Source: Aphrocallistes beatrix (taxonomy: Eukaryota; Porifera; Hexactinellida; Sceptrulophora; Aphrocallistidae). From it: 64,000 nt of DNA. The notes beneath the pieces are model-generated. The model did no database searches and had not been told where the DNA came from. It was given only the letters and a program-made list of their open reading frames with translations. The DNA lies in NCBI GenBank assembly GCA_963281255.1, contig OY725500.1:3095184-3159183 (forward strand), given 5' to 3'. Of this stretch, positions 1-64,000 are shown piece by piece. Position numbers and translations under genes: made by a program. Each line of letters opens with the position of its first letter. Position 1 is the first letter of the stretch.

Positions 1-290
1 TGCATTCAACCACTGAGTACGTAACTCTTGAGGGGCTGTCGGAAGCTTGAAAGCTGGTGTATATGGCTCACCTCTGTAATTGCTTTTACACCCAGGAGCA
101 GAGCAGTGGTTAGGCATGACGAGTGTTCCAATCGGTACTAAATAGTAGGCTATGATTAAAAATTAATAAAATAATAAGTCATGGAGACTGGAGACGGCAG
201 AATACAATCGAAGGAATCAAATATTGTAACTAATATAAAAAAGGGATATGTCAAAGAGGGCAAATTATACGAACGTTAACTAACGGTCGA
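1..290. other. Unassigned sequence with a short E-type terminus
   Basis: No coding region is visible. At about 142-154 the sequence AGTAGGCTATGATTAA matches the 3' terminus of the E family seen complete elsewhere, so the right end of an E element probably lies here and continues leftward. The rest has no match that I recognise inside the window. Confidence 0.4.
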
Positions 291-709
291 TCCTAACTAT
301 TAAAACTTGATTAATGTATATATATTTATTTATTTATATACATAATTATATCTGTAACGAATTGATTGAAGAAACTGGCGAACACAAAGAGCTGATTTTT
401 GGCATGTGAGAGTATTTTGGCTATGGCTCCAGTAAGTTCTGAGCTCAGACGAAAATGTCGACTCATCATGGAATTATGACGTCATTGTCACATTTTTAAA
501 AGTTAAGCAACACAGTTATTCGGGAATAACTCAGCCATTATAGGAGATAGAAGGCTGAAATTTTAATAGAATCTGTATACTAACATACCTCACATATGAT
601 GTAACTATCATCAAAAAATGATGAATCATCACTTTGGTATGACGTCATCATTACTCATCAAAATTTAATAAATTGGTAAATTTGGTGATTTTTCGTGCGA
701 TATATAGTA
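291..709 (+). repeat. HN-1, Helitron-like non-autonomous element, 3' end missing
   Basis: Begins TCCTAACTATTAAAACTTG after a host A, has an AT-rich microsatellite at about 318-350, then the HN body with CTGTAACGAATTGATTGAAG and two TGACGTCA octamers. It stops at about 706, before the GC-rich 3' block, where it abuts the 3' end of HN-2 tail to tail. HN ends (TC at 5', CTTG before T at 3', no visible target duplication) resemble Helitron ends, though classical Helitrons end CTRR. Confidence 0.75.
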
Positions 710-1035
710 CAAGCGCGCTTCGCTTGCTTGCGCTGCGCGGCTGGTGGACACTTTGTGTCCGCCAGAGGCTCCCTTCGGTCGCCTGAGGTCACGTTGGTTA
801 ATTATAAAGGAGATAACATCTCTAAATATGTCCATCTTAGTGTTAAAATCGATTTCACTCGAAAAATCACCAAATTTTTTGCGTAATGATGACGTCATAA
901 CAAAGTGATGAGTCATCATTTTTGATGAAAGTAGTATCATACAGTGGCGTCAGGTTGACCAAAAAAGCGGGGGGGGACAGCCAGCCAGGCCGTTGTACTA
1001 GTACTTGTATACTAAGTGCACTCAATATGTCAATA

Positions 1036-1203
1036 CAGTAAACCCTTGCTAATCAGAAGTCCGAACGGAGGAGTTCCGATTCAAAAGATATCTGTTACGA
1101 TTATGGTATATATTCCAAGTTATTTTAATATGAATTTGAGAATGAGATGTTCGGATTTACGAGGGATCGGAGTGCCAAGGTTCTGAAAAGCGGGTTGCTA
1201 CTG
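1036..1203. mobile_element. pogo/Tc1-type MITE, 168 bp
   Basis: CAGTAAACCCTTGCTAATC at the left and GCGGGTTGCTACTG at the right form imperfect inverted repeats, with TA on both sides (1034-1035, 1204-1205). The ends resemble the CAGTACACCCTCGC element at 60830-61855. It sits in the 5' non-coding part of the hAT element. Confidence 0.7.
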
Positions 1204-1469
1204 TACATAAAAAAATGAATAATTGTATCAATTTTATTATTCAATACTTTCAGGTTGGTATTTCATAATTGATCAATTAAAGAATCATTATTCCACGTTG
1301 TTTTTTAATTGAACAATGGAAGTGTCTATACTCTATAGTGCTAATAATATACTACACTGAATGTGTTTCCAACCATAAATAACAAACAAATCAAGATTCT
1401 AGTAATTCAATAAATTTTAAAATTACCAATTTCTGATTTCCGATCTACATTTATTCTTGAAAATAATAA

Positions 1470-3841
1470 ATGTCTTCTTCTGAGAGTTCAGCTAAAAAGC
1501 CTAAGTTTGCACAGCCGATATTAAGCCATTTTCTCCAAGCACAATCAAGTCTATCAACACACTTCACCTGACTGCGATCCAGGTTCTCAGTCCCCTGAGA
1601 GCCCAAATGAATGTATTACCCTCTCACAACAGGAATCTGCAGAACAACACCAAATTACGCCACAACCACCAGTCAAGTCGGACAAGATTTTAACCCATAT
1701 CTAGTAGATAAAGAAACACACTGTCATGGCAATCAGAAGTTTAATAAAGCTTGGCTTGCCGAAATTCCCTGGCTACGTTACGATACAAATTTGGATTTGT
1801 GCTGGTGCTCTGTTTGTGTCTGGGGTTTGAATGCTGACATGTTACCAGCTAGTGAGAACAAACACAGGTTTGCAGAGAGCAGCTTTATCACTGGATGGAA
1901 TAATTGGCATGGTGGTAAGTCGAAGCTTCTGAGACATACAGGAGCTGATGCCGGTACGCTTAAGCATAATGTACATCATTATTTGGCAGGTGTCAAGGCT
2001 GCTCACGAGAATCAGCTAATGATTAGGGCCCAAGTAAGCAGCACGAAGAAACGGGAAATGCAAAGGAATAGGATTGGCCTTGATGCTGTTATTTCTAGCA
2101 TACAACTCTTGGCTAGACAAGGAATGCCGCTACGAGGCCATGGCGAAGAAAAAGATACAGCAAATATCTGGCAGGAAGTTAAACTAATTTCAAATTTCAA
2201 TGAGGATGTAAAATCATACTTTAATTCGTCTGGATACAAGTTTATGTCGGTACCAATACAGAATGTGTGTCTCAAGATGTTAGGTGATAGTGTACTGGAT
2301 ATAATTGTTGAGAAGATCAAGAGGTCCTTTGGTTTACATGTATCATGGATGAGACTCAAGACATCTCAACCCTTGAGCAAGTTTGCATCTGTATGAGATA
2401 TGTAGACGATTCAGATCTTAGTGTGCGGGGAGATTTTTTAGGATTTCATAACATAGTTGGTACTACAGCAGTAGAACTCTACAAGATACTTACCAAGACG
2501 ATAAAAACTCTTGGTCTTGACATGGAGAATTGCCGAGGTCAGGCATACGATGGGGCCTCAAATGTTTCTGGTTTGCAAACATTAGTTAGGAATCATCATC
2601 CAAAAGCCCTGTATTCCCACTGCGCTGGCCATAATCTTAATTTAGTGCTGAATGATGTTGCAAAGGAAGTTCGCCAGTGTTATCATATCGTGACTCTCGT
2701 AGGTAAGATCGGGAAATATGTGAAGGATTCAGCGAAAAGGAAAGCATATTTCGATCAGATACGAGTTGCAAACTCAGAAGACGGTAAGATAAGCAACTCA
2801 AATATCCGTCCCATATGTCCAACAAGATGGATTCTAAGATACCCTGCAGTCAATGCTATTTTAGAAAATTACGAGGATCTTCTTGACTTCCTGTGCTCCT
2901 CAATTGATAACGAAAACAAGGCTCAAGGATATGTTAGAGAACTTCAACGCTTTGAAGTCTATTTTGGAGTACGCATTCTACATCGTATCTTTGGTCAAGT
3001 TCACCCAGTTCACAATGCAATCCAATCAGAATCTATGTCACTGGGGGAGTGTTCAAGTATAGTAACTGCACTCACTGCTGCATTGAGAATAGACAGAGAA
3101 TCTGTGGACATTTTTAGCGTTTTCATGACTAGCTGTAAGTCTTCGGCATTGGCTATGGGTATTGATTTGCCTGTAGTTCCTCGAGGTCTCGCGAAAATGG
3201 TGAATAGAGGAAATAGGGTTGAATGGGAAATTGATGACATCGTTGTCAATAACTATTATCATGGTATTTGGACAAAGATGTATAGCTCTTTAGTAGGTTC
3301 GCTGACAAAGCGTTTTCAAGGAAAGGCAATTGACATTGCACGGGATTTTCAAGACATTTTGTCCAATATGAGCGAAGATTCTATTTATGAATTCTCTAGC
3401 ATGAACTCGCTCATGGAGCTCTACAATACTGACATTAATTGGAAACTGTTGAAGTTGGAGATGATACAATGGGATCGTGTTAGTAAGATATCCAACCCTA
3501 CCAAACACACGACTGATATGAAGTACCTTCACGAGTATCTTTCTGAGAAGTCTGATCATCGTCTAATGTGGCCTAATTTGGTGTTATTTCTTAAGCTCTA
3601 CCTTCTTCTTCCTTGTACATCTTTCTCTGCCGAACGTGGATTTAGCTGCTTAAGACGAATAAAAACATATCTGCGCAGCACAATGACAGAAGACAGACTA
3701 AATGCATGTGCATTATGCAATGTACATCAGGAAATATTGGACAAATTGGATATTGGCAAAATTACTGACGGTTGGATTAAGATGAGTGAGGTCAGGATGA
3801 ATAGATTTGTGCTAAGTAAAGACAGCTTAAGGGATTACTAG
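1470..3841 (+). pseudogene. hAT transposase (ZMYM1/DUF4371-like), frameshifted
   Basis: A cut-and-paste transposase of the hAT superfamily. The ATG at 1470 opens MSSSESSAKKPKF, typical of this group's N-terminus, but the frame stops at 1569. A proline- and glutamine-rich stretch continues in a second frame to about 1690. The TTF-type zinc-finger region (FNKAWLAEIPWLRYD, then CWCSVCVWG) follows at 1740-1830. A third shift near 2335-2345 leads into 2345-3841, with the catalytic-core motif CRGQAYDGASNVSG and HCAGHNLNLVLNDV. Near the C-terminus SFSAERGFSCLRRIK and the following RSTMTEDRLNA are the hAT dimerisation domain. Seen: three frame changes and stops. Inferred: a dead copy; a spliced gene is unlikely because coding similarity runs continuously across the joins. 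Length is near normal for the family. Confidence 0.9.
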
Positions 3842-3911
3842 AATAAAATTTATGGCATTTCTTTGCTTATAATTTACCTATAATATCGTACAATAGCAAT
3901 AAAGCAATAAA
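3842..3911 (+). terminator. Polyadenylation signals of the hAT gene
   Basis: Three AATAAA hexamers (3842-3847, 3898-3903, 3906-3911) follow the transposase stop codon within 70 bases. This fits a eukaryotic 3' end. The second and third are closely spaced, but AT richness means some may be chance. Confidence 0.45.
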
Positions 3912-4391
3912 ATGTCATAGAATCAATAATATTTAGGATTAATATTTCACACAGCATATTATTTACCGGTACATTGAGAAACTAGTATCAAAATACCTTC
4001 AAATGAGCATCATTTTTGAGAAAACCGGGGTGGCGCCCCCCCAGGTTTTTGGCTTTTATCAAAACCGGGGGGGCGAGCCCCCCCGCCCCCCCTGAACCTG
4101 ACGCCACTGGTATCATATGTGAGGTATGTTAGTATACAGATTCTATTAAAATTTCAGCCTTCTATCCCCTATAATGGCTGAGTAATGCCCGAATAACTGT
4201 GTTGCTTAACTTTTAAAAATATGACAATGACGTCATAATTCCATGATGAGTCGACATTTTGCTCTGAACTCAGAATTTACTGGAGCCAAAGCAAAAAGAC
4301 TCCCACATGCCTAAAATCAGCCTTCTGCGCCCGGCAGTTTCTTCAATCAATTCGTTACAGATATCTATCTATCTATCTATATATATATATA

Positions 4392-4414
4392 TCCTTACTA
4401 TTAAAACTCGATTA

Positions 4415-4448
<34 letters not shown>

Positions 4449-4941
4449 GTAACGAATTGATTGAAGAAACTGGCGGGCACAGAAAGCTAATTTTTGGCAT
4501 GTGGGAGTCTTTTGGCTATGGCTCCAGTAAGTTCTGAGCTCAGACCAAAATGTCGACTCATCATGGAATTATGACGTCATTGTCACATTTTAAAAAGTTA
4601 AGCAACACAGTTATTCGGGCATAACTCAGCTATTATAGGAGATAGAAGGCTGAAATTTTGATAGAATCTGTATACTAACACGTCTCACATATGATGCAAC
4701 TATCATCAAAAAATGATGACTCATCACTTTGCTATGACGTCATCATTACTCATCAAAATTTTTAAAATTGACAAATTTGGTGTTTTTTCGAGTGATATCG
4801 ATTTTTAAACTAAGATGGACATATTTAGAGATGATATCTCCCTTATAATTAACCAATGTCACCTCCAGGCGACCGAAGGGAGCCTCCGGCGGACACGAAG
4901 TGTCTGCCAGCCGCGCAGCGCAAGCAAGCGAAGCGCGCTTG
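4392..4941 (+). repeat. HN-3, full-length Helitron-like element, 550 bp
   Basis: One of the best copies. 5' end TCCTTACTATTAAAACTCG at 4392, preceded by A. A (TA)n tract lies at 4418-4447, then the conserved body. The GC-rich 3' block includes GCCTCCGGCGGACACGAAG and the palindrome AAGCGCGCTT, then final CTTG at 4938-4941 followed by T. No flanking duplication is seen, as expected for A^T rolling-circle insertion. Two TGACGTCA octamers (4572-4579, 4735-4742) and one TGACTCA (4717-4723) lie in the body. Confidence 0.85.
4572..4742. promoter_or_regulatory. bZIP-type sites in HN-3 (CRE and AP-1 consensus)
   Basis: TGACGTCA occurs at 4572-4579 and 4735-4742, and TGACTCA at 4717-4723. These are exact matches to the CREB/ATF and AP-1 consensus sequences. 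The same three sites recur at equivalent positions in most HN copies, so they are ancestral to the family. Function is inference only. Confidence 0.35.
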
Positions 4942-5619
4942 TAAATATACAATAATCGAGTTTTAATAGTATAGTGAGGTCAAAATAGGAAGCAAATAGT
5001 CTCAACCCAAAAAAAATTGCAAGACATTGTTTTATTGCATTTTTCCGTTGTATCATGTCTTAGGAGTAACATACTAAAAGTTTACCGAAACCGGAGTATC
5101 AGAAAGTGATTTGCCACGACCCCGTCGTTGACCCCAGACTATAAAAATCGCCGGTTTTGAAAACGGAGTATATATATATTGACTATATTTTGAGCAAAAG
5201 AATTTTGGGCCTTCCCTAGCAACAGCCTGGAATGTAAAAATTAGTCTAAACCATATCGAGTGACCCCTTGTTTTTCTCGGCTATGCTTTCTGAGTACGAA
5301 TTTCTTAATATAAATAGTCTAAACGTTAGTTTTAAAATATTATGGTTTGCGACTGGTAGTATTATTTATGTATTTTTAGCATAGATTGATTGATATGTTC
5401 ACATTCAATACCATCTTCGGTTTTGTAGGGAATTCTTAGAGATATTCATAGAATCCAACTATAGAATTTAAGTCAATAAGGGTCCCAAGCCTTATATGGA
5501 GTGGGCTATGAATGAAAATAATTTGTTATGAAATAATGACATGAAAAGATCCAGATCATTCGTTCAACGTTATGGCATAATTTTACTAACTAAGAATTAA
5601 GACAAAAACTACATCCAAA
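4942..5619. other. Unassigned; begins with an HN 5'-end scrap
   Basis: Bases 4951-4971 hold AATCGAGTTTTAATAGTA, the reverse complement of an HN 5' end, so a second partial HN abuts HN-3. The rest shows no ORF over 60 codons that I believe. CAAGCCTTATATGG and GGGCTATG at 5487-5511 resemble an E terminus. Confidence 0.35.
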
Positions 5620-5934
5620 ATGTATCTTCATTATTTTAATAATTATCTCAGAAAGATATTTGCTCTTATTCTCCTTGTAATAGAATCAACTAACAGCTTT
5701 GCGATGCAAATAGTGTTTCGAGAAAGGTCAAATCCCCTCAATACATACAACGATGAAGAATTAATCTGTAGATTTAGGACAAATAGAGGCATATTTAAAC
5801 AGTTCGATAAACTATTGTCACTCCTTCGATATACCATTAGCTATCATTCTACATCAACATTGACTCAAATGGATTTATCATTTCAGTCAGTCATTTTAAC
5901 ATATTGTATCAAACAGAAGTTACCTGCTACTTAA
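5620..5934 (+). pseudogene. PIF/Harbinger (HARBI1-like) transposase, N-terminal fragment
   Basis: A 104-codon ORF. The segment RERSNPLNTYNDEELICRF, then FRTNRGIFKQFDKLLSLL, resembles the N-terminal region of HARBI1-type transposases (R-N-P-L, D-x-E-L-x-x-R-F-R, then a helix before the DDE core). A hydrophobic stretch at residues 10-22 (LRKIFALILLVIE) is also common at these N-termini. It stops at TAA 5932-5934 where the family would continue into the DDE domain, which I cannot find downstream. Seen: the motif and the short length. Inferred: a truncated transposon relic. No terminal repeats or TTA/TAA duplication were located. Confidence 0.55.
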
Positions 5935-6537
5935 TACCTTTTTATTAGGGAAAAAGGAAGCAATTAACAATTCTGGATGATGGGAAAAGAAATTAACAAG
6001 TTTCCCAGCACCTTGTTAAACAGGACATGGCAAACAATAATAAAGTATAACTCGGTTAGTGTACTCGGGATAAGACTTACTTCGGCTTAGTACTCATTTC
6101 TCTGATTCAAAATTGGTTCCTATGTAATAGCAACTTTGTTTGCACGTACCTTTATTCCAAATTCTCGGAGGGGGATGCGTTATCCAAGTTCTACTGATGA
6201 AGCACTAATCGAGGTAAATAAACATTATTGTATTAACAGGAAATTATTTGAAAAAAAGATCCATTTCTAAACTTGAATCTTTAATTGTTTGCTATGACCA
6301 CTGCCGCACGTGGATGATATAACTGTACGTTTAAGATCATCATCCATAGTAAATATAGTCTTGATTAATGTTATCAGTCAAATAAACAATTAAATTCATA
6401 GAATATAATTATATATAATATACATTTATAACACTTGTTAAAGCAATATATGAGTAGTACTAACACAAATAATTTTCTATAGTGCAACAAATAAATTTCG
6501 GAGGAGCAAAGTCGGCATTCAAATAAAAAGCTCTAAA
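5935..6537. other. Unassigned AT-rich sequence
   Basis: No ORF, repeat end or recognisable domain is seen. It may be the decayed remainder of the Harbinger element. Confidence 0.3.
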
Positions 6538-7182
6538 GGCCCCCATACACGATGCAACTTTGTTGCATGCAAATGTTGCACGCAACAAAGTTGCATGCAA
6601 CCTTTCAACTCACACGATGCAACATGTTGCATGCAACAAATTTTCGAGGAGCATTGTTGCATGCAACATTTGCATGCAACAATTTTCCGTGGAGCATTGT
6701 TTCATGCAATATTGTTGCCTGAATTTTGTGCTTATTTAATAATTTTGATTATATATACCTATTTGTGGAATCTTTTGTTTAAATTGAACTAATTACATCA
6801 AATTTATTCTGCATTTTTACAAAATGGTAAAAAAACGTATCGTCGTACCTGTCATTGCCCTCGCCCTTTTGAGAAAGTAATCAAGAAAAGCAAGCAGACT
6901 TTATATTGTCTATTTTAATGGCTTGATCGTATTTTTGATAATGATTATCGTTATCGTTATCGTTATCGTTATCGTAATAATTAATACAATTTTGATGCAG
7001 AATGTTGCATGAAAATAGAACATGTTCTATTTCCATGCAACATTTGTTCCATGCAAAATACTACCATACACGATGCAACATTGTTGCATGCAACCTTTGG
7101 TGCATGAAATTTTAACATACACGATGCAACTTTGTTGCATGCAACATTTGCATGCAACAAAGTTGCATCGTGTATGGGGGCC
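6538..7182. mobile_element. Foldback element with TTGCATGCAA arrays, 645 bp
   Basis: Long inverted repeats begin GGCCCCCATACACGATGCAA at 6538 and end with its complement at 7182. Both flanks contain four-base TAAA/TTAA, compatible with a degenerate TTAA duplication. The arms are built from many copies of the palindromes TTGCATGCAA and TGCATGCA. A (GTTATC)n tract lies at about 6947-6976. A 65-codon ORF (6595-6792) is only the repeat read as codons. Confidence 0.75.
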
Positions 7183-7793
7183 TTAAGGGTGCTTGGTGGG
7201 GTTTTGGAGCAAAAGAAGAAATTTTAACACTATCCAACCTTTAAGGTTAGAGTTTCCCATGGGCAATTTGTTTTATCAAAAAAGTGGCCAAAGTGTTTTT
7301 CTAACATTTTCAGATCCCTATGGTGGTTCTAAACAATAGTGCCAATTTTTATAGCTCCAATGCCAATATTTAGCCACTTAGAGCCACTTGTGTCACCCGG
7401 TTTCGCTCAAAAAGACACAATTTTAAAGCGAAATGTCCTACTTCAATAACTTCTGCTGAGTCATTATTTTAAGGCTGAATTCGTGCTCAGCACTAAATTT
7501 CCAGCAATTTGATATATAATTGACCTATTTGGGATCGATTTTGGTTGACTGTGCCTATCAACGGCCAGGAATTTTTCAAATTCCTGCCCGTTACTAGGAA
7601 CAGGCAGTCAAAAAATTCCCCCAATATGGTCAATTTAGAGATCAAATTGCAGGAAATTCAGTGCTGGACGCGAATTCAGTATTAAAATAATGATATGCAC
7701 TGCTATAAGTTTTTATATGGATGCTAACAATTTATTTAATATTACGATACAGTAAACTAATGGAAATTGAGGAATAATATATACGTACGTATA

Positions 7794-8063
7794 TCCTTAC
7801 TATTAAAACTCGATCTGGGTTCTGAGCTCAGATCAAAATGTCGACTCATCATCGAATTATGACGTCATTGTCATCTTTTTTATAATTAGAAATTTCAGTT
7901 TTTCGACCATAACTCAGCCATTTTAGGCGATAGAAAGCTGAAATTTTAGTAGGCTGTACATATTGATATACCTCACATATGATACAACTATCATCAAAAA
8001 AATGATGACTAATCATTCTGTTATGACGTCATTATTACGCATCAAAATTTTAAAATTTCACAG
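7794..8063 (+). repeat. HN-4, internally deleted and 3'-truncated
   Basis: Begins TCCTTACTATTAAAACTCG after A. The microsatellite and first body segment are missing: the 5' end jumps straight to TTCTGAGCTCAGATCAAAA. Both TGACGTCA octamers remain. It ends near 8063 inside B3 sequence and lacks the GC-rich 3' block. Confidence 0.75.
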
Positions 8064-8259
8064 TCGAAAATTTCGATGGTTTTGGAAAGATCTCTGAGAG
8101 TAGAAAAGGATGAGTTGAACAGATTTTCGATATTTACTTTTTAAAAGTTAGGATATTTTTCAATATGAAAATCTATTTAGAAATATTGTAGCTAGGAAAA
8201 AGTACAGAAAAATTTTAATAGGATAAAATTGAAAATTCTGTTTGATTAATCTTTATTAT

Positions 8260-8376
8260 TTAACCCGGCAATGCCTGTGAGGTCAAAGGTATAAATAGAA
8301 ATGACCCTATTTTCATTTTCACTTTCAGTTCACTTTCAATTTAATTTCACTTTAACTATAGGCATGCACGGGTTAA
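8260..8376. mobile_element. TTAA MITE, TIR CCCG, 117 bp
   Basis: TTAACCCG at 8260 and CGGGTTAA ending 8376 form short inverted ends on TTAA, as in piggyBac-type MITEs. The interior holds purine/pyrimidine repeats of CTTTCACTTTCA type. A related copy in the opposite internal orientation is at 37203-37327. Confidence 0.7.
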
Positions 8377-8759
8377 CCATTTCGTGCAAAATAATAGATT
8401 AAAATAGAGATAAGGTATTAAAATTATCTAGAATGTCCTTCACAAATTAGGTGAATATTTTTAAAATTTTTTTATTGCTTCATTAGCTCCCAAAAGTGTA
8501 TTTTTGAATTTAAGGTTGGCCTTTCCTATGGGCATTTTGTTTTTTAACAAAAATTTGCTAAAAGACCTTTTTATTCATTTTTAGATCCCTAAAGGGTTTC
8601 TAAACATTAATTTCGATTTTTAGAATTTCAATGCTAATATTTCTCATCTTAGAGCCACTTGTACCATCGGGTGTCACCCAAAAAAGGACACATTTTTGAA
8701 CCGAAATGTCTCATATCCATAACTTCTTTGAACCATGTCAGATCAGTATTTTAATGCTA

Positions 8760-10098
8760 CTACGGGCGTTCAATAAGTAGTCGTTATTGCGATATATCTT
8801 GGTTGTTCCATTTGATTCAGAATTGGGTTAGCATATCTAATGTAACCTTACCGATGCTCTTTCAAGTGATACTTTACTTTTTCAATCCTGAGCTTTTGTT
8901 TTTATACTGTGGCTATTATTAGTTTGGCATTTTTATATACTGGCATTTATTATGGCTTCCGACAGTGCAGATTTCAAAATTGAGCAGCGAGCCTATATAA
9001 AGATTCGTACACTGCTCCAAGTTTCCCCAACCGACATCCACAAGGATTTGATGGAGGTTTATAATGATAGAACTCTTCCATATTCCACGATAATTGACTG
9101 GACCTGACGTTTTCCTGATGGAAGAGAGTCGATAGAAGATAACCCCAGAGCAGGGAGGCCGATTTCCGGCGCCAGAAACAAATGTTTCCTCGAGGTTTCC
9201 GGATTACTTGAAAAAAACCCTCATATTTCATTGGTGGAGATAGCTAATGCAGTTGGGGTCTCAACGGGAACCGCTCATACCATTGTGCATGACAATTTGC
9301 AATTTAGGATAATCTCCGCTCGGTGGGTCCCGCATGCACTAACACAGGTCCAGAAAACTAAGAGGGTTCAATGTGCTCAAAAGTTGCTTTCTGACTTCGA
9401 TAGAACCGACTCCAGGAGTCTATTCGAGATCGTGACTGGTGATGAGACTTGGGTGCGTTATAGCGAGCCTTTGTCAAAGGAAGCTAACAAAGTATGGATA
9501 GCTAAAGGCCAGGATCCACCAATGATCCCCCGACGTGACTTCCGGAACCCCAAGGTTATGTACTGTATATTTTTTGATTCTTATGATCCAGTGTGCCAGA
9601 TTTGTGTCCCCAAGAATACCATTATTACTGGATCATTTTACATGAGTGAGTACCTATCTGTGGTTGAGAAATTCTACCACAATCGATGGACAAGGACTGG
9701 GACTCGAGGATTGAGATTATTGCATGATAATGCCCGACCCCACAAGACCAAGCTGGTAAGGGAAAAGTTGGAAAGTCTAAGAATTGTAGAGCTAGATCAT
9801 CCTCCCTACTCACCAGACCTCGCTCTATGTGACTTTTGGCCCTTCCCTAAGCTGAAGAAACACCTGCCAGGGAGGGAATTCGAAAGTCGGGCTCACCTCG
9901 GATCGGCGATTTTTCAGTATATGAAAGGTATACCACGAGAAGACTTCAAAAAAGTTTATTTTGATTGGATTAAGAGGCTAAAACTAGTTATACAGCATCA
10001 AGGAGAGTATTTAGAGAAATTGCAGCATTGATATGAATTATATTACTAGGTTTTAGGAAATTATACTATGATAACGACTACTTATTGAATGCCCGTAG
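8760..10098 (+). mobile_element. mariner transposon, 1339 bp, complete ends
   Basis: Inverted repeats CTACGGGCGTTCAATAAGT at 8760 and its near complement ending 10098, flanked by TA (8758-8759, 10099-10100). B1 sequence continues across the TA without loss (AATGC-TA-AATTCG), confirming the boundaries. The inner part of the TIR (GGGCGTTCAATAAGT) is shared with the mariner at 19029. Confidence 0.95.
8952..10031 (+). pseudogene. mariner transposase, D,D34D, one in-frame stop
   Basis: A 359-codon frame starting MASDSADFKIEQRAYIK, the usual mariner beginning, interrupted by one TGA at 9105-9107 (codon 52, in the first helix-turn-helix). The rest is open to 10031. The N-terminal paired-like DNA-binding region is followed by the linker (WVPHALT) and the catalytic core: first Asp in VTGDETWVRYSEP, second in LLHDNARPHKTK, third in YSPDLALCDFWPFPKLK. 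Second and third are 34 residues apart, matching mariner. Length matches the family. One stop and no frameshift suggest recent decay. An alternative start at 9231 would lose the DNA-binding domain. Confidence 0.93.
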
Positions 10099-10565
10099 TA
10101 AATTCGTCCTCTGCACTAAATTTCCAGCAATTTGATATATATATATTGGACACATTTGGAGAAATTCTTTGGCTAAGGTTTCCTAGCAACGGCCAGGAAT
10201 TTTTAAAAATCCTAGCCGTTGCTATGCACGGACATCCCAAAAATTATCCAAATATGGTCAATATATATATCAAATTCTGGAAATTTAGTGCTGAGCACGA
10301 ATTTAGCATTAAAATGATGATCTGACATGGTTCAAAGAAGTTATTGATCTGGGATTCCGGCGGATACTATCGAATGTGCTCATTTTTGGATGGCCAGTCA
10401 TCAATGACCAGTTTTTCACACTTTTGATGGTAAAGTTTTGAAATATAACATTTTTGAATTTATGTATTGCTACGAGTATAAGCTGTCGAATAAGGATATT
10501 TGCATGTTATTTAATATTCCAAAGCAGTTAAAACTAATGGAAATTGAGGAACTTTTTTCAGCAAT

Positions 10566-10859
10566 TATAAAAATTTTAATAGAATCTGTATACTAACATG
10601 TCTCACATATGATGCGACTATCATCAAAAAATGATGACTCATCACTTTGTTATGACGTCATCATTACTCATCAAAATTTTTAAATTCACAAATTTGGTGA
10701 TTTTTCGAGTGATATCGATTAGCACAGTAGAACAGACATATTTAGAGATGTTATCTCCCTTATAGTTAACCAATGTGACTCCAGGAGACCGAAGGGAGCC
10801 TCCGGCGGATACGAAGTGTCCGCCAGCCGCGCAGCGCAAGCAAGCGCGAAGCGCGCTTG
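10566..10859 (+). repeat. HN-5, 5'-truncated Helitron-like element
   Basis: The body begins at about AAATTTTAATAGAATCTGTA (10568) and runs through TGACTCA and TGACGTCA sites to the GC-rich 3' end and CTTG at 10859, followed by T. It lies within B1-1, so this copy arrived after B1. The 5' half is absent. Confidence 0.8.
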
Positions 10860-11219
10860 TTACGATTAAAAAGAGAATTATGAAAAAAATAGTGTCAAAA
10901 TTACTAAAATAAAATTCCTCGGGTGTTTTGTTGTGAATTTTCAACAATTTTAAAAATTTTAAAAATCTGTCTGTTCATTTGTTAGATTATCGAAATTATG
11001 AATTAATTTGAAAAGTTTCTAAAGGATTGTAAGCATATTGTTTCCGATTTCTTCCTTGTAAAATGGCCAAATTTAAAAAAATAATTTTTATCTGTTGAAT
11101 TATTTCAATTATTAATGCAGTTTTGCAGATAACTCTGCGATTCAAAACTGCACTGAAAAAATAAAACGAATCGGTTGAAAAAGTCAAAAGTTAGCAATTA
11201 TAGGAAAGGCCAACCTTAA

Positions 11220-12430
11220 CTTATCGAGAACAGTTACACAAAAAAATGTTTGGAGAAAATGGTAAAATTTTCATTTAGTTCTGAAAGGAAACACTAACCC
11301 TAATCTACTTATTTTTAATATATAAAAGGTGGATACCCTACGAATGTTTAAATATAGAATAAGATGCATGATTGCTGAAATATTTTTAATAATAACTTCA
11401 TGATGACACAAGCTACTAACTCACAAGATGCGCTATTTTTAGAATAAAATTTAAATCGCATTCAAGAATGTTGTTTTTCAAAATTCTGTGAGGTCTCTAA
11501 AGTGGAATAATGTCGATGAGAATCTCCCACTTAATCATATTTAAAATATTATAAAATAATATTATTGTCTTTTTACAACATACGTATATTGTGGACAATG
11601 CATGCATTATCGGACAAACCTGCGCATCACAATGTTGATAATGGAAACCATTGATTTTCCTGAAGCGAAAATATTAAAGCAATAACAAATTACATGATCT
11701 CAATTCAGGGAGTCGAGACTTCGTCTTTGGGGTATTCATTTGACATCCGTGCTTACTATCATGCTGATGTAGTTGTTTGGTAACTTAAACAGTTCCAGTT
11801 AAGGATTGAGTACCTGCAGAACTTTACTGCTCATGCGCATTGTACCTACTCCGCATTTGTGCGTGCACCTTTAACATTTACACAAAGTAGTAAATGTATC
11901 TTTTTAAAAACTCAGCATGAAATAATAAGACGACTGATCAAGATTTTAATTCATATGGGGTTTAATAGCATATTCCAACATGCTGTTAATATTTCCACCC
12001 CAGTATATCAACTGGAACATCCAAATCAGGTATAGGTTTAGAAAACATTTATTTTAGAAAATTAACCATCAATCTTAACATAGTCATTTTAATCTAGATA
12101 CTATATCTCACATTATGATGGAGATAAATATATTTTATAAGATATCATTTAAAATACCTCAGAATCAGAATAATCCAAATCAGAAATAACAGGGCTTGAT
12201 ATCACACTAAAAGAAAGATTTAATAAAGAAATTTATTAAAATTAGGGTTTTTAGCATACTTGTATGAGAAATCCATTAGAATCTTGTTGAATTAAAATGA
12301 AATTGTGATTCATTCGTGACGCTATGCAGGCGTTTTATGTAGCTGTTACAGTACAATAATGGTAATTTCACAAAAACCTGAAATTATACTATGTGTACTC
12401 TTTTACATCATATCGAAAACACATTGTAGT
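11220..12430. other. Unassigned AT-rich sequence
   Basis: About 1.2 kb with no supported ORF, terminal repeat or similarity to other families in the window. TTACCCTAATCTAC-like and simple-sequence patches occur, but nothing diagnostic. Confidence 0.3.
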
Positions 12431-12549
12431 GGAAAGCCCCTCACAGACTGGCCAGAAGTGTGCTTCCACATTCCTTGGATGATGACACAATACATGTCAT
12501 CCAAAGAATTTGGAAGCACACTTCTAGCCTGTCTGTGAGGGGCTTTTCT
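12431..12549. mobile_element. Short hairpin MITE, copy 1
   Basis: Near-perfect palindrome: GGAAAGCCCCTCACAGACTG on the left, complement on the right, with GAAGTGTGCTTCCA inside both arms. A second copy lies at 38360-38478. Flanking TTACA occurs beside both. No target duplication is certain. Confidence 0.65.
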
Positions 12550-12622
12550 TACATCAAAAAGTTGGTAGGATTAAAAAGGGGATGTAAATTTTGCCAGTGT
12601 CATCATGATGACGTCAGCATCA

Positions 12623-13158
12623 TCCTTACTATTAAAACTCGATTAATGTGTGTATATATATATCTGTAACTAATTGATTGAAGAAACTGCCAGGCGTAGA
12701 AAGCTGATTTTTGGCATGTGGGAGTCTTTTGGCTATGGCTCCAGTAAGTTCTGAGCTCAGACGAAAATGTCGACTCATCATGGAATTATGACGTCATTGT
12801 CACATTTTTAAAAGTTAAGCAACACAGTTATTCGGGCATAACTCAGCTATTATAGGAGATAGAAAGCTGAAATTTTAATAGAATCTGTATACTAACACGT
12901 CTCACATATGATGCAACTATCATCAAAAAATGATGACTCATCACTTTGCTATGACGTCATCATTACTCATCAAAATTTTTAAAATTGACAAATTTGGTGT
13001 TTTTCCGAGTGATATCGTTTTTAAAACTAAGATGGACATATTTAGAGATGATATCTCCCTTATAATTAACCAATGTCACCTCCAGGCGACCGAAGGGAGC
13101 CTCCGGCGGACACAAAGTGTCTGCCAGCCGCGGAGCGCAAGCAAGCGAAGCGCGCTTG
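12623..13158 (+). repeat. HN-6, full-length Helitron-like element
   Basis: TCCTTACTATTAAAACTCG at 12623 after A; short TA tract; complete body with two TGACGTCA and one TGACTCA; GC-rich 3' block and CTTG ending 13158, then T. Immediately downstream (13159-13199) TTACTATTAAAACTCGATTA is another HN 5' end lacking its first three bases, so a second copy starts where this one ends, and is cut off by the next MITE. Confidence 0.85.
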
Positions 13159-13199
13159 TTACTATTAAAACTCGATTAAAGTGTGTGTATATATATATA

Positions 13200-13604
13200 C
13201 AGTCGAACCTGCTATAACGGCCACCTGTCTATAGCGGTCACCAATGACCAGTCCAGTCCGAAATTCCATAATATTGAACCTGTGTATTGCGGTCAACTGC
13301 TCAACGCGGCCAGCGGTCACCCGTTTGTAGTACCTTACTGACCCTGAAACTGTGTATAACGGCCATCACCTGTCTATAACGGCCACTACCTGTCTATAAC
13401 GGCCATCATCTTTTTCACCTTTTTATGTGTTTATTACAGGACCTGTTACGTTCGATAAACAAGTTTCATGTAATGGAACTACATGTAGTAACTAAGTTTT
13501 ATTCTAGATAGGGTTAAGACAATCACCTGTATATAACGGTCACCTGTGTATAACGGCCAATTTTGTCCAGTCCCTTGGGTGGCCGTTATATACAGGTTCC
13601 ACTG
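13200..13604. mobile_element. pogo-like MITE type 1, 405 bp
   Basis: CAGTCGAACCTGCTATAACG at left, TATACAGGTTCCACTG at right, TA on each side (13198-13199, 13605-13606). The interior is rich in imperfect repeats of TATAACGGCCACCTG, in both orientations near the ends. The sequence recurs at 16847-16986 (truncated) and 51840-52241. Confidence 0.75.
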
Positions 13605-15223
13605 TATATATAGATATATATATCAAGGTTGAAACCGCTTCAACCAAATACCATTTTAAACGAATAATGGTCAGACCAAATAATTTGGTTAACCAAATAA
13701 TCTTCAAACCGAATAATTTGGTTAACCGAATAATGGTCAAACCGAATAATTTGGTTAGCGAAAAATGGTCAGACCAAATAATTTGGTCAACCGAATAATT
13801 TGGTCAACCGAATAATTTGGTCGACCGAATAATTTGGTTAACCGAATAATTTGGTCAACCAAATAATACTTGATTATATTTTTGCATAAATGTTTATATA
13901 AATAGTTATACAAAAATATATTCAAGTATAAGTAAGCCAATTATATTTATTTGTGTTCGGACCACTTCATGTAAGAACATGTGATTATTGTGTTGGGAAA
14001 GCATGCAAATTATTTGTTTGGCCAAATATTCGGTTGACCAAATTATTTGGTTGACCAAATTATTCGGTTGACCAAATTATTCGGTTGACCAAATTATTCG
14101 GTTGACACATAGCCTACTGTATATAAGGCCTGCCATCTATTGGAAAATCTGGACTAAGGATGCACTAGTGGACGATTATTATAATGAACCACAACTGTTA
14201 ATGATGATTTTATCACTAGCTTAATCAATGAGAATACATTATGTGAAGTTGTTTTCCGCATATTATCTGTCACAAATTTTTAACCTAGCCTCCATAATCC
14301 TTCTCTGCAGCAGATTACTTTACATTTTAAGATGCAAGGACTCAGTAGAGATATTTGACTAACGTTTCGATTCCTGCTCTCCATCCAAATAATCCTGTTG
14401 AAGGGGATATATACAAAACCAAAAGTGGGGACTGGAGCTAAACCATATTGCTTTTCATGGTGTCCTCTTAATTGTTCGTCGATATCTAAAATAAACGGAC
14501 TCTGTTCTCTGGAGTAAAAGGAAGAATATTGCTTAGCAAAGAAGACACTTAGCTTGAAATATGAGATTGAGGAGAAAGAGAAGTACCTTGTCAGGAATTT
14601 GCAGATCTAAAAGGAAAGTATATTTGCTTTCAATTAATACTAGCAAATTGGATTTGTTCCATCTGACAATTGTATCCGAATTATTATATTCTGGAAAAAC
14701 TTAAAAACATCTCAGAGGATGTCATAGACAGCCAATGGGTCCTATCGCCAAGGGGGTGATACTTTGAAAATACTTAATTGTTTAAAATTTGTGGGAAAAA
14801 TTCTGGGTTATATTTCACATGAAGGTCGCTTGGGCATAGCAATGTCAATACTGATAATTATATATATATTTCAATGGAGCATTTATTTCAGAAAACACAG
14901 GGGGAGCTCCCCGACCTTCGGTGTCAATGATGTTTTCTCGTTTATCCTGAAATAGTCATTTTTATCTGCATACATATGTAGAGGGTGCGTCAAAAGCAAC
15001 AAGGAATAATTTGTATTATTGAAAATTGTTCTACGAGAGATCTAATCTGCAAAGTAAAAGTTAATTATATCTCAGCTTTCAATAAATAAGCGAAACATTT
15101 TAGTTCAGTTTAAATTCAAAAGATTATCTAGTAATAGTTTACTATGATCATGGCCGCCGCTATCCAAACAATATTCTTCATGAGTCATGAAAATTATATC
15201 TAAGGAAGTTCTTCGGTCTAAAT

Positions 15224-15439
15224 TAGGGTTGCCATGGGAATAGGAATCCCCATTCACATAGGGTCCTAAGGAGATTCCCATAGGATTGCTGTAGGGATCT
15301 CTATGGGGGTTCCCACAGGGTCCTATAGGAATCCTCATGGGGATTCCCACAGGATTCCAATGGGAATCCCCATAGGGATTCCCACAAGAATTCTATGGGG
15401 ATGGGATGGAATGGGAATTTCATTCCCACGGCAACCCTG
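15224..15439. mobile_element. H, hAT-type MITE made of GGGAATCCCC repeats
   Basis: Ends TAGGGTTGCCATGGGAAT and ATTCCCACGGCAACCCTG are inverted repeats of a common hAT kind. Flanks GTCTAAAT and GTATAAAT match at 7 of 8. The interior is an irregular minisatellite of GGGATTCCCATAGG and complements, so nearly every unit is self-complementary. Translated Gly-Ile-Pro repeats (15105-15539) are artefacts. Confidence 0.7.
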
Positions 15440-15504
15440 GTATAAATGCATTTGTATCAATACAGCAAAGACCCTGGCGGAAAAATATTTCCATCACAGT
15501 AACT

Positions 15505-15651
15505 CAGGGTTGGGATCAATTACAATTATAATTGTGTAATTAGTAATTAATTACAATTACACTGTAATAGAAGTGTAATTGTAATTGAAAATTTTACTTG
15601 CCTTGAAATTGATTCGTAATTATAATTAAACAAATGTAATTGACCCCAACC
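15505..15651. mobile_element. MITE with TAATTACAATTA repeats
   Basis: Left CAGGGTTGGGATCAATTACA, right TGTAATTGACCCCAACC; interior of alternating TAATTACAATTA units. Part of a related copy appears at 21377-21495. No clear duplication is seen. Confidence 0.55.
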
Positions 15652-16377
15652 GACCCACCCTATCAATGTTATCCGACCTTTGAAATTATTAACCATTTAA
15701 TTCAGTCTTGTAGATATTATTACTTGTTGACCTCTTTTCTAGAAACAGACCCTTCAACATAATTTTGGACTGTTCGTGTGATGTCTGTTTCGAGCTATCA
15801 AATCTCATAGTTTGAAATATTAAAACGGACGTATTCATATTTACTATTCACACAATGTGTGTACAGAGCGAGCGAGTAGGAGAAAGAAAGAAAGAAAAAA
15901 AGCAGAAAAGTATTGTGAAGACCTTTTTTATTGCCATTTTAACCTTTCTATTATATAATATGATACATGTTATTCTTAGTCATTCATTAAATATGTTCAA
16001 AATAAAATATTAACTCTTATTAGAGTAGGGAATAATGGAAAACAGATAATGGCTTAGTTATTTAATGGCCTAATTGGTTAATATACAAATTCTTAGAATT
16101 TTAATTTCCCGTCCTCTACCGCATCCCTGGTACATTATATGGTAGGCCTTATATAGAGTAGGCTATGGTTGACCATATTATTCGGTTGACCAAATTATTC
16201 GGTTAACCAAATTATTTGGTTGACCAAATTATTCGGTTGACCAAATTATTTGGTTCTCAACCGAATACCAAATAATGATATTTGGTTACAAACCAAATAT
16301 CAATTATTTGCAAATAATATTTGGTTAAACCGAATAATCAAGTATTCGGTTTCAACCCTGCTATATATATATATATA

Positions 16378-16717
16378 CACTCGAACCTCTCTTATCCGGA
16401 CCTCCGATATCCGGGCACCTCTCTCAACCGGGCAGCCCTTTCGACATTTAGTCAATATCATTGTCCTATTTTCAAGTCAATTATTAACCACAATTCCAGC
16501 AATCATTATCATGTAATATTATTTTTTGACATTAATATTTAATTAGTAAAACTGTGGGTTTTGCGTACTCGTATATTGTCTTGGTACGTAAATATAATAG
16601 AATAATCTGTGCATAGACATGTTTTCGAATTATCCGGGCAAATTCTGTTATCCGGGCACCCTCTGTTATCCGGGCACCCTCTGGTCCGGCACTGCCCGGA
16701 TAAGAGAGGTTCGAGTG
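16378..16717. mobile_element. pogo-like MITE type 2, 340 bp
   Basis: CACTCGAACCTCTCTTATCC at the left and GATAAGAGAGGTTCGAGTG at the right, TA both sides. Repeats of TTATCCGGGCACC lie inside. A second copy at 21876-22230 shares the left half nearly identically but differs in the middle. Confidence 0.8.
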
Positions 16718-16726
16718 TATATATAT

Positions 16727-16825
16727 CAGGGTATTATACAGCCCTCCAGAGATACGCTCCTAATCTAAAATCCCTAAATTTTCATACGCCTAAAGGAGCG
16801 TCTCGCGCTCCTAGATAATTCCCTG
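16727..16825. mobile_element. hAT-type MITE, 99 bp (short form)
   Basis: CAGGGTATTATACAGCCC ... AGATAATTCCCTG. Flanks ATATATAT on both sides (low complexity, so weak alone). The 191-bp relative at 18550-18740 has the same ends plus a central segment, which supports the element boundaries. Confidence 0.75.
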
Positions 16826-16846
16826 ATATATATATATGTATATATA

Positions 16847-16986
16847 CATTCGAACCTGCTATAACAGCCACTCTATATAACGGTCACCTGTCTATAGCGG
16901 TCACCAATGAACAGTCCCGTCTAAAATTCCATAATATTGAACCTGTGTATAGCGGTCACCTACTCAACCCGGCCAGCGGCCATGTA
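16847..16986 (+). mobile_element. pogo-like MITE type 1, right end missing
   Basis: CATTCGAACCTGCTATAACA onward matches the left 140 bp of the element at 13200, then breaks off after CGGCCAGCGGCCATG at HN-7. Confidence 0.65.
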
Positions 16987-16989
16987 TAT

Positions 16990-17392
16990 AATCTATATAT
17001 CTTTCACGAATTGATTGTAGAAACTGTCAGGCTCAGAAAGCTGATTTTTGGCATGTGGGAGTATTTTGGCTATGGCTCATGCAAGTTCTGAGCTCAAACG
17101 AAAATGGCAACTCATCATGGAATTATGACGTCATTGTCTCCTTTTTTATAATTAGAAATTTTAGTTTTACGATAATAACTCAGCCATTTCAAGTGATAGA
17201 AGGCTAAAATATAATAGAATCTGTATATTAATATTCTTCACATGTGATACAACTATCATCAAAAGTGATAACTCTGTTATGACGTGATCATTGAGCATCA
17301 AAATTTTTAAAATTGACAAATTTGGTGATTTTTCGTGCGATATCGATTATAAAAGTAGGACAGGCGTATTTAGAGATGCTATCTCCCTTGCT
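16990..17392 (+). repeat. HN-7, truncated both ends
   Basis: Body from ATATCTTTCACGAATTGATTG to GATGCTATCTCCCTTG, more divergent than other copies. One TGACGTCA is intact, the other is TGACGTGA. The 5' end and GC-rich 3' block are missing. Confidence 0.7.
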
Positions 17393-18338
17393 GGATGCCA
17401 CGATACGACAGACTTCCGAAATCTCACGATTTGTCTCAAAATATCACGACGCTTCCATCAAATCGACGATTTGAGAAATATATCTGGTTGAGAACCCTGT
17501 GATACGATTGTCTTACAAATGATCATTTATATAATGTATCACGACAGAATTGTGAGGTTTATTATTGTCTCATGATAGGAATGTGAGATTATTTTAGTGT
17601 TTATGATATCTCACGATTTCTACCCCTTGAGGGCCTGGTACTTGACAGGAACCAAATGCTGGTCTTGACATACTAGTTACAAAATTAAAAATGTATAACT
17701 AAGGTATAATTGAATAAAATTATTTTTGTGATTACTATAATCATGAGATGGTTTTGATTGGAAATGATGGTCAAACCAGTATTTAACTGGTCATTTGGGA
17801 TGTTTGACAATATTATCCTCAACATATATTCCGAAAAAGCGGGACATGTCACGAAGTAAGTTGCCCCCCCCCGGCCACTTTACTTCGGAAGGCAAGTTAC
17901 TTTGCGACAGCTTCCCGCCAAAACGGGACAATACTTATCTTATTCAAAAAATACAAATGTTTACATTTTTCAACTCAGAATGGGTAACTATGACGTAATA
18001 GCGGATTGATAACTCATCATATTTGATGGATGGTGGAATCAGTTGGTGCGGCAAATTAATACATGCACCTGCAATTAAATTCTCAGCAATCTATCACCTA
18101 AAATGGCAATGTTATGTGCGAAAACTGAAATTTCTATTTATTTAAAAGGTGATAATGACAAAAAGGTCTAAGAGATACAAAATTAACCCTATAAATCTTG
18201 GAAAACCTTGACAGGGGTGTTTGCATATACAAATTGTATAAATCGTATCTATTTTTGGAGTCAATGGTAATAAATTAGCAACAGTTTGACTAAGTTTGGC
18301 TTAAAATATATATATATATATAGTATATATATATATAT
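17393..18338. other. Unassigned, with a degenerate HN copy
   Basis: Bases 17400-17640 contain scattered copies of ATCTCACGAT and its relatives. Bases about 17990-18170 align loosely with the minus strand of the HN body (TGATAACTCATCATATTTGA; CTATCACCTAAAATGGC). A (TA)n tract precedes HN-8. Nothing coding is supported. Confidence 0.4.
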
Positions 18339-19008
18339 CTGCACGAGTTGATTGAAGAAATTTTTGGCATATGGGAGTCTTTTGGCTATGGCTCCACTAA
18401 GTTCTGAGCTCAGACGAAAATGTCGGCTCATCATGAAATTCTGACGTAATTGTCACATTTTTAAAAGTTCAGCAATACAGTTATTCGAGCATAACTCAGC
18501 CATTATAGGAGATACAAGGCTGAAATTTTAAAAGAATCTGTATACTAACCAGGGTATTTTACAGCCCTCCAGAGATACGCTCCTAATCTAAAATCCCTAA
18601 ATTTTCATACGCCTAAATCTATAAATTGCATCATAAAATAGGGTAAATTGGGTATTATTCTGGATTTTCACGCTATAAACACTTTGAGGCTTAAAATCAT
18701 ACGCCTAAAGGAGCGTCTCGCGCTCCTAGATAATCCCCTGATACTAACATACCTAACATATGATGCAACTATCATCAAAAAATAATGACTCATCACTTTG
18801 TTATGACGTCATCATTACTCATTAAAATTTTTAAAATTGATAATCTTGGTGATTTTTCGTGCGATATCGATTACAACAGTAGGACAGACATATTTAGAGA
18901 TGTTATTTCATTATAATTAATCAATGGTGACCACATGCACCCAAAGGGCGCCTCCGGCGGACACAAAGTGTCCGCCAGCTGGCAGCCCAAGCAAGCGAAG
19001 CGCGCTTG
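18339..19008 (+). repeat. HN-8, split by a hAT-type MITE
   Basis: Body from CTGCACGAGTTGATTGAAG, interrupted by the 191-bp MITE at 18550-18740, then continuous to the GC-rich end and CTTG at 19008. The 5' terminus is missing; the copy begins at the TA microsatellite (18307-18338). Confidence 0.8.
18550..18740. mobile_element. hAT-type MITE, 191 bp, exact 8-bp duplication
   Basis: CAGGGTATTTTACAGCCC at the left, AGATAATCCCCTG at the right, flanked by ATACTAAC (18542-18549 and 18741-18748). HN sequence is continuous across the duplication. It shares ends and GAGCGTCTCGCGCTCC with the 99-bp form at 16727. Confidence 0.92.
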
Positions 19009-19028
19009 TAATTAATTAAGACATACTA

Positions 19029-20284
19029 GGGCGTTCAATAAGTCTTGCGGGTCATGGTATATTTCGCAGACAATAATAGTAAACAAATCAGTTTTCATCT
19101 ATAACACAACCTTATATCTTAGCTTGATTGAATGAAAATTAAAAATTTCTGATCAATTTATTCACACATCATTTCAACATACTGGTATAATTATGGCTTC
19201 CAAGGATGACAATTTTAATCTGAAATGGAGAGCTTACATTGAGTTTCGCACAAAACTCCGCATCCAGCCGGTACTCATCTACACCGAGTTGCAGGTGGTA
19301 TTGTGCATGGACTGCCCTTCCAGATCAACGTTAGAGCGATGGGCTGCACGATTTCAGTCTGGAAATACAGACGTGTCAGATCTACCTCGATCTGGGAGAC
19401 CGGTGTCCGTCAGCACCCCAGAGAATGTTGCTCTAATCGAGAGCAAAGTCAGGGAAGATAAGTGTATAACAATCGAGCAGTTTGAGCAGAGTATGGAGAT
19501 TTCATTGGGGCCATTCATTCCATTCTGACTACTCAGCTTGGTTTCCGATCCATTCGCGGTAAGTGGGTCCCACATAACCTCGGCGATCAACAAAAGCTAG
19601 CACGTGTAAAGACTGCCAAGAAACTCCTGGAAACCTATGACGGTTGTGATCCTAGACGCCTAGTTATAACCGGGGATGAGACTTGGGTCTATTATTCAAC
19701 CCCTTACACCAAGTATAAAATGCGATCATGGGTGAGAGGGGATGAAAGACCGGCCCAAATTCCTAGGCCCGACTTCAGAAAACCGAAGGTCATGTACACG
19801 ATCTTCTTCAATAGTAGTGAAATAGTCTTGCAAATACCTTCTGAAAGTGGTAAAACAGTAAACGCAACGTTTTTTACAGAGAAAGTACTTCCAAACCTGA
19901 TAAAAAACGTGAAAGAGCTCCGTCACAAGGCTAAAGTGAGGGGAATAAAGTTATTGATAGATAATGCTAGCTCCCATACAGCCAAGCTCACAAAAATTTC
20001 TTGGAATCAGAGGGGTTAGATTTACTTCCCCACCCACCCTACTCACCAGACCTAGCTCCCTGTGATTTTTGGCTATTTCCAAAGCTCAAAATCTACCTTC
20101 AAGGCAGGAAATTTGAGTCGAAACAGACCCTCGGGTCGGCCCTGCACCACTTCTTCAAATCCATCCCCGAAGAAGAGTACAGAAATGCATTCATAAAGTG
20201 GGTGGAAAGATTGAAACGCTGTGTAGAAGTAGGAGGGGGGTATTTCGAATAAATAAACCATTGAATTTAGAGGTCAAAATTATA
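19029..20284 (+). mobile_element. mariner transposon, right end missing
   Basis: Left TIR GGGCGTTCAATAAGTCTTGC after TA at 19027-19028; shares GGGCGTTCAATAAGT with the 8760 mariner. The matching right TIR is not found; sequence changes to the right half of an E element at about 20285, so a deletion removed both the mariner's right end and the left half of E-4. Confidence 0.85.
19193..20252 (+). pseudogene. mariner transposase, D,D34D type, two frameshifts
   Basis: Starts MASKDDNFNLKWRAYIEFR, close to the 8952 copy's MASDSADFKIEQRAYIK. The first frame runs to 19528; a one-base loss in the GGGG run at 19507-19510 moves reading to the frame of 19720-20019, and a second indel in the A run near 19995 moves it to 20001-20252. 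Core motifs: ITGDETWVYYSTP, LLIDNASSHTAKL, and HPPYSPDLAPCDFWLF. Spacing of the last two Asp fits 34 within the indel uncertainty. N-terminal helix-turn-helix near RSTLERWAARFQSG. Two indels make it inactive. Same family as the 8760 mariner but clearly a separate, older or differently decayed lineage. Confidence 0.92.
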
Positions 20285-20764
20285 TTATCGCTCAATAGGA
20301 AATAGACTATTCGCTATCAATTGGAATTACATTTGAATGTCTAGATTTTGCGGTTTACAACTTACCAACATCAACTTACCAAAACACGTTTTCATAGCAA
20401 CACTGGAATGTAGCAACATTCCATGAAAAATTCCAAATTTTTCGTATTAACCCATTCACATCTCAGTTCTATGCAAAATATTTTATAATAAAAAAACTTA
20501 GAAGTGCCCCTAAACGGCCTCTGAAATCAGCAAATTTGTCACAAATAGAACCTATTGCGCAACCATATGGTGACTAATCTAAATTTTAACAACGGATTTG
20601 GGTACTTTGACACCATATTTATATATGCTGGTAATACATTCCTAAGCTCTATTGTGCTTTGTTAATGATTTAAGGCAGCTCATGTATTAGTTCAACCATC
20701 TTCTACCGCATCCCTAGTCCCAAATCCGCAAGTTACTGTGAGGCCTTATATACAGTAGGCTATG
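20285..20764 (-). mobile_element. E-4, right half of an E hairpin element
   Basis: Matches the right arm of E-2: TAGCAACACTGGAATGTAGC, TGCGCAACCATATG, ATGCTGGTAATACATTC, ending CAGTAGGCTATG at 20764. The left arm is absent. Confidence 0.7.
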
Positions 20765-21236
20765 ATTAAGATAATTTTGTTGAGACATCTATATTGAACA
20801 CTTTATTGAACAATTGATTATCTCAAACTATTAAAATTTGAGCTCTAATAGGCATTTATCATTAAAATTAGGTGATGATGACGAGACAAAATTTCCAACC
20901 GCAAATTGCTCAGGGGTCCTATGCCCGATGGATGTAGGAATGAAATAGGTTTTAGAGGGCCTCATATTTCACCACTGTTACCAATGTCAAGTTTTTAGCT
21001 CTTCTAGTTTTAGTGTAATAAGCAAAAATATGAAATCACAAAATGCTACGTAATGATGATGATTTAGCATATACTGAAATTCGTATGGTTAGGTGAACAT
21101 CTACATATATGTTCGCAGCTTTACAAAAGATTTCAGGGCGATATCTTTTAAACTCTGGTCTGTGCGCACTCATTTAGTATTGTGCTACTATATTATTAGG
21201 ATCATAGATCCGATATAATAATATAGGAAGCACACT
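20765..21236 (-). repeat. D-1, dispersed repeat (uninterrupted copy)
   Basis: Runs from TTAAGATAATTTTGTTGAG to ATATAGGAAGCACACT. It matches, inverted, D-2 at 36577-38295, and shows the empty site where E-1 inserted there (GGGCCTCATATTTCACC). No coding region. Confidence 0.7.
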
Positions 21237-21376
21237 AAAAATACACTAGCCAGACGGAATTATTTAATTACTTTATTATTCTTCATACAAATAGTGGTAC
21301 TAAACGAGTTTATCCATTAAGACGATTACTTCCAAACAATGGGATCCTAATCGGATTTCAGATTCAAATAAATCTT

Positions 21377-21495
21377 CAGTGTTGGGTTCAAATATAATTG
21401 TAATTAATTCAATTATAATTAATTACGTTTTTGCAAATTGTAATCGTTTTGTAATTGAAATTCTAACGACACCGTAATTGTAATTATAGTTAAAA
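21377..21495. repeat. TAATTACAATTA-rich repeat, partial
   Basis: CAGTGTTGGGTTCAAATATA followed by alternating AATTATAATTAATTAC units, as in the MITE at 15505. The right end is unclear. Confidence 0.4.
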
Positions 21496-21519
21496 TATGT
21501 GTGTCTTACTTACTGATAT

Positions 21520-21868
21520 AGTTGATATCACTCGAAAAATCATAAATTTGTCAGTTTTTGATTAGTGATGATTACGTCATAAAAGTGTTGAGTCATCATT
21601 TTTTAATGAAAGTTTATCTTATGTGAGATATATTAATATACACATTCTATTAAAGTTTCAGACACCTATCACCTAAAATGGCTGAGTTATACTCTAAAAA
21701 CTGAAAATTCTATTTTAACAAAAGATGACAATCACGTCATAATTCCATGATGAGTCGACATTATCTTCTGAGGTCAGAATTTAGTGGAGCCAAAGCCAAA
21801 AGACATCCACATGCCAAAAATCAGCTTTATGTGCTCGGCAGTTTATTTAATCAATTCATTACATATAT
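21520..21868 (-). repeat. HN-9, divergent, missing the 3' block
   Basis: Minus-strand body from GATATCACTCGAAAAATC to CAATTCATTACATATATA. One octamer is TTACGTCA, another CACGTCAT, so both bZIP-like sites are damaged. An old copy. Confidence 0.7.
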
Positions 21869-21875
21869 ATATATA

Positions 21876-22230
21876 CACTCGAACCTCTCTTATCCGGACC
21901 TCCGATATCCGGGCACCTCTCTCAACCGGGCAGCCCTTTCGACATTTAGTCAATATGCATTGTCCTATTTTCAAGTCAATTATTAACCACAATTTCAGCA
22001 ATCATTATCATGTAATATTATTTAATGAACTATGATAATGAATCTGGAAGATAATTGCGACATCTAATATATTCAGGGGTAAATACTGCTTAAAATGTAT
22101 TAATCAATCGCAATGGAATAGTTTCTTTTCCTTTAAAGAATATCTATTTTACAAAAATCTCTCTTATCCGGACCTCCGATATCCGGGAAAATTATGTTAT
22201 CCGGCACCCTCCGGTCCGGCACTTCAAGTG
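21876..22230. mobile_element. pogo-like MITE type 2, 355 bp
   Basis: CACTCGAACCTCTCTTATCC at the left, CCGGTCCGGCACTTCAAGTG at the right, TA flanks. The first 150 bp nearly equal the copy at 16378. Confidence 0.75.
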
Positions 22231-22238
22231 TATATATA

Positions 22239-23583
22239 CAGGGTGTCCCATAATTATTGTCGTATGTTTCTATGTTGTCTTATTATAGGTTAAATGTATC
22301 AGATCTTAACCATTATTTACCAATATATCTTCCATTCAATTGTATGCATTTAGCAATACGAGCTGGCATACCAGCCACTAAATTCTCCAGGATCGAGGGG
22401 TTGATATTAGCCCAGGCAACTTTGAGATTCGCCGATAACTGTTGGAGATTCGTTGAGGACTTCATATCATTCAGCTTCTCCTGCAAAATACTCCACAGAT
22501 TTTCTATCGGATTTAAATCCGGCGAGTTGCCAGGCCATATTCCTTTGGCCCAGAAACCAGACATGTTGTTCCTGCACCATTCCTGTGTCCGATTTGCGGT
22601 GTGTGCAGGAGCACCGTCTTGAATGAAAATTGCTCGAGACATGTCTGGTAATAACTTCCTGGTCAAAGTATCCCCTGTATTCCTAGAACGACTCACCGCA
22701 GTACTATAGGATTTCTCCAATACCTCTTCTGTATAGTACTGAGAAGTTACTGTCTGTTTAGGCGGAACGAAATGTAACTCTGAGAGAGCACGATAGCTCA
22801 TAACCGCCCAGACCATCACTTTAGGGGGATTTTTAACTTTTTCGCGAGGTGATATTCCGGAGCTGTCAGTTGACCAAACTCTGTCATTCTGGGCTGAAGT
22901 TGAGTGAAACAATTCAAATGGCGATTCATCACTCCATAGGACTCGCTTCCATTCCCCCAAGTCCCAATTTTGTCTTTCAATACAAAGGTTAAGACGGTTT
23001 TGTATCTGTTTCTCACTTAATTTGGGAATTTTCGGTCTTTTATAGGCATTTGCGCCTAGAGTCACCTTCAAATATCGATGTACTGTCGATTTAGAGATAT
23101 TGTAACCCTTTCTCTTCAATTTGGTAGCGATTTTTCTAGTCGAGTTGCGGATTTTCCCGAGAGATTTGGACATAATAATTTTTGCTTCCCTCGACACTCT
23201 TGATGGAGGCCCAGCACCAGGCTTATGTCCAAGATCTTCTCCTCGTCTATATCTTGCCCACCAGCGTTGAATTGTTCTGAGTGGTTTATCCAGACACATG
23301 GCAACATTTTTCTGAAGCATGCCACCAATGATCATACCAACGGCCCTGTTTCTCAGTGATTCTTTCGAGTTTACGACATCCATTTCGGTAGAATTATACT
23401 CCGATGATAAAATCGTCCAAACTCGTGCAACAATTGGAATTTATTACAAGGTTCTATTTCAATTCGAAAGTTGATTCATAGTAATACATATCACATGAAA
23501 AGAAAGTATATAGAGAGCGAACCAGGAATACTATAAACAGAAGTTTAAAATATTCTATACGACAATAATTATGGGACACCCTG
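22239..23583 (-). mobile_element. Tc1-like transposon, 1345 bp, apparently complete
   Basis: Inverted repeats CAGGGTGTCCCATAATTATT (22239) and its complement ending 23583 are perfect over at least 26 bp, with TA on both sides. It contains one full-length transposase. The ends match exactly and the gene is open, so this is the youngest-looking element in the window. Confidence 0.95.
22313..23383 (-). CDS. Tc1/mariner transposase, DD37E type, intact
   Basis: A 356-residue transposase that would bind the element's TIRs and cut and paste it at TA. Residues 1-110 hold two helix-turn-helix units with a GRPR-like linker (GHKPGAGPPSRVS, 52-64). The catalytic residues are D152 (LWSDESPF), D256 (IQDGAPAHTAN) and E294 (NSPDLNPIENLW); 37 residues separate the last two, giving DD37E rather than the usual DD34E of Tc1. 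VHRYLK (101-106) and IENLWSILQEKLN are standard for the superfamily. The ATG at 23381-23383 is the first in frame and gives a family-normal length. No stop or frameshift. Function is plausible but not shown. Confidence 0.93.
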   Translation of the reverse strand: MDVVNSKESLRNRAVGMIIGGMLQKNVAMCLDKPLRTIQRWWARYRRGEDLGHKPGAGPPSRVSREAKIIMSKSLGKIRNSTRKIATKLKRKGYNISKSTVHRYLKVTLGANAYKRPKIPKLSEKQIQNRLNLCIERQNWDLGEWKRVLWSDESPFELFHSTSAQNDRVWSTDSSGISPREKVKNPPKVMVWAVMSYRALSELHFVPPKQTVTSQYYTEEVLEKSYSTAVSRSRNTGDTLTRKLLPDMSRAIFIQDGAPAHTANRTQEWCRNNMSGFWAKGIWPGNSPDLNPIENLWSILQEKLNDMKSSTNLQQLSANLKVAWANINPSILENLVAGMPARIAKCIQLNGRYIGK

Positions 23584-23589
23584 TATATA

Positions 23590-24811
23590 CAGTATGTCCC
23601 ATAATTATTGGCAGTGATTTCAAATTGATACTATATTTCACAGGGACTAGCATTATGTTTCATATGCTGATATATAAGTAAAGTCGAGCAAAAAGGATTA
23701 ATTTTATCTAAATTTGTTGAAAATAATCAATACTTAATTTTTCTACCCTTATTTTTCAGATAGAGGTCAATTCTCAATTGGAGCAAGATCAGGGCTGTTA
23801 GGGGGCCAATCGATCCTGAGGGGGACAAATTCGGTCTTCCATGCCTTTGCCGCCTTTCCTGTGTGGACAGGGCTATTATCCTCTTGCAGGATCCATTCAC
23901 TACCATAGAGTGCCTTAGCCTGTTCTATTAGGTAGCCGTTGAGAGTAGAAATATACCGTTGCTGATTAAAGTTCTCGGTAAAAATGCACAAAGGTGTAGT
24001 CCCCATTACAGAAATCCTACCCCAAACATGAACTTTGGATGGGTGTCGGTAGGAAGGTAATTGTACCCGCTGACCCTTCTTTGTCCACACTTTAACCTTT
24101 CCTGAGTCAAGCCAAATTGAGCATTCGTCCGTAAAGAATGTTTTGGACCAGTCAAATCCTTTCATTTCTCTACACCATTTAATACGCTTTTGGATCTGGA
24201 GACCGGTTAGGGCTGGAACTCGGATCACTGGGGATTTGACGAAATTTTCCCTCATTAGGTATCGATGCACCGTACTTTTCCCGACATTCGACTCCAATCG
24301 TGTTGTTAGCTGTCGCACAGATATCCTAGGAGTTGACTTCAGGATATTTGATATCCTCCTCTTGTCGTTTGGAGGAATTTTCCTCGGGGCACCAGCACCC
24401 TGTCTGTGATCGAGACCTCTACTCTTTTTTATTAGGGCAAGAACCCGAAAAACTGTCCTCTCTGGGACATGAATCCTGGAGGAAATATCCTTGGCATTTG
24501 TAATTCCAGCATTGTAGAGAGTCTGAACTTCTAATCGGCGTTTTTGTTGTGTTTGTAAACTAGGCATAGGTCAAATAACAATGGGTTGATTGGAAAATAA
24601 AGGTGTAAAATATGTATCTCAAAAATATAAAAGTTATGCAGTGCTGATACCGAATATTTCTAGTCACAATAGTTGAAGGGCGTATAAAATATGTTTCTTT
24701 TCCATACTCAGTTTAAGAATACAAATTAAACATTTGCTATGTCAAATAGTGGTTAAGTAACAATTAAAATTTAAAAATTCGATGTACTGCCAATAATTAT
24801 GGGAAATACTG
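23590..24811 (-). mobile_element. Second Tc1-like transposon, 1222 bp
   Basis: Inverted repeats CAGTATGTCCCATAATTATT at 23590 and ATAATTATGGGAAATACTG ending 24811, TA flanks. Only six bases (TATATA, 23584-23589) lie between it and the previous element. The TIR core TCCCATAATTATTG is shared with its neighbour, though the transposases differ. Confidence 0.93.
23767..24567 (-). pseudogene. Tc1 transposase, DD34E, ends right after the catalytic Glu
   Basis: A 266-codon frame from MPSLQTQQKRRLEVQT. Helix-turn-helix at about 28-50, linker GLDHRQGAGAPRK, second DNA-binding unit to VHRYLM (100-105). Catalytic residues D147 (FFTDECSIW), D230 (QEDNSPVHTGK) and E265 (NSPDLAPIEN) are 34 apart, the Tc1 pattern. 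A TGA follows the Asn after E265. Relatives continue about 60-80 residues. A lysine-rich stretch that fits the missing tail (LKNKGRKIKY) appears in another frame just downstream, so an indel probably cut the protein. Likely inactive, though all three catalytic residues are present. Confidence 0.88.
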
Positions 24812-24823
24812 TACATACTGCCT

Positions 24824-25274
24824 GAACAAAAGTATTCGTAAATCCCATAATTCCCAATACAAATACTAGTAGTTATAATACTGATTTATTTAGCGTTTCA
24901 AGAATATTTAATTTGTGAGAGATACACTTAATTTGACTTCAAATTCGAATTCACCACATTCAAATTACCCACTTTATAAGTTTTCAACTTAGTTACTCTT
25001 CTTCAAGATTAAGTATTTTCAGCATTTGCTTTCCTATGCCGCATGTCGCGAGTGATCACCATTGTATATGATGGCATTGGTGGTATAAAGTGGCACAGTC
25101 TGAAAATTTTTAACCTTGTGGGAGTGTAAACAAGTTGAAAGTTAAAAAGTGAATAATTCGAATTCGAAGTTAAATTAAGCGTATCTCTTACCAATTAAAT
25201 ACCTTGACTCGCTAAATAAATCAGTATTATAACTATTTGTATGGGGAATTATGGGGTGTGCGAATACTTTTGTC
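24824..25274. mobile_element. Tc1-type foldback MITE, about 450 bp
   Basis: Left GAACAAAAGTATTCG, right GCGAATACTTTTGTC: typical Tc1 TIR words. The arms continue as a long imperfect inverted repeat (AATACTGATTTATTTAGCG at left; complement before 25240). The centre holds CACCATTGTATATGATGG. It follows the second Tc1 almost directly. Confidence 0.65.
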
Positions 25275-25293
25275 TAAGAAGTTTATATATATA

Positions 25294-25370
25294 CAAGCGC
25301 GCTTCGCTTGCTTGCGCTGCGCGGCTTGCAGACACTGCGTGTCTGCAGATTTTCCCAGTGGGCGCTTGCG
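25294..25370 (-). repeat. HN-10, GC-rich 3' end only
   Basis: CAAGCGCGCTTCGCTTGC and the following 50 bp match HN 3' ends, but the hairpin is changed to CAGACACTGCGTGTCTG. The body is absent. Confidence 0.65.
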
Positions 25371-25849
25371 GATATTAGAGAAACAATACGTCGCTTTCTT
25401 GTTTTATACTAAGTACGCTGGATTGTCATTTGTCTACGGTTACATTAATGAAATCAGAACTGTAGCAGAAATTTTGTTTCGTGATAAATATAATTTACTT
25501 CGTATTAAGTCAACTAATCCTGAATGTAAGCTCAATTTGAATACACCAAGTTCACATTGCTAAAGATTATTATACTTAACTAATCAATTCCAGTCCATGT
25601 CGTTAAAAGTTATTTTATGATCGAATTGATTGATCGTAGCATATAACACACTTTAATTGTTGTTAACAATCAAATTATAGACTCAAAATAGCAGTATTCA
25701 ATCATTTATATGAAATAGAATCGTGTGAATGGCATTATAAAAGGCTGATAATTGATTGGTTCACATAAACCAATGAATTTCAATCACAAATAGTTATTTT
25801 GATTGTATGCATAAGTCAATACTATTTTATTCCAATGTATTTGCATTAT
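25371..25849. other. Unassigned
   Basis: AT-rich. The end of a 108-codon ORF starting in HN-10 covers 25371-25563 but shows no known motif. I do not support it as a gene. Confidence 0.3.
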
Positions 25850-26088
25850 AAAATAATCGAATTTGATTGGTCAGCACATTTTGTCACCTATCTCGGCGAG
25901 GTGTGAACATTTCGCTTAGATCTTCGAACTTAATCCTAGATTCATCATTTGACACCTACATGCCAATTTTCGTATCTCTACGACTTGCCAATTCTTCAAT
26001 CAATTCGGACAAACAAACAAAAAAAAAAAAAAATCCTAGAGTTTTAATATATAAGATATACATTAATCGAGTTTTAATATTAAGGATT
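25850..26088 (-). repeat. HN-11, degenerate, with 5' end
   Basis: Minus strand. ACATGCCAATTTTCGTATC and TTCTTCAATCAATTCGGAC match the HN body loosely. An A-rich tract replaces the microsatellite. ATTAATCGAGTTTTAATATT then AAGGA (ending 26086) is the HN 5' terminus, followed by T. Confidence 0.55.
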
Positions 26089-26117
26089 GTACACAACAAA
26101 TAGCTACGAGTTCAGAC

Positions 26118-26612
26118 TTGACACATTTTGATGACTACAAACACGCTTTGCTACCGAGCTTAGCCTTTGTTCCCGAATGCCAAGTTATCCATTATTTCAA
26201 TTTATTAATGGAAGAAGTCCCAACATTTGCAATCGAAATCTCGGAATGTTTCGAGGTAACATACATTGGAAGAATGCTCTCTAATCATACCCGTAAAACA
26301 TCACTATTTCCAATTCGAATTTAGAATTTATACGCAAGGGTTAACTTAGAACTCGCTCGGACAAACAATTCTCTGGAAGGATGGCACAATAGATTCCAAT
26401 CGAGTATTGGTTGCACACATTCCAGTTTCACGAAATTGTTTCGATATATTCCATTGGAACAATCTCAACAAAACGCAATATTAACAAAGAGGAAGTCTGG
26501 GGAGGTCATTGTTCAATCTAAAAGCAATGCCAGGAGCAAACATATAGTAACGATCATATATGGCTTTGGAAATAGAGAACCAATAAATCTATCTAAAAGG
26601 GATCGCACATAA
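26118..26612 (+). pseudogene. MULE transposase, C-terminal portion, one stop codon
   Basis: One continuous frame with a single in-frame TAG at 26322-26324. The first part (LLPSLAFVPECQVIHYF ... CFEVTYIGRM ... LFPIRI) and, after the stop, LARTNNSLEGWHNRFQSSIG form the conserved C-terminal signature of MULE-type transposases found in animal genomes (R-T-N-N-x-x-E-G-W-H). The stop replaces the Trp that usually follows the LFPI(S/R) block, one base change from TGG. The catalytic DDE core would lie upstream and is missing; HN-11 ends 30 bases before. Natural end TAA at 26610-26612. The frame being otherwise open suggests fairly recent death or a truncated copy. Confidence 0.85.
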
Positions 26613-27172
26613 TTTTAACTTCTAAATCATTTCTTAATATTTATTATTTCTTTATTTTTATTCATTATTACATATTTTTATTATTGCATTTCATTTTTAA
26701 TAATTGCTCATCTTAAAATTACTTCCTACCATACTATACATATGGTACAGCAAATTAGTTTTCGACTAAATGCCCACTAAACTAAATGTCCATTATACCA
26801 AAAGTTTGTTAGACGAAATGTTCGTAGACGAAGTGTCCGTCATTTATTTGGAATCTACACCAAAGATCAAAAATTGAAAGGTATTGTCTAGCTCATTTTT
26901 AGAATTGGTTTCCTTAAATAACAATTATAAACAAAACTAAACAATTAATATATCATATTTATTCGAGAATATGATTTTCGGAATCAAAAACATTAAAAAA
27001 CCCATGTCAACAGTTGAAAGCTAGTTTCTAGCATATTTTTCAAAATTCGTCAAATGGTGCGAAAATATGCATATCAAGGTGTGAAAATATACACAAAACC
27101 TTTTTTATTGCAACACACTATAATAAAATTGAGACGCAAATATAAGTTATCGGTCTGAAGGATCAATAACAA
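26613..27172. other. Unassigned, with ACTAAATG-type short repeats
   Basis: At 26760-26860 are imperfect repeats: ACTAAATGCCC, ACTAAATGTCC, ACGAAATGTTCG, ACGAAGTGTCCG. The rest is AT-rich with no feature. Confidence 0.4.
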
Positions 27173-27486
27173 CAAGCGCGCTTCGCTTGCTTGCGCTGCG
27201 GCGGCTGGCAGACACTTCGTGTCCGCCGGAGGCTTTTTCGGTCGCCTGGAGGTGACATTGGTTAATTATAAGGGAGATATCATCTCTAAATATGTCCATC
27301 TTAGTTTAAAAATCGATATCACTCGAAAAAACACCAAATTTGTCAATTTTAAAAATTTTGATGAGTAATGATGACGTCATAGCAAAGTGATGAGTCATCA
27401 TTTTTTGATGATAGTTGCATCATATGTGAGACGTGTTAGTATACAGATTCTATCAAAATTTCAGCCTTCTATCTCCTATAATAGCT
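27173..27486 (-). repeat. HN-12, 5'-truncated
   Basis: 3' end at 27173 with the GC-rich block, body through TGACGTCA and TGAGTCA to TCTCCTATAATAGC at 27486, then unrelated sequence. The 5' half is lost. Confidence 0.8.
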
Positions 27487-28854
27487 CTAAATGTCGAATT
27501 TGATTAACTATTTCCTATGCTGCTCAAAAAGGTTTCCTTTAATGTTTCAGAATTTTCATACATCATGTAGGTGTTAAAAATGGATTAACAGAAGGAGAAG
27601 AGATATAGAGTAGGTTGCTTGAGATGAAATGTCTATTAGGCACCACAACTCTTGCTATATAAATATTTTAATGGTCAGGTAATAATGACTCATCAATGGT
27701 TGTAAGCAATTTTAAAAAAATGAAAAAGATACCTCAGTTTGCCTCCACCTTTAACATACAGTTGCCATCCAGACAACTCACAAATGCGCCATGATACAAA
27801 GCTAGTAAAGTATGGCAAAAGCATTGCTCAAATAAGTCTCACTGTGCTAGACGATACTCACTTGGTTTGGCGGAGCATTTGTGGGATGTCTGGATAGCAA
27901 CTGCATGATTAAGGTTAGCGTAGCCCACTATTGTATTAGGCTGTATAGGTAACTCTATACTAGTACAGTATACATGAATCCTTACTATAGTCGTTACATG
28001 GACTAAGAATGAATGTAATTCTGAATGCTTTAAATCTTGTGCATATTGAAAATTGACTGGGAATTTTTTAGTTTTCTAATTTTGGCTTCCATCATCCGTA
28101 ATACAACGCATAAAATTTTCTCAGGAACACATGCCTAGATTTTAATGATCTAACTTTTAATTCTGGTTCTTAGTGATATTTTGCAACTTGTTATCGAGTG
28201 AATTTTCACATAGAGTTGCTTTATTAGAAAATATATTGGAATATTGTTGCTAATCTCTGATTTTAGCGGGTTTTTCAATATTTTTACACCAAACCTGTCT
28301 CCCATTTTAATCCTAGGCAATAAATAAAAAATCCGGCTCGATAGATTGTAAGTTTCAAACCTATTTTACACGAATTAAATCATATTAGCTCCTTTCTTAA
28401 CCTTATCTTTGGCCTAAAAAATTTTTAGACTCCTCTGATTGTCCAATATTGAAATGCTGATAAAATGAAAAATAAAGTATATTATTTTTCATTAATTATA
28501 TCCTAGTCATAATGTACTTTTGGAGGTGTTTGGGGTTGAAAATTCGAAAAAATTTGGCCTTCATATATACTTAGATGAATATTAATACTTTAAATCACTA
28601 TAAAAAAATCAAATTAAAATTTTCAAAAAAAATGAATAAAAAGTTCATTTAGTGGGCTCTGCCAGCCTTAACTTGGGGGCAACAAAATGGGGTATCATTT
28701 TGATAATTTTTTTTATTATACTAACATTAAATGGTTTGTTGTTAGAAAAATTATCATACTAATCCCATTTGTTAATTTGTCAAATTAGGCGTAAACCATC
28801 TAATTTTGACATGAAAACTATAGTATCGCAAAATAAGAAGTATTCTACTGGCTT
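27487..28854. other. Unassigned AT-rich sequence holding one TTAA MITE
   Basis: Apart from the small element at 27751-27912, I see no gene, tandem array or repeat match. Several dozen codons of open frame occur by chance only. Confidence 0.3.
27751..27912. mobile_element. TTAA MITE, 162 bp
   Basis: TTAACATACAGTTGCCATCC at the left and GGATAGCAACTGCATGATTAA at the right are inverted, with TTAA at both ends. ACAAATGC occurs on both arms. A single copy in this window. Confidence 0.55.
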
Positions 28855-29190
28855 TCAAATAAAATCAATTTAAATGCCTAGTTATTGCGGTTTTCAAGAT
28901 ATAACCCCAAATGATCAAAATATGGTTTTCTTAGCAACGCTGGAATGTAGTAATATTCCATGAAAAAATAATTATTTCAGGTAGCTCATGCTTGAATTCA
29001 ACCATCTACAGCATTTCTGATCCAAAATCCGCTAGTTACTGTTGGGTCTTATGTACATATATCCCTACTTGGACTTGGGGTAAAAGGTTTAAATAGAAAA
29101 TTCCCACTTTCATTTTCACTTTCAATTAACTTTCACTTTCACTTCAACATTCCGAGTCCAAGTAGAGATATAGTATGCTATGATTTGGGT
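28855..29190 (-). mobile_element. E-5, fragment of an E element, split by a MITE
   Basis: TTAGCAACGCTGGAATGTAG, AACCATCTACAGCATTTC and a terminus ending GTATGCTATG match the right arm of E-2. A MITE lies inside at about 29060-29178 with ends ATCCCTACTTGGACT and AGTCCAAGTAGAGAT. Its interior (CTTTCACTTTCAATTAAC) resembles the TTAACCCG MITEs at 8260 and 37203, but it has TA-type flanks. Confidence 0.6.
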
Positions 29191-29604
29191 AAATTTAAAG
29201 TAGAAAGTGACCTTTAAAAAGGAAAATATCATGTATTAGTATTCAAAACTATTCTTCTAACTTGTTTGAATTTAGCTTAAAAGTAATTGTGTAACCCATT
29301 ATTTTGGAAATGATTTTTCCGTCAAGTATTTTAAAGGAGCGCGTGAGTGGGAGCGCGCCCCTAACTTTGAGGATAGCTTAATTAAGAACTATGCAGTTAA
29401 TAAAGATAGAGAATTTGAGGATCAAAGAATTTCTCGTAAATGTGGTGAATATGTATAGAATGAAAGCGCTTCAACATATCTTGGGATTTGTTTGACTGAA
29501 AAGATAATTATATGGATTTTTAGTATTTCAACAGAGCAGCATATTAAACACATACAAACTGAAAGATTGCACCGACAAGCAGTCCTTGATTTTTATTCGT
29601 GAGG
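29191..29604. other. Unassigned
   Basis: No gene, and no repeat shared with other parts of the window. A GC-rich patch GGAGCGCGTGAGTGGGAGCG lies at 29336. Confidence 0.3.
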
Positions 29605-29855
29605 GGGTACTGTATGGCATTTTAGGTCTTAATCCTACTCAGCAGTGTTTAGGTCTTATTCCCTACTTAGTACGCTTTAGGTCATATTCCTACGTCACAC
29701 GTTTTAACTTTTATTCCTACTTCGAAAATATTTTAGGACTTTTCCTACTTCGCACGATTTAGGTCTTAATCTTGATCCGAATGGTTTTGGTCTCATTCCT
29801 ACTTCGCATGTTTTAGGTCTTATTCCTACTTCAAATTAGGTATTATTCCGGCGAC
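29605..29855 (+). repeat. Tandem array, about 33-bp unit
   Basis: Seven to eight degenerate units of TTTTAGGTCTTATTCCTACT plus about 13 variable bases (CGCACG type). The style and the word GGCATT before it resemble one arm of the foldback at 34873-35463, but no inverted partner is present. Confidence 0.75.
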
Positions 29856-30084
29856 TCATCAGGAGCAATCAAATTAGATGCGTATTTTAAAAAGTAATTA
29901 CGTAATAGTATGTTCCAATTGATAGATTATGGTAAATTTTAATGAAATATGGTTTCTTTTAAAAGTATCAGAACAAGGCCCACCCCGAAATTAATGTTAC
30001 TTTTCTCGTTCACAAGGGTGAACGTAATTGCGGTACCATTGTCACAAGTTAAAAACTTGTGAGATATAAATTAGATTTGATATA

Positions 30085-30271
30085 CAGTCGACTCCGCTTA
30101 ATAGGGCCACTGTTTAATCGGGTCAACCGCTTAATCGGGTCACTTTTGGCAGGACCGGAATAGCTCTCACACATAGAAGCTAATACAAAATATTTTCGGT
30201 TAATAGGGTTCTCCGCTTAATCGGGGCAAAATGTCCTCTGACCGATGTGGCCCTATTAAGCGGAGTCACTG
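30085..30271. mobile_element. pogo-like MITE type 3, 187 bp
   Basis: CAGTCGACTCCGCTTAATAG at the left and complement GCGGAGTCACTG at the right, TA flanks. AATCGGGTCA repeats lie inside. A second copy of nearly the same length is at 55706-55893, inverted. Confidence 0.85.
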
Positions 30272-30305
30272 TACTTGATTTAAAAGTAATATACTTTCGT
30301 TATGA

Positions 30306-30798
30306 CAAGCGCGCTTCGCTTGCTTGCGCTGCGCGGCTGGCGGACACTTTGTGTCCGCCGGAGGCTCCCTTCGGTCGCCTGGGATCCCATTGGTTAAATA
30401 TAAGGGAGATAACATCTATAAATACGTCTGTCCTACTATTATAATCGATATCGCACGAAAAATCACCAAATTTATCAATTTTAAAAATTTTGATGAGTAA
30501 TGATGACGTCATAACAAAGTGATGGGTCATCATTTTTTGATGATAGCTGCATCATATGTGAGATATGTTAGTATACAGATTCTATTAAAATTTCAGCCTT
30601 CTATCTCCTATAATGGCTGAGTTATGCTCGAATAACTGTATTGCTTAACTTAAAAAATGTGACAATGACGTCATAATTCCATGATGAGTCGACATTTTGC
30701 TCTGAGCTCAGAACTTACTGGAGCCATAGCCAAAAGACTCCCACATGCCAAAAATCAGCTTTCTGTGACCGGCAGTTTCTTCAATCAATTTGTTACAG

Positions 30799-30833
<35 letters not shown>

Positions 30834-30857
30834 ATAATCGAGTTTTAATAGTAAGGA
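30306..30857 (-). repeat. HN-13, full length, 552 bp
   Basis: Complete minus-strand copy: 3' end CAAGCGCGCTTCGC at 30306, hairpin GGCGGACACTTTGTGTCCGCC region, two TGACGTCA octamers, TA/CA microsatellite at 30797-30830, and 5' end AGTTTTAATAGTAAGGA at 30857, then T. Bases 30859-30970 are an older HN fragment in the same orientation, so HN-13 landed in or beside an earlier copy. Confidence 0.88.
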
Positions 30858-30970
30858 TAAGAATGATGAAGTCATACGTAACAGAAAGATGAGCCACCAT
30901 TTTAGATGAAAGCTGTATCATATGTTAAGAATATTAATATACACAGTCTATAAATTTCAGATGGCTTGGA

Positions 30971-31509
30971 AAGTGGGGCTGGGTTGACAACATTAACACT
31001 GGGATGTGCTTTAAGATATGTTTCCGTTTAAAGAAAAAATAGTGTTTGCACTATTAACCGACCTTCATTCACAATTCAACTGTAATACTTCATCCTAAAA
31101 GTAAATGGCGAAAGATCAAGAACCACTGTTCTTCATTTCAGAATTAATAAAACTTGAAAATAAGAATTCTGCAACTATTATAGAACCTGTAACATAATGC
31201 TTGGTTTAATATCAATTTATTGAAAATTACTTGAAGCAAAACCTGAGCGAGTGTTAATAACTAATTAGACGAGTCAAAATATGGTTTGACCGCTAAAAAA
31301 TTCCTACAAAAGGTTTTAATGTTTTTCTTACTACCTGTTAGGTGTTTAACACGACAGAAAGAAAGGCTACCAAAATCTGACCATTCAATTCAAAGGTGCC
31401 CAGGGGTTCCCCGAAAATCAGTTCGACGACGACTCTGGCTTCTTATTATTAAGTATAGAACAATGATTTGTTTATTTAAAAATTGAGGGAAACTATTGCT
31501 TAGTGAGTT
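30971..31509. other. Unassigned
   Basis: AT-rich. An ORF of 66 codons at 31286 has no recognisable motif and is not supported. Confidence 0.3.
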
Positions 31510-31720
31510 AAATTTATTGCTGCATATATGTGAAAGCCTTTTATGATAAAAGTATGAATTTTGGTGGATAGGTAGAACCATCCTAACTTTGGAAATAGGG
31601 TAATCTCAGATTTTCTCCCCATCAGTGCCAAAATCGGCCTTCTAAAGTGCAACCTTTGGGCGCATTTTCAAATGTGCTAAAATGATTATAATTTGCATAA
31701 TTACACTCAAATCTTTAATA
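31510..31720 (-). repeat. M-1, dispersed repeat
   Basis: Matches, inverted, the sequence around 34186-34625 (TTGCTGCATATATGTG, TGAATTTTGGTGGAT, TTGCATAATTACACTC). It lacks the foldback element that interrupts M-2. Confidence 0.65.
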
Positions 31721-31722
31721 CT

Positions 31723-31850
31723 GATATTCGTGATCAGAACTAAATTATAGCAATTTGATGTAGATATGTTGACCATATTTGGAGGTTTTTTGGTTGCATA
31801 TGCCTAGCAACGGTCAAAAATGCGAAAGATTCCGATCTCCAAATTTTAGA
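31723..31850. repeat. Remnant of the B central palindrome
   Basis: AGCAATTTGATGTAGATATG, TGACCATATTTGGAGG and CTAGCAACGGTCA recall the left arm of the B1/B2 palindrome; the right arm has largely decayed. Confidence 0.5.
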
Positions 31851-31893
31851 GCAACCAATCGAGTGACCACTTGTTTTTTTCAGTAATAGGAAC

Positions 31894-32002
31894 GTTCTAA
31901 TATATCATATGTGAATATATGAAGGTTTTATTGTATCTCATAGTGGCAAGTATAGTGGAATATAGTAAACCTTCACATGTTCCACATATGATATATTAGA
32001 AC
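31894..32002. repeat. Short inverted repeat (hairpin)
   Basis: GTTCTAATATATCATATGTG pairs exactly with CACATATGATATATTAGAAC; AAGGTTT and AAACCTT extend the pairing, leaving about 40 bases of loop. Confidence 0.7.
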
Positions 32003-32259
32003 ATTCTAATAGTTTGTTTCATAATTATTTATAATTTGAGCGATTTTGAATGACCACAACTTACTATGTAATCTGTTAGGCAGTACTTTAATGCAATTTT
32101 TCGCAACTATACACTCATTCTAACGATTTCTATTGATATCTTTCCAACTCTTTGATACCCAACTATTTTTTTCAAAATGTATTCATTTTTCTCTCTTTTT
32201 GACCTCGAAGTTAATTCTGACAAGCTAGTTAAGGAAATTCAACTAATTTTCAGCGTAAA

Positions 32260-33164
32260 ATGCAGAAGCAATGTAGAGATGTAGCTAAGCTCATTGAAAC
32301 GTAAAAACTTCCAATGAAGGGCATTGCTGCTATGTGCGGTGTCACCCTGAAGACGGCTTATAATGTTAAGCAACGAATTTCAGCGAGCGAAAGCATTGAG
32401 CACATGAGTGGAGTTGGGTTAAAAGGCGTAACAACAATGGAGACAGGATCTCACTCTCTCTAAATATTAAAAACAATCCCCGAATTTCTTTGCGGACTAT
32501 GCAGAGTAGTTTAAATTTCCATGAGGAGTTGATTTGTCAACAGTGAGGAGATGCATAAAAGAGATGTCCTATTCCAAGAAAACTGCCATCAGTAGACCAA
32601 ATATTACTCCCTTCCATGAAATGTTGATAGTTTTATGGGCTAAGAAACATAAGTTCATCAATTGGAACAAGGTTTTTTGTACGGTGAGTGTTTCATTTGG
32701 CTTTGTGGCGGGAAAGTACAGATGTAGACCAAGGGCACTCAAAAGCTCGTCATCAACATCCCGAGACATTCACCCAAGATCCATATTTGGGGAGGGATAT
32801 CTACTCGAGGAACTACTCCTTTGCAGATTATTAGAGATAATTTCAATTCTGTCGCATATTGTAATGTGATAAATGAATGTTTGACAGAAACAGCAGACCT
32901 ACTCTATCCAGACGGGTGGAAACTCGACGAGGATAATTTGAGTAGGTATTCATAAATCCAAGCCCTGATTTGAATCCTATAGAGAATTTATGGGCTGTTC
33001 TGAAGAAAAGAATTCTAAACAGGGCTCCTAAAGACAATCGAAGATGTCAAAAACTATATATGGAAATAAAGTGGGGAAACTTTTATGCACAATTCATTGG
33101 CTTCACAAAATATATGCGCAAGCGATGCGACCTTGTGATTGCTACTCAAGGCAAAGAAGATTAA
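32260..33164 (+). pseudogene. Tc1-like transposase, heavily decayed
   Basis: From ATG 32260 (MQKQCRDVAKLIET, then TAA) reading resumes in frame through KGIAAMCGVTLKTAYNVKQR, a Tc1 helix-turn-helix. LSTVRRCIKEM near 32535 corresponds to the second DNA-binding unit. The region of the first catalytic Asp (INWNKVFCT, 32660-32680) has lost the usual D-E-S. At 32970-33020 NPIENLWAVLKKRI keeps the catalytic Glu context. At least four frame changes and several stops. No matching TIRs were found. More degraded than the 22239 and 23590 elements, so an older layer. Confidence 0.8.
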
Positions 33165-33228
33165 TAGTTGAATTATATTCTTTTTAATTGTTACTAAGGG
33201 GCCATAGAACAAAAATAAAATATAAATT

Positions 33229-33448
33229 TAAGCCTTCTGTCACCTAAAATGGCTGAGTTATAGTCGAAAAACTGAAATTTCGAACTCTAAAAAAGGAGAC
33301 AATGACGTCATAATTCGATGATGAGTCGACATTTTCGTCTGAGCTCAAAACATACTGGAGCCATCGTCAAAAGACTCCCACATGCCAAAAATCAGCTTTC
33401 TGTGACTGGAAATTTCTTCATTCAATTCGTTACAGATAGATAGATATA
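33229..33448 (-). repeat. HN-14, 5' half of the body only
   Basis: AGCCTTCTGTCACCTAAAAT through TGACGTCA and TTCAATTCGTTACAGATAG, then a GATA tract that joins HN-15 directly. Its 3' half is missing. Confidence 0.75.
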
Positions 33449-33939
33449 CAAGCGCTTCGCTTGCTTGCGCTGCGTGGCTGGCGGACACTTTGTGTCCGCC
33501 GGAGGCTCCCTTCGGTCGCCTGGAGGTGAGATCGGTTAATTATAAGGGAGACATCATCTCTCAATATGTCCATCTTAGATATAAAATCGATACCACTCGA
33601 AAAAACACCAAATGTGTCAATTTTTAAAATTTTGATGAGTAATGATGACGTCATAGCAAAGTGATGAGTCATCATTTTTTGATGATAGTTGCATCATAAG
33701 TGAGACGTGTTAGTATACAGATTCTATTAAAATTTCAGCCTTCTATCTCCTATAATGGCTGAGTTATGCCCGAATAACTGTGTTGCTTAACTTTTAAAAA
33801 TGTGACAATGACGTCATAATTCCATGATGAGTCGACATTTTGCTCTGAACTCAGAACTTACTGGAGCCATAGCCAAAAGACTCCCACATGCCAAAAATCA
33901 GCCTTCTGCGCCCTGCAGTTTCTTCAATCAATTCGTTAC

Positions 33940-33992
<53 letters not shown>

Positions 33993-34014
33993 CATCGAGT
34001 TTTAATAGTAAGGA
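33449..34014 (-). repeat. HN-15, full length with a long (TA)n tract
   Basis: 3' end CAAGCGCTTCGC at 33449 (a CG deletion shortens the terminal palindrome), GC-rich hairpin, two octamers, a pure (TA)n run at 33941-33988, and 5' end AGTTTTAATAGTAAGGA at 34014 followed by T. Confidence 0.87.
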
Positions 34015-34034
34015 TATATATATATATACATATA

Positions 34035-34185
34035 CAAGCGCGCTTCGCTTGCTTGCGCTGCGCGGCTGGCTGACACTTTGTGTCTGCCGGAGGCTCCCTT
34101 CGTTTGTCTGGGGTCACATTGGTTAATTATAATGGAGATAACATCTCTAAATATGTCTGTCCTACTGTTATAATCTATATCGCAA
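34035..34185 (-). repeat. HN-16, 3' end and part of the body
   Basis: CAAGCGCGCTTCGC at 34035 through GTGTCTGCCGGAGG to TAATCTATATCGC, then an abrupt change to repeat M-2. Confidence 0.78.
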
Positions 34186-34625
34186 AAGATTTGAGTCCAA
34201 TTATGCAAATTATGATCATTTTCGCATTCCGTAAACTGGGGCGACTTTGGCTCTAAGAGGTGACTTTGATCCACAATAGCAATTTTAATAAAATATACTC
34301 AAACTTATGGTTCAATGTAATCGCACTGTATGTTGAATGAAATCTCAATATATCCAAAGGTATTTAAACTGCAGTATTTCTAAGTTTGAGTATATTTTAT
34401 TAAAATTGCTATTGTGGGACAAAGTCACCTCCTAGGGCCAAAGTCGCCCCAGTTTACGGTATTTCAAAATGTGCCCAAAAGTTGCACTTTAGAATTCAGA
34501 TTTTGGCGGTGATGGAGAAAATCTGAGATGGCTCATTTCCAAATATAACGTTAAAGATGTGTTCCAACCATCCACCAAAATTCATGCTTTTATCATAATA
34601 GGTTTTCACATATATGCAGCAATAA
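34186..34625 (+). repeat. M-2, dispersed repeat split by a foldback
   Basis: AAAGATTTGAGTCCAATTATG before, and TTTCAAAATGTGCCC after, the 34229-34459 insertion align with uninterrupted M-1 in inverse orientation. Confidence 0.65.
34229..34459. mobile_element. Foldback MITE, 231 bp
   Basis: CCGTAAACTGGGGCGACTTT pairs with AAAGTCGCCCCAGTTTACGG; inner arms with AATTTTAATAAAATATACTC also pair. ATT occurs on both sides and the M-1 empty site has ATT once, indicating a 3-bp duplication. Confidence 0.75.
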
Positions 34626-34665
34626 ACTATAATAATTTCAAAATTATATCGCTATACTATAGAAA

Positions 34666-34775
34666 CAAGCGGGCTTCGCTTGCTTGCGCTGCGCGGCTGG
34701 CGGACTCCCACATGCCAAAAATCAGCTTTCTGTGGTCGGTAGTTTCTTCAATTAATTCGTTGCAGATAGATAGAT

Positions 34776-34829
<54 letters not shown>

Positions 34830-34861
34830 CCCATACATTAATCGAGTTTTAATAGTAAGGA
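34666..34861 (-). repeat. HN-17, internally deleted miniature (196 bp)
   Basis: Both ends are intact: CAAGCGGGCTTCGC at 34666 and AATAGTAAGGA at 34861, each beside T. GGCTGGCGGAC joins straight to TCCCACATGCC, removing about 330 bp of body. A (GATA)n tract of about 60 bp occupies the microsatellite position. Confidence 0.85.
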
Positions 34862-34872
34862 TGATATACTAG

Positions 34873-35463
34873 GAGGCGCATGCATTAGTTCGACTCAGCT
34901 TGTAGTCATTAGTACGAATCCTAGAAGTAGGCAATAGTTCGACTCCATATTTGCTATGTAGGCATTATTTCGACTCTATTTTTGCTATTTAGGCATTAGT
35001 TCGACTCTATTTTTGCTATTTAGGCGTTAGTTCGACTCCATATTTGCTATGTAGGCATTAGTTCGACTCTATTTTTGGAGAGTTGTCATTAGTTCTACTC
35101 GAATTTGGGAGAGTTGGCATTAGTTCTAAATGATCAATTCTTGATATTTACTCATTGTTATCCTCCAAACCTCACAAAATTAAAATGCCACTTTCAAGCT
35201 CAATTTGACACTGTTTCAAACTTAAAATGCCTACTTTCACTTTCTGCGATTATCTTCTCCGCAACCATATTTCCGTTAGCAAATGTCTACTCTCAATAAA
35301 ATCGAGTAAAACTAATGCCTACATAGCAAAAATAGAGTCGAACTAATGCCTACATAGCAAATATGGAGTCGAAGTAATGCCTACTTCTAAGATTCGAACT
35401 AATGCCTACTTCTAAGATTCGAACTAATGACTACAAGCTGAGTCGAACTAATGCAGCTTCCCC
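34873..35463. mobile_element. MULE-like foldback with inverted tandem arrays, 591 bp
   Basis: An exact 9-bp duplication ATATACTAG flanks it (34864-34872, 35464-35472). Ends GAGGCGCATGCATTAGTTCG and CGAACTAATGCAGCTTCCCC are imperfect inverted repeats. Each arm is a tandem array of about 36 bp (AGGCATTAGTTCGACTC plus TATTTTTGCTATT). A unique segment lies at 35130-35295. Nine-base duplications are typical of MULEs, which also form foldbacks. Confidence 0.88.
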
Positions 35464-35472
35464 ATATACTAG

Positions 35473-35876
35473 TTGTATTAAAATAGAATATACCTTAATT
35501 CTGAAGTCATTTTAGAAAACTACGCGTCCAATAAAAAGAATTTGATCTTGCTTCTTCTTCAAATAATTAGTATACTAACATCGATCAAAAGAATAAAAAG
35601 TAAGAACAAAAAATAATCACACAATCTAAAAAAAACGGGTGAAATGCAAAAAAATATCCGGAAAGTTCATATCAAAAGATCTTTCTAAATGGAATTAGCA
35701 TTTGCAATTTTAAAACTTTCTTATTTTTGCTCATGTTACTATTAAATCTGATTCTACAAGAATAAATGCTCATTCAAACGCGAGTTAGTGCTTGATTACC
35801 TACAGTGTAAATGTATGACCATATGCACACCTCGAAATGTTTGATTTGCCTGCCAAAAAATGTTTTGAGAAATTAT
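35473..35876. other. Unassigned AT-rich sequence
   Basis: Nothing recognised between the foldback and the start of B1-2. Confidence 0.3.
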
Positions 35877-36575
35877 TTAAGGTTGGCCTTTCCTAGGAGC
35901 ATTTGTTTTTTTATCAAAAATCTGCCAAAAGTCCTTTATAATCATTTTCAGAACCCTAAAGGGGTTCTAAACACTAATATCGATCTATAGAATTTCAATG
36001 CCAATATTTTGCCACTTAGAGCCACTGGTGTCAACTAAAAAGGACACATTTTAAAGCGAAATTTCTATATCTATAACTTCTTTTAACCATGCCAGATCAT
36101 CATGATCCTGAATTAGTGCTTAGCACTAAATCCCTAACAATTTGATATATATATATTGACCATATTTCGAGGACTATTTACCGCGGGTTCCTAGCAACGG
36201 CCAGGAGTGTGAAAAAATTCCAGGCCGTGGCTAGGCACGGACAACCAAAAAATTCACAAATATAGTCAATATATATATCAAATCGCTGGAAATTCAATTC
36301 TGGACACGAATTCAGAATCAAATGATAATCTAGCATGTTTGAAAGAAGTTATAATAGATCTGGGATTCCGGCGGATACTATCGGATGGGGTTATTTTGGG
36401 GTCGCCAAGGATGAATAACCAGTTTTTCGCACTTGAATGTAAAATTTTTTAAATACCATATTTTGATTTCAAGTACAGCTATAAGTTGTTGAATAAGGAT
36501 ATTTGCATGTTATTAAAAATTACAAAGCAATTAAAACTAGTAATGGATATTTAGTGATATACATAAATATTTTTT
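35877..36575 (+). mobile_element. B1-2, left two-thirds
   Basis: Starts TTAAGGTTGGCCTTTCCTAG; central palindrome at about 36112-36318; ends near TAATGGATATTTAG where repeat D-2 begins. The right third is lost. Confidence 0.75.
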
Positions 36576-36888
36576 AGTGTGCTTCCTATATTATTTTATT
36601 GGATCTATGATACAATATAATAATATAGTAGCACAGTACTAAAGTGAGTGCTGGTGCATGGCCAGCAGGCCGTAAGTGGTGCACAGACCAGAGATTAAAA
36701 GATATCGCACTGAAATCTTTCTGAAGCTGCGGACATATATGTAGATGTGCACCTACTCATACGATTTTCAAAATATGCTAAATCATCACCATTACGTAGC
36801 ATTTTGTGATTTCATTATTTTGCTTATTGCACAAAAACCAGAAAATAGCTAGAAACTTGAGATTGGTAACACTGGTGAAGTATGAGGC

Positions 36889-38094
36889 CATGGCCTACTT
36901 AATACACGGCCTGCTAAGTGACCGAGAAAGCATGAAAATAGAAGGCCAGTTATAACACAGTCAAAATTTAATTAGACCGATACATCAAAAACCGTATACG
37001 ATAGACCTTTGAACTGTATTATTACCATATACAAACATCATATCAGAGTATTCAATTGAGTTATCAAAAATTAGATATGTCATCATGTGATTGCGCAATA
37101 GGATCGTTTTAGAGCGAAAAATGCTGTTGTTCTAGCTCATTTAAAATAGTTACCTGCATTTTTAATGCTTGATTTTTTTTATAGAACAACGATAGGAAGG
37201 CCTTAACCCGAGCACGTCCAGGAATGTTGAATTGAAAGTGAAAGTTAATTGAAAGTAAACTGAAAATGAAAGTGAAAGCTGGGTCATTTCTATTTATACC
37301 TTTGACCCCAAGTAATCCTCGGGTTAATTAATCCAAAAATTCTGAAAATTTTAATGGGAATGTCTATGCATTCCTCAGTTGCTATGGAAACAAAAAATGG
37401 AATGTTTGAGCCATATCTCAAAATATATATATCGTAGACACTAAGAAATTATACCATTCAATCCGCAAACTATTACTTCTTATATGATAACAATACTATT
37501 CCCGTGTATATTTACAATATTTTCTGAGTTATCTAGGATTTTATCATGATCTATTGAGAAGTATTGAGATGTGACAAAATCCTAGATAACTCAGAAAATA
37601 TTGTAAATATACACGGGAATAGTATTGTTATCATATAAGAAGTAATAGTTTGCGGATTGAATGGTATAATTTCTTAGTGTCTACGATATATATATTTTGA
37701 GATATGGCTCAAACATTCCATTTTTTGTTTCCATAGCAACTGAGGAATGCATAGACATTCCCATTAAAATTTTCAGAATTTTTGGATTAAGGCCTTCCTA
37801 TCGTTGTTCTATAAAAAAATCAAGCATTAAAAATGCAGATAACTATATTTTAAATGAGCTAGAACAACAGCATTTTTCGCTCTAAAACGAGCCTATTGCG
37901 CAATTACATGATGACATATCGAATTTTTGATAACTGATTTGGATACTCTGATATAATGTTTGTATATGGTAATAATACATTTCAATACGGTTTTTGATGT
38001 ATCGGTCTAATTAAATTTTGACTGTGTTATAACTGGCCTTCTATTTTTCATGCTTTCTCGGTCACTTAGCAGGCCGTGTATTAAGTAGGCCATG
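36889..38094. mobile_element. E-1, giant hairpin element, 1206 bp
   Basis: Starts CATGGCCTACTTAATACACG, ends with the complement at 38094. The two arms, about 520 bp each, are nearly identical in inverse orientation around a loop of about 33 bases at 37545-37577. A 7-bp duplication ATGAGGC flanks it (36882-36888, 38095-38101), and D-1 shows the empty site. One arm carries a 121-bp TTAA MITE (37203-37327) that the other lacks. A 95- and several 60-codon ORFs here have no domain. Confidence 0.9.
37203..37327. mobile_element. TTAA MITE, TIR CCCG, in one arm of E-1
   Basis: TTAACCCGAGCACG ... CCTCGGGTTAA. The interior is GAAAGTGAAAGTTAATTG type. The opposite arm of E-1 has an uninterrupted TTAA (GGATTAAGGCC) at the matching place, so this insertion is later than the hairpin. 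Confidence 0.85.
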
Positions 38095-38359
38095 ATGAGG
38101 CCCTCTAAAACCTATTTCATCGAGATCCATCAGACATAGGACCTCTGAGTAATTTTCGGTTAAAAATTTTGTCGCGTCATCATCGCCTAATTTGAATGAT
38201 AAATGCCTATTAGAGCTCAAAATTTTAATAGTTTGTGATAAACAATTGTTCAATAAAGTGTTCAATATAGTTGTCTCAACAAAATTATCTTAATTAATTA
38301 TGCTTTCACAGCCAAAATATAAGTCCACAATTATAATCCTACAAACTTTAATTGGTGTA

Positions 38360-38478
38360 AGAAAAGCCACTCACAGACGGGCTAGAAGTGTACTTTCAAA
38401 TTCCTTGGATGACATATATTGTGTCATCATCAAAGGAATGTGGAAGCACACTTCTGGCCAGTCTGTGAGGGGCTTTTT
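38360..38478. mobile_element. Short hairpin MITE, copy 2
   Basis: GAAAAGCCACTCACAGACGG ... CAGTCTGTGAGGGGCTTTTT; about 90% like the copy at 12431. Confidence 0.65.
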
Positions 38479-38499
38479 ATACCCTATTATCAGATACTT

Positions 38500-38971
38500 T
38501 TTTTCAGCACTTATAAGTGTGATAACTTTTTGCATCTTCAACTTAGAAGCTAAAACTCAACGGTTTTTAATAGATCTCGAAGAGTAGAACAAAATAAACA
38601 GAAATATTTTTGATATTACAAATAAAAAGAGATTTATGAAAAAAATAGTGTGAAAATAATAAAAAAATAAATTACTCGAGTGTGTGAGTGTGAATTTTCT
38701 CCAATTTTTAAAATTTCAAAAAACAGTCTTTTCATTTAATTAATAGATCACGCATTTATGAAAGAATTCGAAAATTTTCTACAAGGTTGTAAGCATATTG
38801 TGTCTGATTTCTTCTTGTAAATGACTAATTATTTTTTTAAACTTTTATCTGTTGAATTGATTCAATTATTAATGCAGTTTCGCAGATAACTCTGAGATTC
38901 AAATCTGGAAAAAGATAAATAATCAGTTGAAAAAGTCAAAAGTTAGCCATTATAGGAAAGGCCAACCTTAA
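38500..38971 (+). mobile_element. B1-3, right half only
   Basis: CAGCACTTATAAGTGTGATA to ATAGGAAAGGCCAACCTTAA. It shares its final TTAA (38968-38971) with B1-4, which lies in the opposite direction. Confidence 0.75.
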
Positions 38972-40165
38972 GGTTGGCCTTTCCTATAATAGGTAACTTT
39001 TGACTTTTTTAACAGATTCATTTAATTTTTTCAGTGCAGATTCGAAAAAGATTCGAAATCAGCAAAACTGCATTAATAATTGAAATAATCAAAGAGATAA
39101 AAATTTTTAAAAAAAATTTGGTCATTTTACAAGCAAGAAATCGGAAACAATATGCTTACAATCCATTATAAACTTTTCAAATTCATTCATAAATCGATGT
39201 ACTAACTAATGAACAGACAGATTTTTGAAATTTTGAAAATTGTTAAAAATTCACACCAAAACACCCGAGGAATTTTATTTTTAGTAATTTTGAAACTATT
39301 TCTTTCTTAATTTTCTTTTTATTTGTATTGTCAAAATTCTGTCTGTTGATTATGTTCTACTCTTCGAGATCTATCAGAAACCGTTAATTTTTCGTCCCTA
39401 TGTTGATTTTACCAAAAGTTATCACTTTTATAATTGCTGAAAAAAATGTCTCAGAAAATAGGAATTAGAAAATATTTATATATGTCCCCAATTTCCATTA
39501 GTTTTAACTGCTTTGGAATATTAAATAACATGCAAATATCCTTATTCGACAATTTATAGCACTACTTAACTTCAGAATATGGTATATCAAATTTTTCTCC
39601 ATCAAAAGTGGGAAAAATGGTCATTGCTGACTGGCCACCCAAAAATAACGACATTCGATAGTGTCCACCGGAATTCGAGATCAATAACTTCTTCGAACCA
39701 TGTCATATAATCATTTTAATACTAATTTCGGGCTCAGCACTAAATTTCCAGCAATTTGATATATATATTGACCATATTTGGAGAAGTTTTTGGATATCCG
39801 TGCATAGCAACGGCCAGAAATTTTTTCACATTCCTGGCCGTTGCTAGGAACCCGCAGCCAAAGAATTTCTCCAAAAATGTCCAATATATATATCAAATTG
39901 CTGGAAATCTAGTGCTGAGCGCGAATTTAGCATTAAAATGATGATCTGACATGGTTCGAAGAAGTTATGGATATGAGACAAAATGTGTCCTTTTTTAGGC
40001 GACACCAGGTGGTACAAGTGGCTCTAAGTGGCGAAATATTGGCATTGAAATTATAAAAATCAAAATTATTGTTTAGAACCCCTTTGTTATCCTAAAATGG
40101 TTAAAAAGGACTTTTGGCAATTTTTTGATAAAAAACAAAATGCCCATAGGAAAGGCCAACCTTAA
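38968..40165 (-). mobile_element. B1-4, complete TTAA element, about 1.19 kb
   Basis: TTAAGGTTGGCCTTTCCTAT at 38968 and CATAGGAAAGGCCAACCTTAA ending 40165. Uninterrupted, so it defines the B1 length. Central palindrome at about 39715-39945. Non-coding. Confidence 0.87.
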
Positions 40166-40288
40166 CTTAGATTTCCAGTTTTTTTACAAGTTGTTAATCA
40201 TATAGCTACCTAATATTCTTAGCTAAATTGGATATTCTTATTGCCTAGTTTAGATATAATTCTTATCTAAACATATATTTTCATCAAT

Positions 40289-41516
40289 TTAAGGTTGGTG
40301 TTTCCCATGCGAAACTTGTTTTTTATTAAAAATGTGCCCGAATTGCTTTTTTATCATTTTTAGATCCTTATAGGGGTTCTAAACAATAATCCCGATTTTT
40401 ATAACTCCAGCCCCAATATTTCGCCACTTTGAGCCACTTGTATCACCTGGTGTCGCTCTAAAACGACACATTTTAAATGCGAAATGTCCCACAGCTCTAA
40501 CTTCTTTAAACAGTGCCAGATCATCTTTTTAATGCTGAATTCATGCTCAGCACTGGATTTCCAGCAATTTGATATATATATTGACCATATTTGGAAACAT
40601 TTTTGTTTGACCGTGCCTAGCAACGGCCAGGAATTTTTTAACATTCCTGACCGTTGCTAGGAAAAGGCAACCAAAAATATTTCCAAATATGGTCAATATA
40701 TATATCAAATTGCTGGAAATTTAGTGCTGAGTACGAACTCAGTATTAAAATAACGACCTGGCATAGTCAAATAAAGTTATAGGTATGGGATTTCGGGGGA
40801 AACTATCGGACATGGTCATTTTTGGGCCCCCAGTGATAACTGTCAACTTTTTCACACTTTTGAAGGTGACATGATGTGAAAATATTTGATATGCCATATT
40901 TTGAAGTTAAGTACTACAATAAGTTGTTGATTGAGGATGTTTTGATGTTATATATTATCAGAATTCCGTAAAAACAAATGGAAATCAAGCCTTTTCGAAG
41001 AAAATTGCTTTGTAGCATGTTTTTAACACTCAAAAAAATCAATTTTACAACGGAGGAATCTCTAGTTACAAAAGTCATAGAGTAAAAAACTTGATTGTTT
41101 TGGAAAGGTCTCGTCACGTAGAACAAAATGATAGAGATAGATTTTCGATATTCTACTTTAGAAAAAAGTTAAAATATTTTTCCTTTCGAAAATCTGCCTC
41201 TAAATTTTGTATAAACGAAATTTGAAAGAAAAAATTATTTAGGTTAAAATTGAAAATTCTATTCCTATTATTTTCTTTATTCAACTATTTTGTGTAAGAA
41301 TAATTGAGTAAAAGAGGCATAAGGCATTGAAGTTTCCTTGCATGTCCTCTATAAATTAGGTCATTTGGGAAAAAAATAATTTTTCTCTTACTTCTTGGGC
41401 TCCCGAAAAGTGTATTTTTGCAGATAACTCAACGAGAATAGTTTCCACAAAAAATTTCAGAAGAAAATAATGAAAACTTTAAAAGTTATTTCTGGAAGGA
41501 AACACCAACCTTAACA
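40289..41516 (+). mobile_element. B2-1, complete TTAA element, about 1.22 kb
   Basis: TTAAGGTTGGTGTTTCCCAT at 40289; GGAAGGAAACACCAACCTTAA ending 41516. TIR differs from B1 at two positions in the first 12 bases. Central palindrome at about 40535-40745. Non-coding. Confidence 0.88.
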
Positions 41517-42315
41517 AAAAAATTTCAAAATATTAATTCTTCATGTCTCCAAAGGTTTAGAATTTTCCCATTTACTTTTTAAATTTGCTCCATATATGTA
41601 CAATCTTCCTGGTAATTTCATGGCTTACTTCAGTTCTTTTACTGATAAATTCCAACCTATTTTAAGGATACCGCCCTCGAAAAACTTTGCCTAGCGTCAA
41701 AAAAAAGGGTAAATTTTTTATTGTTAATTTCATTGTATTACTGAGAGGTTTACCATCTGATAGTACTAGTTGGACGGTATTTATTTTGATTTTTATAAGT
41801 TAACCCCTAAAGTTTAGCGTTACTAAAAATTGAAAAATTATTGGAGGTTTTTGACGCATTCACCAATTAGTTTTAAATTATTTGATAATGTTTTAATGAT
41901 ATGGACCTCAACATCGTTTTGGCACCTTTGGAGATTATATAACACAAATATTTAGAAGAATGGCCAAACAAAATCCAAACAAAATAGCACTATAAGGGAG
42001 TTCATTTATATAATGCTCGGGAAATCGGCTGTTTGACATCAGATATTTAGCAATCACTTGATCAAAAATAAAATGCTAATCGTTTAAAAAAAAAATCTGT
42101 TCGAACCGACCATTTGTTCGTGATATATCGCTTACCATAGGTAAAGTTCGGGCATAGTATCTCACTATGGTCCCGAAAGAGGCCGATGTCATATCTTAAA
42201 AACTATTGAAGATATATAATCTATCATATTCATAAATAAAAGGATATATGCGAAAATATATAGGTTCCTCAAAATTTCTTTGTCAAAAAATAAATATGTC
42301 TCGACTCATCATTGA

Positions 42316-44732
42316 TTAAAGGTTGGCCTTTCCTATGGGCATTTTGCTTTTTATCAAAAAAGTGCCAAAAGTCCTTTTTAAGGTTGGTGTTTCCCATGCG
42401 AAACTTGTTTTTTATTAAAAATGTACCCAAATTGCTTTTTTATCATTTTTAGATCCTTATAGGGGTTCTAAACAATAATTCCGATTTTTATAACTCCAGC
42501 CCCAATATTTCACCACTTTGAGCCACTTGTATCACCTGGTGTCGCACTAAAAACGACACATTTAAATGCGAAATGTCCAACAGCTATAACTTCTTTTAAC
42601 AGTGCCAGATCATCTTTTTAATGCTGAATTCATTCTCAGCACTAGATTTCCAGCAATTTGATATATATATTGACCATATATGGAAACATTTTTGTTTGGC
42701 CGTGCCTAGCAACGGCCAGGAATTTTTTAACATTCCTGACCGTTGCTAGGAAAAGGCAACGAAAAATATTTCCAAATATGGTCAATATATATATCAAATT
42801 GATGGAAATTTAGTGCTGAGTACGAATTCAGTATTAAAATAACGGCCTGGCATAGTCAAATAAAGTTATTGGTATGGGATTTCGGCGGAAACCATCGGAC
42901 ATGGTCATTTTTGGGCCCCCAGTGTTAACTGTCAACTTTTTCACACTTTTGAATGTGTCATGATGTGAAAATATTTGATATGTCATATTTTGAAGTCAAG
43001 TACTACTATAAATTGTTGATTTAGGATGTTTTGATGTTATTTATTATCACAATACATTAAAAACTAATGGAAATCAAACCTTTCCGAAGAAAATTGCTTT
43101 GTAGCCTATTTTTAACACTTAAAAAAATCCATTTTACAAAGGAGGAATCTCTAGTTACAAAGGTCGTAGAGTTAAAAACTCGACTGTTTTAGAAAGATCT
43201 CGTTAGGTAGAACAAAATGATAGAGACAGATTTTTGATATTCTTCTTTGGAAAAAAGTTAAAATATTTTTCCTTACGAAAATCTGCCTCTAAATTTTGTA
43301 TAAACGAAATTTGAAAGAAAAAATTATTTGGGTTAAAATTGAAAATTCTATTCCTATTATTTTCTTTATTCAACCATTTTGTGCAAGAATAATTGAGTAG
43401 AGGCATAAGGCATTGAAGTTTCCTTGAATGTCCTCTATAAATTAGGTCATTTGGGAAAAAACAAATTTTTCTCTTACTTCTTGGGCTCCCGAAAAGTGTA
43501 TTTTTGCAGATAACTCATCGAGAATAGTTTCCACAAAAAATTTCAGGAGAAAATAATGAAAACTTTAAAAGTTAGTTCTGGAAGGAAACACCAACCTTAA
43601 CCATTTTAGGATAAGTAAAGGGATTCTAAACAATAATTTTGATTTTTAGAATTTCAATGCAAATATTTCGCCACTCAGAGCCACTTGGACAACCTGGAGT
43701 CGCCTAAAAATGGACACATTTTGTCTCATACCCACAACATCTTTAAACCATGTCAGATCATCATTTTAATGCTAAATTCGTGCTTAGCACTAAATTTTCA
43801 GCAATTTGTTATATATATTGGACATTTTTGGAGAAATTCTTTGGCTGCGGGTTCCTAGCAACGGCCAGGAATGTGAAAAAATTTCTGGCCGTTGCTATGA
43901 ACGGACATCCAAAAACTTCTCAAAATATGGTCAATATATATATCAAATTGCTGGAAATTTAGTGTTGAGCCCGAATTTACTATTTAAATGATGATCTGAC
44001 ATGGTTCGAAGAAGTTATTGATCTCGAATTCCGGTGGACACTATCGAATGTGGTTATTTTTGGGTGGCCAGGCAGCAATGACCATTTTTTCCCACTTTTG
44101 ATGGAGAAAATTTGATATACCATATTTTGAAGTTAAGTAGTGCTATAAGTTGTCGAATAAGGATATTTGCATGTTATTTAATATTCCAAAGCAGTTAAAA
44201 CTAATATAAATTGAGGGACTTATATAAATATTTTTTAAATCGCATTTTCTGAGACTTTTTTTTCAGCAATTATAAAGGTGATAACTTTTTGTAAATTCAT
44301 CATAGGGGCGAAAACTCAACGGTTTCTGATAGATCTCGAAGAGTAGAACATAATGAACAGACAGAATTTTGATAATACAAATAAAAAGAGAATTAAGAAA
44401 AAAATAGTGTCAAAATTACAAAAAATAAAATTCCTCGGGTGTTTTGGTGTGAATTTTTAACATTTTTCAAAATTTCAAAAATCTGTGTTCATTAGTTAGT
44501 TCATCGATTTATGAATGAATTTGAAAAGTTTCTAATGGATTTTAAGCATATTGTTTCCGATTTCTTACTTGTAAATGACCAAATTTTTTAAAAAATTTTT
44601 TTATCTCTTTGATTAGTTCAATTATTAATGCAGTTTTGCAAATAACTCTGCGATTCAAATCTGCACTGAAAAAATTAAATGAATTGGTTGAAAAAGTCAA
44701 AAGTTAGCTATTATAGGAAAGGCCAACCTTAA
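42316..44732 (+). mobile_element. B1-5, inside P-1, itself holding B2-2
   Basis: TTAAAGGTTGGCCTTTCCTA at 42316 (one extra A), CCAACCTTAA at 44732. P-2 shows the empty target (GATTTAATTG on its complement). The B1 central palindrome is at about 43775-43985. Confidence 0.87.
42378..43600 (+). mobile_element. B2-2, inside B1-5
   Basis: TTAAGGTTGGTGTTTCCCAT at 42378 to CACCAACCTTAA at 43600. The target was TTTTTAACCATTTTAGG of B1, intact in B1-4. About 93-95% like B2-1 by eye. Confidence 0.88.
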
Positions 44733-45844
44733 TTGTAATACAAATTCTATGGAGAACTTTGAATATATTAGAAAATGGCGAATCTTATAATTAAATATGT
44801 TCCAAATGTGGCGATTATGCAAAATAATGAATACAATTGTTGTTAATGATGTGTACAGATAAATTGGAGAACTTTTGATAATTATTTTGAAAGTTCTGTC
44901 CTTGGACCTCCCAGATTCGATCAAAAACCCCCATTTAGGACACAAAAAGAGATATCTCTCTATCTCTGTAAATATAAGCCCAAATTATTAGTTCTCACTT
45001 CCTAATATACTTTTTGGAAACTCTTTATTCATTCTAAACTGATAGATTATACTTCGTAGTGCTAGGAATATGAATTATTATTCACAATTATCTCAAAATA
45101 TTCGGGGTTAGGGGCCTCATGGAAATTTTTAGATTTTCAGGGTACTCTTGCTATTTTATGTAAATATTTGGTTCGAATATACCTAAATCAGCAGTATAAA
45201 TGCAAATAAATGTCTGTGAATGCTTTTGTTCATTTTAAATAACTCATTTTACATTCTTCTTAACATCTAAACTTCAAATCTCTATATCTCGGGACATTAA
45301 AATTTCAAAATTGACCGTCTTTACATAATTTTAAGTCAAAATTGTTTTGAGATAGAGGTTTGAAAATTTCAAGAATTGTTCCATATCATAAGGCGATGAA
45401 CGTAGGACCACTTTATTTTCGATATCTTATAACTTGGTGATCTTATTCATGATTTCCACATTTTTCACCCTTTTTTCACCCTTTTTTTTCGAACACCGAT
45501 AAAATTTACAATTTTTCTCATTTTAACTTTCTTTTGGTCTTATGAAGTGGCAAATATGATAGACTATCTATGATTCGATTTTGGAAGCATTTGTTCCCTT
45601 GGTATGTCCTAAACAATTCCTTGAGTTGCCGGATTTCTACCATCAAGATGTGCTAGCGATAAACGAAAAAAACAGACTTTGAGAGGCTGTATCTCAAAAA
45701 TTAGAAATGACAATCAAAAACGGTTTGAAAAATGTAAGTATTTCTTGACGGAGATACCTGCCCACGCTTAACATCTCTTATAGCTCTACTTTCATCGTAT
45801 GCTGTAAGCCAAATCATATGATTTTTCGAGGGCGGTATCCTTAA

Positions 45845-48821
45845 GCATGTTCTAGGGAGATCAAACGCGTATGTATACACCATTGAGTTTCAAAAGAGCG
45901 TTCTCCCTCATGCGCATATCCTGATCATCCTATCTGATAAGGATAAACCTAGAGATCCTACTATGTATGATGAGATAGTCTGTGCTGAGATTCATGACAA
46001 GGATCTCAACCCTAGACTTTATCAAAATTGTGAAGTACTGCATGATCCATAGCCCATGCGGCGTAGTAAGGAAACATGCTGCCTGTATGCGCGATGTAAA
46101 ATGCAATAATAAGTACCTCCAAAGTATTTTATCAGTTTACCACAACCGGTAATGACAGCTATCCAATGTACAAACGTCGAAATAACGGTCGTACAGTTAT
46201 TGTGAATGGGATTCAGCTGGACAATAGGTGGGTTGTTCCATACAACCCTTATTTACTTTTGAAATAAAATACTCATGTAAATATTGAGATTTCTCCACCA
46301 TTAGTGCTGTTAAATACCTTTACAAGTATGTGTATAAAGGCCATGATAGGCTATTGTTGAATTTCGCATTGGTGATAATGCTGGAAGTAGCACTAACAAA
46401 GCAGCCATGGACATCGACGAGATAGTAAATTATCTGGAAGCGGGTTATGTTTCAGCTACTGAATCATGCTACCGACTCTTTGTGTATGAACTTCATGCTA
46501 ACCTACCACACGTCATGCGGTTAGCTCTCAATCTGGAGCATCACCAGCCTGTCGTGTTTACCGGAGATTCTGACTTGCAGGAGGTTCTTCGTAGACAGAC
46601 GGATACCTCCCTACAGGATGGTTTTTGGCAACCCAAAAATACCTTAGTGCTCGCAAGCTCACATACACCAACTTTCTTGATGAGTTTGTGTGGACTAAAT
46701 CCAAACGTTAGTGGACCGAAAGGTTGAAAGGACATGGTAACATGATAGGTCGTGTCTATTCTGCCCATCCCGGCGAAAGAGAGCGTTACTTCCTCAGAAT
46801 GCTCCTTAACCATGTAACAGACTGTACTGTTGCCATAATATCCGCACTCTCCCTGATGGCACCATCTGCACTACCTTTAAGGAGGTATGCCGTAGACGAG
46901 GCCTGTTGGAAGATGACCAGGAATCCGATGACTGTCTCACTGAGGCCGCTACCTGTGCTATGCAAGCACAACTGCGGCAGTTATTTGTCACCATCTTTCT
47001 GTTTAATGAGCCATGTGACCCACTAGCACTGTTGAATGCGCATAATGCATCTCTAGCGGAGGAGTTTCTACTTCGTGCGAGAATTCTTTTCCCAATATCC
47101 AAATGAATGCTTCTATTTTGAATAGTGCGTTACTATATATTGAAAATTGCATAGAATAGCATGGAAAATATTTATCCGGTTATCCTGGAATGCCTATCCC
47201 ACTCAAGATAGGAGTCCATATGATCTACCGCGCATCATTCAAGATGAACTTGCTTATGGTGCACCTGAACTAGCCATAAGTGCAGATACTAATGTGCCTT
47301 TACTGAACCCGGACCAGTTGAGATATAGACAATCCTATTGCTGAAAACAACGCATTTTTTGTTGACGGTCCCAGTGGGACTGGTAAAACATTTTTGTACA
47401 ATACATTGTTAGCTAAGTTTCGCTCCTGTGGTGAAATCGCACTAGCAATTACTTTATCTGGAATAGCAGCTCTCCTCCAAGAAGGCGGGAGAACTATCCA
47501 TTCTATGTTGAAAGTTCCTATCACATTAAATGGACTATCTGTTTGTAATATCACTAAACAGAGTGCTTTAGCCAAACAGGGTGCTAAGCTTTTAGTTTGG
47601 GATGAAGCTCCTATGATGCATAAACATGCTGCTGAATGTATAGATCGGACATTTCGAGATCTCTGCTCCAATGATCTAATACCATTTGGTGTCAAAGTTA
47701 TTGCATTCGGAGGTAACTTCCGACAATCCTGCCCATTATTAGGCGTGGATCGAGTGCCGAGGTCGTATCAGCCTGCCATAGCAAATATTCACACGGTATC
47801 AACTGAGTCTGCACTCAGGTAGGAGAAGGTACTGAGCCTCATGGTGAAAATAACATGATTCAATTAGATCATATACTTGTATATGTAGCACGTAGTGAGT
47901 CTATTGATGACTTAGCCACTGCTATATATGGTAACATTAAAGAACATTTTAATGATCGTGATTACATCACGCCGTGTATTATGATGTCTCCTAAAATTGA
48001 GACAGCTGAAAAGATAAATAAATACGTGATTGATCAACTTCCTGGAGAAGCAAATGTATTACTGAGTGCTGGCTCACAAGATACCAGTCAGACAGCTATG
48101 TATCCTACTGAATACTATCTTAATTCTATTACGCCTACTTGCCTCCACACCGCCTCTACCTTAAGGAGTATGCGCCAATTATACTCTTGCGCAGTCTCGA
48201 TCCCACGAATGGGATGTGTAATGGCACCCGATTACTAATTAGAGCATTTTTAAACAATGTTATAGATGCTGAAATTGCCACAGGTATATCCATTGTGGCA
48301 AACGAGTGTTCATTCCTCGCATTATAATGACTCCTTCTGAAACAGATTTCCCATTTGATCTCAGACAGAAGCAGTTTCCTATTCGCCCTGCCTATTGTAT
48401 AACAATTAACACAGGGCAGGGGCAGAGTCTAGAATCTGTTGGTATCTTTCTGCCATCTCCTGATGCTATGTTCAGTCATGGGCAATTGTACGTTGCCCTG
48501 AGTCGAGTTAAGAACCCTAAGGGCTTGAAAGTCATGGTTTGTGGCGCAAACTATTCCACTTCGGATGGTGTTTGGATTAGGAATGTGGTCTACCGTGAGG
48601 TATTCCAAAACCATAATATCAATCTATCCCTTAATGATACCATGGATCTTTCTCAAATGGATATATTATTGAGTGAAATTTCATTTTCCACAGCAGACTT
48701 AAGGAATCACTCTGAGGATGACAGGGATCCAGCTCCCAGTCAAACCTCAATTCCTATTAGAGCAGCAGTATGTCTAACAGGTACTGTCAATCGATTCTCA
48801 CTGAACATGAGGACTCAGTAA
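45845..48821 (+). pseudogene. Helitron Rep/helicase, 5'-truncated, many frameshifts
   Basis: The rolling-circle transposase of a Helitron in decay. In order: TIEFQKSVLPHAHILIILSD carries the HUH motif (His-Ala-His at 45909-45917) of the Rep nuclease; AVKYLYKYVYKGHD (about 46306-46347) carries the paired catalytic tyrosines. EIVNYLEAGYVSATESCYRL and HVMRLALNLEHHQPVVF (46420-46560) are the usual linker. The Pif1-type helicase starts near 47320: Walker A GPSGTGKT (47367-47390), Walker B LLVWDEAP (47590-47612), GGNFRQ (47709-47727), then NGMCNGTRLLIR and finally TINTGQGQSLESVG and HGQLYVALSRVKNPKG (48400-48530). At least ten frame changes. The N-terminus before HUH was removed by P-1; the stop at 48819-48821 lies in the P-2 junction. 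Rep tyrosine and helicase motifs are readable but the gene is dead. Confidence 0.93.
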
Positions 48822-50758
48822 AGAATACCGCCCTCGAAAAAACATATGATTTGCACTACAGCATACGATGAAAGTAGAGCTATAAGAGATGTTAAGCGTG
48901 GGGAGGTATCTCCATTAAGAAATACTGGCACATTCCAAACCGTTTTTGATTCTCATTTATAGATTTTGAGATACAGTGTCTCAAAGTCTGTTTTTAAAAT
49001 TTTCCGCTAGCACATCTTAATGGTAGAAATTTAGGCACTCAATGAATTGTTTAGGACATACCAAGGAATCAAACGCTTCCAAAATCGAATCATAGATAGT
49101 CTACCATATTTGAAACTTCATAGGACCAGAAGAAAGTTAAAATGACAAATATTGTAAATTTTATCGGTGTCCGAAAAAAAAGGGCCAAAAAACGGCGAAA
49201 AATGTCTGTTTTTTTGGGGAAATCATGAATAAAATCACCGAGTTAGAATATATCCAAAAAATGGTGGTCCTACGTTCATCGCCTAATGATATGAAACAAC
49301 AAATTTTCAAACTTCTATCTCAAACCAAATTTGAGAAATAATTCTGTGAAGACGGTCAATTTTGAAATTTTAAAGTCCCGAGATATAGAGATTTTAAGTT
49401 TAGGTGTTAAGAAGAATGTAAAATGAGTTATTAATAATGCACATAAGCATCCACAGACATTTATTCGCATCCATACTGCTGATTTATGGAAATTAAAGCC
49501 AAATATTTACCAAAATAGCAAAAGTACACTGAAAATACACAAATTTCCTTGAGGCCCCTAACTCCGAATATTTTGAGATAATTGTAGATAATATTTCATA
49601 TTCCTGGCACTGCGAAGTATAATCTATCAGTTTAGAATGAATTAAAAGCTTCCAAAAAGTATATTAGGAAGTTAGAGCGAAAGTCTACGACTTTTAGTTT
49701 CGAAGTTAGGATTTTCGAAAAATGCTACGTCATCATATGACAAAAATCTAAAACTTAACATTCCATGGGGTGTAGTGCAATTATTATCAAAGAATCATAT
49801 ATGTATACTCATAAAAAGTATATTAGGAAGTGAGAACTAAGAATTTGACTTGTATTTACAAAGATAGAGAGATATCTCTTTTGGACCCTAAATGGGGGTT
49901 TTTGACCGAATCTGCGAGGTCCAAGGCCAGAACTTTCAAAATAATTATCAAAAGTTCTCCAATTTTTCTGTACATATTATTAACGGCAATTGTATCCACT
50001 ATTTAGCATAATAGCTAAATTTGGACACATATTTAATGATTAGATTCGCCATTTTCTAATAGATTCAAAGTACTCCATAGAATTTGTATTACAATTAAAT
50101 CAATGATAAGTCGAGAATTATTTATTTTTTGACAAAGGAATGGTCGAGGAACCTATTTATTTTCGCATATATCCTTTTATTTAAGGATATAATATATTAT
50201 ATATCTACAATAGTTTTTAAGATATGACATCAGCCTCTTTCGGGACCTTAGAGGGATATTATGGCCGAACTTTACCTATAATATGCGATATCTCAAGAAC
50301 AAATGGTCGGATCCGAACAAATTTTTTTTTGAAACGATCAGAATTTTATTTCTGACCCAGTGATCGCTAAATATCTGAGATCAAACGTGCGATTTCCCGA
50401 GGATTATATAATTGAACTCCCTTATAGAGCTATTTTGATTGGATTTTATTCGCCCATTCTTTTAAATATTTGTGTTTTATAATCTCCAAAGGTGCTAAAA
50501 CAATGTTAAGGTTCATATCATTAAAAAATATCAAATAAGTTAAAAACTAATTGGTAAACGAGTTTTAATCCTCTAATAATTTTTCAATTTTTATCAACGC
50601 TAAACTTTAGGGGGTTATTTCGCAAAAAATAAAAAAAAATGCCGTCCAAATAGTGCTATCAGATGGTAGACCGATCAGTAATACAATGAAATTAGCAATA
50701 AAACATTTTGCAGTTTTTTTTTACGCCAGGCAAGATTTTTCGAGGGCGGTATCCTTAA
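48819..50758 (-). mobile_element. P-2, TTAA element, 1.94 kb
   Basis: Left end GAATACCGCCCTCGAAAA after TAAA (a degenerate TTAA), right end CGAGGGCGGTATCCTTAA at 50758. Uninterrupted, so it shows the empty site for B1-5 in P-1. No credible ORF. Confidence 0.87.
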
Positions 50759-51265
50759 CCATAAGTATCGACAATCGACAATAAAATAGTACATCACGTA
50801 ATATCTCTTTCAACACGATTAGATTACACCAAATACAATTACTATATTACTCGTTCAATTGATTACTAAGAGGGTAATTAGTAGTACAACTCATTGCATT
50901 CATTGTGAGAACGTTCAACTGCTTATAGGTATTTTTTTAATTAATAGATCTATTCATATATATTTTGAAGGCGATATCAATGTGAAATCTATTATCATAC
51001 ACTATTTAGTTAATCATTTGCATGATTGAAATATTCATAAGCATAAAAGGTGACACCAGTGGAATGGCCTTTGAGAGAATCAGAGAAGCCAGAGCCACTG
51101 CTAGAATTTATACTAGAAATCCAATAAATGAAGACATGAGAAGCGATTAATATTATACGATAATAGAAGTTTGATTATGTGAATACAAACGAGCTTTAAT
51201 TGATAAATGCTTTTCTAGCCTTTTTCTGTGCAAATGCATCAAATTAATGAGGTAAAATCTAATCT
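50759..51265. other. Unassigned, between P-2 and a hAT stub
   Basis: No supported feature. It could hold the non-coding tail of the Helitron or of the hAT gene, but no motif decides. Confidence 0.3.
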
Positions 51266-51411
51266 TCATGCAATATCATAATTGATATTAAGCATGGCAA
51301 GCCCATTTAAACGCCCTTGTCCCATAGTTGAACGGTGATAATTTTTAACTTGGTTCAAAACATTGAAGGTGCGTTCCCCTGAAGCCACTGATGCAGGCAA
51401 ACTAACAAAAA
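51266..51411 (-). pseudogene. hAT transposase, C-terminal dimerisation stub
   Basis: Minus strand, LPASVASGERTFNVLNQVKN then RSTMGQGRLNGLAMLNI, the hAT dimerisation motif (A-S-x-E-R-x-F, R-x-x-M-x-x-x-R-L-x-x-L). It is distinct from the 942 element's SFSAERGFSCLRR. HN-18 inserted right at its upstream side (51412), so the rest of the gene is displaced or lost. Ends at a stop at 51266. Confidence 0.8.
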
Positions 51412-52267
51412 CAAGTGCGCTTCGCTTGCTTGTGCTGCGCGGCTGGCAGACACTTTGTATCCACCGGAGGCGCCCTTGGGGCGCCTGGGGTAACATTGAT
51501 TAATTATAAGGGAGATAACATTTCTAAATACGTCTATCTTACTGTTATAATGGATATCGCACGAAAAATCACCAAATTTGTCAATTGTTAAAATTTTGAT
51601 AAGTATTGGTGATGTCGTAACAGAGAATGAGTCATCATTTTTTGACAATAGTTGCAAATTTCTAATTCTAAAAAAAGGTGGTAATGAAGTCATAATTCCA
51701 TGTTGAGTCGACATTTTGGTCTGAGCTCAGAACTTAGTGGAGCCATTGCCAAAAGACTCTCACATGCTCAAAATCAGCTTTCTGTGCCTGGCAGTTTCTT
51801 CAATCAATTCGTTACAGATATATATATATATTTATATATAGTAGAACTTGTATATAGCGGCTACGCAAGGGACTGGACAAAATTGGCCGTTATACACAGG
51901 TGACCGTTATATACAAGTGATTGTCATCTCCAAAAGGTATCAACGTAGTGCAATAAATAAGTTTTTAGAAATCTATTTCTTGAAGTAATTACTACATGAA
52001 ACTTGTTTATCGTTCGTAACAGGCCATGCAATAAACACATGAAAAGGCGAAAAGGGTGTTGGCCGTTATACACAGTTTTGGGGTCAGTAAGGGACTACAA
52101 ACGGCTGGCTGCTGGCCGCGTTGAGCAGGTGACCGCTATACACAGGTTCAATATTATGGAATTTCGGACAGGACTGTTCATTGGTGACCGCTATAGACAG
52201 GTGACCGTTATATAGAGTGGCAGTTATAGCAGGTTCGACTGTATATAAAGAGTTTTAATAGTAAGGA
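51412..52267 (-). repeat. HN-18, split by a pogo-like MITE
   Basis: 3' end CAAGTGCGCTTCGC at 51412, body to GTTACAGATATATATATA, MITE at 51840-52241 within the microsatellite, then 5' end AGTTTTAATAGTAAGGA at 52267. Divergent: only one of the octamers survives in altered form. Confidence 0.83.
51840..52241. mobile_element. pogo-like MITE type 1, 402 bp
   Basis: AGTAGAACTTGTATATAGCG at left and AGCAGGTTCGACTG at right, TA flanks. It is an inverted copy of the 13200 element. Confidence 0.75.
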
Positions 52268-52571
52268 TACGTAGTGCAATTATTGTATTTGGAAAAATTG
52301 CAGTATTTCTTTAGTATTTCTTGAAGCAATTCCTTTGGATTGAAACCCATATAAGGAACGAAAGAATTTGACCTAAAAATATTACTCTCTTACATGCAGA
52401 TATACTATAGACAAATGTGTACTCTCTTACATGCAGAGTTCAAATTGGAATTTCAATTAAAATAAGGTTAGCGTGATTTTCAAATCGTGACAACAAACAT
52501 CATTATTTTGCAACCTATTTTCAATTTTTTAGATCATATATTAAAACATATCGGCATGCAGTTTTTAGAAA
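52268..52571. other. Unassigned
   Basis: No feature other than a 40-bp direct repeat: ACTCTCTTACATGCAGA occurs at about 52384 and 52421. Confidence 0.35.
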
Positions 52572-54227
52572 TATTGAAAAGTAAGTTAAGTACTACTAGT
52601 ATAAGTTGTTGAATTAGGATGTTTTGATGTTATTTATTATCAGAATACAGTATTAACTAACGGAAATCAAGCCTTTCCGAAAAAAATTGCTTTGTAGCCT
52701 GTTTTTAGCACTTAAAAAATCAATTAGTTACAAAGGTCGTAGAGTTAAAAACTCGACGGTTTTAGAAAGATCTCGTCACGTAGAACAAAATGATAGAGAC
52801 AGATTTTTGATATTCTAATTTAGAAAAACGTTAAAATATTTTTCCTTAGGAAATCCGCTTCTAAAAATTGTATAAACCATAGCCTACTCTAATAATGCCT
52901 CACAGTAAAATAACCAAGGATGCGGTAATAGCCGAATGGATTAATACACGATTAGCCTAAAATCGTCAACCATGTAGGATAGGCATTAAGAATGTATTAC
53001 CAGCATATATAGACATGGCATCAAATAACATACATCCGTTGGAAAAATTTCGATTAGTCATCATATCATTGCGCAACAGATCATTTTAAGCACGATTTTG
53101 GCAATTTTCTAAGCTGTTTTAAGCCTACTTCTAAATGTTATTAAGGTAGAATTTTTGTGTAGAACCAAGATTAGTACGAGTTGATTTGAAAAATTTTAGA
53201 ATTTTTCAATGGAATGTTGTTACATTCCTGTGTTGCTATGGTAAAGCATTTTGGTCAGTTTGGGCCAATTCGTGCAAACTGTAGTAGCTAGATCTTCAAA
53301 TTTGATCGTGTTTGATAAGCAATTGGCTACTTCCTTTTAGGTAATAATACAATTTAAACTTTTAAATTCACAGACTACTGAGCTATGCGACAATTTAGAA
53401 TTTGGGCACATTCTTAAAATCAACCCATAACTCAAAACTCGTTAGATTTAGAAGTTCAAATTGTATTATCACCTAATAGGAAGTAGGCCATTGCCTATCA
53501 AACACGATCGAATTTAAAGATCTAGCAACTACAGTTTACACGAAATGGCCCAAACTGACCAAAATGCTTTACCATAGCAACGCAGGAATGTAACAACATT
53601 TCATTGAAAAATTCTATATTTTTCAAATCAACTCGTACTAATCTTGGTTCTATGCAAAATTCTACCTTAATAACATTTAGAAGTTGGCTTAAAACAGCTC
53701 AGAAATTTGCCAAAATCGTGCTTAAAATGACCTGTTGCGCAATGATATGATAAATAATCGAAATTTTGACAACGGATATATGTTATTTGGTACCATGTTT
53801 TTATATGCTGGTAATACATTCTTAATGCCTATTCTCCATGGTTAACGATTTTAGGCAAATCGTGTATTAATCCATTCGGCTACTACTTCATCCCTAGTTC
53901 ATGATTTTCAGTCTACTGTGAGACATTATTAGAGTAGGCTATGTATAAACGAAATTTGAAAGAAAAAATTAGTTGGGTTAAAATTGAAAATTCTATTCCT
54001 ATTATTTTCTTTATTTAACCATTTCGTGCAAGAATAATTGAGTAAAAGAGGCATAAGGCATTGAAGTTTCCTTGAATGTCCTCTATAAATTAGGCCATTT
54101 GGGAAAAACAATTCTCTTACTTTTTGGGCTCCCGAAAAGTGTATTTTTTTAGATAACTCATCGAGAATAGTTTCTACAAAATTTTCAGGAGAAAATAATG
54201 AAAACTTTTAAAGTTAGTTCTGGACGG
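52572..54227 (+). mobile_element. B2-3, right half, split by E-2
   Basis: GTTAAGTACTACTAGTATAAG onward follows the right half of B2 (GATTTTTGATATTCTAATTT; CTTTTTGGGCTCCCGAAAA) to GTTCTGGACGGAAAC, then changes into B1-6 within the terminal repeat. E-2 interrupts at 52878. Confidence 0.75.
52878..53943. mobile_element. E-2, giant hairpin element, 1066 bp
   Basis: CATAGCCTACTCTAATAATG at left, complement at right. Arms of about 480-500 bp pair nearly throughout, e.g. TGCGCAACAGATCATTTTAA with its mate at 53720. Flanked by an exact 7-bp duplication TATAAAC (52871-52877, 53944-53950), and the intact B2 copies show TATAAAC once. Confidence 0.92.
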
Positions 54228-54786
54228 AAACATTCCAAAGCAGTTAAAACTAATGGAAATTGAGGGGCTTATATAAATATTTTCTAAATCCTATTTTCTG
54301 AGACTTTCTTTCAGCAAATATAAAGGTGATAACTTTTTGAAATAAATTCAACATAGGGACGAAAACTCAACGGTTTTTGATAGATCTCGAAGAGTAGAAC
54401 ATAATGAACAGACAGATCTTTGATATAAGGAATAAAAAGAGAAATATGTAAAAATAGTGTCCAAATTACTAAAAATAAAATTCCTCGGGTGTTTTGGTGT
54501 GAATATTTAACAATTTTCAAAATTTCAAAATCTGTCTGTTCATTAGTTAGATCATCGATTTATGAATGAATTTGGAAAGTTTCTGAAAGATTGTAAGCAT
54601 ATTGTGTCAGATTTAATTTTTGTGAAATGACAAAAAATTTTTTTAAAAATTTTTATCTGTTGCAATATTTCAATTATTAATGCAGTTTTGCAATAACTCT
54701 GCGATTCAAATCTGCACTGAAAAAATTAAATGAATCGGTTGAAAAAGTCAAAAGTTAGCTATTATAGGAAAGTCCAACCTTAAGGA
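54228..54786 (+). mobile_element. B1-6, right half
   Basis: ATTCCAAAGCAGTTAAAACT to ATAGGAAAGTCCAACCTTAA. Joined to B2-3 on the left, probably by recombination or a deletion. Confidence 0.7.
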
Positions 54787-54865
54787 ATAGAATGGACAAA
54801 TCGAAAGTATCCTATTTTCACTCTCATTTGAGATACAGATTTGGGACGATAACTTTTGGAATGCC

Positions 54866-56178
54866 CTATGTAATTGAAATAATTAAACAGATAAAATTTT
54901 TTTAAAATTTATCATTTTGCGAGGTAAAATCGGACACAATATGCTTACAAACCTTTAGAAACTTTTCAAATTCTTTCATAAATCGATGATCTATCTAACT
55001 AATGAACAGCAGATTTTTGAAATTTTGAAAATTGTTAAAAATTCACACCCAAACACCCGAGGAATCATATTTTAGTAATTTTGACACTAATTTTTTCATT
55101 ATTCTCTTTTTATTTGTAATATCAAAAATATGCCTGTTCATTATGTTCTACTTCGAGATCTATCAAAAACCGTTGAGTTTTCGCCCCTATGTTGAATTTA
55201 CAAAAGGTCACCTTTATAATTTGCTCAAAAAATAGTCTCAGGAAACAGGATTAGAAAGTGTTTAACATTGCAAATTTTTTATAGTTAACACCCCATTGAA
55301 TTAAAGTTATTTCACTAATCGGAACAAATTCACTAATCCGAACGTTTTTTTTGTTCATTGGTACAAAGCTGTTCGGATTAGCGAGGGTGTACTGTATATT
55401 AAAAAATTTTCACCGTCAAAACTGTGAAAAACTGGTCATTGATGACTAGCCTCCCAAAAATAACCACATTCGATAGTATCCGCCGGATTCCCAGATCAAT
55501 AACTTCTTTGAACCATGTCAGATCATCATCTGAATTCTGAATTCGTATCCCCCATTGAATTTCCTGCAATTTGATATATATATTGAACATATTCGGAGAA
55601 TTTTTTGGTTGTCCGTCCATAGCAACGGCCAGGAATTATTTCACATTCCTGGCCGTTGCTAGGAACCCGCTACCAAAAAAATTCTCTAAATGTGTCCAAT
55701 ATATACAGTCGACTCCGCTTAGTAGGGTCACATCGGTCAGAGGATGTTTTGCCCCGATTAAGCGGAGAACCCTATTAACCGAAAATATTTAATACTAGCA
55801 TCTATGTGTGAGAGCTATTCTAGTCCTGCAAAAAGTGACCCGATTAAGCGGTTGACCCGATTAAACAGTGATCCTATCAAGCGGAGTTGACTGTATATCA
55901 AATTGCTGGAAATTTATTGCTGAGCACGAATTTAGCATTTAAATGATGATCTGACATGGTTCGAAGAAGTAATGTATTTGAGACATTTCGCTTCTAAAAT
56001 GTCCTTTTTGGGGCGACAACAGGTGGTACAAGTGGCTCTAAGTGGCGAAATATTAGCATTGAAATTCTAAAAATCGAAATTAATGTTTAGAACCCATTTA
56101 GGGATCTAAAAATGATTTAAAAGGTCTTTTGGCAAATTTTTGATAAAAAATAAATGCCCTTAGGAAAGATCAACTTTA
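54866..56178 (-). mobile_element. B1-7, nearly full, with two TA-type insertions
   Basis: Minus-strand B1 from about AATTGAAATAATTAAACAG to TAGGAAAGATCAACTTTAAA at 56178. A pogo-type right end (ATTAGCGAGGGTGTACTG, ending 55394) and the complete MITE 55706-55893 lie inside; the latter sits in the central palindrome (about 55545-55945). Confidence 0.75.
55706..55893. mobile_element. pogo-like MITE type 3, 188 bp
   Basis: CAGTCGACTCCGCTTAGTAG ... GCGGAGTTGACTG, TA flanks. An inverted copy of the 30085 element. B1 sequence resumes in the TATATATCAAATTGC of the palindrome. Confidence 0.87.
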
Positions 56179-56459
56179 AAGACAATTTGAATAATAATGA
56201 TCATTGCCATCCCTTCGACACGAAGTAGAACTACGACTACTGGTAATGTGGTAAGACGATGCTTGATAAGAAAGGATGGCAAGAAAGATTTCCTCCACAG
56301 GATTTTGACAGTGATTCCATCAATGTTCAAGCCCCAAATAATTTCACACATGCCTAAGAGCAATCCTACGCATCTATAATAGCAGCAGAAGAGTGATTAC
56401 AGATGAACTAGCAAATGTTTGCAATATTGTCTACCTGTCAATGCTACGTGAATCCCCTT

Positions 56460-57237
56460 GGGTTAATATTTCCGCTACATTACACAAGTTGTTAGCACAT
56501 GACCGGAAATCATCTCAACATTTAACGAAGGACATGACTAGTGCACTTATCTGAAGAAGGACTAGAGGTTTCTAACAAATATATTCGTAGATATGGGATA
56601 CGGACAGTTCGCTACACGGACAGTTCGCTACGGACAGTTTGTTACAGGACTGTTCGCTACATGGACAGTTCGCTACGGACAGTTTGCTACTTGGACTAGA
56701 ATTGATAGGAGAGTGAGAGTGGGCATTTTGGAGTGTATTTTGTATAAGAAAGAATAAAGAGAAAGTAGGCATTTTGAGTTTGAAATAATATCAAATGGCA
56801 CACGAGAGTGGTATTTTTATTTCGTGAGGGGTGGGTGATTATCATTTATTATTTGTCAGAATGAATGTGAGAATGAAAGTGAGGATTCAATAATTGTATT
56901 CAAAGAAATATCAGCGACGAAACTTCTGGCAACGAAACATCCGGCGGCGATCGACGAACTTCAGTCAGTTACATTACATTTTCTATCAAGAGTGTCCGTG
57001 TAGCGAACTGTCCATGTAGCGAACAGTCCTGTAGTAAACTGTCCGTAGCGAACTGTCCGTATACCCGTAGATATCGAGATCGTCTTGCTCGCAAATTTTT
57101 ATTTGAAGAATATTTAATTAATATATTTGTTGGAATGATTTCTCACAGTGATCCCATACTGTTAACAAATCTCAAGTTTGCTATTCGAAAGCCTCCTCCT
57201 ATCCAAGTGCTTAACAGTAGAAAGACCAAGATATTTT
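56460..57237 (+). pseudogene. Fossil ORF of a transposon-type protein, split by a foldback
   Basis: Coding-like sequence continues on both sides of the 56595-57066 insertion in one frame. Before: LHKLLAHDRKSSQHL, then after a frame change LSEEGLEVSNKYIRRY. After: RYRDRLARKFLFEEYLINIF, then GMISHSDPILLTNLKF, ending TAG at about 57237. The pattern (H-K-L-L-x-H, S-E-E-x-x-E-x-x-N-K-x-I-R-x-Y-R, then S-D-P) resembles uncharacterised proteins I associate with invertebrate transposable elements, but I cannot name the family. It might extend left to about 56200. Confidence 0.45.
56595..57066. mobile_element. Foldback element with CGGACAGTTCGCTA arrays, 472 bp
   Basis: GGGATACGGACAGTTCGCTA at left and complement ending TACCC at 57066. 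Exact 8-bp duplication GTAGATAT (56587-56594, 57067-57074). The left arm has six copies of GGACAGTTCGCTAC-like units, the right arm four to five in reverse. The middle is AT-rich and unrelated to other families. Confidence 0.9.
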
Positions 57238-57463
57238 AGTGAATACCCTTATTCGTGGTGATGATGCTGATGGGAATGATGATTGAATAACTTTGTGTGC
57301 ATTGTCATTATTACTTCTATTAATATTTATTACTTCCCCATATGTTATAACTTATTCATTTAATGGTGTCAAGTTATAATGGTGACATAAATACCATATA
57401 CAATTACGTCATAACCGGCACAATAGTATTTCATTCAATTTTTAGACAATGATCCTATTGGAA
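57238..57463. other. Unassigned
   Basis: No feature seen. Confidence 0.3.
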
Positions 57464-57755
57464 CCTATTGGTCAATGATACTTTTTAAGCCCCTATCTGC
57501 AACAGAAATATCTATTTCTAGATTATTACCACTTTGCGTCATTATTGGATGACGTCATGGTGAGCATCTCTGAAGCATTAGGAAAAACTGATTCCACTAA
57601 TCGATATCTTAGGTCCGAAAACCTATTGGTCAATAATACTCTTTAAATCCTTATCTGCAGCAGAAATACCTATTTCTAGATTATGACAACTTTGTGCCAC
57701 TATTGGATGACGTCTAGTGAGCATGCCTTAAGCCATTTAAAAAGACTGATTCCAA
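57464..57755 (+). repeat. Tandem duplication, about 156-bp unit
   Basis: ACCTATTGGTCAATGATACT at 57465 and ACCTATTGGTCAATAATACT at 57621 begin two copies about 85% alike, each with TTCTAGATTAT and ATTGGATGACGTC. Confidence 0.8.
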
Positions 57756-57789
57756 TATTTCTTTGATGATTTAAATTATATTTGAAATT

Positions 57790-58086
57790 TGTTAATATAC
57801 ACCTATTAAATTTCAGCCTTCTATCGCCTAAAATGGCTGAGTTATAGTCTAAAAACTGAAATTTCTAATTGTAAAAAAGGTGACAATGACGTCATAATTC
57901 CATGATGAGTCGACATTTTCGTCTGAGCTCAGAACTTACTCGCCCATAGCCAAAAGACTCCCATATGCAAAAAATCAGCTTTCTGTGCCTGGCAGTTTCT
58001 TCAATCAATTATTTACAGAGGTATGTACTCTAACCGGACAATAGTATTTGAAATCCTTAGTATTTTCCATGTTTTAATAGTAAGGA
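57790..58086 (-). repeat. HN-19, 5' half with terminus
   Basis: AATATACACCTATTAAATTTC through TGACGTCA to ATTTACAGAGG, a non-repetitive replacement of the microsatellite, and TTTTAATAGTAAGGA at 58086 followed by T. The 3' half is absent. Confidence 0.8.
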
Positions 58087-58116
58087 TACCTGTTCAAAGG
58101 TCTCAAGATGTATGAT

Positions 58117-58397
58117 CAGTGGTGTTTTGGGGGGGGGGGCATAGCCCCCCCACTTTTTTCGCTTGAGGGACGCTCCTTACCTCATACTGACTACCATTTT
58201 AATTTTAGCCTTAGAATGTATTACGTAGCATAACAAATTCAAATCAATTGTGGCCATTTTAAACTAACCATATTCTTTTTCTCTTTCTTATTATCACCAC
58301 TTCTATACCATCTGGGGATAAAGTTTCACGAAAAAACAACAACTTTTTTACGGGAAGGAAGCGCCCCCCCCCTTCTATTTTTGGCAAAACACCGCTG
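58117..58397. mobile_element. hAT-type MITE, 281 bp
   Basis: CAGTGGTGTTTTGGGGG at left, CCCCCTTCTATTTTTGGC then AAAACACCGCTG at right. Exact 8-bp duplication TGTATGAT (58109-58116, 58398-58405). The G/C runs near the ends recall the 942 hAT element, which may have supplied the transposase. Confidence 0.92.
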
Positions 58398-58405
58398 TGT
58401 ATGAT

Positions 58406-59684
58406 GCAAGATATTATTTCCCATCTTGTTGTTCATTTACTGTGTGACCTTTTTATTCGTCGAAATTTTTCTTAGATCACTTTTCATGTTTTTAAGTTAC
58501 AAACATTTGTATAATATTATCTTTATAATATACATGTGAATAATTCTATTAATATAGATCTCAATAATACTAGTGTAATATCATTTAGTTCTCTATGAAT
58601 AGTTTCTAGTCTAAACCCATTCATATTGTTTCTATAATTGTATGAATGGAAAAGAATATTTAATTGTAGAATGCCAAGCATTTATATTTCTTCGCACTTT
58701 TATGGCTTCAGTGACGTAGAAAATGGCTGGGAGACACCCGCGATATCGGGACCACTGTGTCAGTCGGCATTCTATGGTTAAATATTAAAATCAATCAGCT
58801 ATCTCAAAACTGCAATCTCACACTGGCATTTGGTAATGAGTTTTAAATCCAGAATAAAAGAAATCTATTTGAATTACTTAGTGTGAAATTAATGATTAAT
58901 TTTCAAATAAGATTGTAAAAAATGATACGTTTAGAAAAATCTGCAAATGCAAAAGGTGTCAAAATTGTCTTATGCACCTCATTTGACCAAAATTTGATAG
59001 GGTTGTCATCATCAATTATGAATTTAACACCTTGTCTGGACCTTCAAAGGTGTTCATTTTGGCATTTAGTTTCGAATCAAAAATCGTATAGTAACTTCGT
59101 CTGCCCATAAAAATTCCCCACTTTTCTCCAAATTTTATTAGTTTCACACTTATGGTATTCTCAAAACCCGTTATGGAGGAGAAAACAAGAAAACAAAAAT
59201 AGGGAGGAACTCATTTCAGGAGTTGGCCACTATAGATTGTAATCTTTGGCCAACTAAAAATGTTGAGAATATGTTTAACAATTTATATTATTTAAACAAT
59301 TTATATTATTTACTCTATAAAAAATCGTCAATAATGTTATCACAATCCTGACACATACTATTAGTAACGTGATCTACCATAGTCACACTTCAAAATGATT
59401 GAACACCCAAGTAGTAGTCATGACTTGCAAGTTATATGCACAATTGAAAAAATAACATTATTGTTGTTGCAATCAAATGCGTTTGGAGGCAGGTAATGGC
59501 AAGCCTCACAGTGGGCCCTTACAAGATCCTAGCTATGCCCATGGGCAAACGCCGTATCTGCAATACCTGTAAATATAATATTCAGTACAATGTGAGACCA
59601 TTGAGGCAGTTTAAAACGTGTCCCGTATTTTAGCAAACCCGGAATATATCCCCCCGCTGTCCCGTCCCGGATTTTAGTAAAAAC
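58406..59684. other. Unassigned
   Basis: AT-rich; a direct repeat AACAATTTATATTATTTA occurs twice at 59277-59312. An ORF at 58922-59110 has no recognised motif. Confidence 0.3.
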
Positions 59685-59812
59685 CTTCTATCTCAAACTA
59701 ATTTTGAATAATTTAATTTTAATGGTTAATTTTGAATTGTAAACTCCCGAGATATAGAGTTTTTAAGTTTAAATATTAAAAACAATGTAAGATGAGTCAT
59801 TAACTATTGTCC
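59685..59812 (-). repeat. Fragment of the P interior
   Basis: CCTTCTATCTCAAACTAATT and CTCCCGAGATATAGAG match P-2 at about 49313-49440 in the same orientation. No P terminus nearby. Confidence 0.6.
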
Positions 59813-60037
59813 ATTATTCTACTATTTTGACAGAGCAATTGTTTATAGAGAGCAATGAGGAGGAGCGTGCTTCTATATATTTGGAGAGGAAGCAGGATCA
59901 CCCCACTTTTGAAAATTTGAAGCGGATGCTGGAGTACGCTTCAATTCGCTGTTAGAGAAAAGACACCAGTTTTTTCATTCAGGAAAAATGAAAAAATTGT
60001 AGAAGTCACTCAACAGCAATTTCATCCGAACCAAATA
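59813..60037. other. Unassigned
   Basis: A short open stretch at about 59850-59955 has no motif that can be identified. Confidence 0.3.
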
Positions 60038-60045
60038 GTTACAGT

Positions 60046-60825
60046 CAGAGTATCTTTTAAGGAATAGAAAAATATTTTTACGTTTTGGGGAAATAAAAAA
60101 ATATTCTCCTGGAATAAAAAAATATTTTTGGAATATAAAATTCTGTTAAAATTTTCGATACTTGTACTATAGTTAGAGTTTCCTGTCGCCTTTCCCCATT
60201 GAGTTTCCTCAAAGGATGTACGGACCAGAGTATTTTTTAAGGAATAAAAAAATATTTTACATTTTGGGGGAATAAAAAAATATTTTCACGAATTCTGAAT
60301 TTATAAAAAATATATTTCCGAACAAAAAAATTCTAGATTAATAAAAAAATGGGTACAATTGCAGTATCTTACACCCCCCAACTTTTTGTACGATGGTCAA
60401 AATCGCTATATGCATCGTTATAGAACTCGTTGAAAGAAGCTTATAGAGCAAAAGATTTCAAAAATGCGCATACTAGATGTTGAGGTAAAAACGCATCTAG
60501 TATAAACAATAAAGAGGAATACGTAATTGAAGAAGTGTGATTAACCTCAACATCTAGTATGCGCATTACTATGGTATTTTGCAATGCATAAACCAATGCA
60601 ATTTGACTGGAGTGACTAATACATTTTTCCCTATAGGATTTGGCTTAGATAGGAAATTTGTCGTAACTTTTTTGTTTGTGGACCGATTTTTGAAATATTT
60701 TGCTCTATAAGCTTCTTTCAACGAGTTCTATAACGGTGCATATAGCGATTTTGACCATCGTACAAAAAGTTGGGGGGTGTAAGATACTGCAATTGTACCA
60801 AAAAAGGTGCTTAAAAGATACCCTG
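60046..60825. mobile_element. hAT-type non-autonomous element, 780 bp, with internal hairpin
   Basis: CAGAGTATCTTTTAAGG at left, CTTAAAAGATACCCTG at right; exact 8-bp duplication GTTACAGT (60038-60045, 60826-60833). The left part has repeated AATAAAAAAATATTTT blocks, with a second CAGAGTATTTTTTAAGG at 60226. Contains the hairpin 60352-60799. Confidence 0.92.
60352..60799. repeat. Large hairpin with a second hairpin inside
   Basis: GGTACAATTGCAGTATCTTA pairs with its complement ending 60799; pairing runs about 115 bp. Inside, ATGCGCATACTAGATGTTG (60467) pairs with CAACATCTAGTATGCGCAT (60549). It may be a foldback inserted in the hAT element. Confidence 0.8.
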
Positions 60826-60829
60826 GTTA

Positions 60830-61855
60830 CAGTACACCCTCGCTAATCCGAACAGCTCATTTCAAATGATAGAAAAAAGTTCGGATTAGTGAATTTATTT
60901 CGATTAGTGAAAAAACACTAATTCAATAGGCCATTAATTATAATAAATTTGTATTGTTAGAAAATTAAGGATATTATTTCGCTATGATTGCTTATTTAAG
61001 GTGACAGGCCCTCAAATTTTGAAAAAAATTGCCAGAACCAGATATATTGTAATTTAGTTTTTATTTAATTATAGGATTTCTAAATAATCCGATAATCAGA
61101 TATTTTGTCAATCCGATGATTGTTTATGTACTTGTAGCAGGTAAAATCTGGCCTTTCTCAATCAAAATATATTAATTTAAATTTTTTAAATTTTCAATTG
61201 GCGCACATCCGTATGATTACCGTGACTCAAAAAATATTCACATTTTAAATGCAAACCTATTGTAATAAACTCGCTAAATCCTCTGATTAAGCTAGTAGCG
61301 AAGCCCGATTTTCAAATAAAAGAAAAGTTTAAAAACTGAAAATTATTTTGTCCCAAAAATTCCTGAGTAAATGACTCGACAAAATATTTTTCAACATAAA
61401 AAAATATTAAAGTTAAAATTGAACAAAATAGCTTCGCTACTAGCTCAACCATTCGCTAATAATGATATTTGAACAGTAAAATCAACCTGATCCTAGTCAA
61501 TAGTTAGTTATGACGAACGGCACAACCACGGATATTGTATAGGATTTAGACTTTGAGTGACTATAACTTCATATTTATTCCTAGTTCGCAACTCATACTA
61601 TGCATTAATTCTTGTACTAACTAGTACTATCCATAAACAGTATAACAATGGTTGAATTAAGACTTTGATTTTTTTGGGTTTTGTCTCCTTAACGAGGTTT
61701 ATCAATCTTATTGATTATTGATATTTAAGTTTACACGTTTATTCAAAGCATAGAGACGAATCAAATTATTTTTTGTGTGTTCGGATTTTAAGAATGAAGG
61801 ATTCGAATCAGCGAGAGTTCGGATTGGCGAGGAACGGACTATCGAGGGTGTGCTG
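60830..61855. mobile_element. pogo-like non-autonomous element, 1026 bp
   Basis: CAGTACACCCTCGCTAATCC at left, CGAGGGTGTGCTG at right, TA flanks (60828-60829, 61856-61857). Words TTCGGATTAG recur inside near both ends. No transposase is visible. A related right end lies at 55342-55394. Confidence 0.8.
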
Positions 61856-61857
61856 TA

Positions 61858-62043
61858 CTACAGTCTGCCACGCTATTATTTGCACTCGTTAAGTAAATAG
61901 AGCTACACGAAAAGGAGGGAGTCTATAGATTTAATTGTACTATGTTGACACCTTCAGTGTAGCTATGCATTGGAGTCAGTGTTTCCCACATGAATTTTAG
62001 AATGCGCGCTCATTTAGTAACGTCGATGCGCTTATGACATGTT
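61858..62043. other. Unassigned
   Basis: No feature recognised. Confidence 0.3.
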
Positions 62044-63266
62044 TTAAGGTTGGTGTTTCCTTCCAGAACTAACTTTTAAAGTTTTCATTATTTTCTTCTG
62101 AAATTTTTTGTGGAAACTATTCTCGTTGAGTTATCTGCAAAAATACACTTTTCGGGAGCCCAAGAAGTAAGAGAAAAAATTTTTTTTCCCAAATGACCTA
62201 ATTTATAGAGGACATTCAAGGAAACTTCAATGCCTTATGCCTCTTTTACTCAATTATTCTTACACAAAATGGTTGAATAAAGAAAATAAAAGGAATAGAA
62301 TTTTCAATTTTAACCCAAATAAATGTTTCTTTCAAATTTCGTTTATACAAAATTTAGAGGCAGATTTTCGTAAGGAAAAATATTTTAACTTTTTTATAAA
62401 GTAGAATATCAAAAATCTGTCTCAATCATTTTGTTCTACGTGACGAGATCTTTCTAAAACCATCGAGTTTTTAACTCTACGACCTTTGTAACTAGAGATT
62501 CCTCCTTTGTGAAATTGATTTTTAAGTGCTAAAAACAGGCTACAAAGCAATTTTCTTCGGAAAGACTTGATTTCCATTTGTTTTACGGTATTCTGATAAT
62601 ATATAACATCAAAACATCCTCAATCAACAACTTATAGTAGTACTTAACTTCAAAATATGACATATCAAATATTTTCACATCATGACACCTTCAAAAGTGT
62701 GAAAAAGTTGACAGTTATAACTGGGGTCCCAAAAATGACCATGTCCGATAGTTTTCTCCGAAATCCCATACCTATAACTTTATTTGACTATGCCAGGTCG
62801 TTATTTTAATACTGAATTCGTACTCAGCACTAAATTTCCAGCAATTTGATATATATATTGACCATATTTGGAAATATTTTTGGTTGCCTTTTCCTAGCAA
62901 CGGTCAGGAATGTGAAAAAATTCCTGGCCGTTGCTAGGCACGTTCAAACAAAAATGTTTCCAAATATGGTCAATATATATATCAAAATGCTGGAAATCTA
63001 GTGCTGAGCATGAATTCAGGATTAAAAAGATGATCTGGCACTGTTTAAAGAAGTTAGAGCTGTGGGACATTTCGCATTTATAATGTGTCGTTTTTAGAGC
63101 GACACCAGGTGATACAAGTGGCTCAAAGTGGCGAAATATTGGGGTTGGAGTTATAAAAGTCGGGATTATTGTTTAGAACTTCTATAAGGATCTAAAAATG
63201 ATAAAAAAGCAATTTGGGCACATTTTTAATAAAAAACAAGTTTCGCATGGGAAACACCAACCTTAA
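62044..63266 (-). mobile_element. B2-4, complete, inverted
   Basis: TTAAGGTTGGTGTTTCCTTC at 62044 and CATGGGAAACACCAACCTTAA ending 63266; central palindrome at about 62810-63018. Same length as B2-1 and B2-2. Confidence 0.88.
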
Positions 63267-63849
63267 TCATTTTAGGATCACTAAACGGGTTCTAAACATT
63301 AATTTTGATTTTTAGAATTTCAATGCTAATATTTCTCCACTTAGAGCCACTTGTACAACCTGGTGTCGCCTAAAAAAGGACACATTTGTGTCTCATATCC
63401 ATAACTTCTTTGTCATCATTTTAATGCTAAATTCGTCCTCAGCACTAAATTCCCAGCAATTTGATATATATATTGGACATATTTGAAGAAATTATTTGGC
63501 TGCAGGTTCCTAGCAACTGTCAGGAATGTGGAAAAATTCCTGGCCGTTGCTATGCACGGACATCCAAAAGATTCTCCAAATATGGTCAATATATGTATCA
63601 AATTGCTGGAAATTTAGTGCTGAGCATGAATTAAGTATAAAATGATGATCTGACATGATTCAAAGAAATTATTGATCTCGATTTCCGGCGGACACTATCG
63701 AATGTTGTTATTTTTGGGTGTCCAGTCAGCAATGACCAGTTTTTTACACTATTGATCGAGAAAAATTTTATATACCATATTTTGAAGTTAAGTACTGCTA
63801 TAAGTTGTCGAATAAGGATATTTGCATGTTATTTTATATTCCAAAGCAG
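63267..63849 (+). mobile_element. B1-8, middle part
   Basis: TCATTTTAGGATCACTAAAC onward follows B1 from the point where B2 is inserted in B1-5, through the palindrome (about 63425-63632), to CCAAAGCAG, where P-3 inserted at TTAA. Confidence 0.78.
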
Positions 63850-64000
63850 TTAAGGATACCGCCCTCGAAAAACATCGCAAAACATTAAAAAAAATTGTGG
63901 AATTTTTTAGTGTCAATTCCATCGGATTATTGAGTAGTCTACCATCTAATCGTACTTGTTGGACGGTATTTATTTTGATATTGTAGAACTGGGCACCTAA
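63850..64000 (+). mobile_element. P-3, left end, cut by the window edge
   Basis: TTAAGGATACCGCCCTCG at 63850, then sequence like the left 150 bp of P-1 (TTGGACGGTATTTATTTTGA). The intact B1 has GCAGTTAAAACTAATGG here, so the insertion used that TTAA. Confidence 0.85.

What the first reader, a model, noticed from the sequence alone, without database searches (positions are those of the whole stretch)
291..58086. A Helitron-like family (HN) with about 20 copies and an unusual CTTG 3' end
Every readable 5' end is TCCTTACTATTAAAACTCG after A, and every readable 3' end is CTTG before T, with no duplication. That is the A^T insertion mark of Helitrons, but classical ends are CTRR and the hairpin lies a little way upstream; here AAGCGCGCTT almost reaches the end. 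The family may be a distinct Helitron lineage or an unrelated rolling-circle-like element.
Basis: partly seen in the sequence, partly recalled or inferred. Interest (0 to 1): 0.75.

Follow-up and report, generated by a model that had tools for sequence, protein, structure and literature searches.

The report
Helitron family ending in CTTG
These repeats look like short, deleted copies of an ordinary rolling-circle transposon (a Helitron) whose full-length, protein-coding parent is present in the same genome; the one oddity is a slightly different last four letters, which has been reported before in a mushroom.

Summary
The window carries about 20 HN copies or fragments. Genome-wide, 3,908 of 4,095 exact 5' ends follow A, and 4,439 of 4,519 exact 3' ends precede T.

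HelE (9,505 bp, G000:C2:3994039-4003543) has the same TCCTTACTATTAAAACTCG...GCGCGCTTG ends and an uninterrupted 1,959-codon RepHel frame that aligns to Helraiser over about 1,470 residues, with the HUH, two-tyrosine and helicase motifs.

Empty sites of HelE and of one window copy show clean insertion with no duplication. 107 exact head-to-tail CTTG^TCC junctions fit rolling-circle or circle intermediates.

HN is most simply an internal-deletion derivative of HelE; a degenerate copy of the 3' end in the HelE 5' UTR is the likely deletion site. A second RepHel family (TCTTATATATT...GCGCACTTG) has a remnant in the window (45841-48819).

So this is a canonical-type Helitron with CTTG in place of CTRR. 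CTTG has a precedent, HELPO2 of Pleurotus. It is a new family of a known kind, not a new class. No tree was built.

The parts
291..703 (+). HN copy, 5' end and body (3' end missing)
   Evidence: a^TCCTAACTATTAAAACTTG; 87% to HN 1-393
710..941 (-). HN 3' part, ends CTTG^t at 710
4112..4975 (-). HN copy split by the nested HN at 4392-4941; its own altered LTS is at 4942-4975
   Evidence: other HN copies give the uninterrupted site, but it lies in a microsatellite, so the exact junction cannot be fixed
4392..4941 (+). Complete HN copy (550 bp), nested, a^TCC...CTTG^t
   Evidence: 94% to HN reference
7794..8062 (+). HN 5' part, a^TCC
10571..10859 (+). HN 3' part, CTTG^t
12623..13158 (+). Complete HN copy (536 bp), used as reference
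13159..13198 (+). Start of a head-to-tail second HN copy; junction CTTG^TTACTATT lacks TCC
   Evidence: 16 such exact junctions genome-wide
16991..17389 (+). HN internal part
   Evidence: 81%
18360..19008 (+). HN copy without 5' end, CTTG^t
21524..21878 (-). HN internal part
   Evidence: 80%
25294..26086 (-). HN 5' end followed at 26056 by a family-2 LTS (TCTTATATATT); ends CTTG^t at 25294
   Evidence: 25726-26056 is 93% to HelD 1-345
27173..27486 (-). HN 3' part, CTTG^t
30306..30857 (-). Complete HN copy (552 bp) with a different deletion joint
33224..33450 (-). HN internal part
33449..34014 (-). HN copy, a^TCC...; 3' end carries a 2-nt deletion (GCGCTTG^t)
34035..34181 (-). HN 3' part, CTTG^t
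34666..34861 (-). 196-bp internally deleted HN copy, a^TCC...CTTG^t
51412..52267 (-). HN copy inserted in a hAT-transposase-like sequence (hAT label by eye); a^TCC...CACTTG^t; empty site found; carries a second element near its 5' end
57759..58086 (-). HN 5' part, a^TCC
45841..48819 (+). Decayed family-2 RepHel (end of the Rep domain and helicase), ~91% to HelD 2518-5610
   Evidence: (PF14214 match at C14:3141005-3141109, 31.5 bits)
50791..51047 (+). Further piece of the decayed family-2 element (HelD 6465-6710)
   Evidence: 83%

Best explanation
HN is a non-autonomous Helitron family mobilised in trans by HelE-type RepHel transposases. Shown by sequence: HelE and HN share both ends; HelE encodes a HUH nuclease and PIF1-type helicase like Helraiser; insertions are clean between A and T; exact end-to-start tandem junctions occur. 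Inferred, by analogy with Helraiser: the transposase nicks at A^TC, peels off one strand 5' to 3', stops at the hairpin-rich 3' end and cuts after CTTG, forms a circle or concatemer with a CTTG-TC joint, and inserts it at an AT dinucleotide. Also inferred: HN arose from HelE by deletion between a decayed 3'-end copy in the HelE 5' UTR (HelE ~385-511) and the true 3' end (9367-9505). The deletion kept both ends and removed the gene. Two different joints among the four copies examined suggest that this happened more than once.
For: HelE has both termini and an uninterrupted 1,959-codon frame. The best PDB match is Helraiser 7lcc, 1,036 bits over residues 175-1646 of the 1,759 searched. Pfam Helitron_like_N 202 bits and PIF1 250 bits, OTU. 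Motifs LPHAHI, VKYLYKY and GGTGKT in HelE, HelD and HelF. HelE empty sites: 29 of the 40 places scored run across the junction; 4 fetched and aligned, with nothing gained or lost at the junction. The window copy 51412-52267 likewise has junction-exact empty sites in 2 of 2 fetched. Family-2 elements A and F have paralogous empty sites without a gap at the junction. 107 exact GCTTG^TCC junctions. HN 1-522 matches HelE 1-511 at 88% and HN 397-536 matches HelE 9367-9505 at 95%. The joint is near HN 390 in 3 of 4 copies and near 460 in the fourth. 19 of 44 matches (HelE itself among them; 40 of 2,109 candidates scored) span nearly the whole 351-nt query of decayed 3' end plus 5' UTR.
Against: The 3' tetranucleotide is not CTRR. 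The hairpins show no covariation beyond shuffles (268 of 500 shuffles reach the covariation score; no pair with both sides changed), so the termination role is inferred. Transposition was not observed. Only one HelE-type copy with an uninterrupted frame was read in full. The deletion origin rests on four HN copies, one of them partial, and the reverse history (HelE assembled from an HN by read-through) is not excluded. Of eight joined sites given, only two had spanning matches among the 40 places scored. Only one of the five paralogous sites of family-2 element A still reads A^T at the junction; the others read A^A or G^G. One family-2 empty-site match has a 3-nt gap at the junction (F vs G), and the nested copy A_C11 1416 has a 1-nt gap. 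The family-2 B copy has A, not T, after CTTG. Of 20 paired copies, 3 do not start with TC and 3 do not end in CTTG as paired (one of these mispaired).
Confidence: 0.93

Rival explanations
1. A distinct rolling-circle lineage (Helentron/Helitron2-like) with its own end rules.
For: Unusual CTTG end; a terminal palindrome that reaches the end; OTU domain at the C-terminus, a domain reported for Helentrons (passages of PMC4067079; PMC9741609).
Against: Insertion is A^T with a TC start, not T^T. Pfam at E up to 0.01 lists no AP endonuclease in the HelE or HelD frames. RepHel aligns to the canonical Helraiser over about 1,470 residues.
Confidence: 0.05
2. MITE-like cut-and-paste elements moved by a DDE transposase.
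For: Short, numerous and AT-rich at the 5' side. Transposase-like ORFs of DDE type lie in the window (labels assigned by eye).
Against: The two ends are not inverted copies of each other (by eye), and the empty sites show no target duplication. The long element with the same ends encodes RepHel, not DDE.
Confidence: 0.01
3. On the origin only: HN is ancestral, and HelE was assembled when an HN lost its 3' terminator and read through into a RepHel gene, ending at a downstream 3' end.
For: The HelE 5' 511 nt are collinear with nearly the whole HN, including a 3'-end copy that lacks about its last 14 nt. Read-through past a lost 3' end is documented for Helraiser (passages of PMC4778049).
Against: The HN 3' 140 nt match the true HelE 3' end (95%) better than the decayed one, with clear switches, as deletion of HelE predicts. 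The decayed copy is also present in more diverged HelE-like loci (75-94% identity).
Confidence: 0.15

Closest known systems
Helraiser / Helibat (Helitron1, bat Myotis lucifugus)
   Same: RepHel with HUH, two tyrosines spaced YxxxY and a PIF1-type helicase; TC 5' end; A^T insertion without duplication; 3' subterminal hairpin; precise end-to-start junctions.
   Different: 3' end CTTG instead of CTAG; several hairpins and a terminal palindrome instead of one 19-bp palindrome 11 nt from the end; C-terminal OTU domain and N-terminal STPR-type repeats scored by Pfam here (Helraiser itself was not scanned).
HELPO2 (Helitron of Pleurotus ostreatus, PMC4289320)
   Same: 3' end CTTG, AT insertion, subterminal hairpin, RepHel in one ORF (section 5 read).
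   Different: RepHel of about 1,400 aa; the paper reports intact non-autonomous copies only in HELPO1. No sequence comparison with HELPO2 was made here.
Helentrons / DINE-1 / Helitron2
   Same: Rolling-circle RepHel transposons; OTU domains occur; short, numerous non-autonomous copies with microsatellites (passages).
   Different: AP endonuclease, subterminal or asymmetric inverted repeats and other target preferences there; here A^T targets and no endonuclease found by Pfam.

Membership tests
Canonical Helitron (Helitron1) | Autonomous member with Rep (HUH, two Tyr) fused to SF1/PIF1 helicase | tested here: met
Canonical Helitron (Helitron1) | Insertion between A and T, no target duplication | tested here: met
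   counts; empty sites
Canonical Helitron (Helitron1) | 5' end TC | tested here: met
   10 of 12 window hits; 17 of 20 paired copies; family 2 also TC, 5 of 5
Canonical Helitron (Helitron1) | 3' end CTRR | tested here: not met
   CTTG: 43 of 54 BLAST-chosen ends; 4,519 exact CTTG 17-mers vs 28 CTRR matches of a similar 16-mer. HELPO2 (CTTG) is still called a Helitron in PMC4289320, so I file this as a Helitron with a deviant end.
Canonical Helitron (Helitron1) | 16-20 nt hairpin about 10-12 nt before the 3' end | tested here: inconclusive
   Of 5 folded 90-nt ends, 3 have z below -2.5 and 2 about -2.0; a 9-bp hairpin ~33 nt from the end plus a terminal one; no covariation beyond shuffles
Canonical Helitron (Helitron1) | RepHel falls in the Helitron1 clade of a tree | not tested
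   No reference set of Helitron1/2/Helentron proteins was at hand; only the Helraiser PDB match
Helentron / Helitron2 | AP endonuclease fused to RepHel | tested here: not met
   Pfam scans of HelE and HelD frames at E up to 0.01
Helentron / Helitron2 | Insertion into TT or T-rich target | tested here: not met
Helentron / Helitron2 | Asymmetric or subterminal inverted repeats | not tested
   No dedicated search made
DDE transposon / MITE | Target site duplication | tested here: not met

The most novel reading that the evidence does not exclude
The decayed 3' end kept in the HelE 5' UTR is a built-in generator of short passengers. Recombination, or premature termination followed by template switching, between it and the true 3' end repeatedly makes HN elements, and the CTTG end with a hairpin that reaches the cut site marks a Helitron sub-lineage whose terminator works somewhat differently from the CTRR type.
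Probability: 0.15. Interest if true: 0.5.

Novelty: new member of a known kind. Interest (0 to 1): 0.3.

Why it matters
It gives a complete Helitron system (parent with an uninterrupted frame, second parent family, thousands of passengers, empty sites, tandem junctions) with a non-CTRR end. Search tools run with a CTRR requirement (PMC4289320 describes its HelSearch run so; passage) would be expected to miss it. It also shows a plausible route from an autonomous to a non-autonomous Helitron by deletion between two copies of the 3' end.

Tried and rejected
Pairing of the terminal palindrome as the single conserved structure: family-2 ends (GCGCACTTG) break one pair. The isolated 21-mer of that type folds no better than its shuffles (z 0.27), and the GCGCGCTTG 21-mer only slightly better (z -1.42; 20 of 200 shuffles as good). 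Covariation support for three hairpins: pairs are kept (75.5%, 93.5% and 93.2% of cells) but do not exceed shuffles; the terminal alternative pairs in 95.8% of cells, also not beyond shuffles; RNAalifold predicts only 5 pairs. The alignment used 40 of the 54 matches. The 14 dropped were two truncated ends, two near-duplicates of family 2, four internal copies ending CAAA or AAAA, and six with altered or poorly alignable ends, among them CTGT, GTTT and CTTA.

Some spanning 'empty-site' hits were set aside as trivial: the flank is itself the next tandem copy (window 12623, region D, region I), or the end was mispaired (window 33447). A_C11 1416 is a nested insertion whose 3' end reads CTGT, not CTTG; its junction alignment shows a 1-nt gap, so it was not used as clean evidence.

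Search for Helitron with STPR in print: no paper. The second Helitron paper search was rejected for its wording and repeated with other words. Rfam on the window: no match at gathering scores. I did not identify the organism. One search translated the end of the HelE frame in the wrong frame; one search used the right one.
Full report
WHAT WAS CHECKED. The window is C14:3095184-3159183 of a 100.5-Mb, 28-contig genome. The 5' signature occurs 12 times in the window at up to 3 mismatches against 0.01 expected. Ten of the 12 start with TC, and those ten follow A. The 11 listed 3' ends read CTTG and are followed by T; CTTG was part of the pattern that chose them, so only the T is independent. Chosen by BLAST instead, 43 of 54 3' ends in all held DNA end in CTTG and 46 of 54 are followed by T. 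Of 20 copies with paired ends, 17 start with TC, 19 follow A, 17 end in CTTG and 19 are followed by T (one is mispaired, and one is the second copy of a tandem). About 20 copies or fragments are present in the window (my grouping of the 24 BLAST segments). HN, HelE and HelD matches together cover 10,229 of the 64,000 window bases.

GENOME-WIDE COUNTS. The exact 5' 19-mer occurs 4,095 times and its reversed control 0 times. 187 are not preceded by A, so 3,908 of 4,095 (95.4%) are. 107 copies sit directly behind GCTTG, i.e. in exact head-to-tail junctions; leaving these out, 3,908 of 3,988 (98.0%) follow A. The exact 3' 17-mer CAAGCGAAGCGCGCTTG is followed by T 4,439 times and by another base 80 times: 98.2% T. 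CTRR forms of nearly the same end (a 16-mer without the leading C) occur 28 times, 24 of them CTAG. CTTG is therefore close to fixed. As in any Helitron that starts with T and sits before T, the cut point is ambiguous by one base (A^T or T^next).

THE AUTONOMOUS PARTNER. PF14214 finds 106 matches in the genome, many of them pieces. Around some of the best ones I read nine regions. Region E holds a 9,505-bp element, HelE (L039:4039 to L040:3543), which begins A^TCCTTACTATTAAAACTCG and ends GCGCGCTTG^T. Its single frame of 1,959 codons aligns to Helraiser (7lcc) with 1,036 bits over residues 175-1646 of the 1,759 searched. Pfam gives Helitron_like_N, PIF1, the PIF1 2B domain and N-terminal STPR repeats, plus a weak C-terminal OTU domain (24.6 bits, cut-off 23.3; 30.4 bits in HelD). 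The HUH (LPHAHI), VKYLYKY (the two tyrosines, matched to Y727/Y731 of Helraiser through the alignment), Walker A and GQLYVALSR motifs are present. No other stop-to-stop frame above 89 aa lies between this frame and the 3' end.

A SECOND FAMILY. Regions A, B, C, D and F hold related RepHel elements of 9.1-10.2 kb. They start A^TCT(T/G)ATATATTAAAACTC, 5 of 5 after A. Four of the five end GCGCACTTG^T (in D the T begins a further tandem copy); B ends CGCGCTTG followed by A. D (1,947 codons) and F (1,970 codons) have uninterrupted frames. The exact 5' 18-mer TCTTATATATTAAAACTC occurs 231 times. A decayed copy lies in the window at 45841-48819 (about 91% to HelD), with smaller pieces at 50791-51047 and 52383-52594.

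EMPTY SITES. Joining the HelE flanks gives a sequence found intact elsewhere: 29 of the 40 places scored (of 1,438 candidates) run across the junction, the best at 99%. Four were fetched and aligned: CCCTACA^TGATTAAT in three and CCCTACA^TGGTTAAT in one, with no base gained or lost at the junction. The window copy 51412-52267 sits in a repeated, hAT-like coding sequence (label by eye). 11 of the 40 places span it, and the two fetched read CACTACGTA^TTTTTG and CACTACGTA^ATTTTG, with the main length difference (5 nt) about 40 bases away. The other six joined sites had no spanning match among the 40 scored places. For family 2, element A has five gapless paralogous sites in held DNA, two of them in the window (45052-45310, 90%; 49360-49617, 85%), but only one of the five reads A^T at the junction; the others read A^A or G^G. 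Element F has one clean site in region E (A^T) and one weaker match with a 3-nt gap; element C has a weak gapless one (73%, G^T).

TANDEMS. 107 exact GCTTG^TCC junctions, and 16 more that lack TCC, including the window copy at 13158. A direct G^T joint is not expected from an ordinary A^T insertion next to an old copy. It is what a circle or concatemer predicts, as described for Helraiser (passages of PMC4778049 and PMC5876387).

HOW HN AROSE. HN 1-522 is collinear with HelE 1-511 (88%), yet HN 397-536 is 95% identical to the true HelE 3' end. The HelE 5' UTR holds a degenerate 3'-end copy that lacks about its final 14 nt. Sliding identity shows a switch from the 5' UTR path to the true 3' end near HN 390 in three copies (12623, 4392 and the partial 27173) and near 460 in the fourth (30306). 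The simplest reading is deletion between the two copies of the 3' end, at least twice. 19 of the 44 matches, HelE included, span nearly all of the 351-nt query, so the arrangement is shared by many HelE-like loci. In the three that I could read (HelE, L018, L048) the decayed copy breaks off in much the same place and runs into the same ATGTTTACTAATTA sequence.

3' END STRUCTURE. Single-strand folding gives a 9-bp hairpin about 33 nt from the end and a terminal GC-rich hairpin (z between -2.0 and -3.8 in five ends). Pairs are conserved but do not covary beyond shuffles, so structure as such is likely but not proven.

COMPARISON. By protein, target and 5' end this is a canonical Helitron. The CTRR criterion is not met. 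A literature search for 'Helitron' with 'CTTG' gave 2 papers. One of them reports a CTTG-ended family, HELPO2 (PMC4289320; passages, section 5 read); the other is the Helraiser paper, whose single CTTG passage I did not see. A search for Helitron with STPR gave none. The OTU domain is known from Helitrons and Helentrons (passages of PMC9741609, and PMC4067079). I did not build a tree, so the place within Helitron1 rests on the Helraiser match, the target and 5' end, and the absence of an endonuclease domain.

VERDICT. Real, well supported, ordinary in kind: a large new Helitron family with a deviant but not unprecedented 3' end, whose passengers most likely come from internal deletion of an identified parent.

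Noticed in passing
45841-52594: Decayed family-2 RepHel element with helicase ORF pieces (47322-47822, 48273-48821), so a coding Helitron remnant lies inside the window itself.
   Followed up: partly
13700-16300: Arrays of a 17-bp unit (AATTTGGTCAACCGAAT and complement) in both orientations around a ~2-kb interior; looks like a transposon with repetitive inverted ends.
   Followed up: no
1611-3841, 9108-10031, 19486-20019, 22313-24570: Long transposase-like ORFs (hAT-like, mariner-like and Tc1-like by eye; no family search made).
   Followed up: no
13200, 16847, 52223: Starts of a CAGTCGAACCTGCTATAAC-like element after TATA, twice within or beside HN 5' ends.
   Followed up: no
L039-L040 (HelE) and L030, L034, L037: RepHel elements carry a second, decayed 3'-end copy just upstream of the true 3' end (HelE 9298-9362; family-2 copies ending CAAA).
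   Followed up: partly
HelE residues ~75-220: N-terminal 23-residue STPR-type repeats (PF21107, 43.7 bits), a repeat domain also matched by PDB 5d23, fibroin-modulator-binding protein-1.
   Followed up: partly
36-44 kb, 55 kb, 62-64 kb: Another dispersed repeat family with ATTTAGTGCTGAG/TATATCAAATTG motifs (D2, D4, D8, D17, D20), not matched by HN in BLAST.
   Followed up: no
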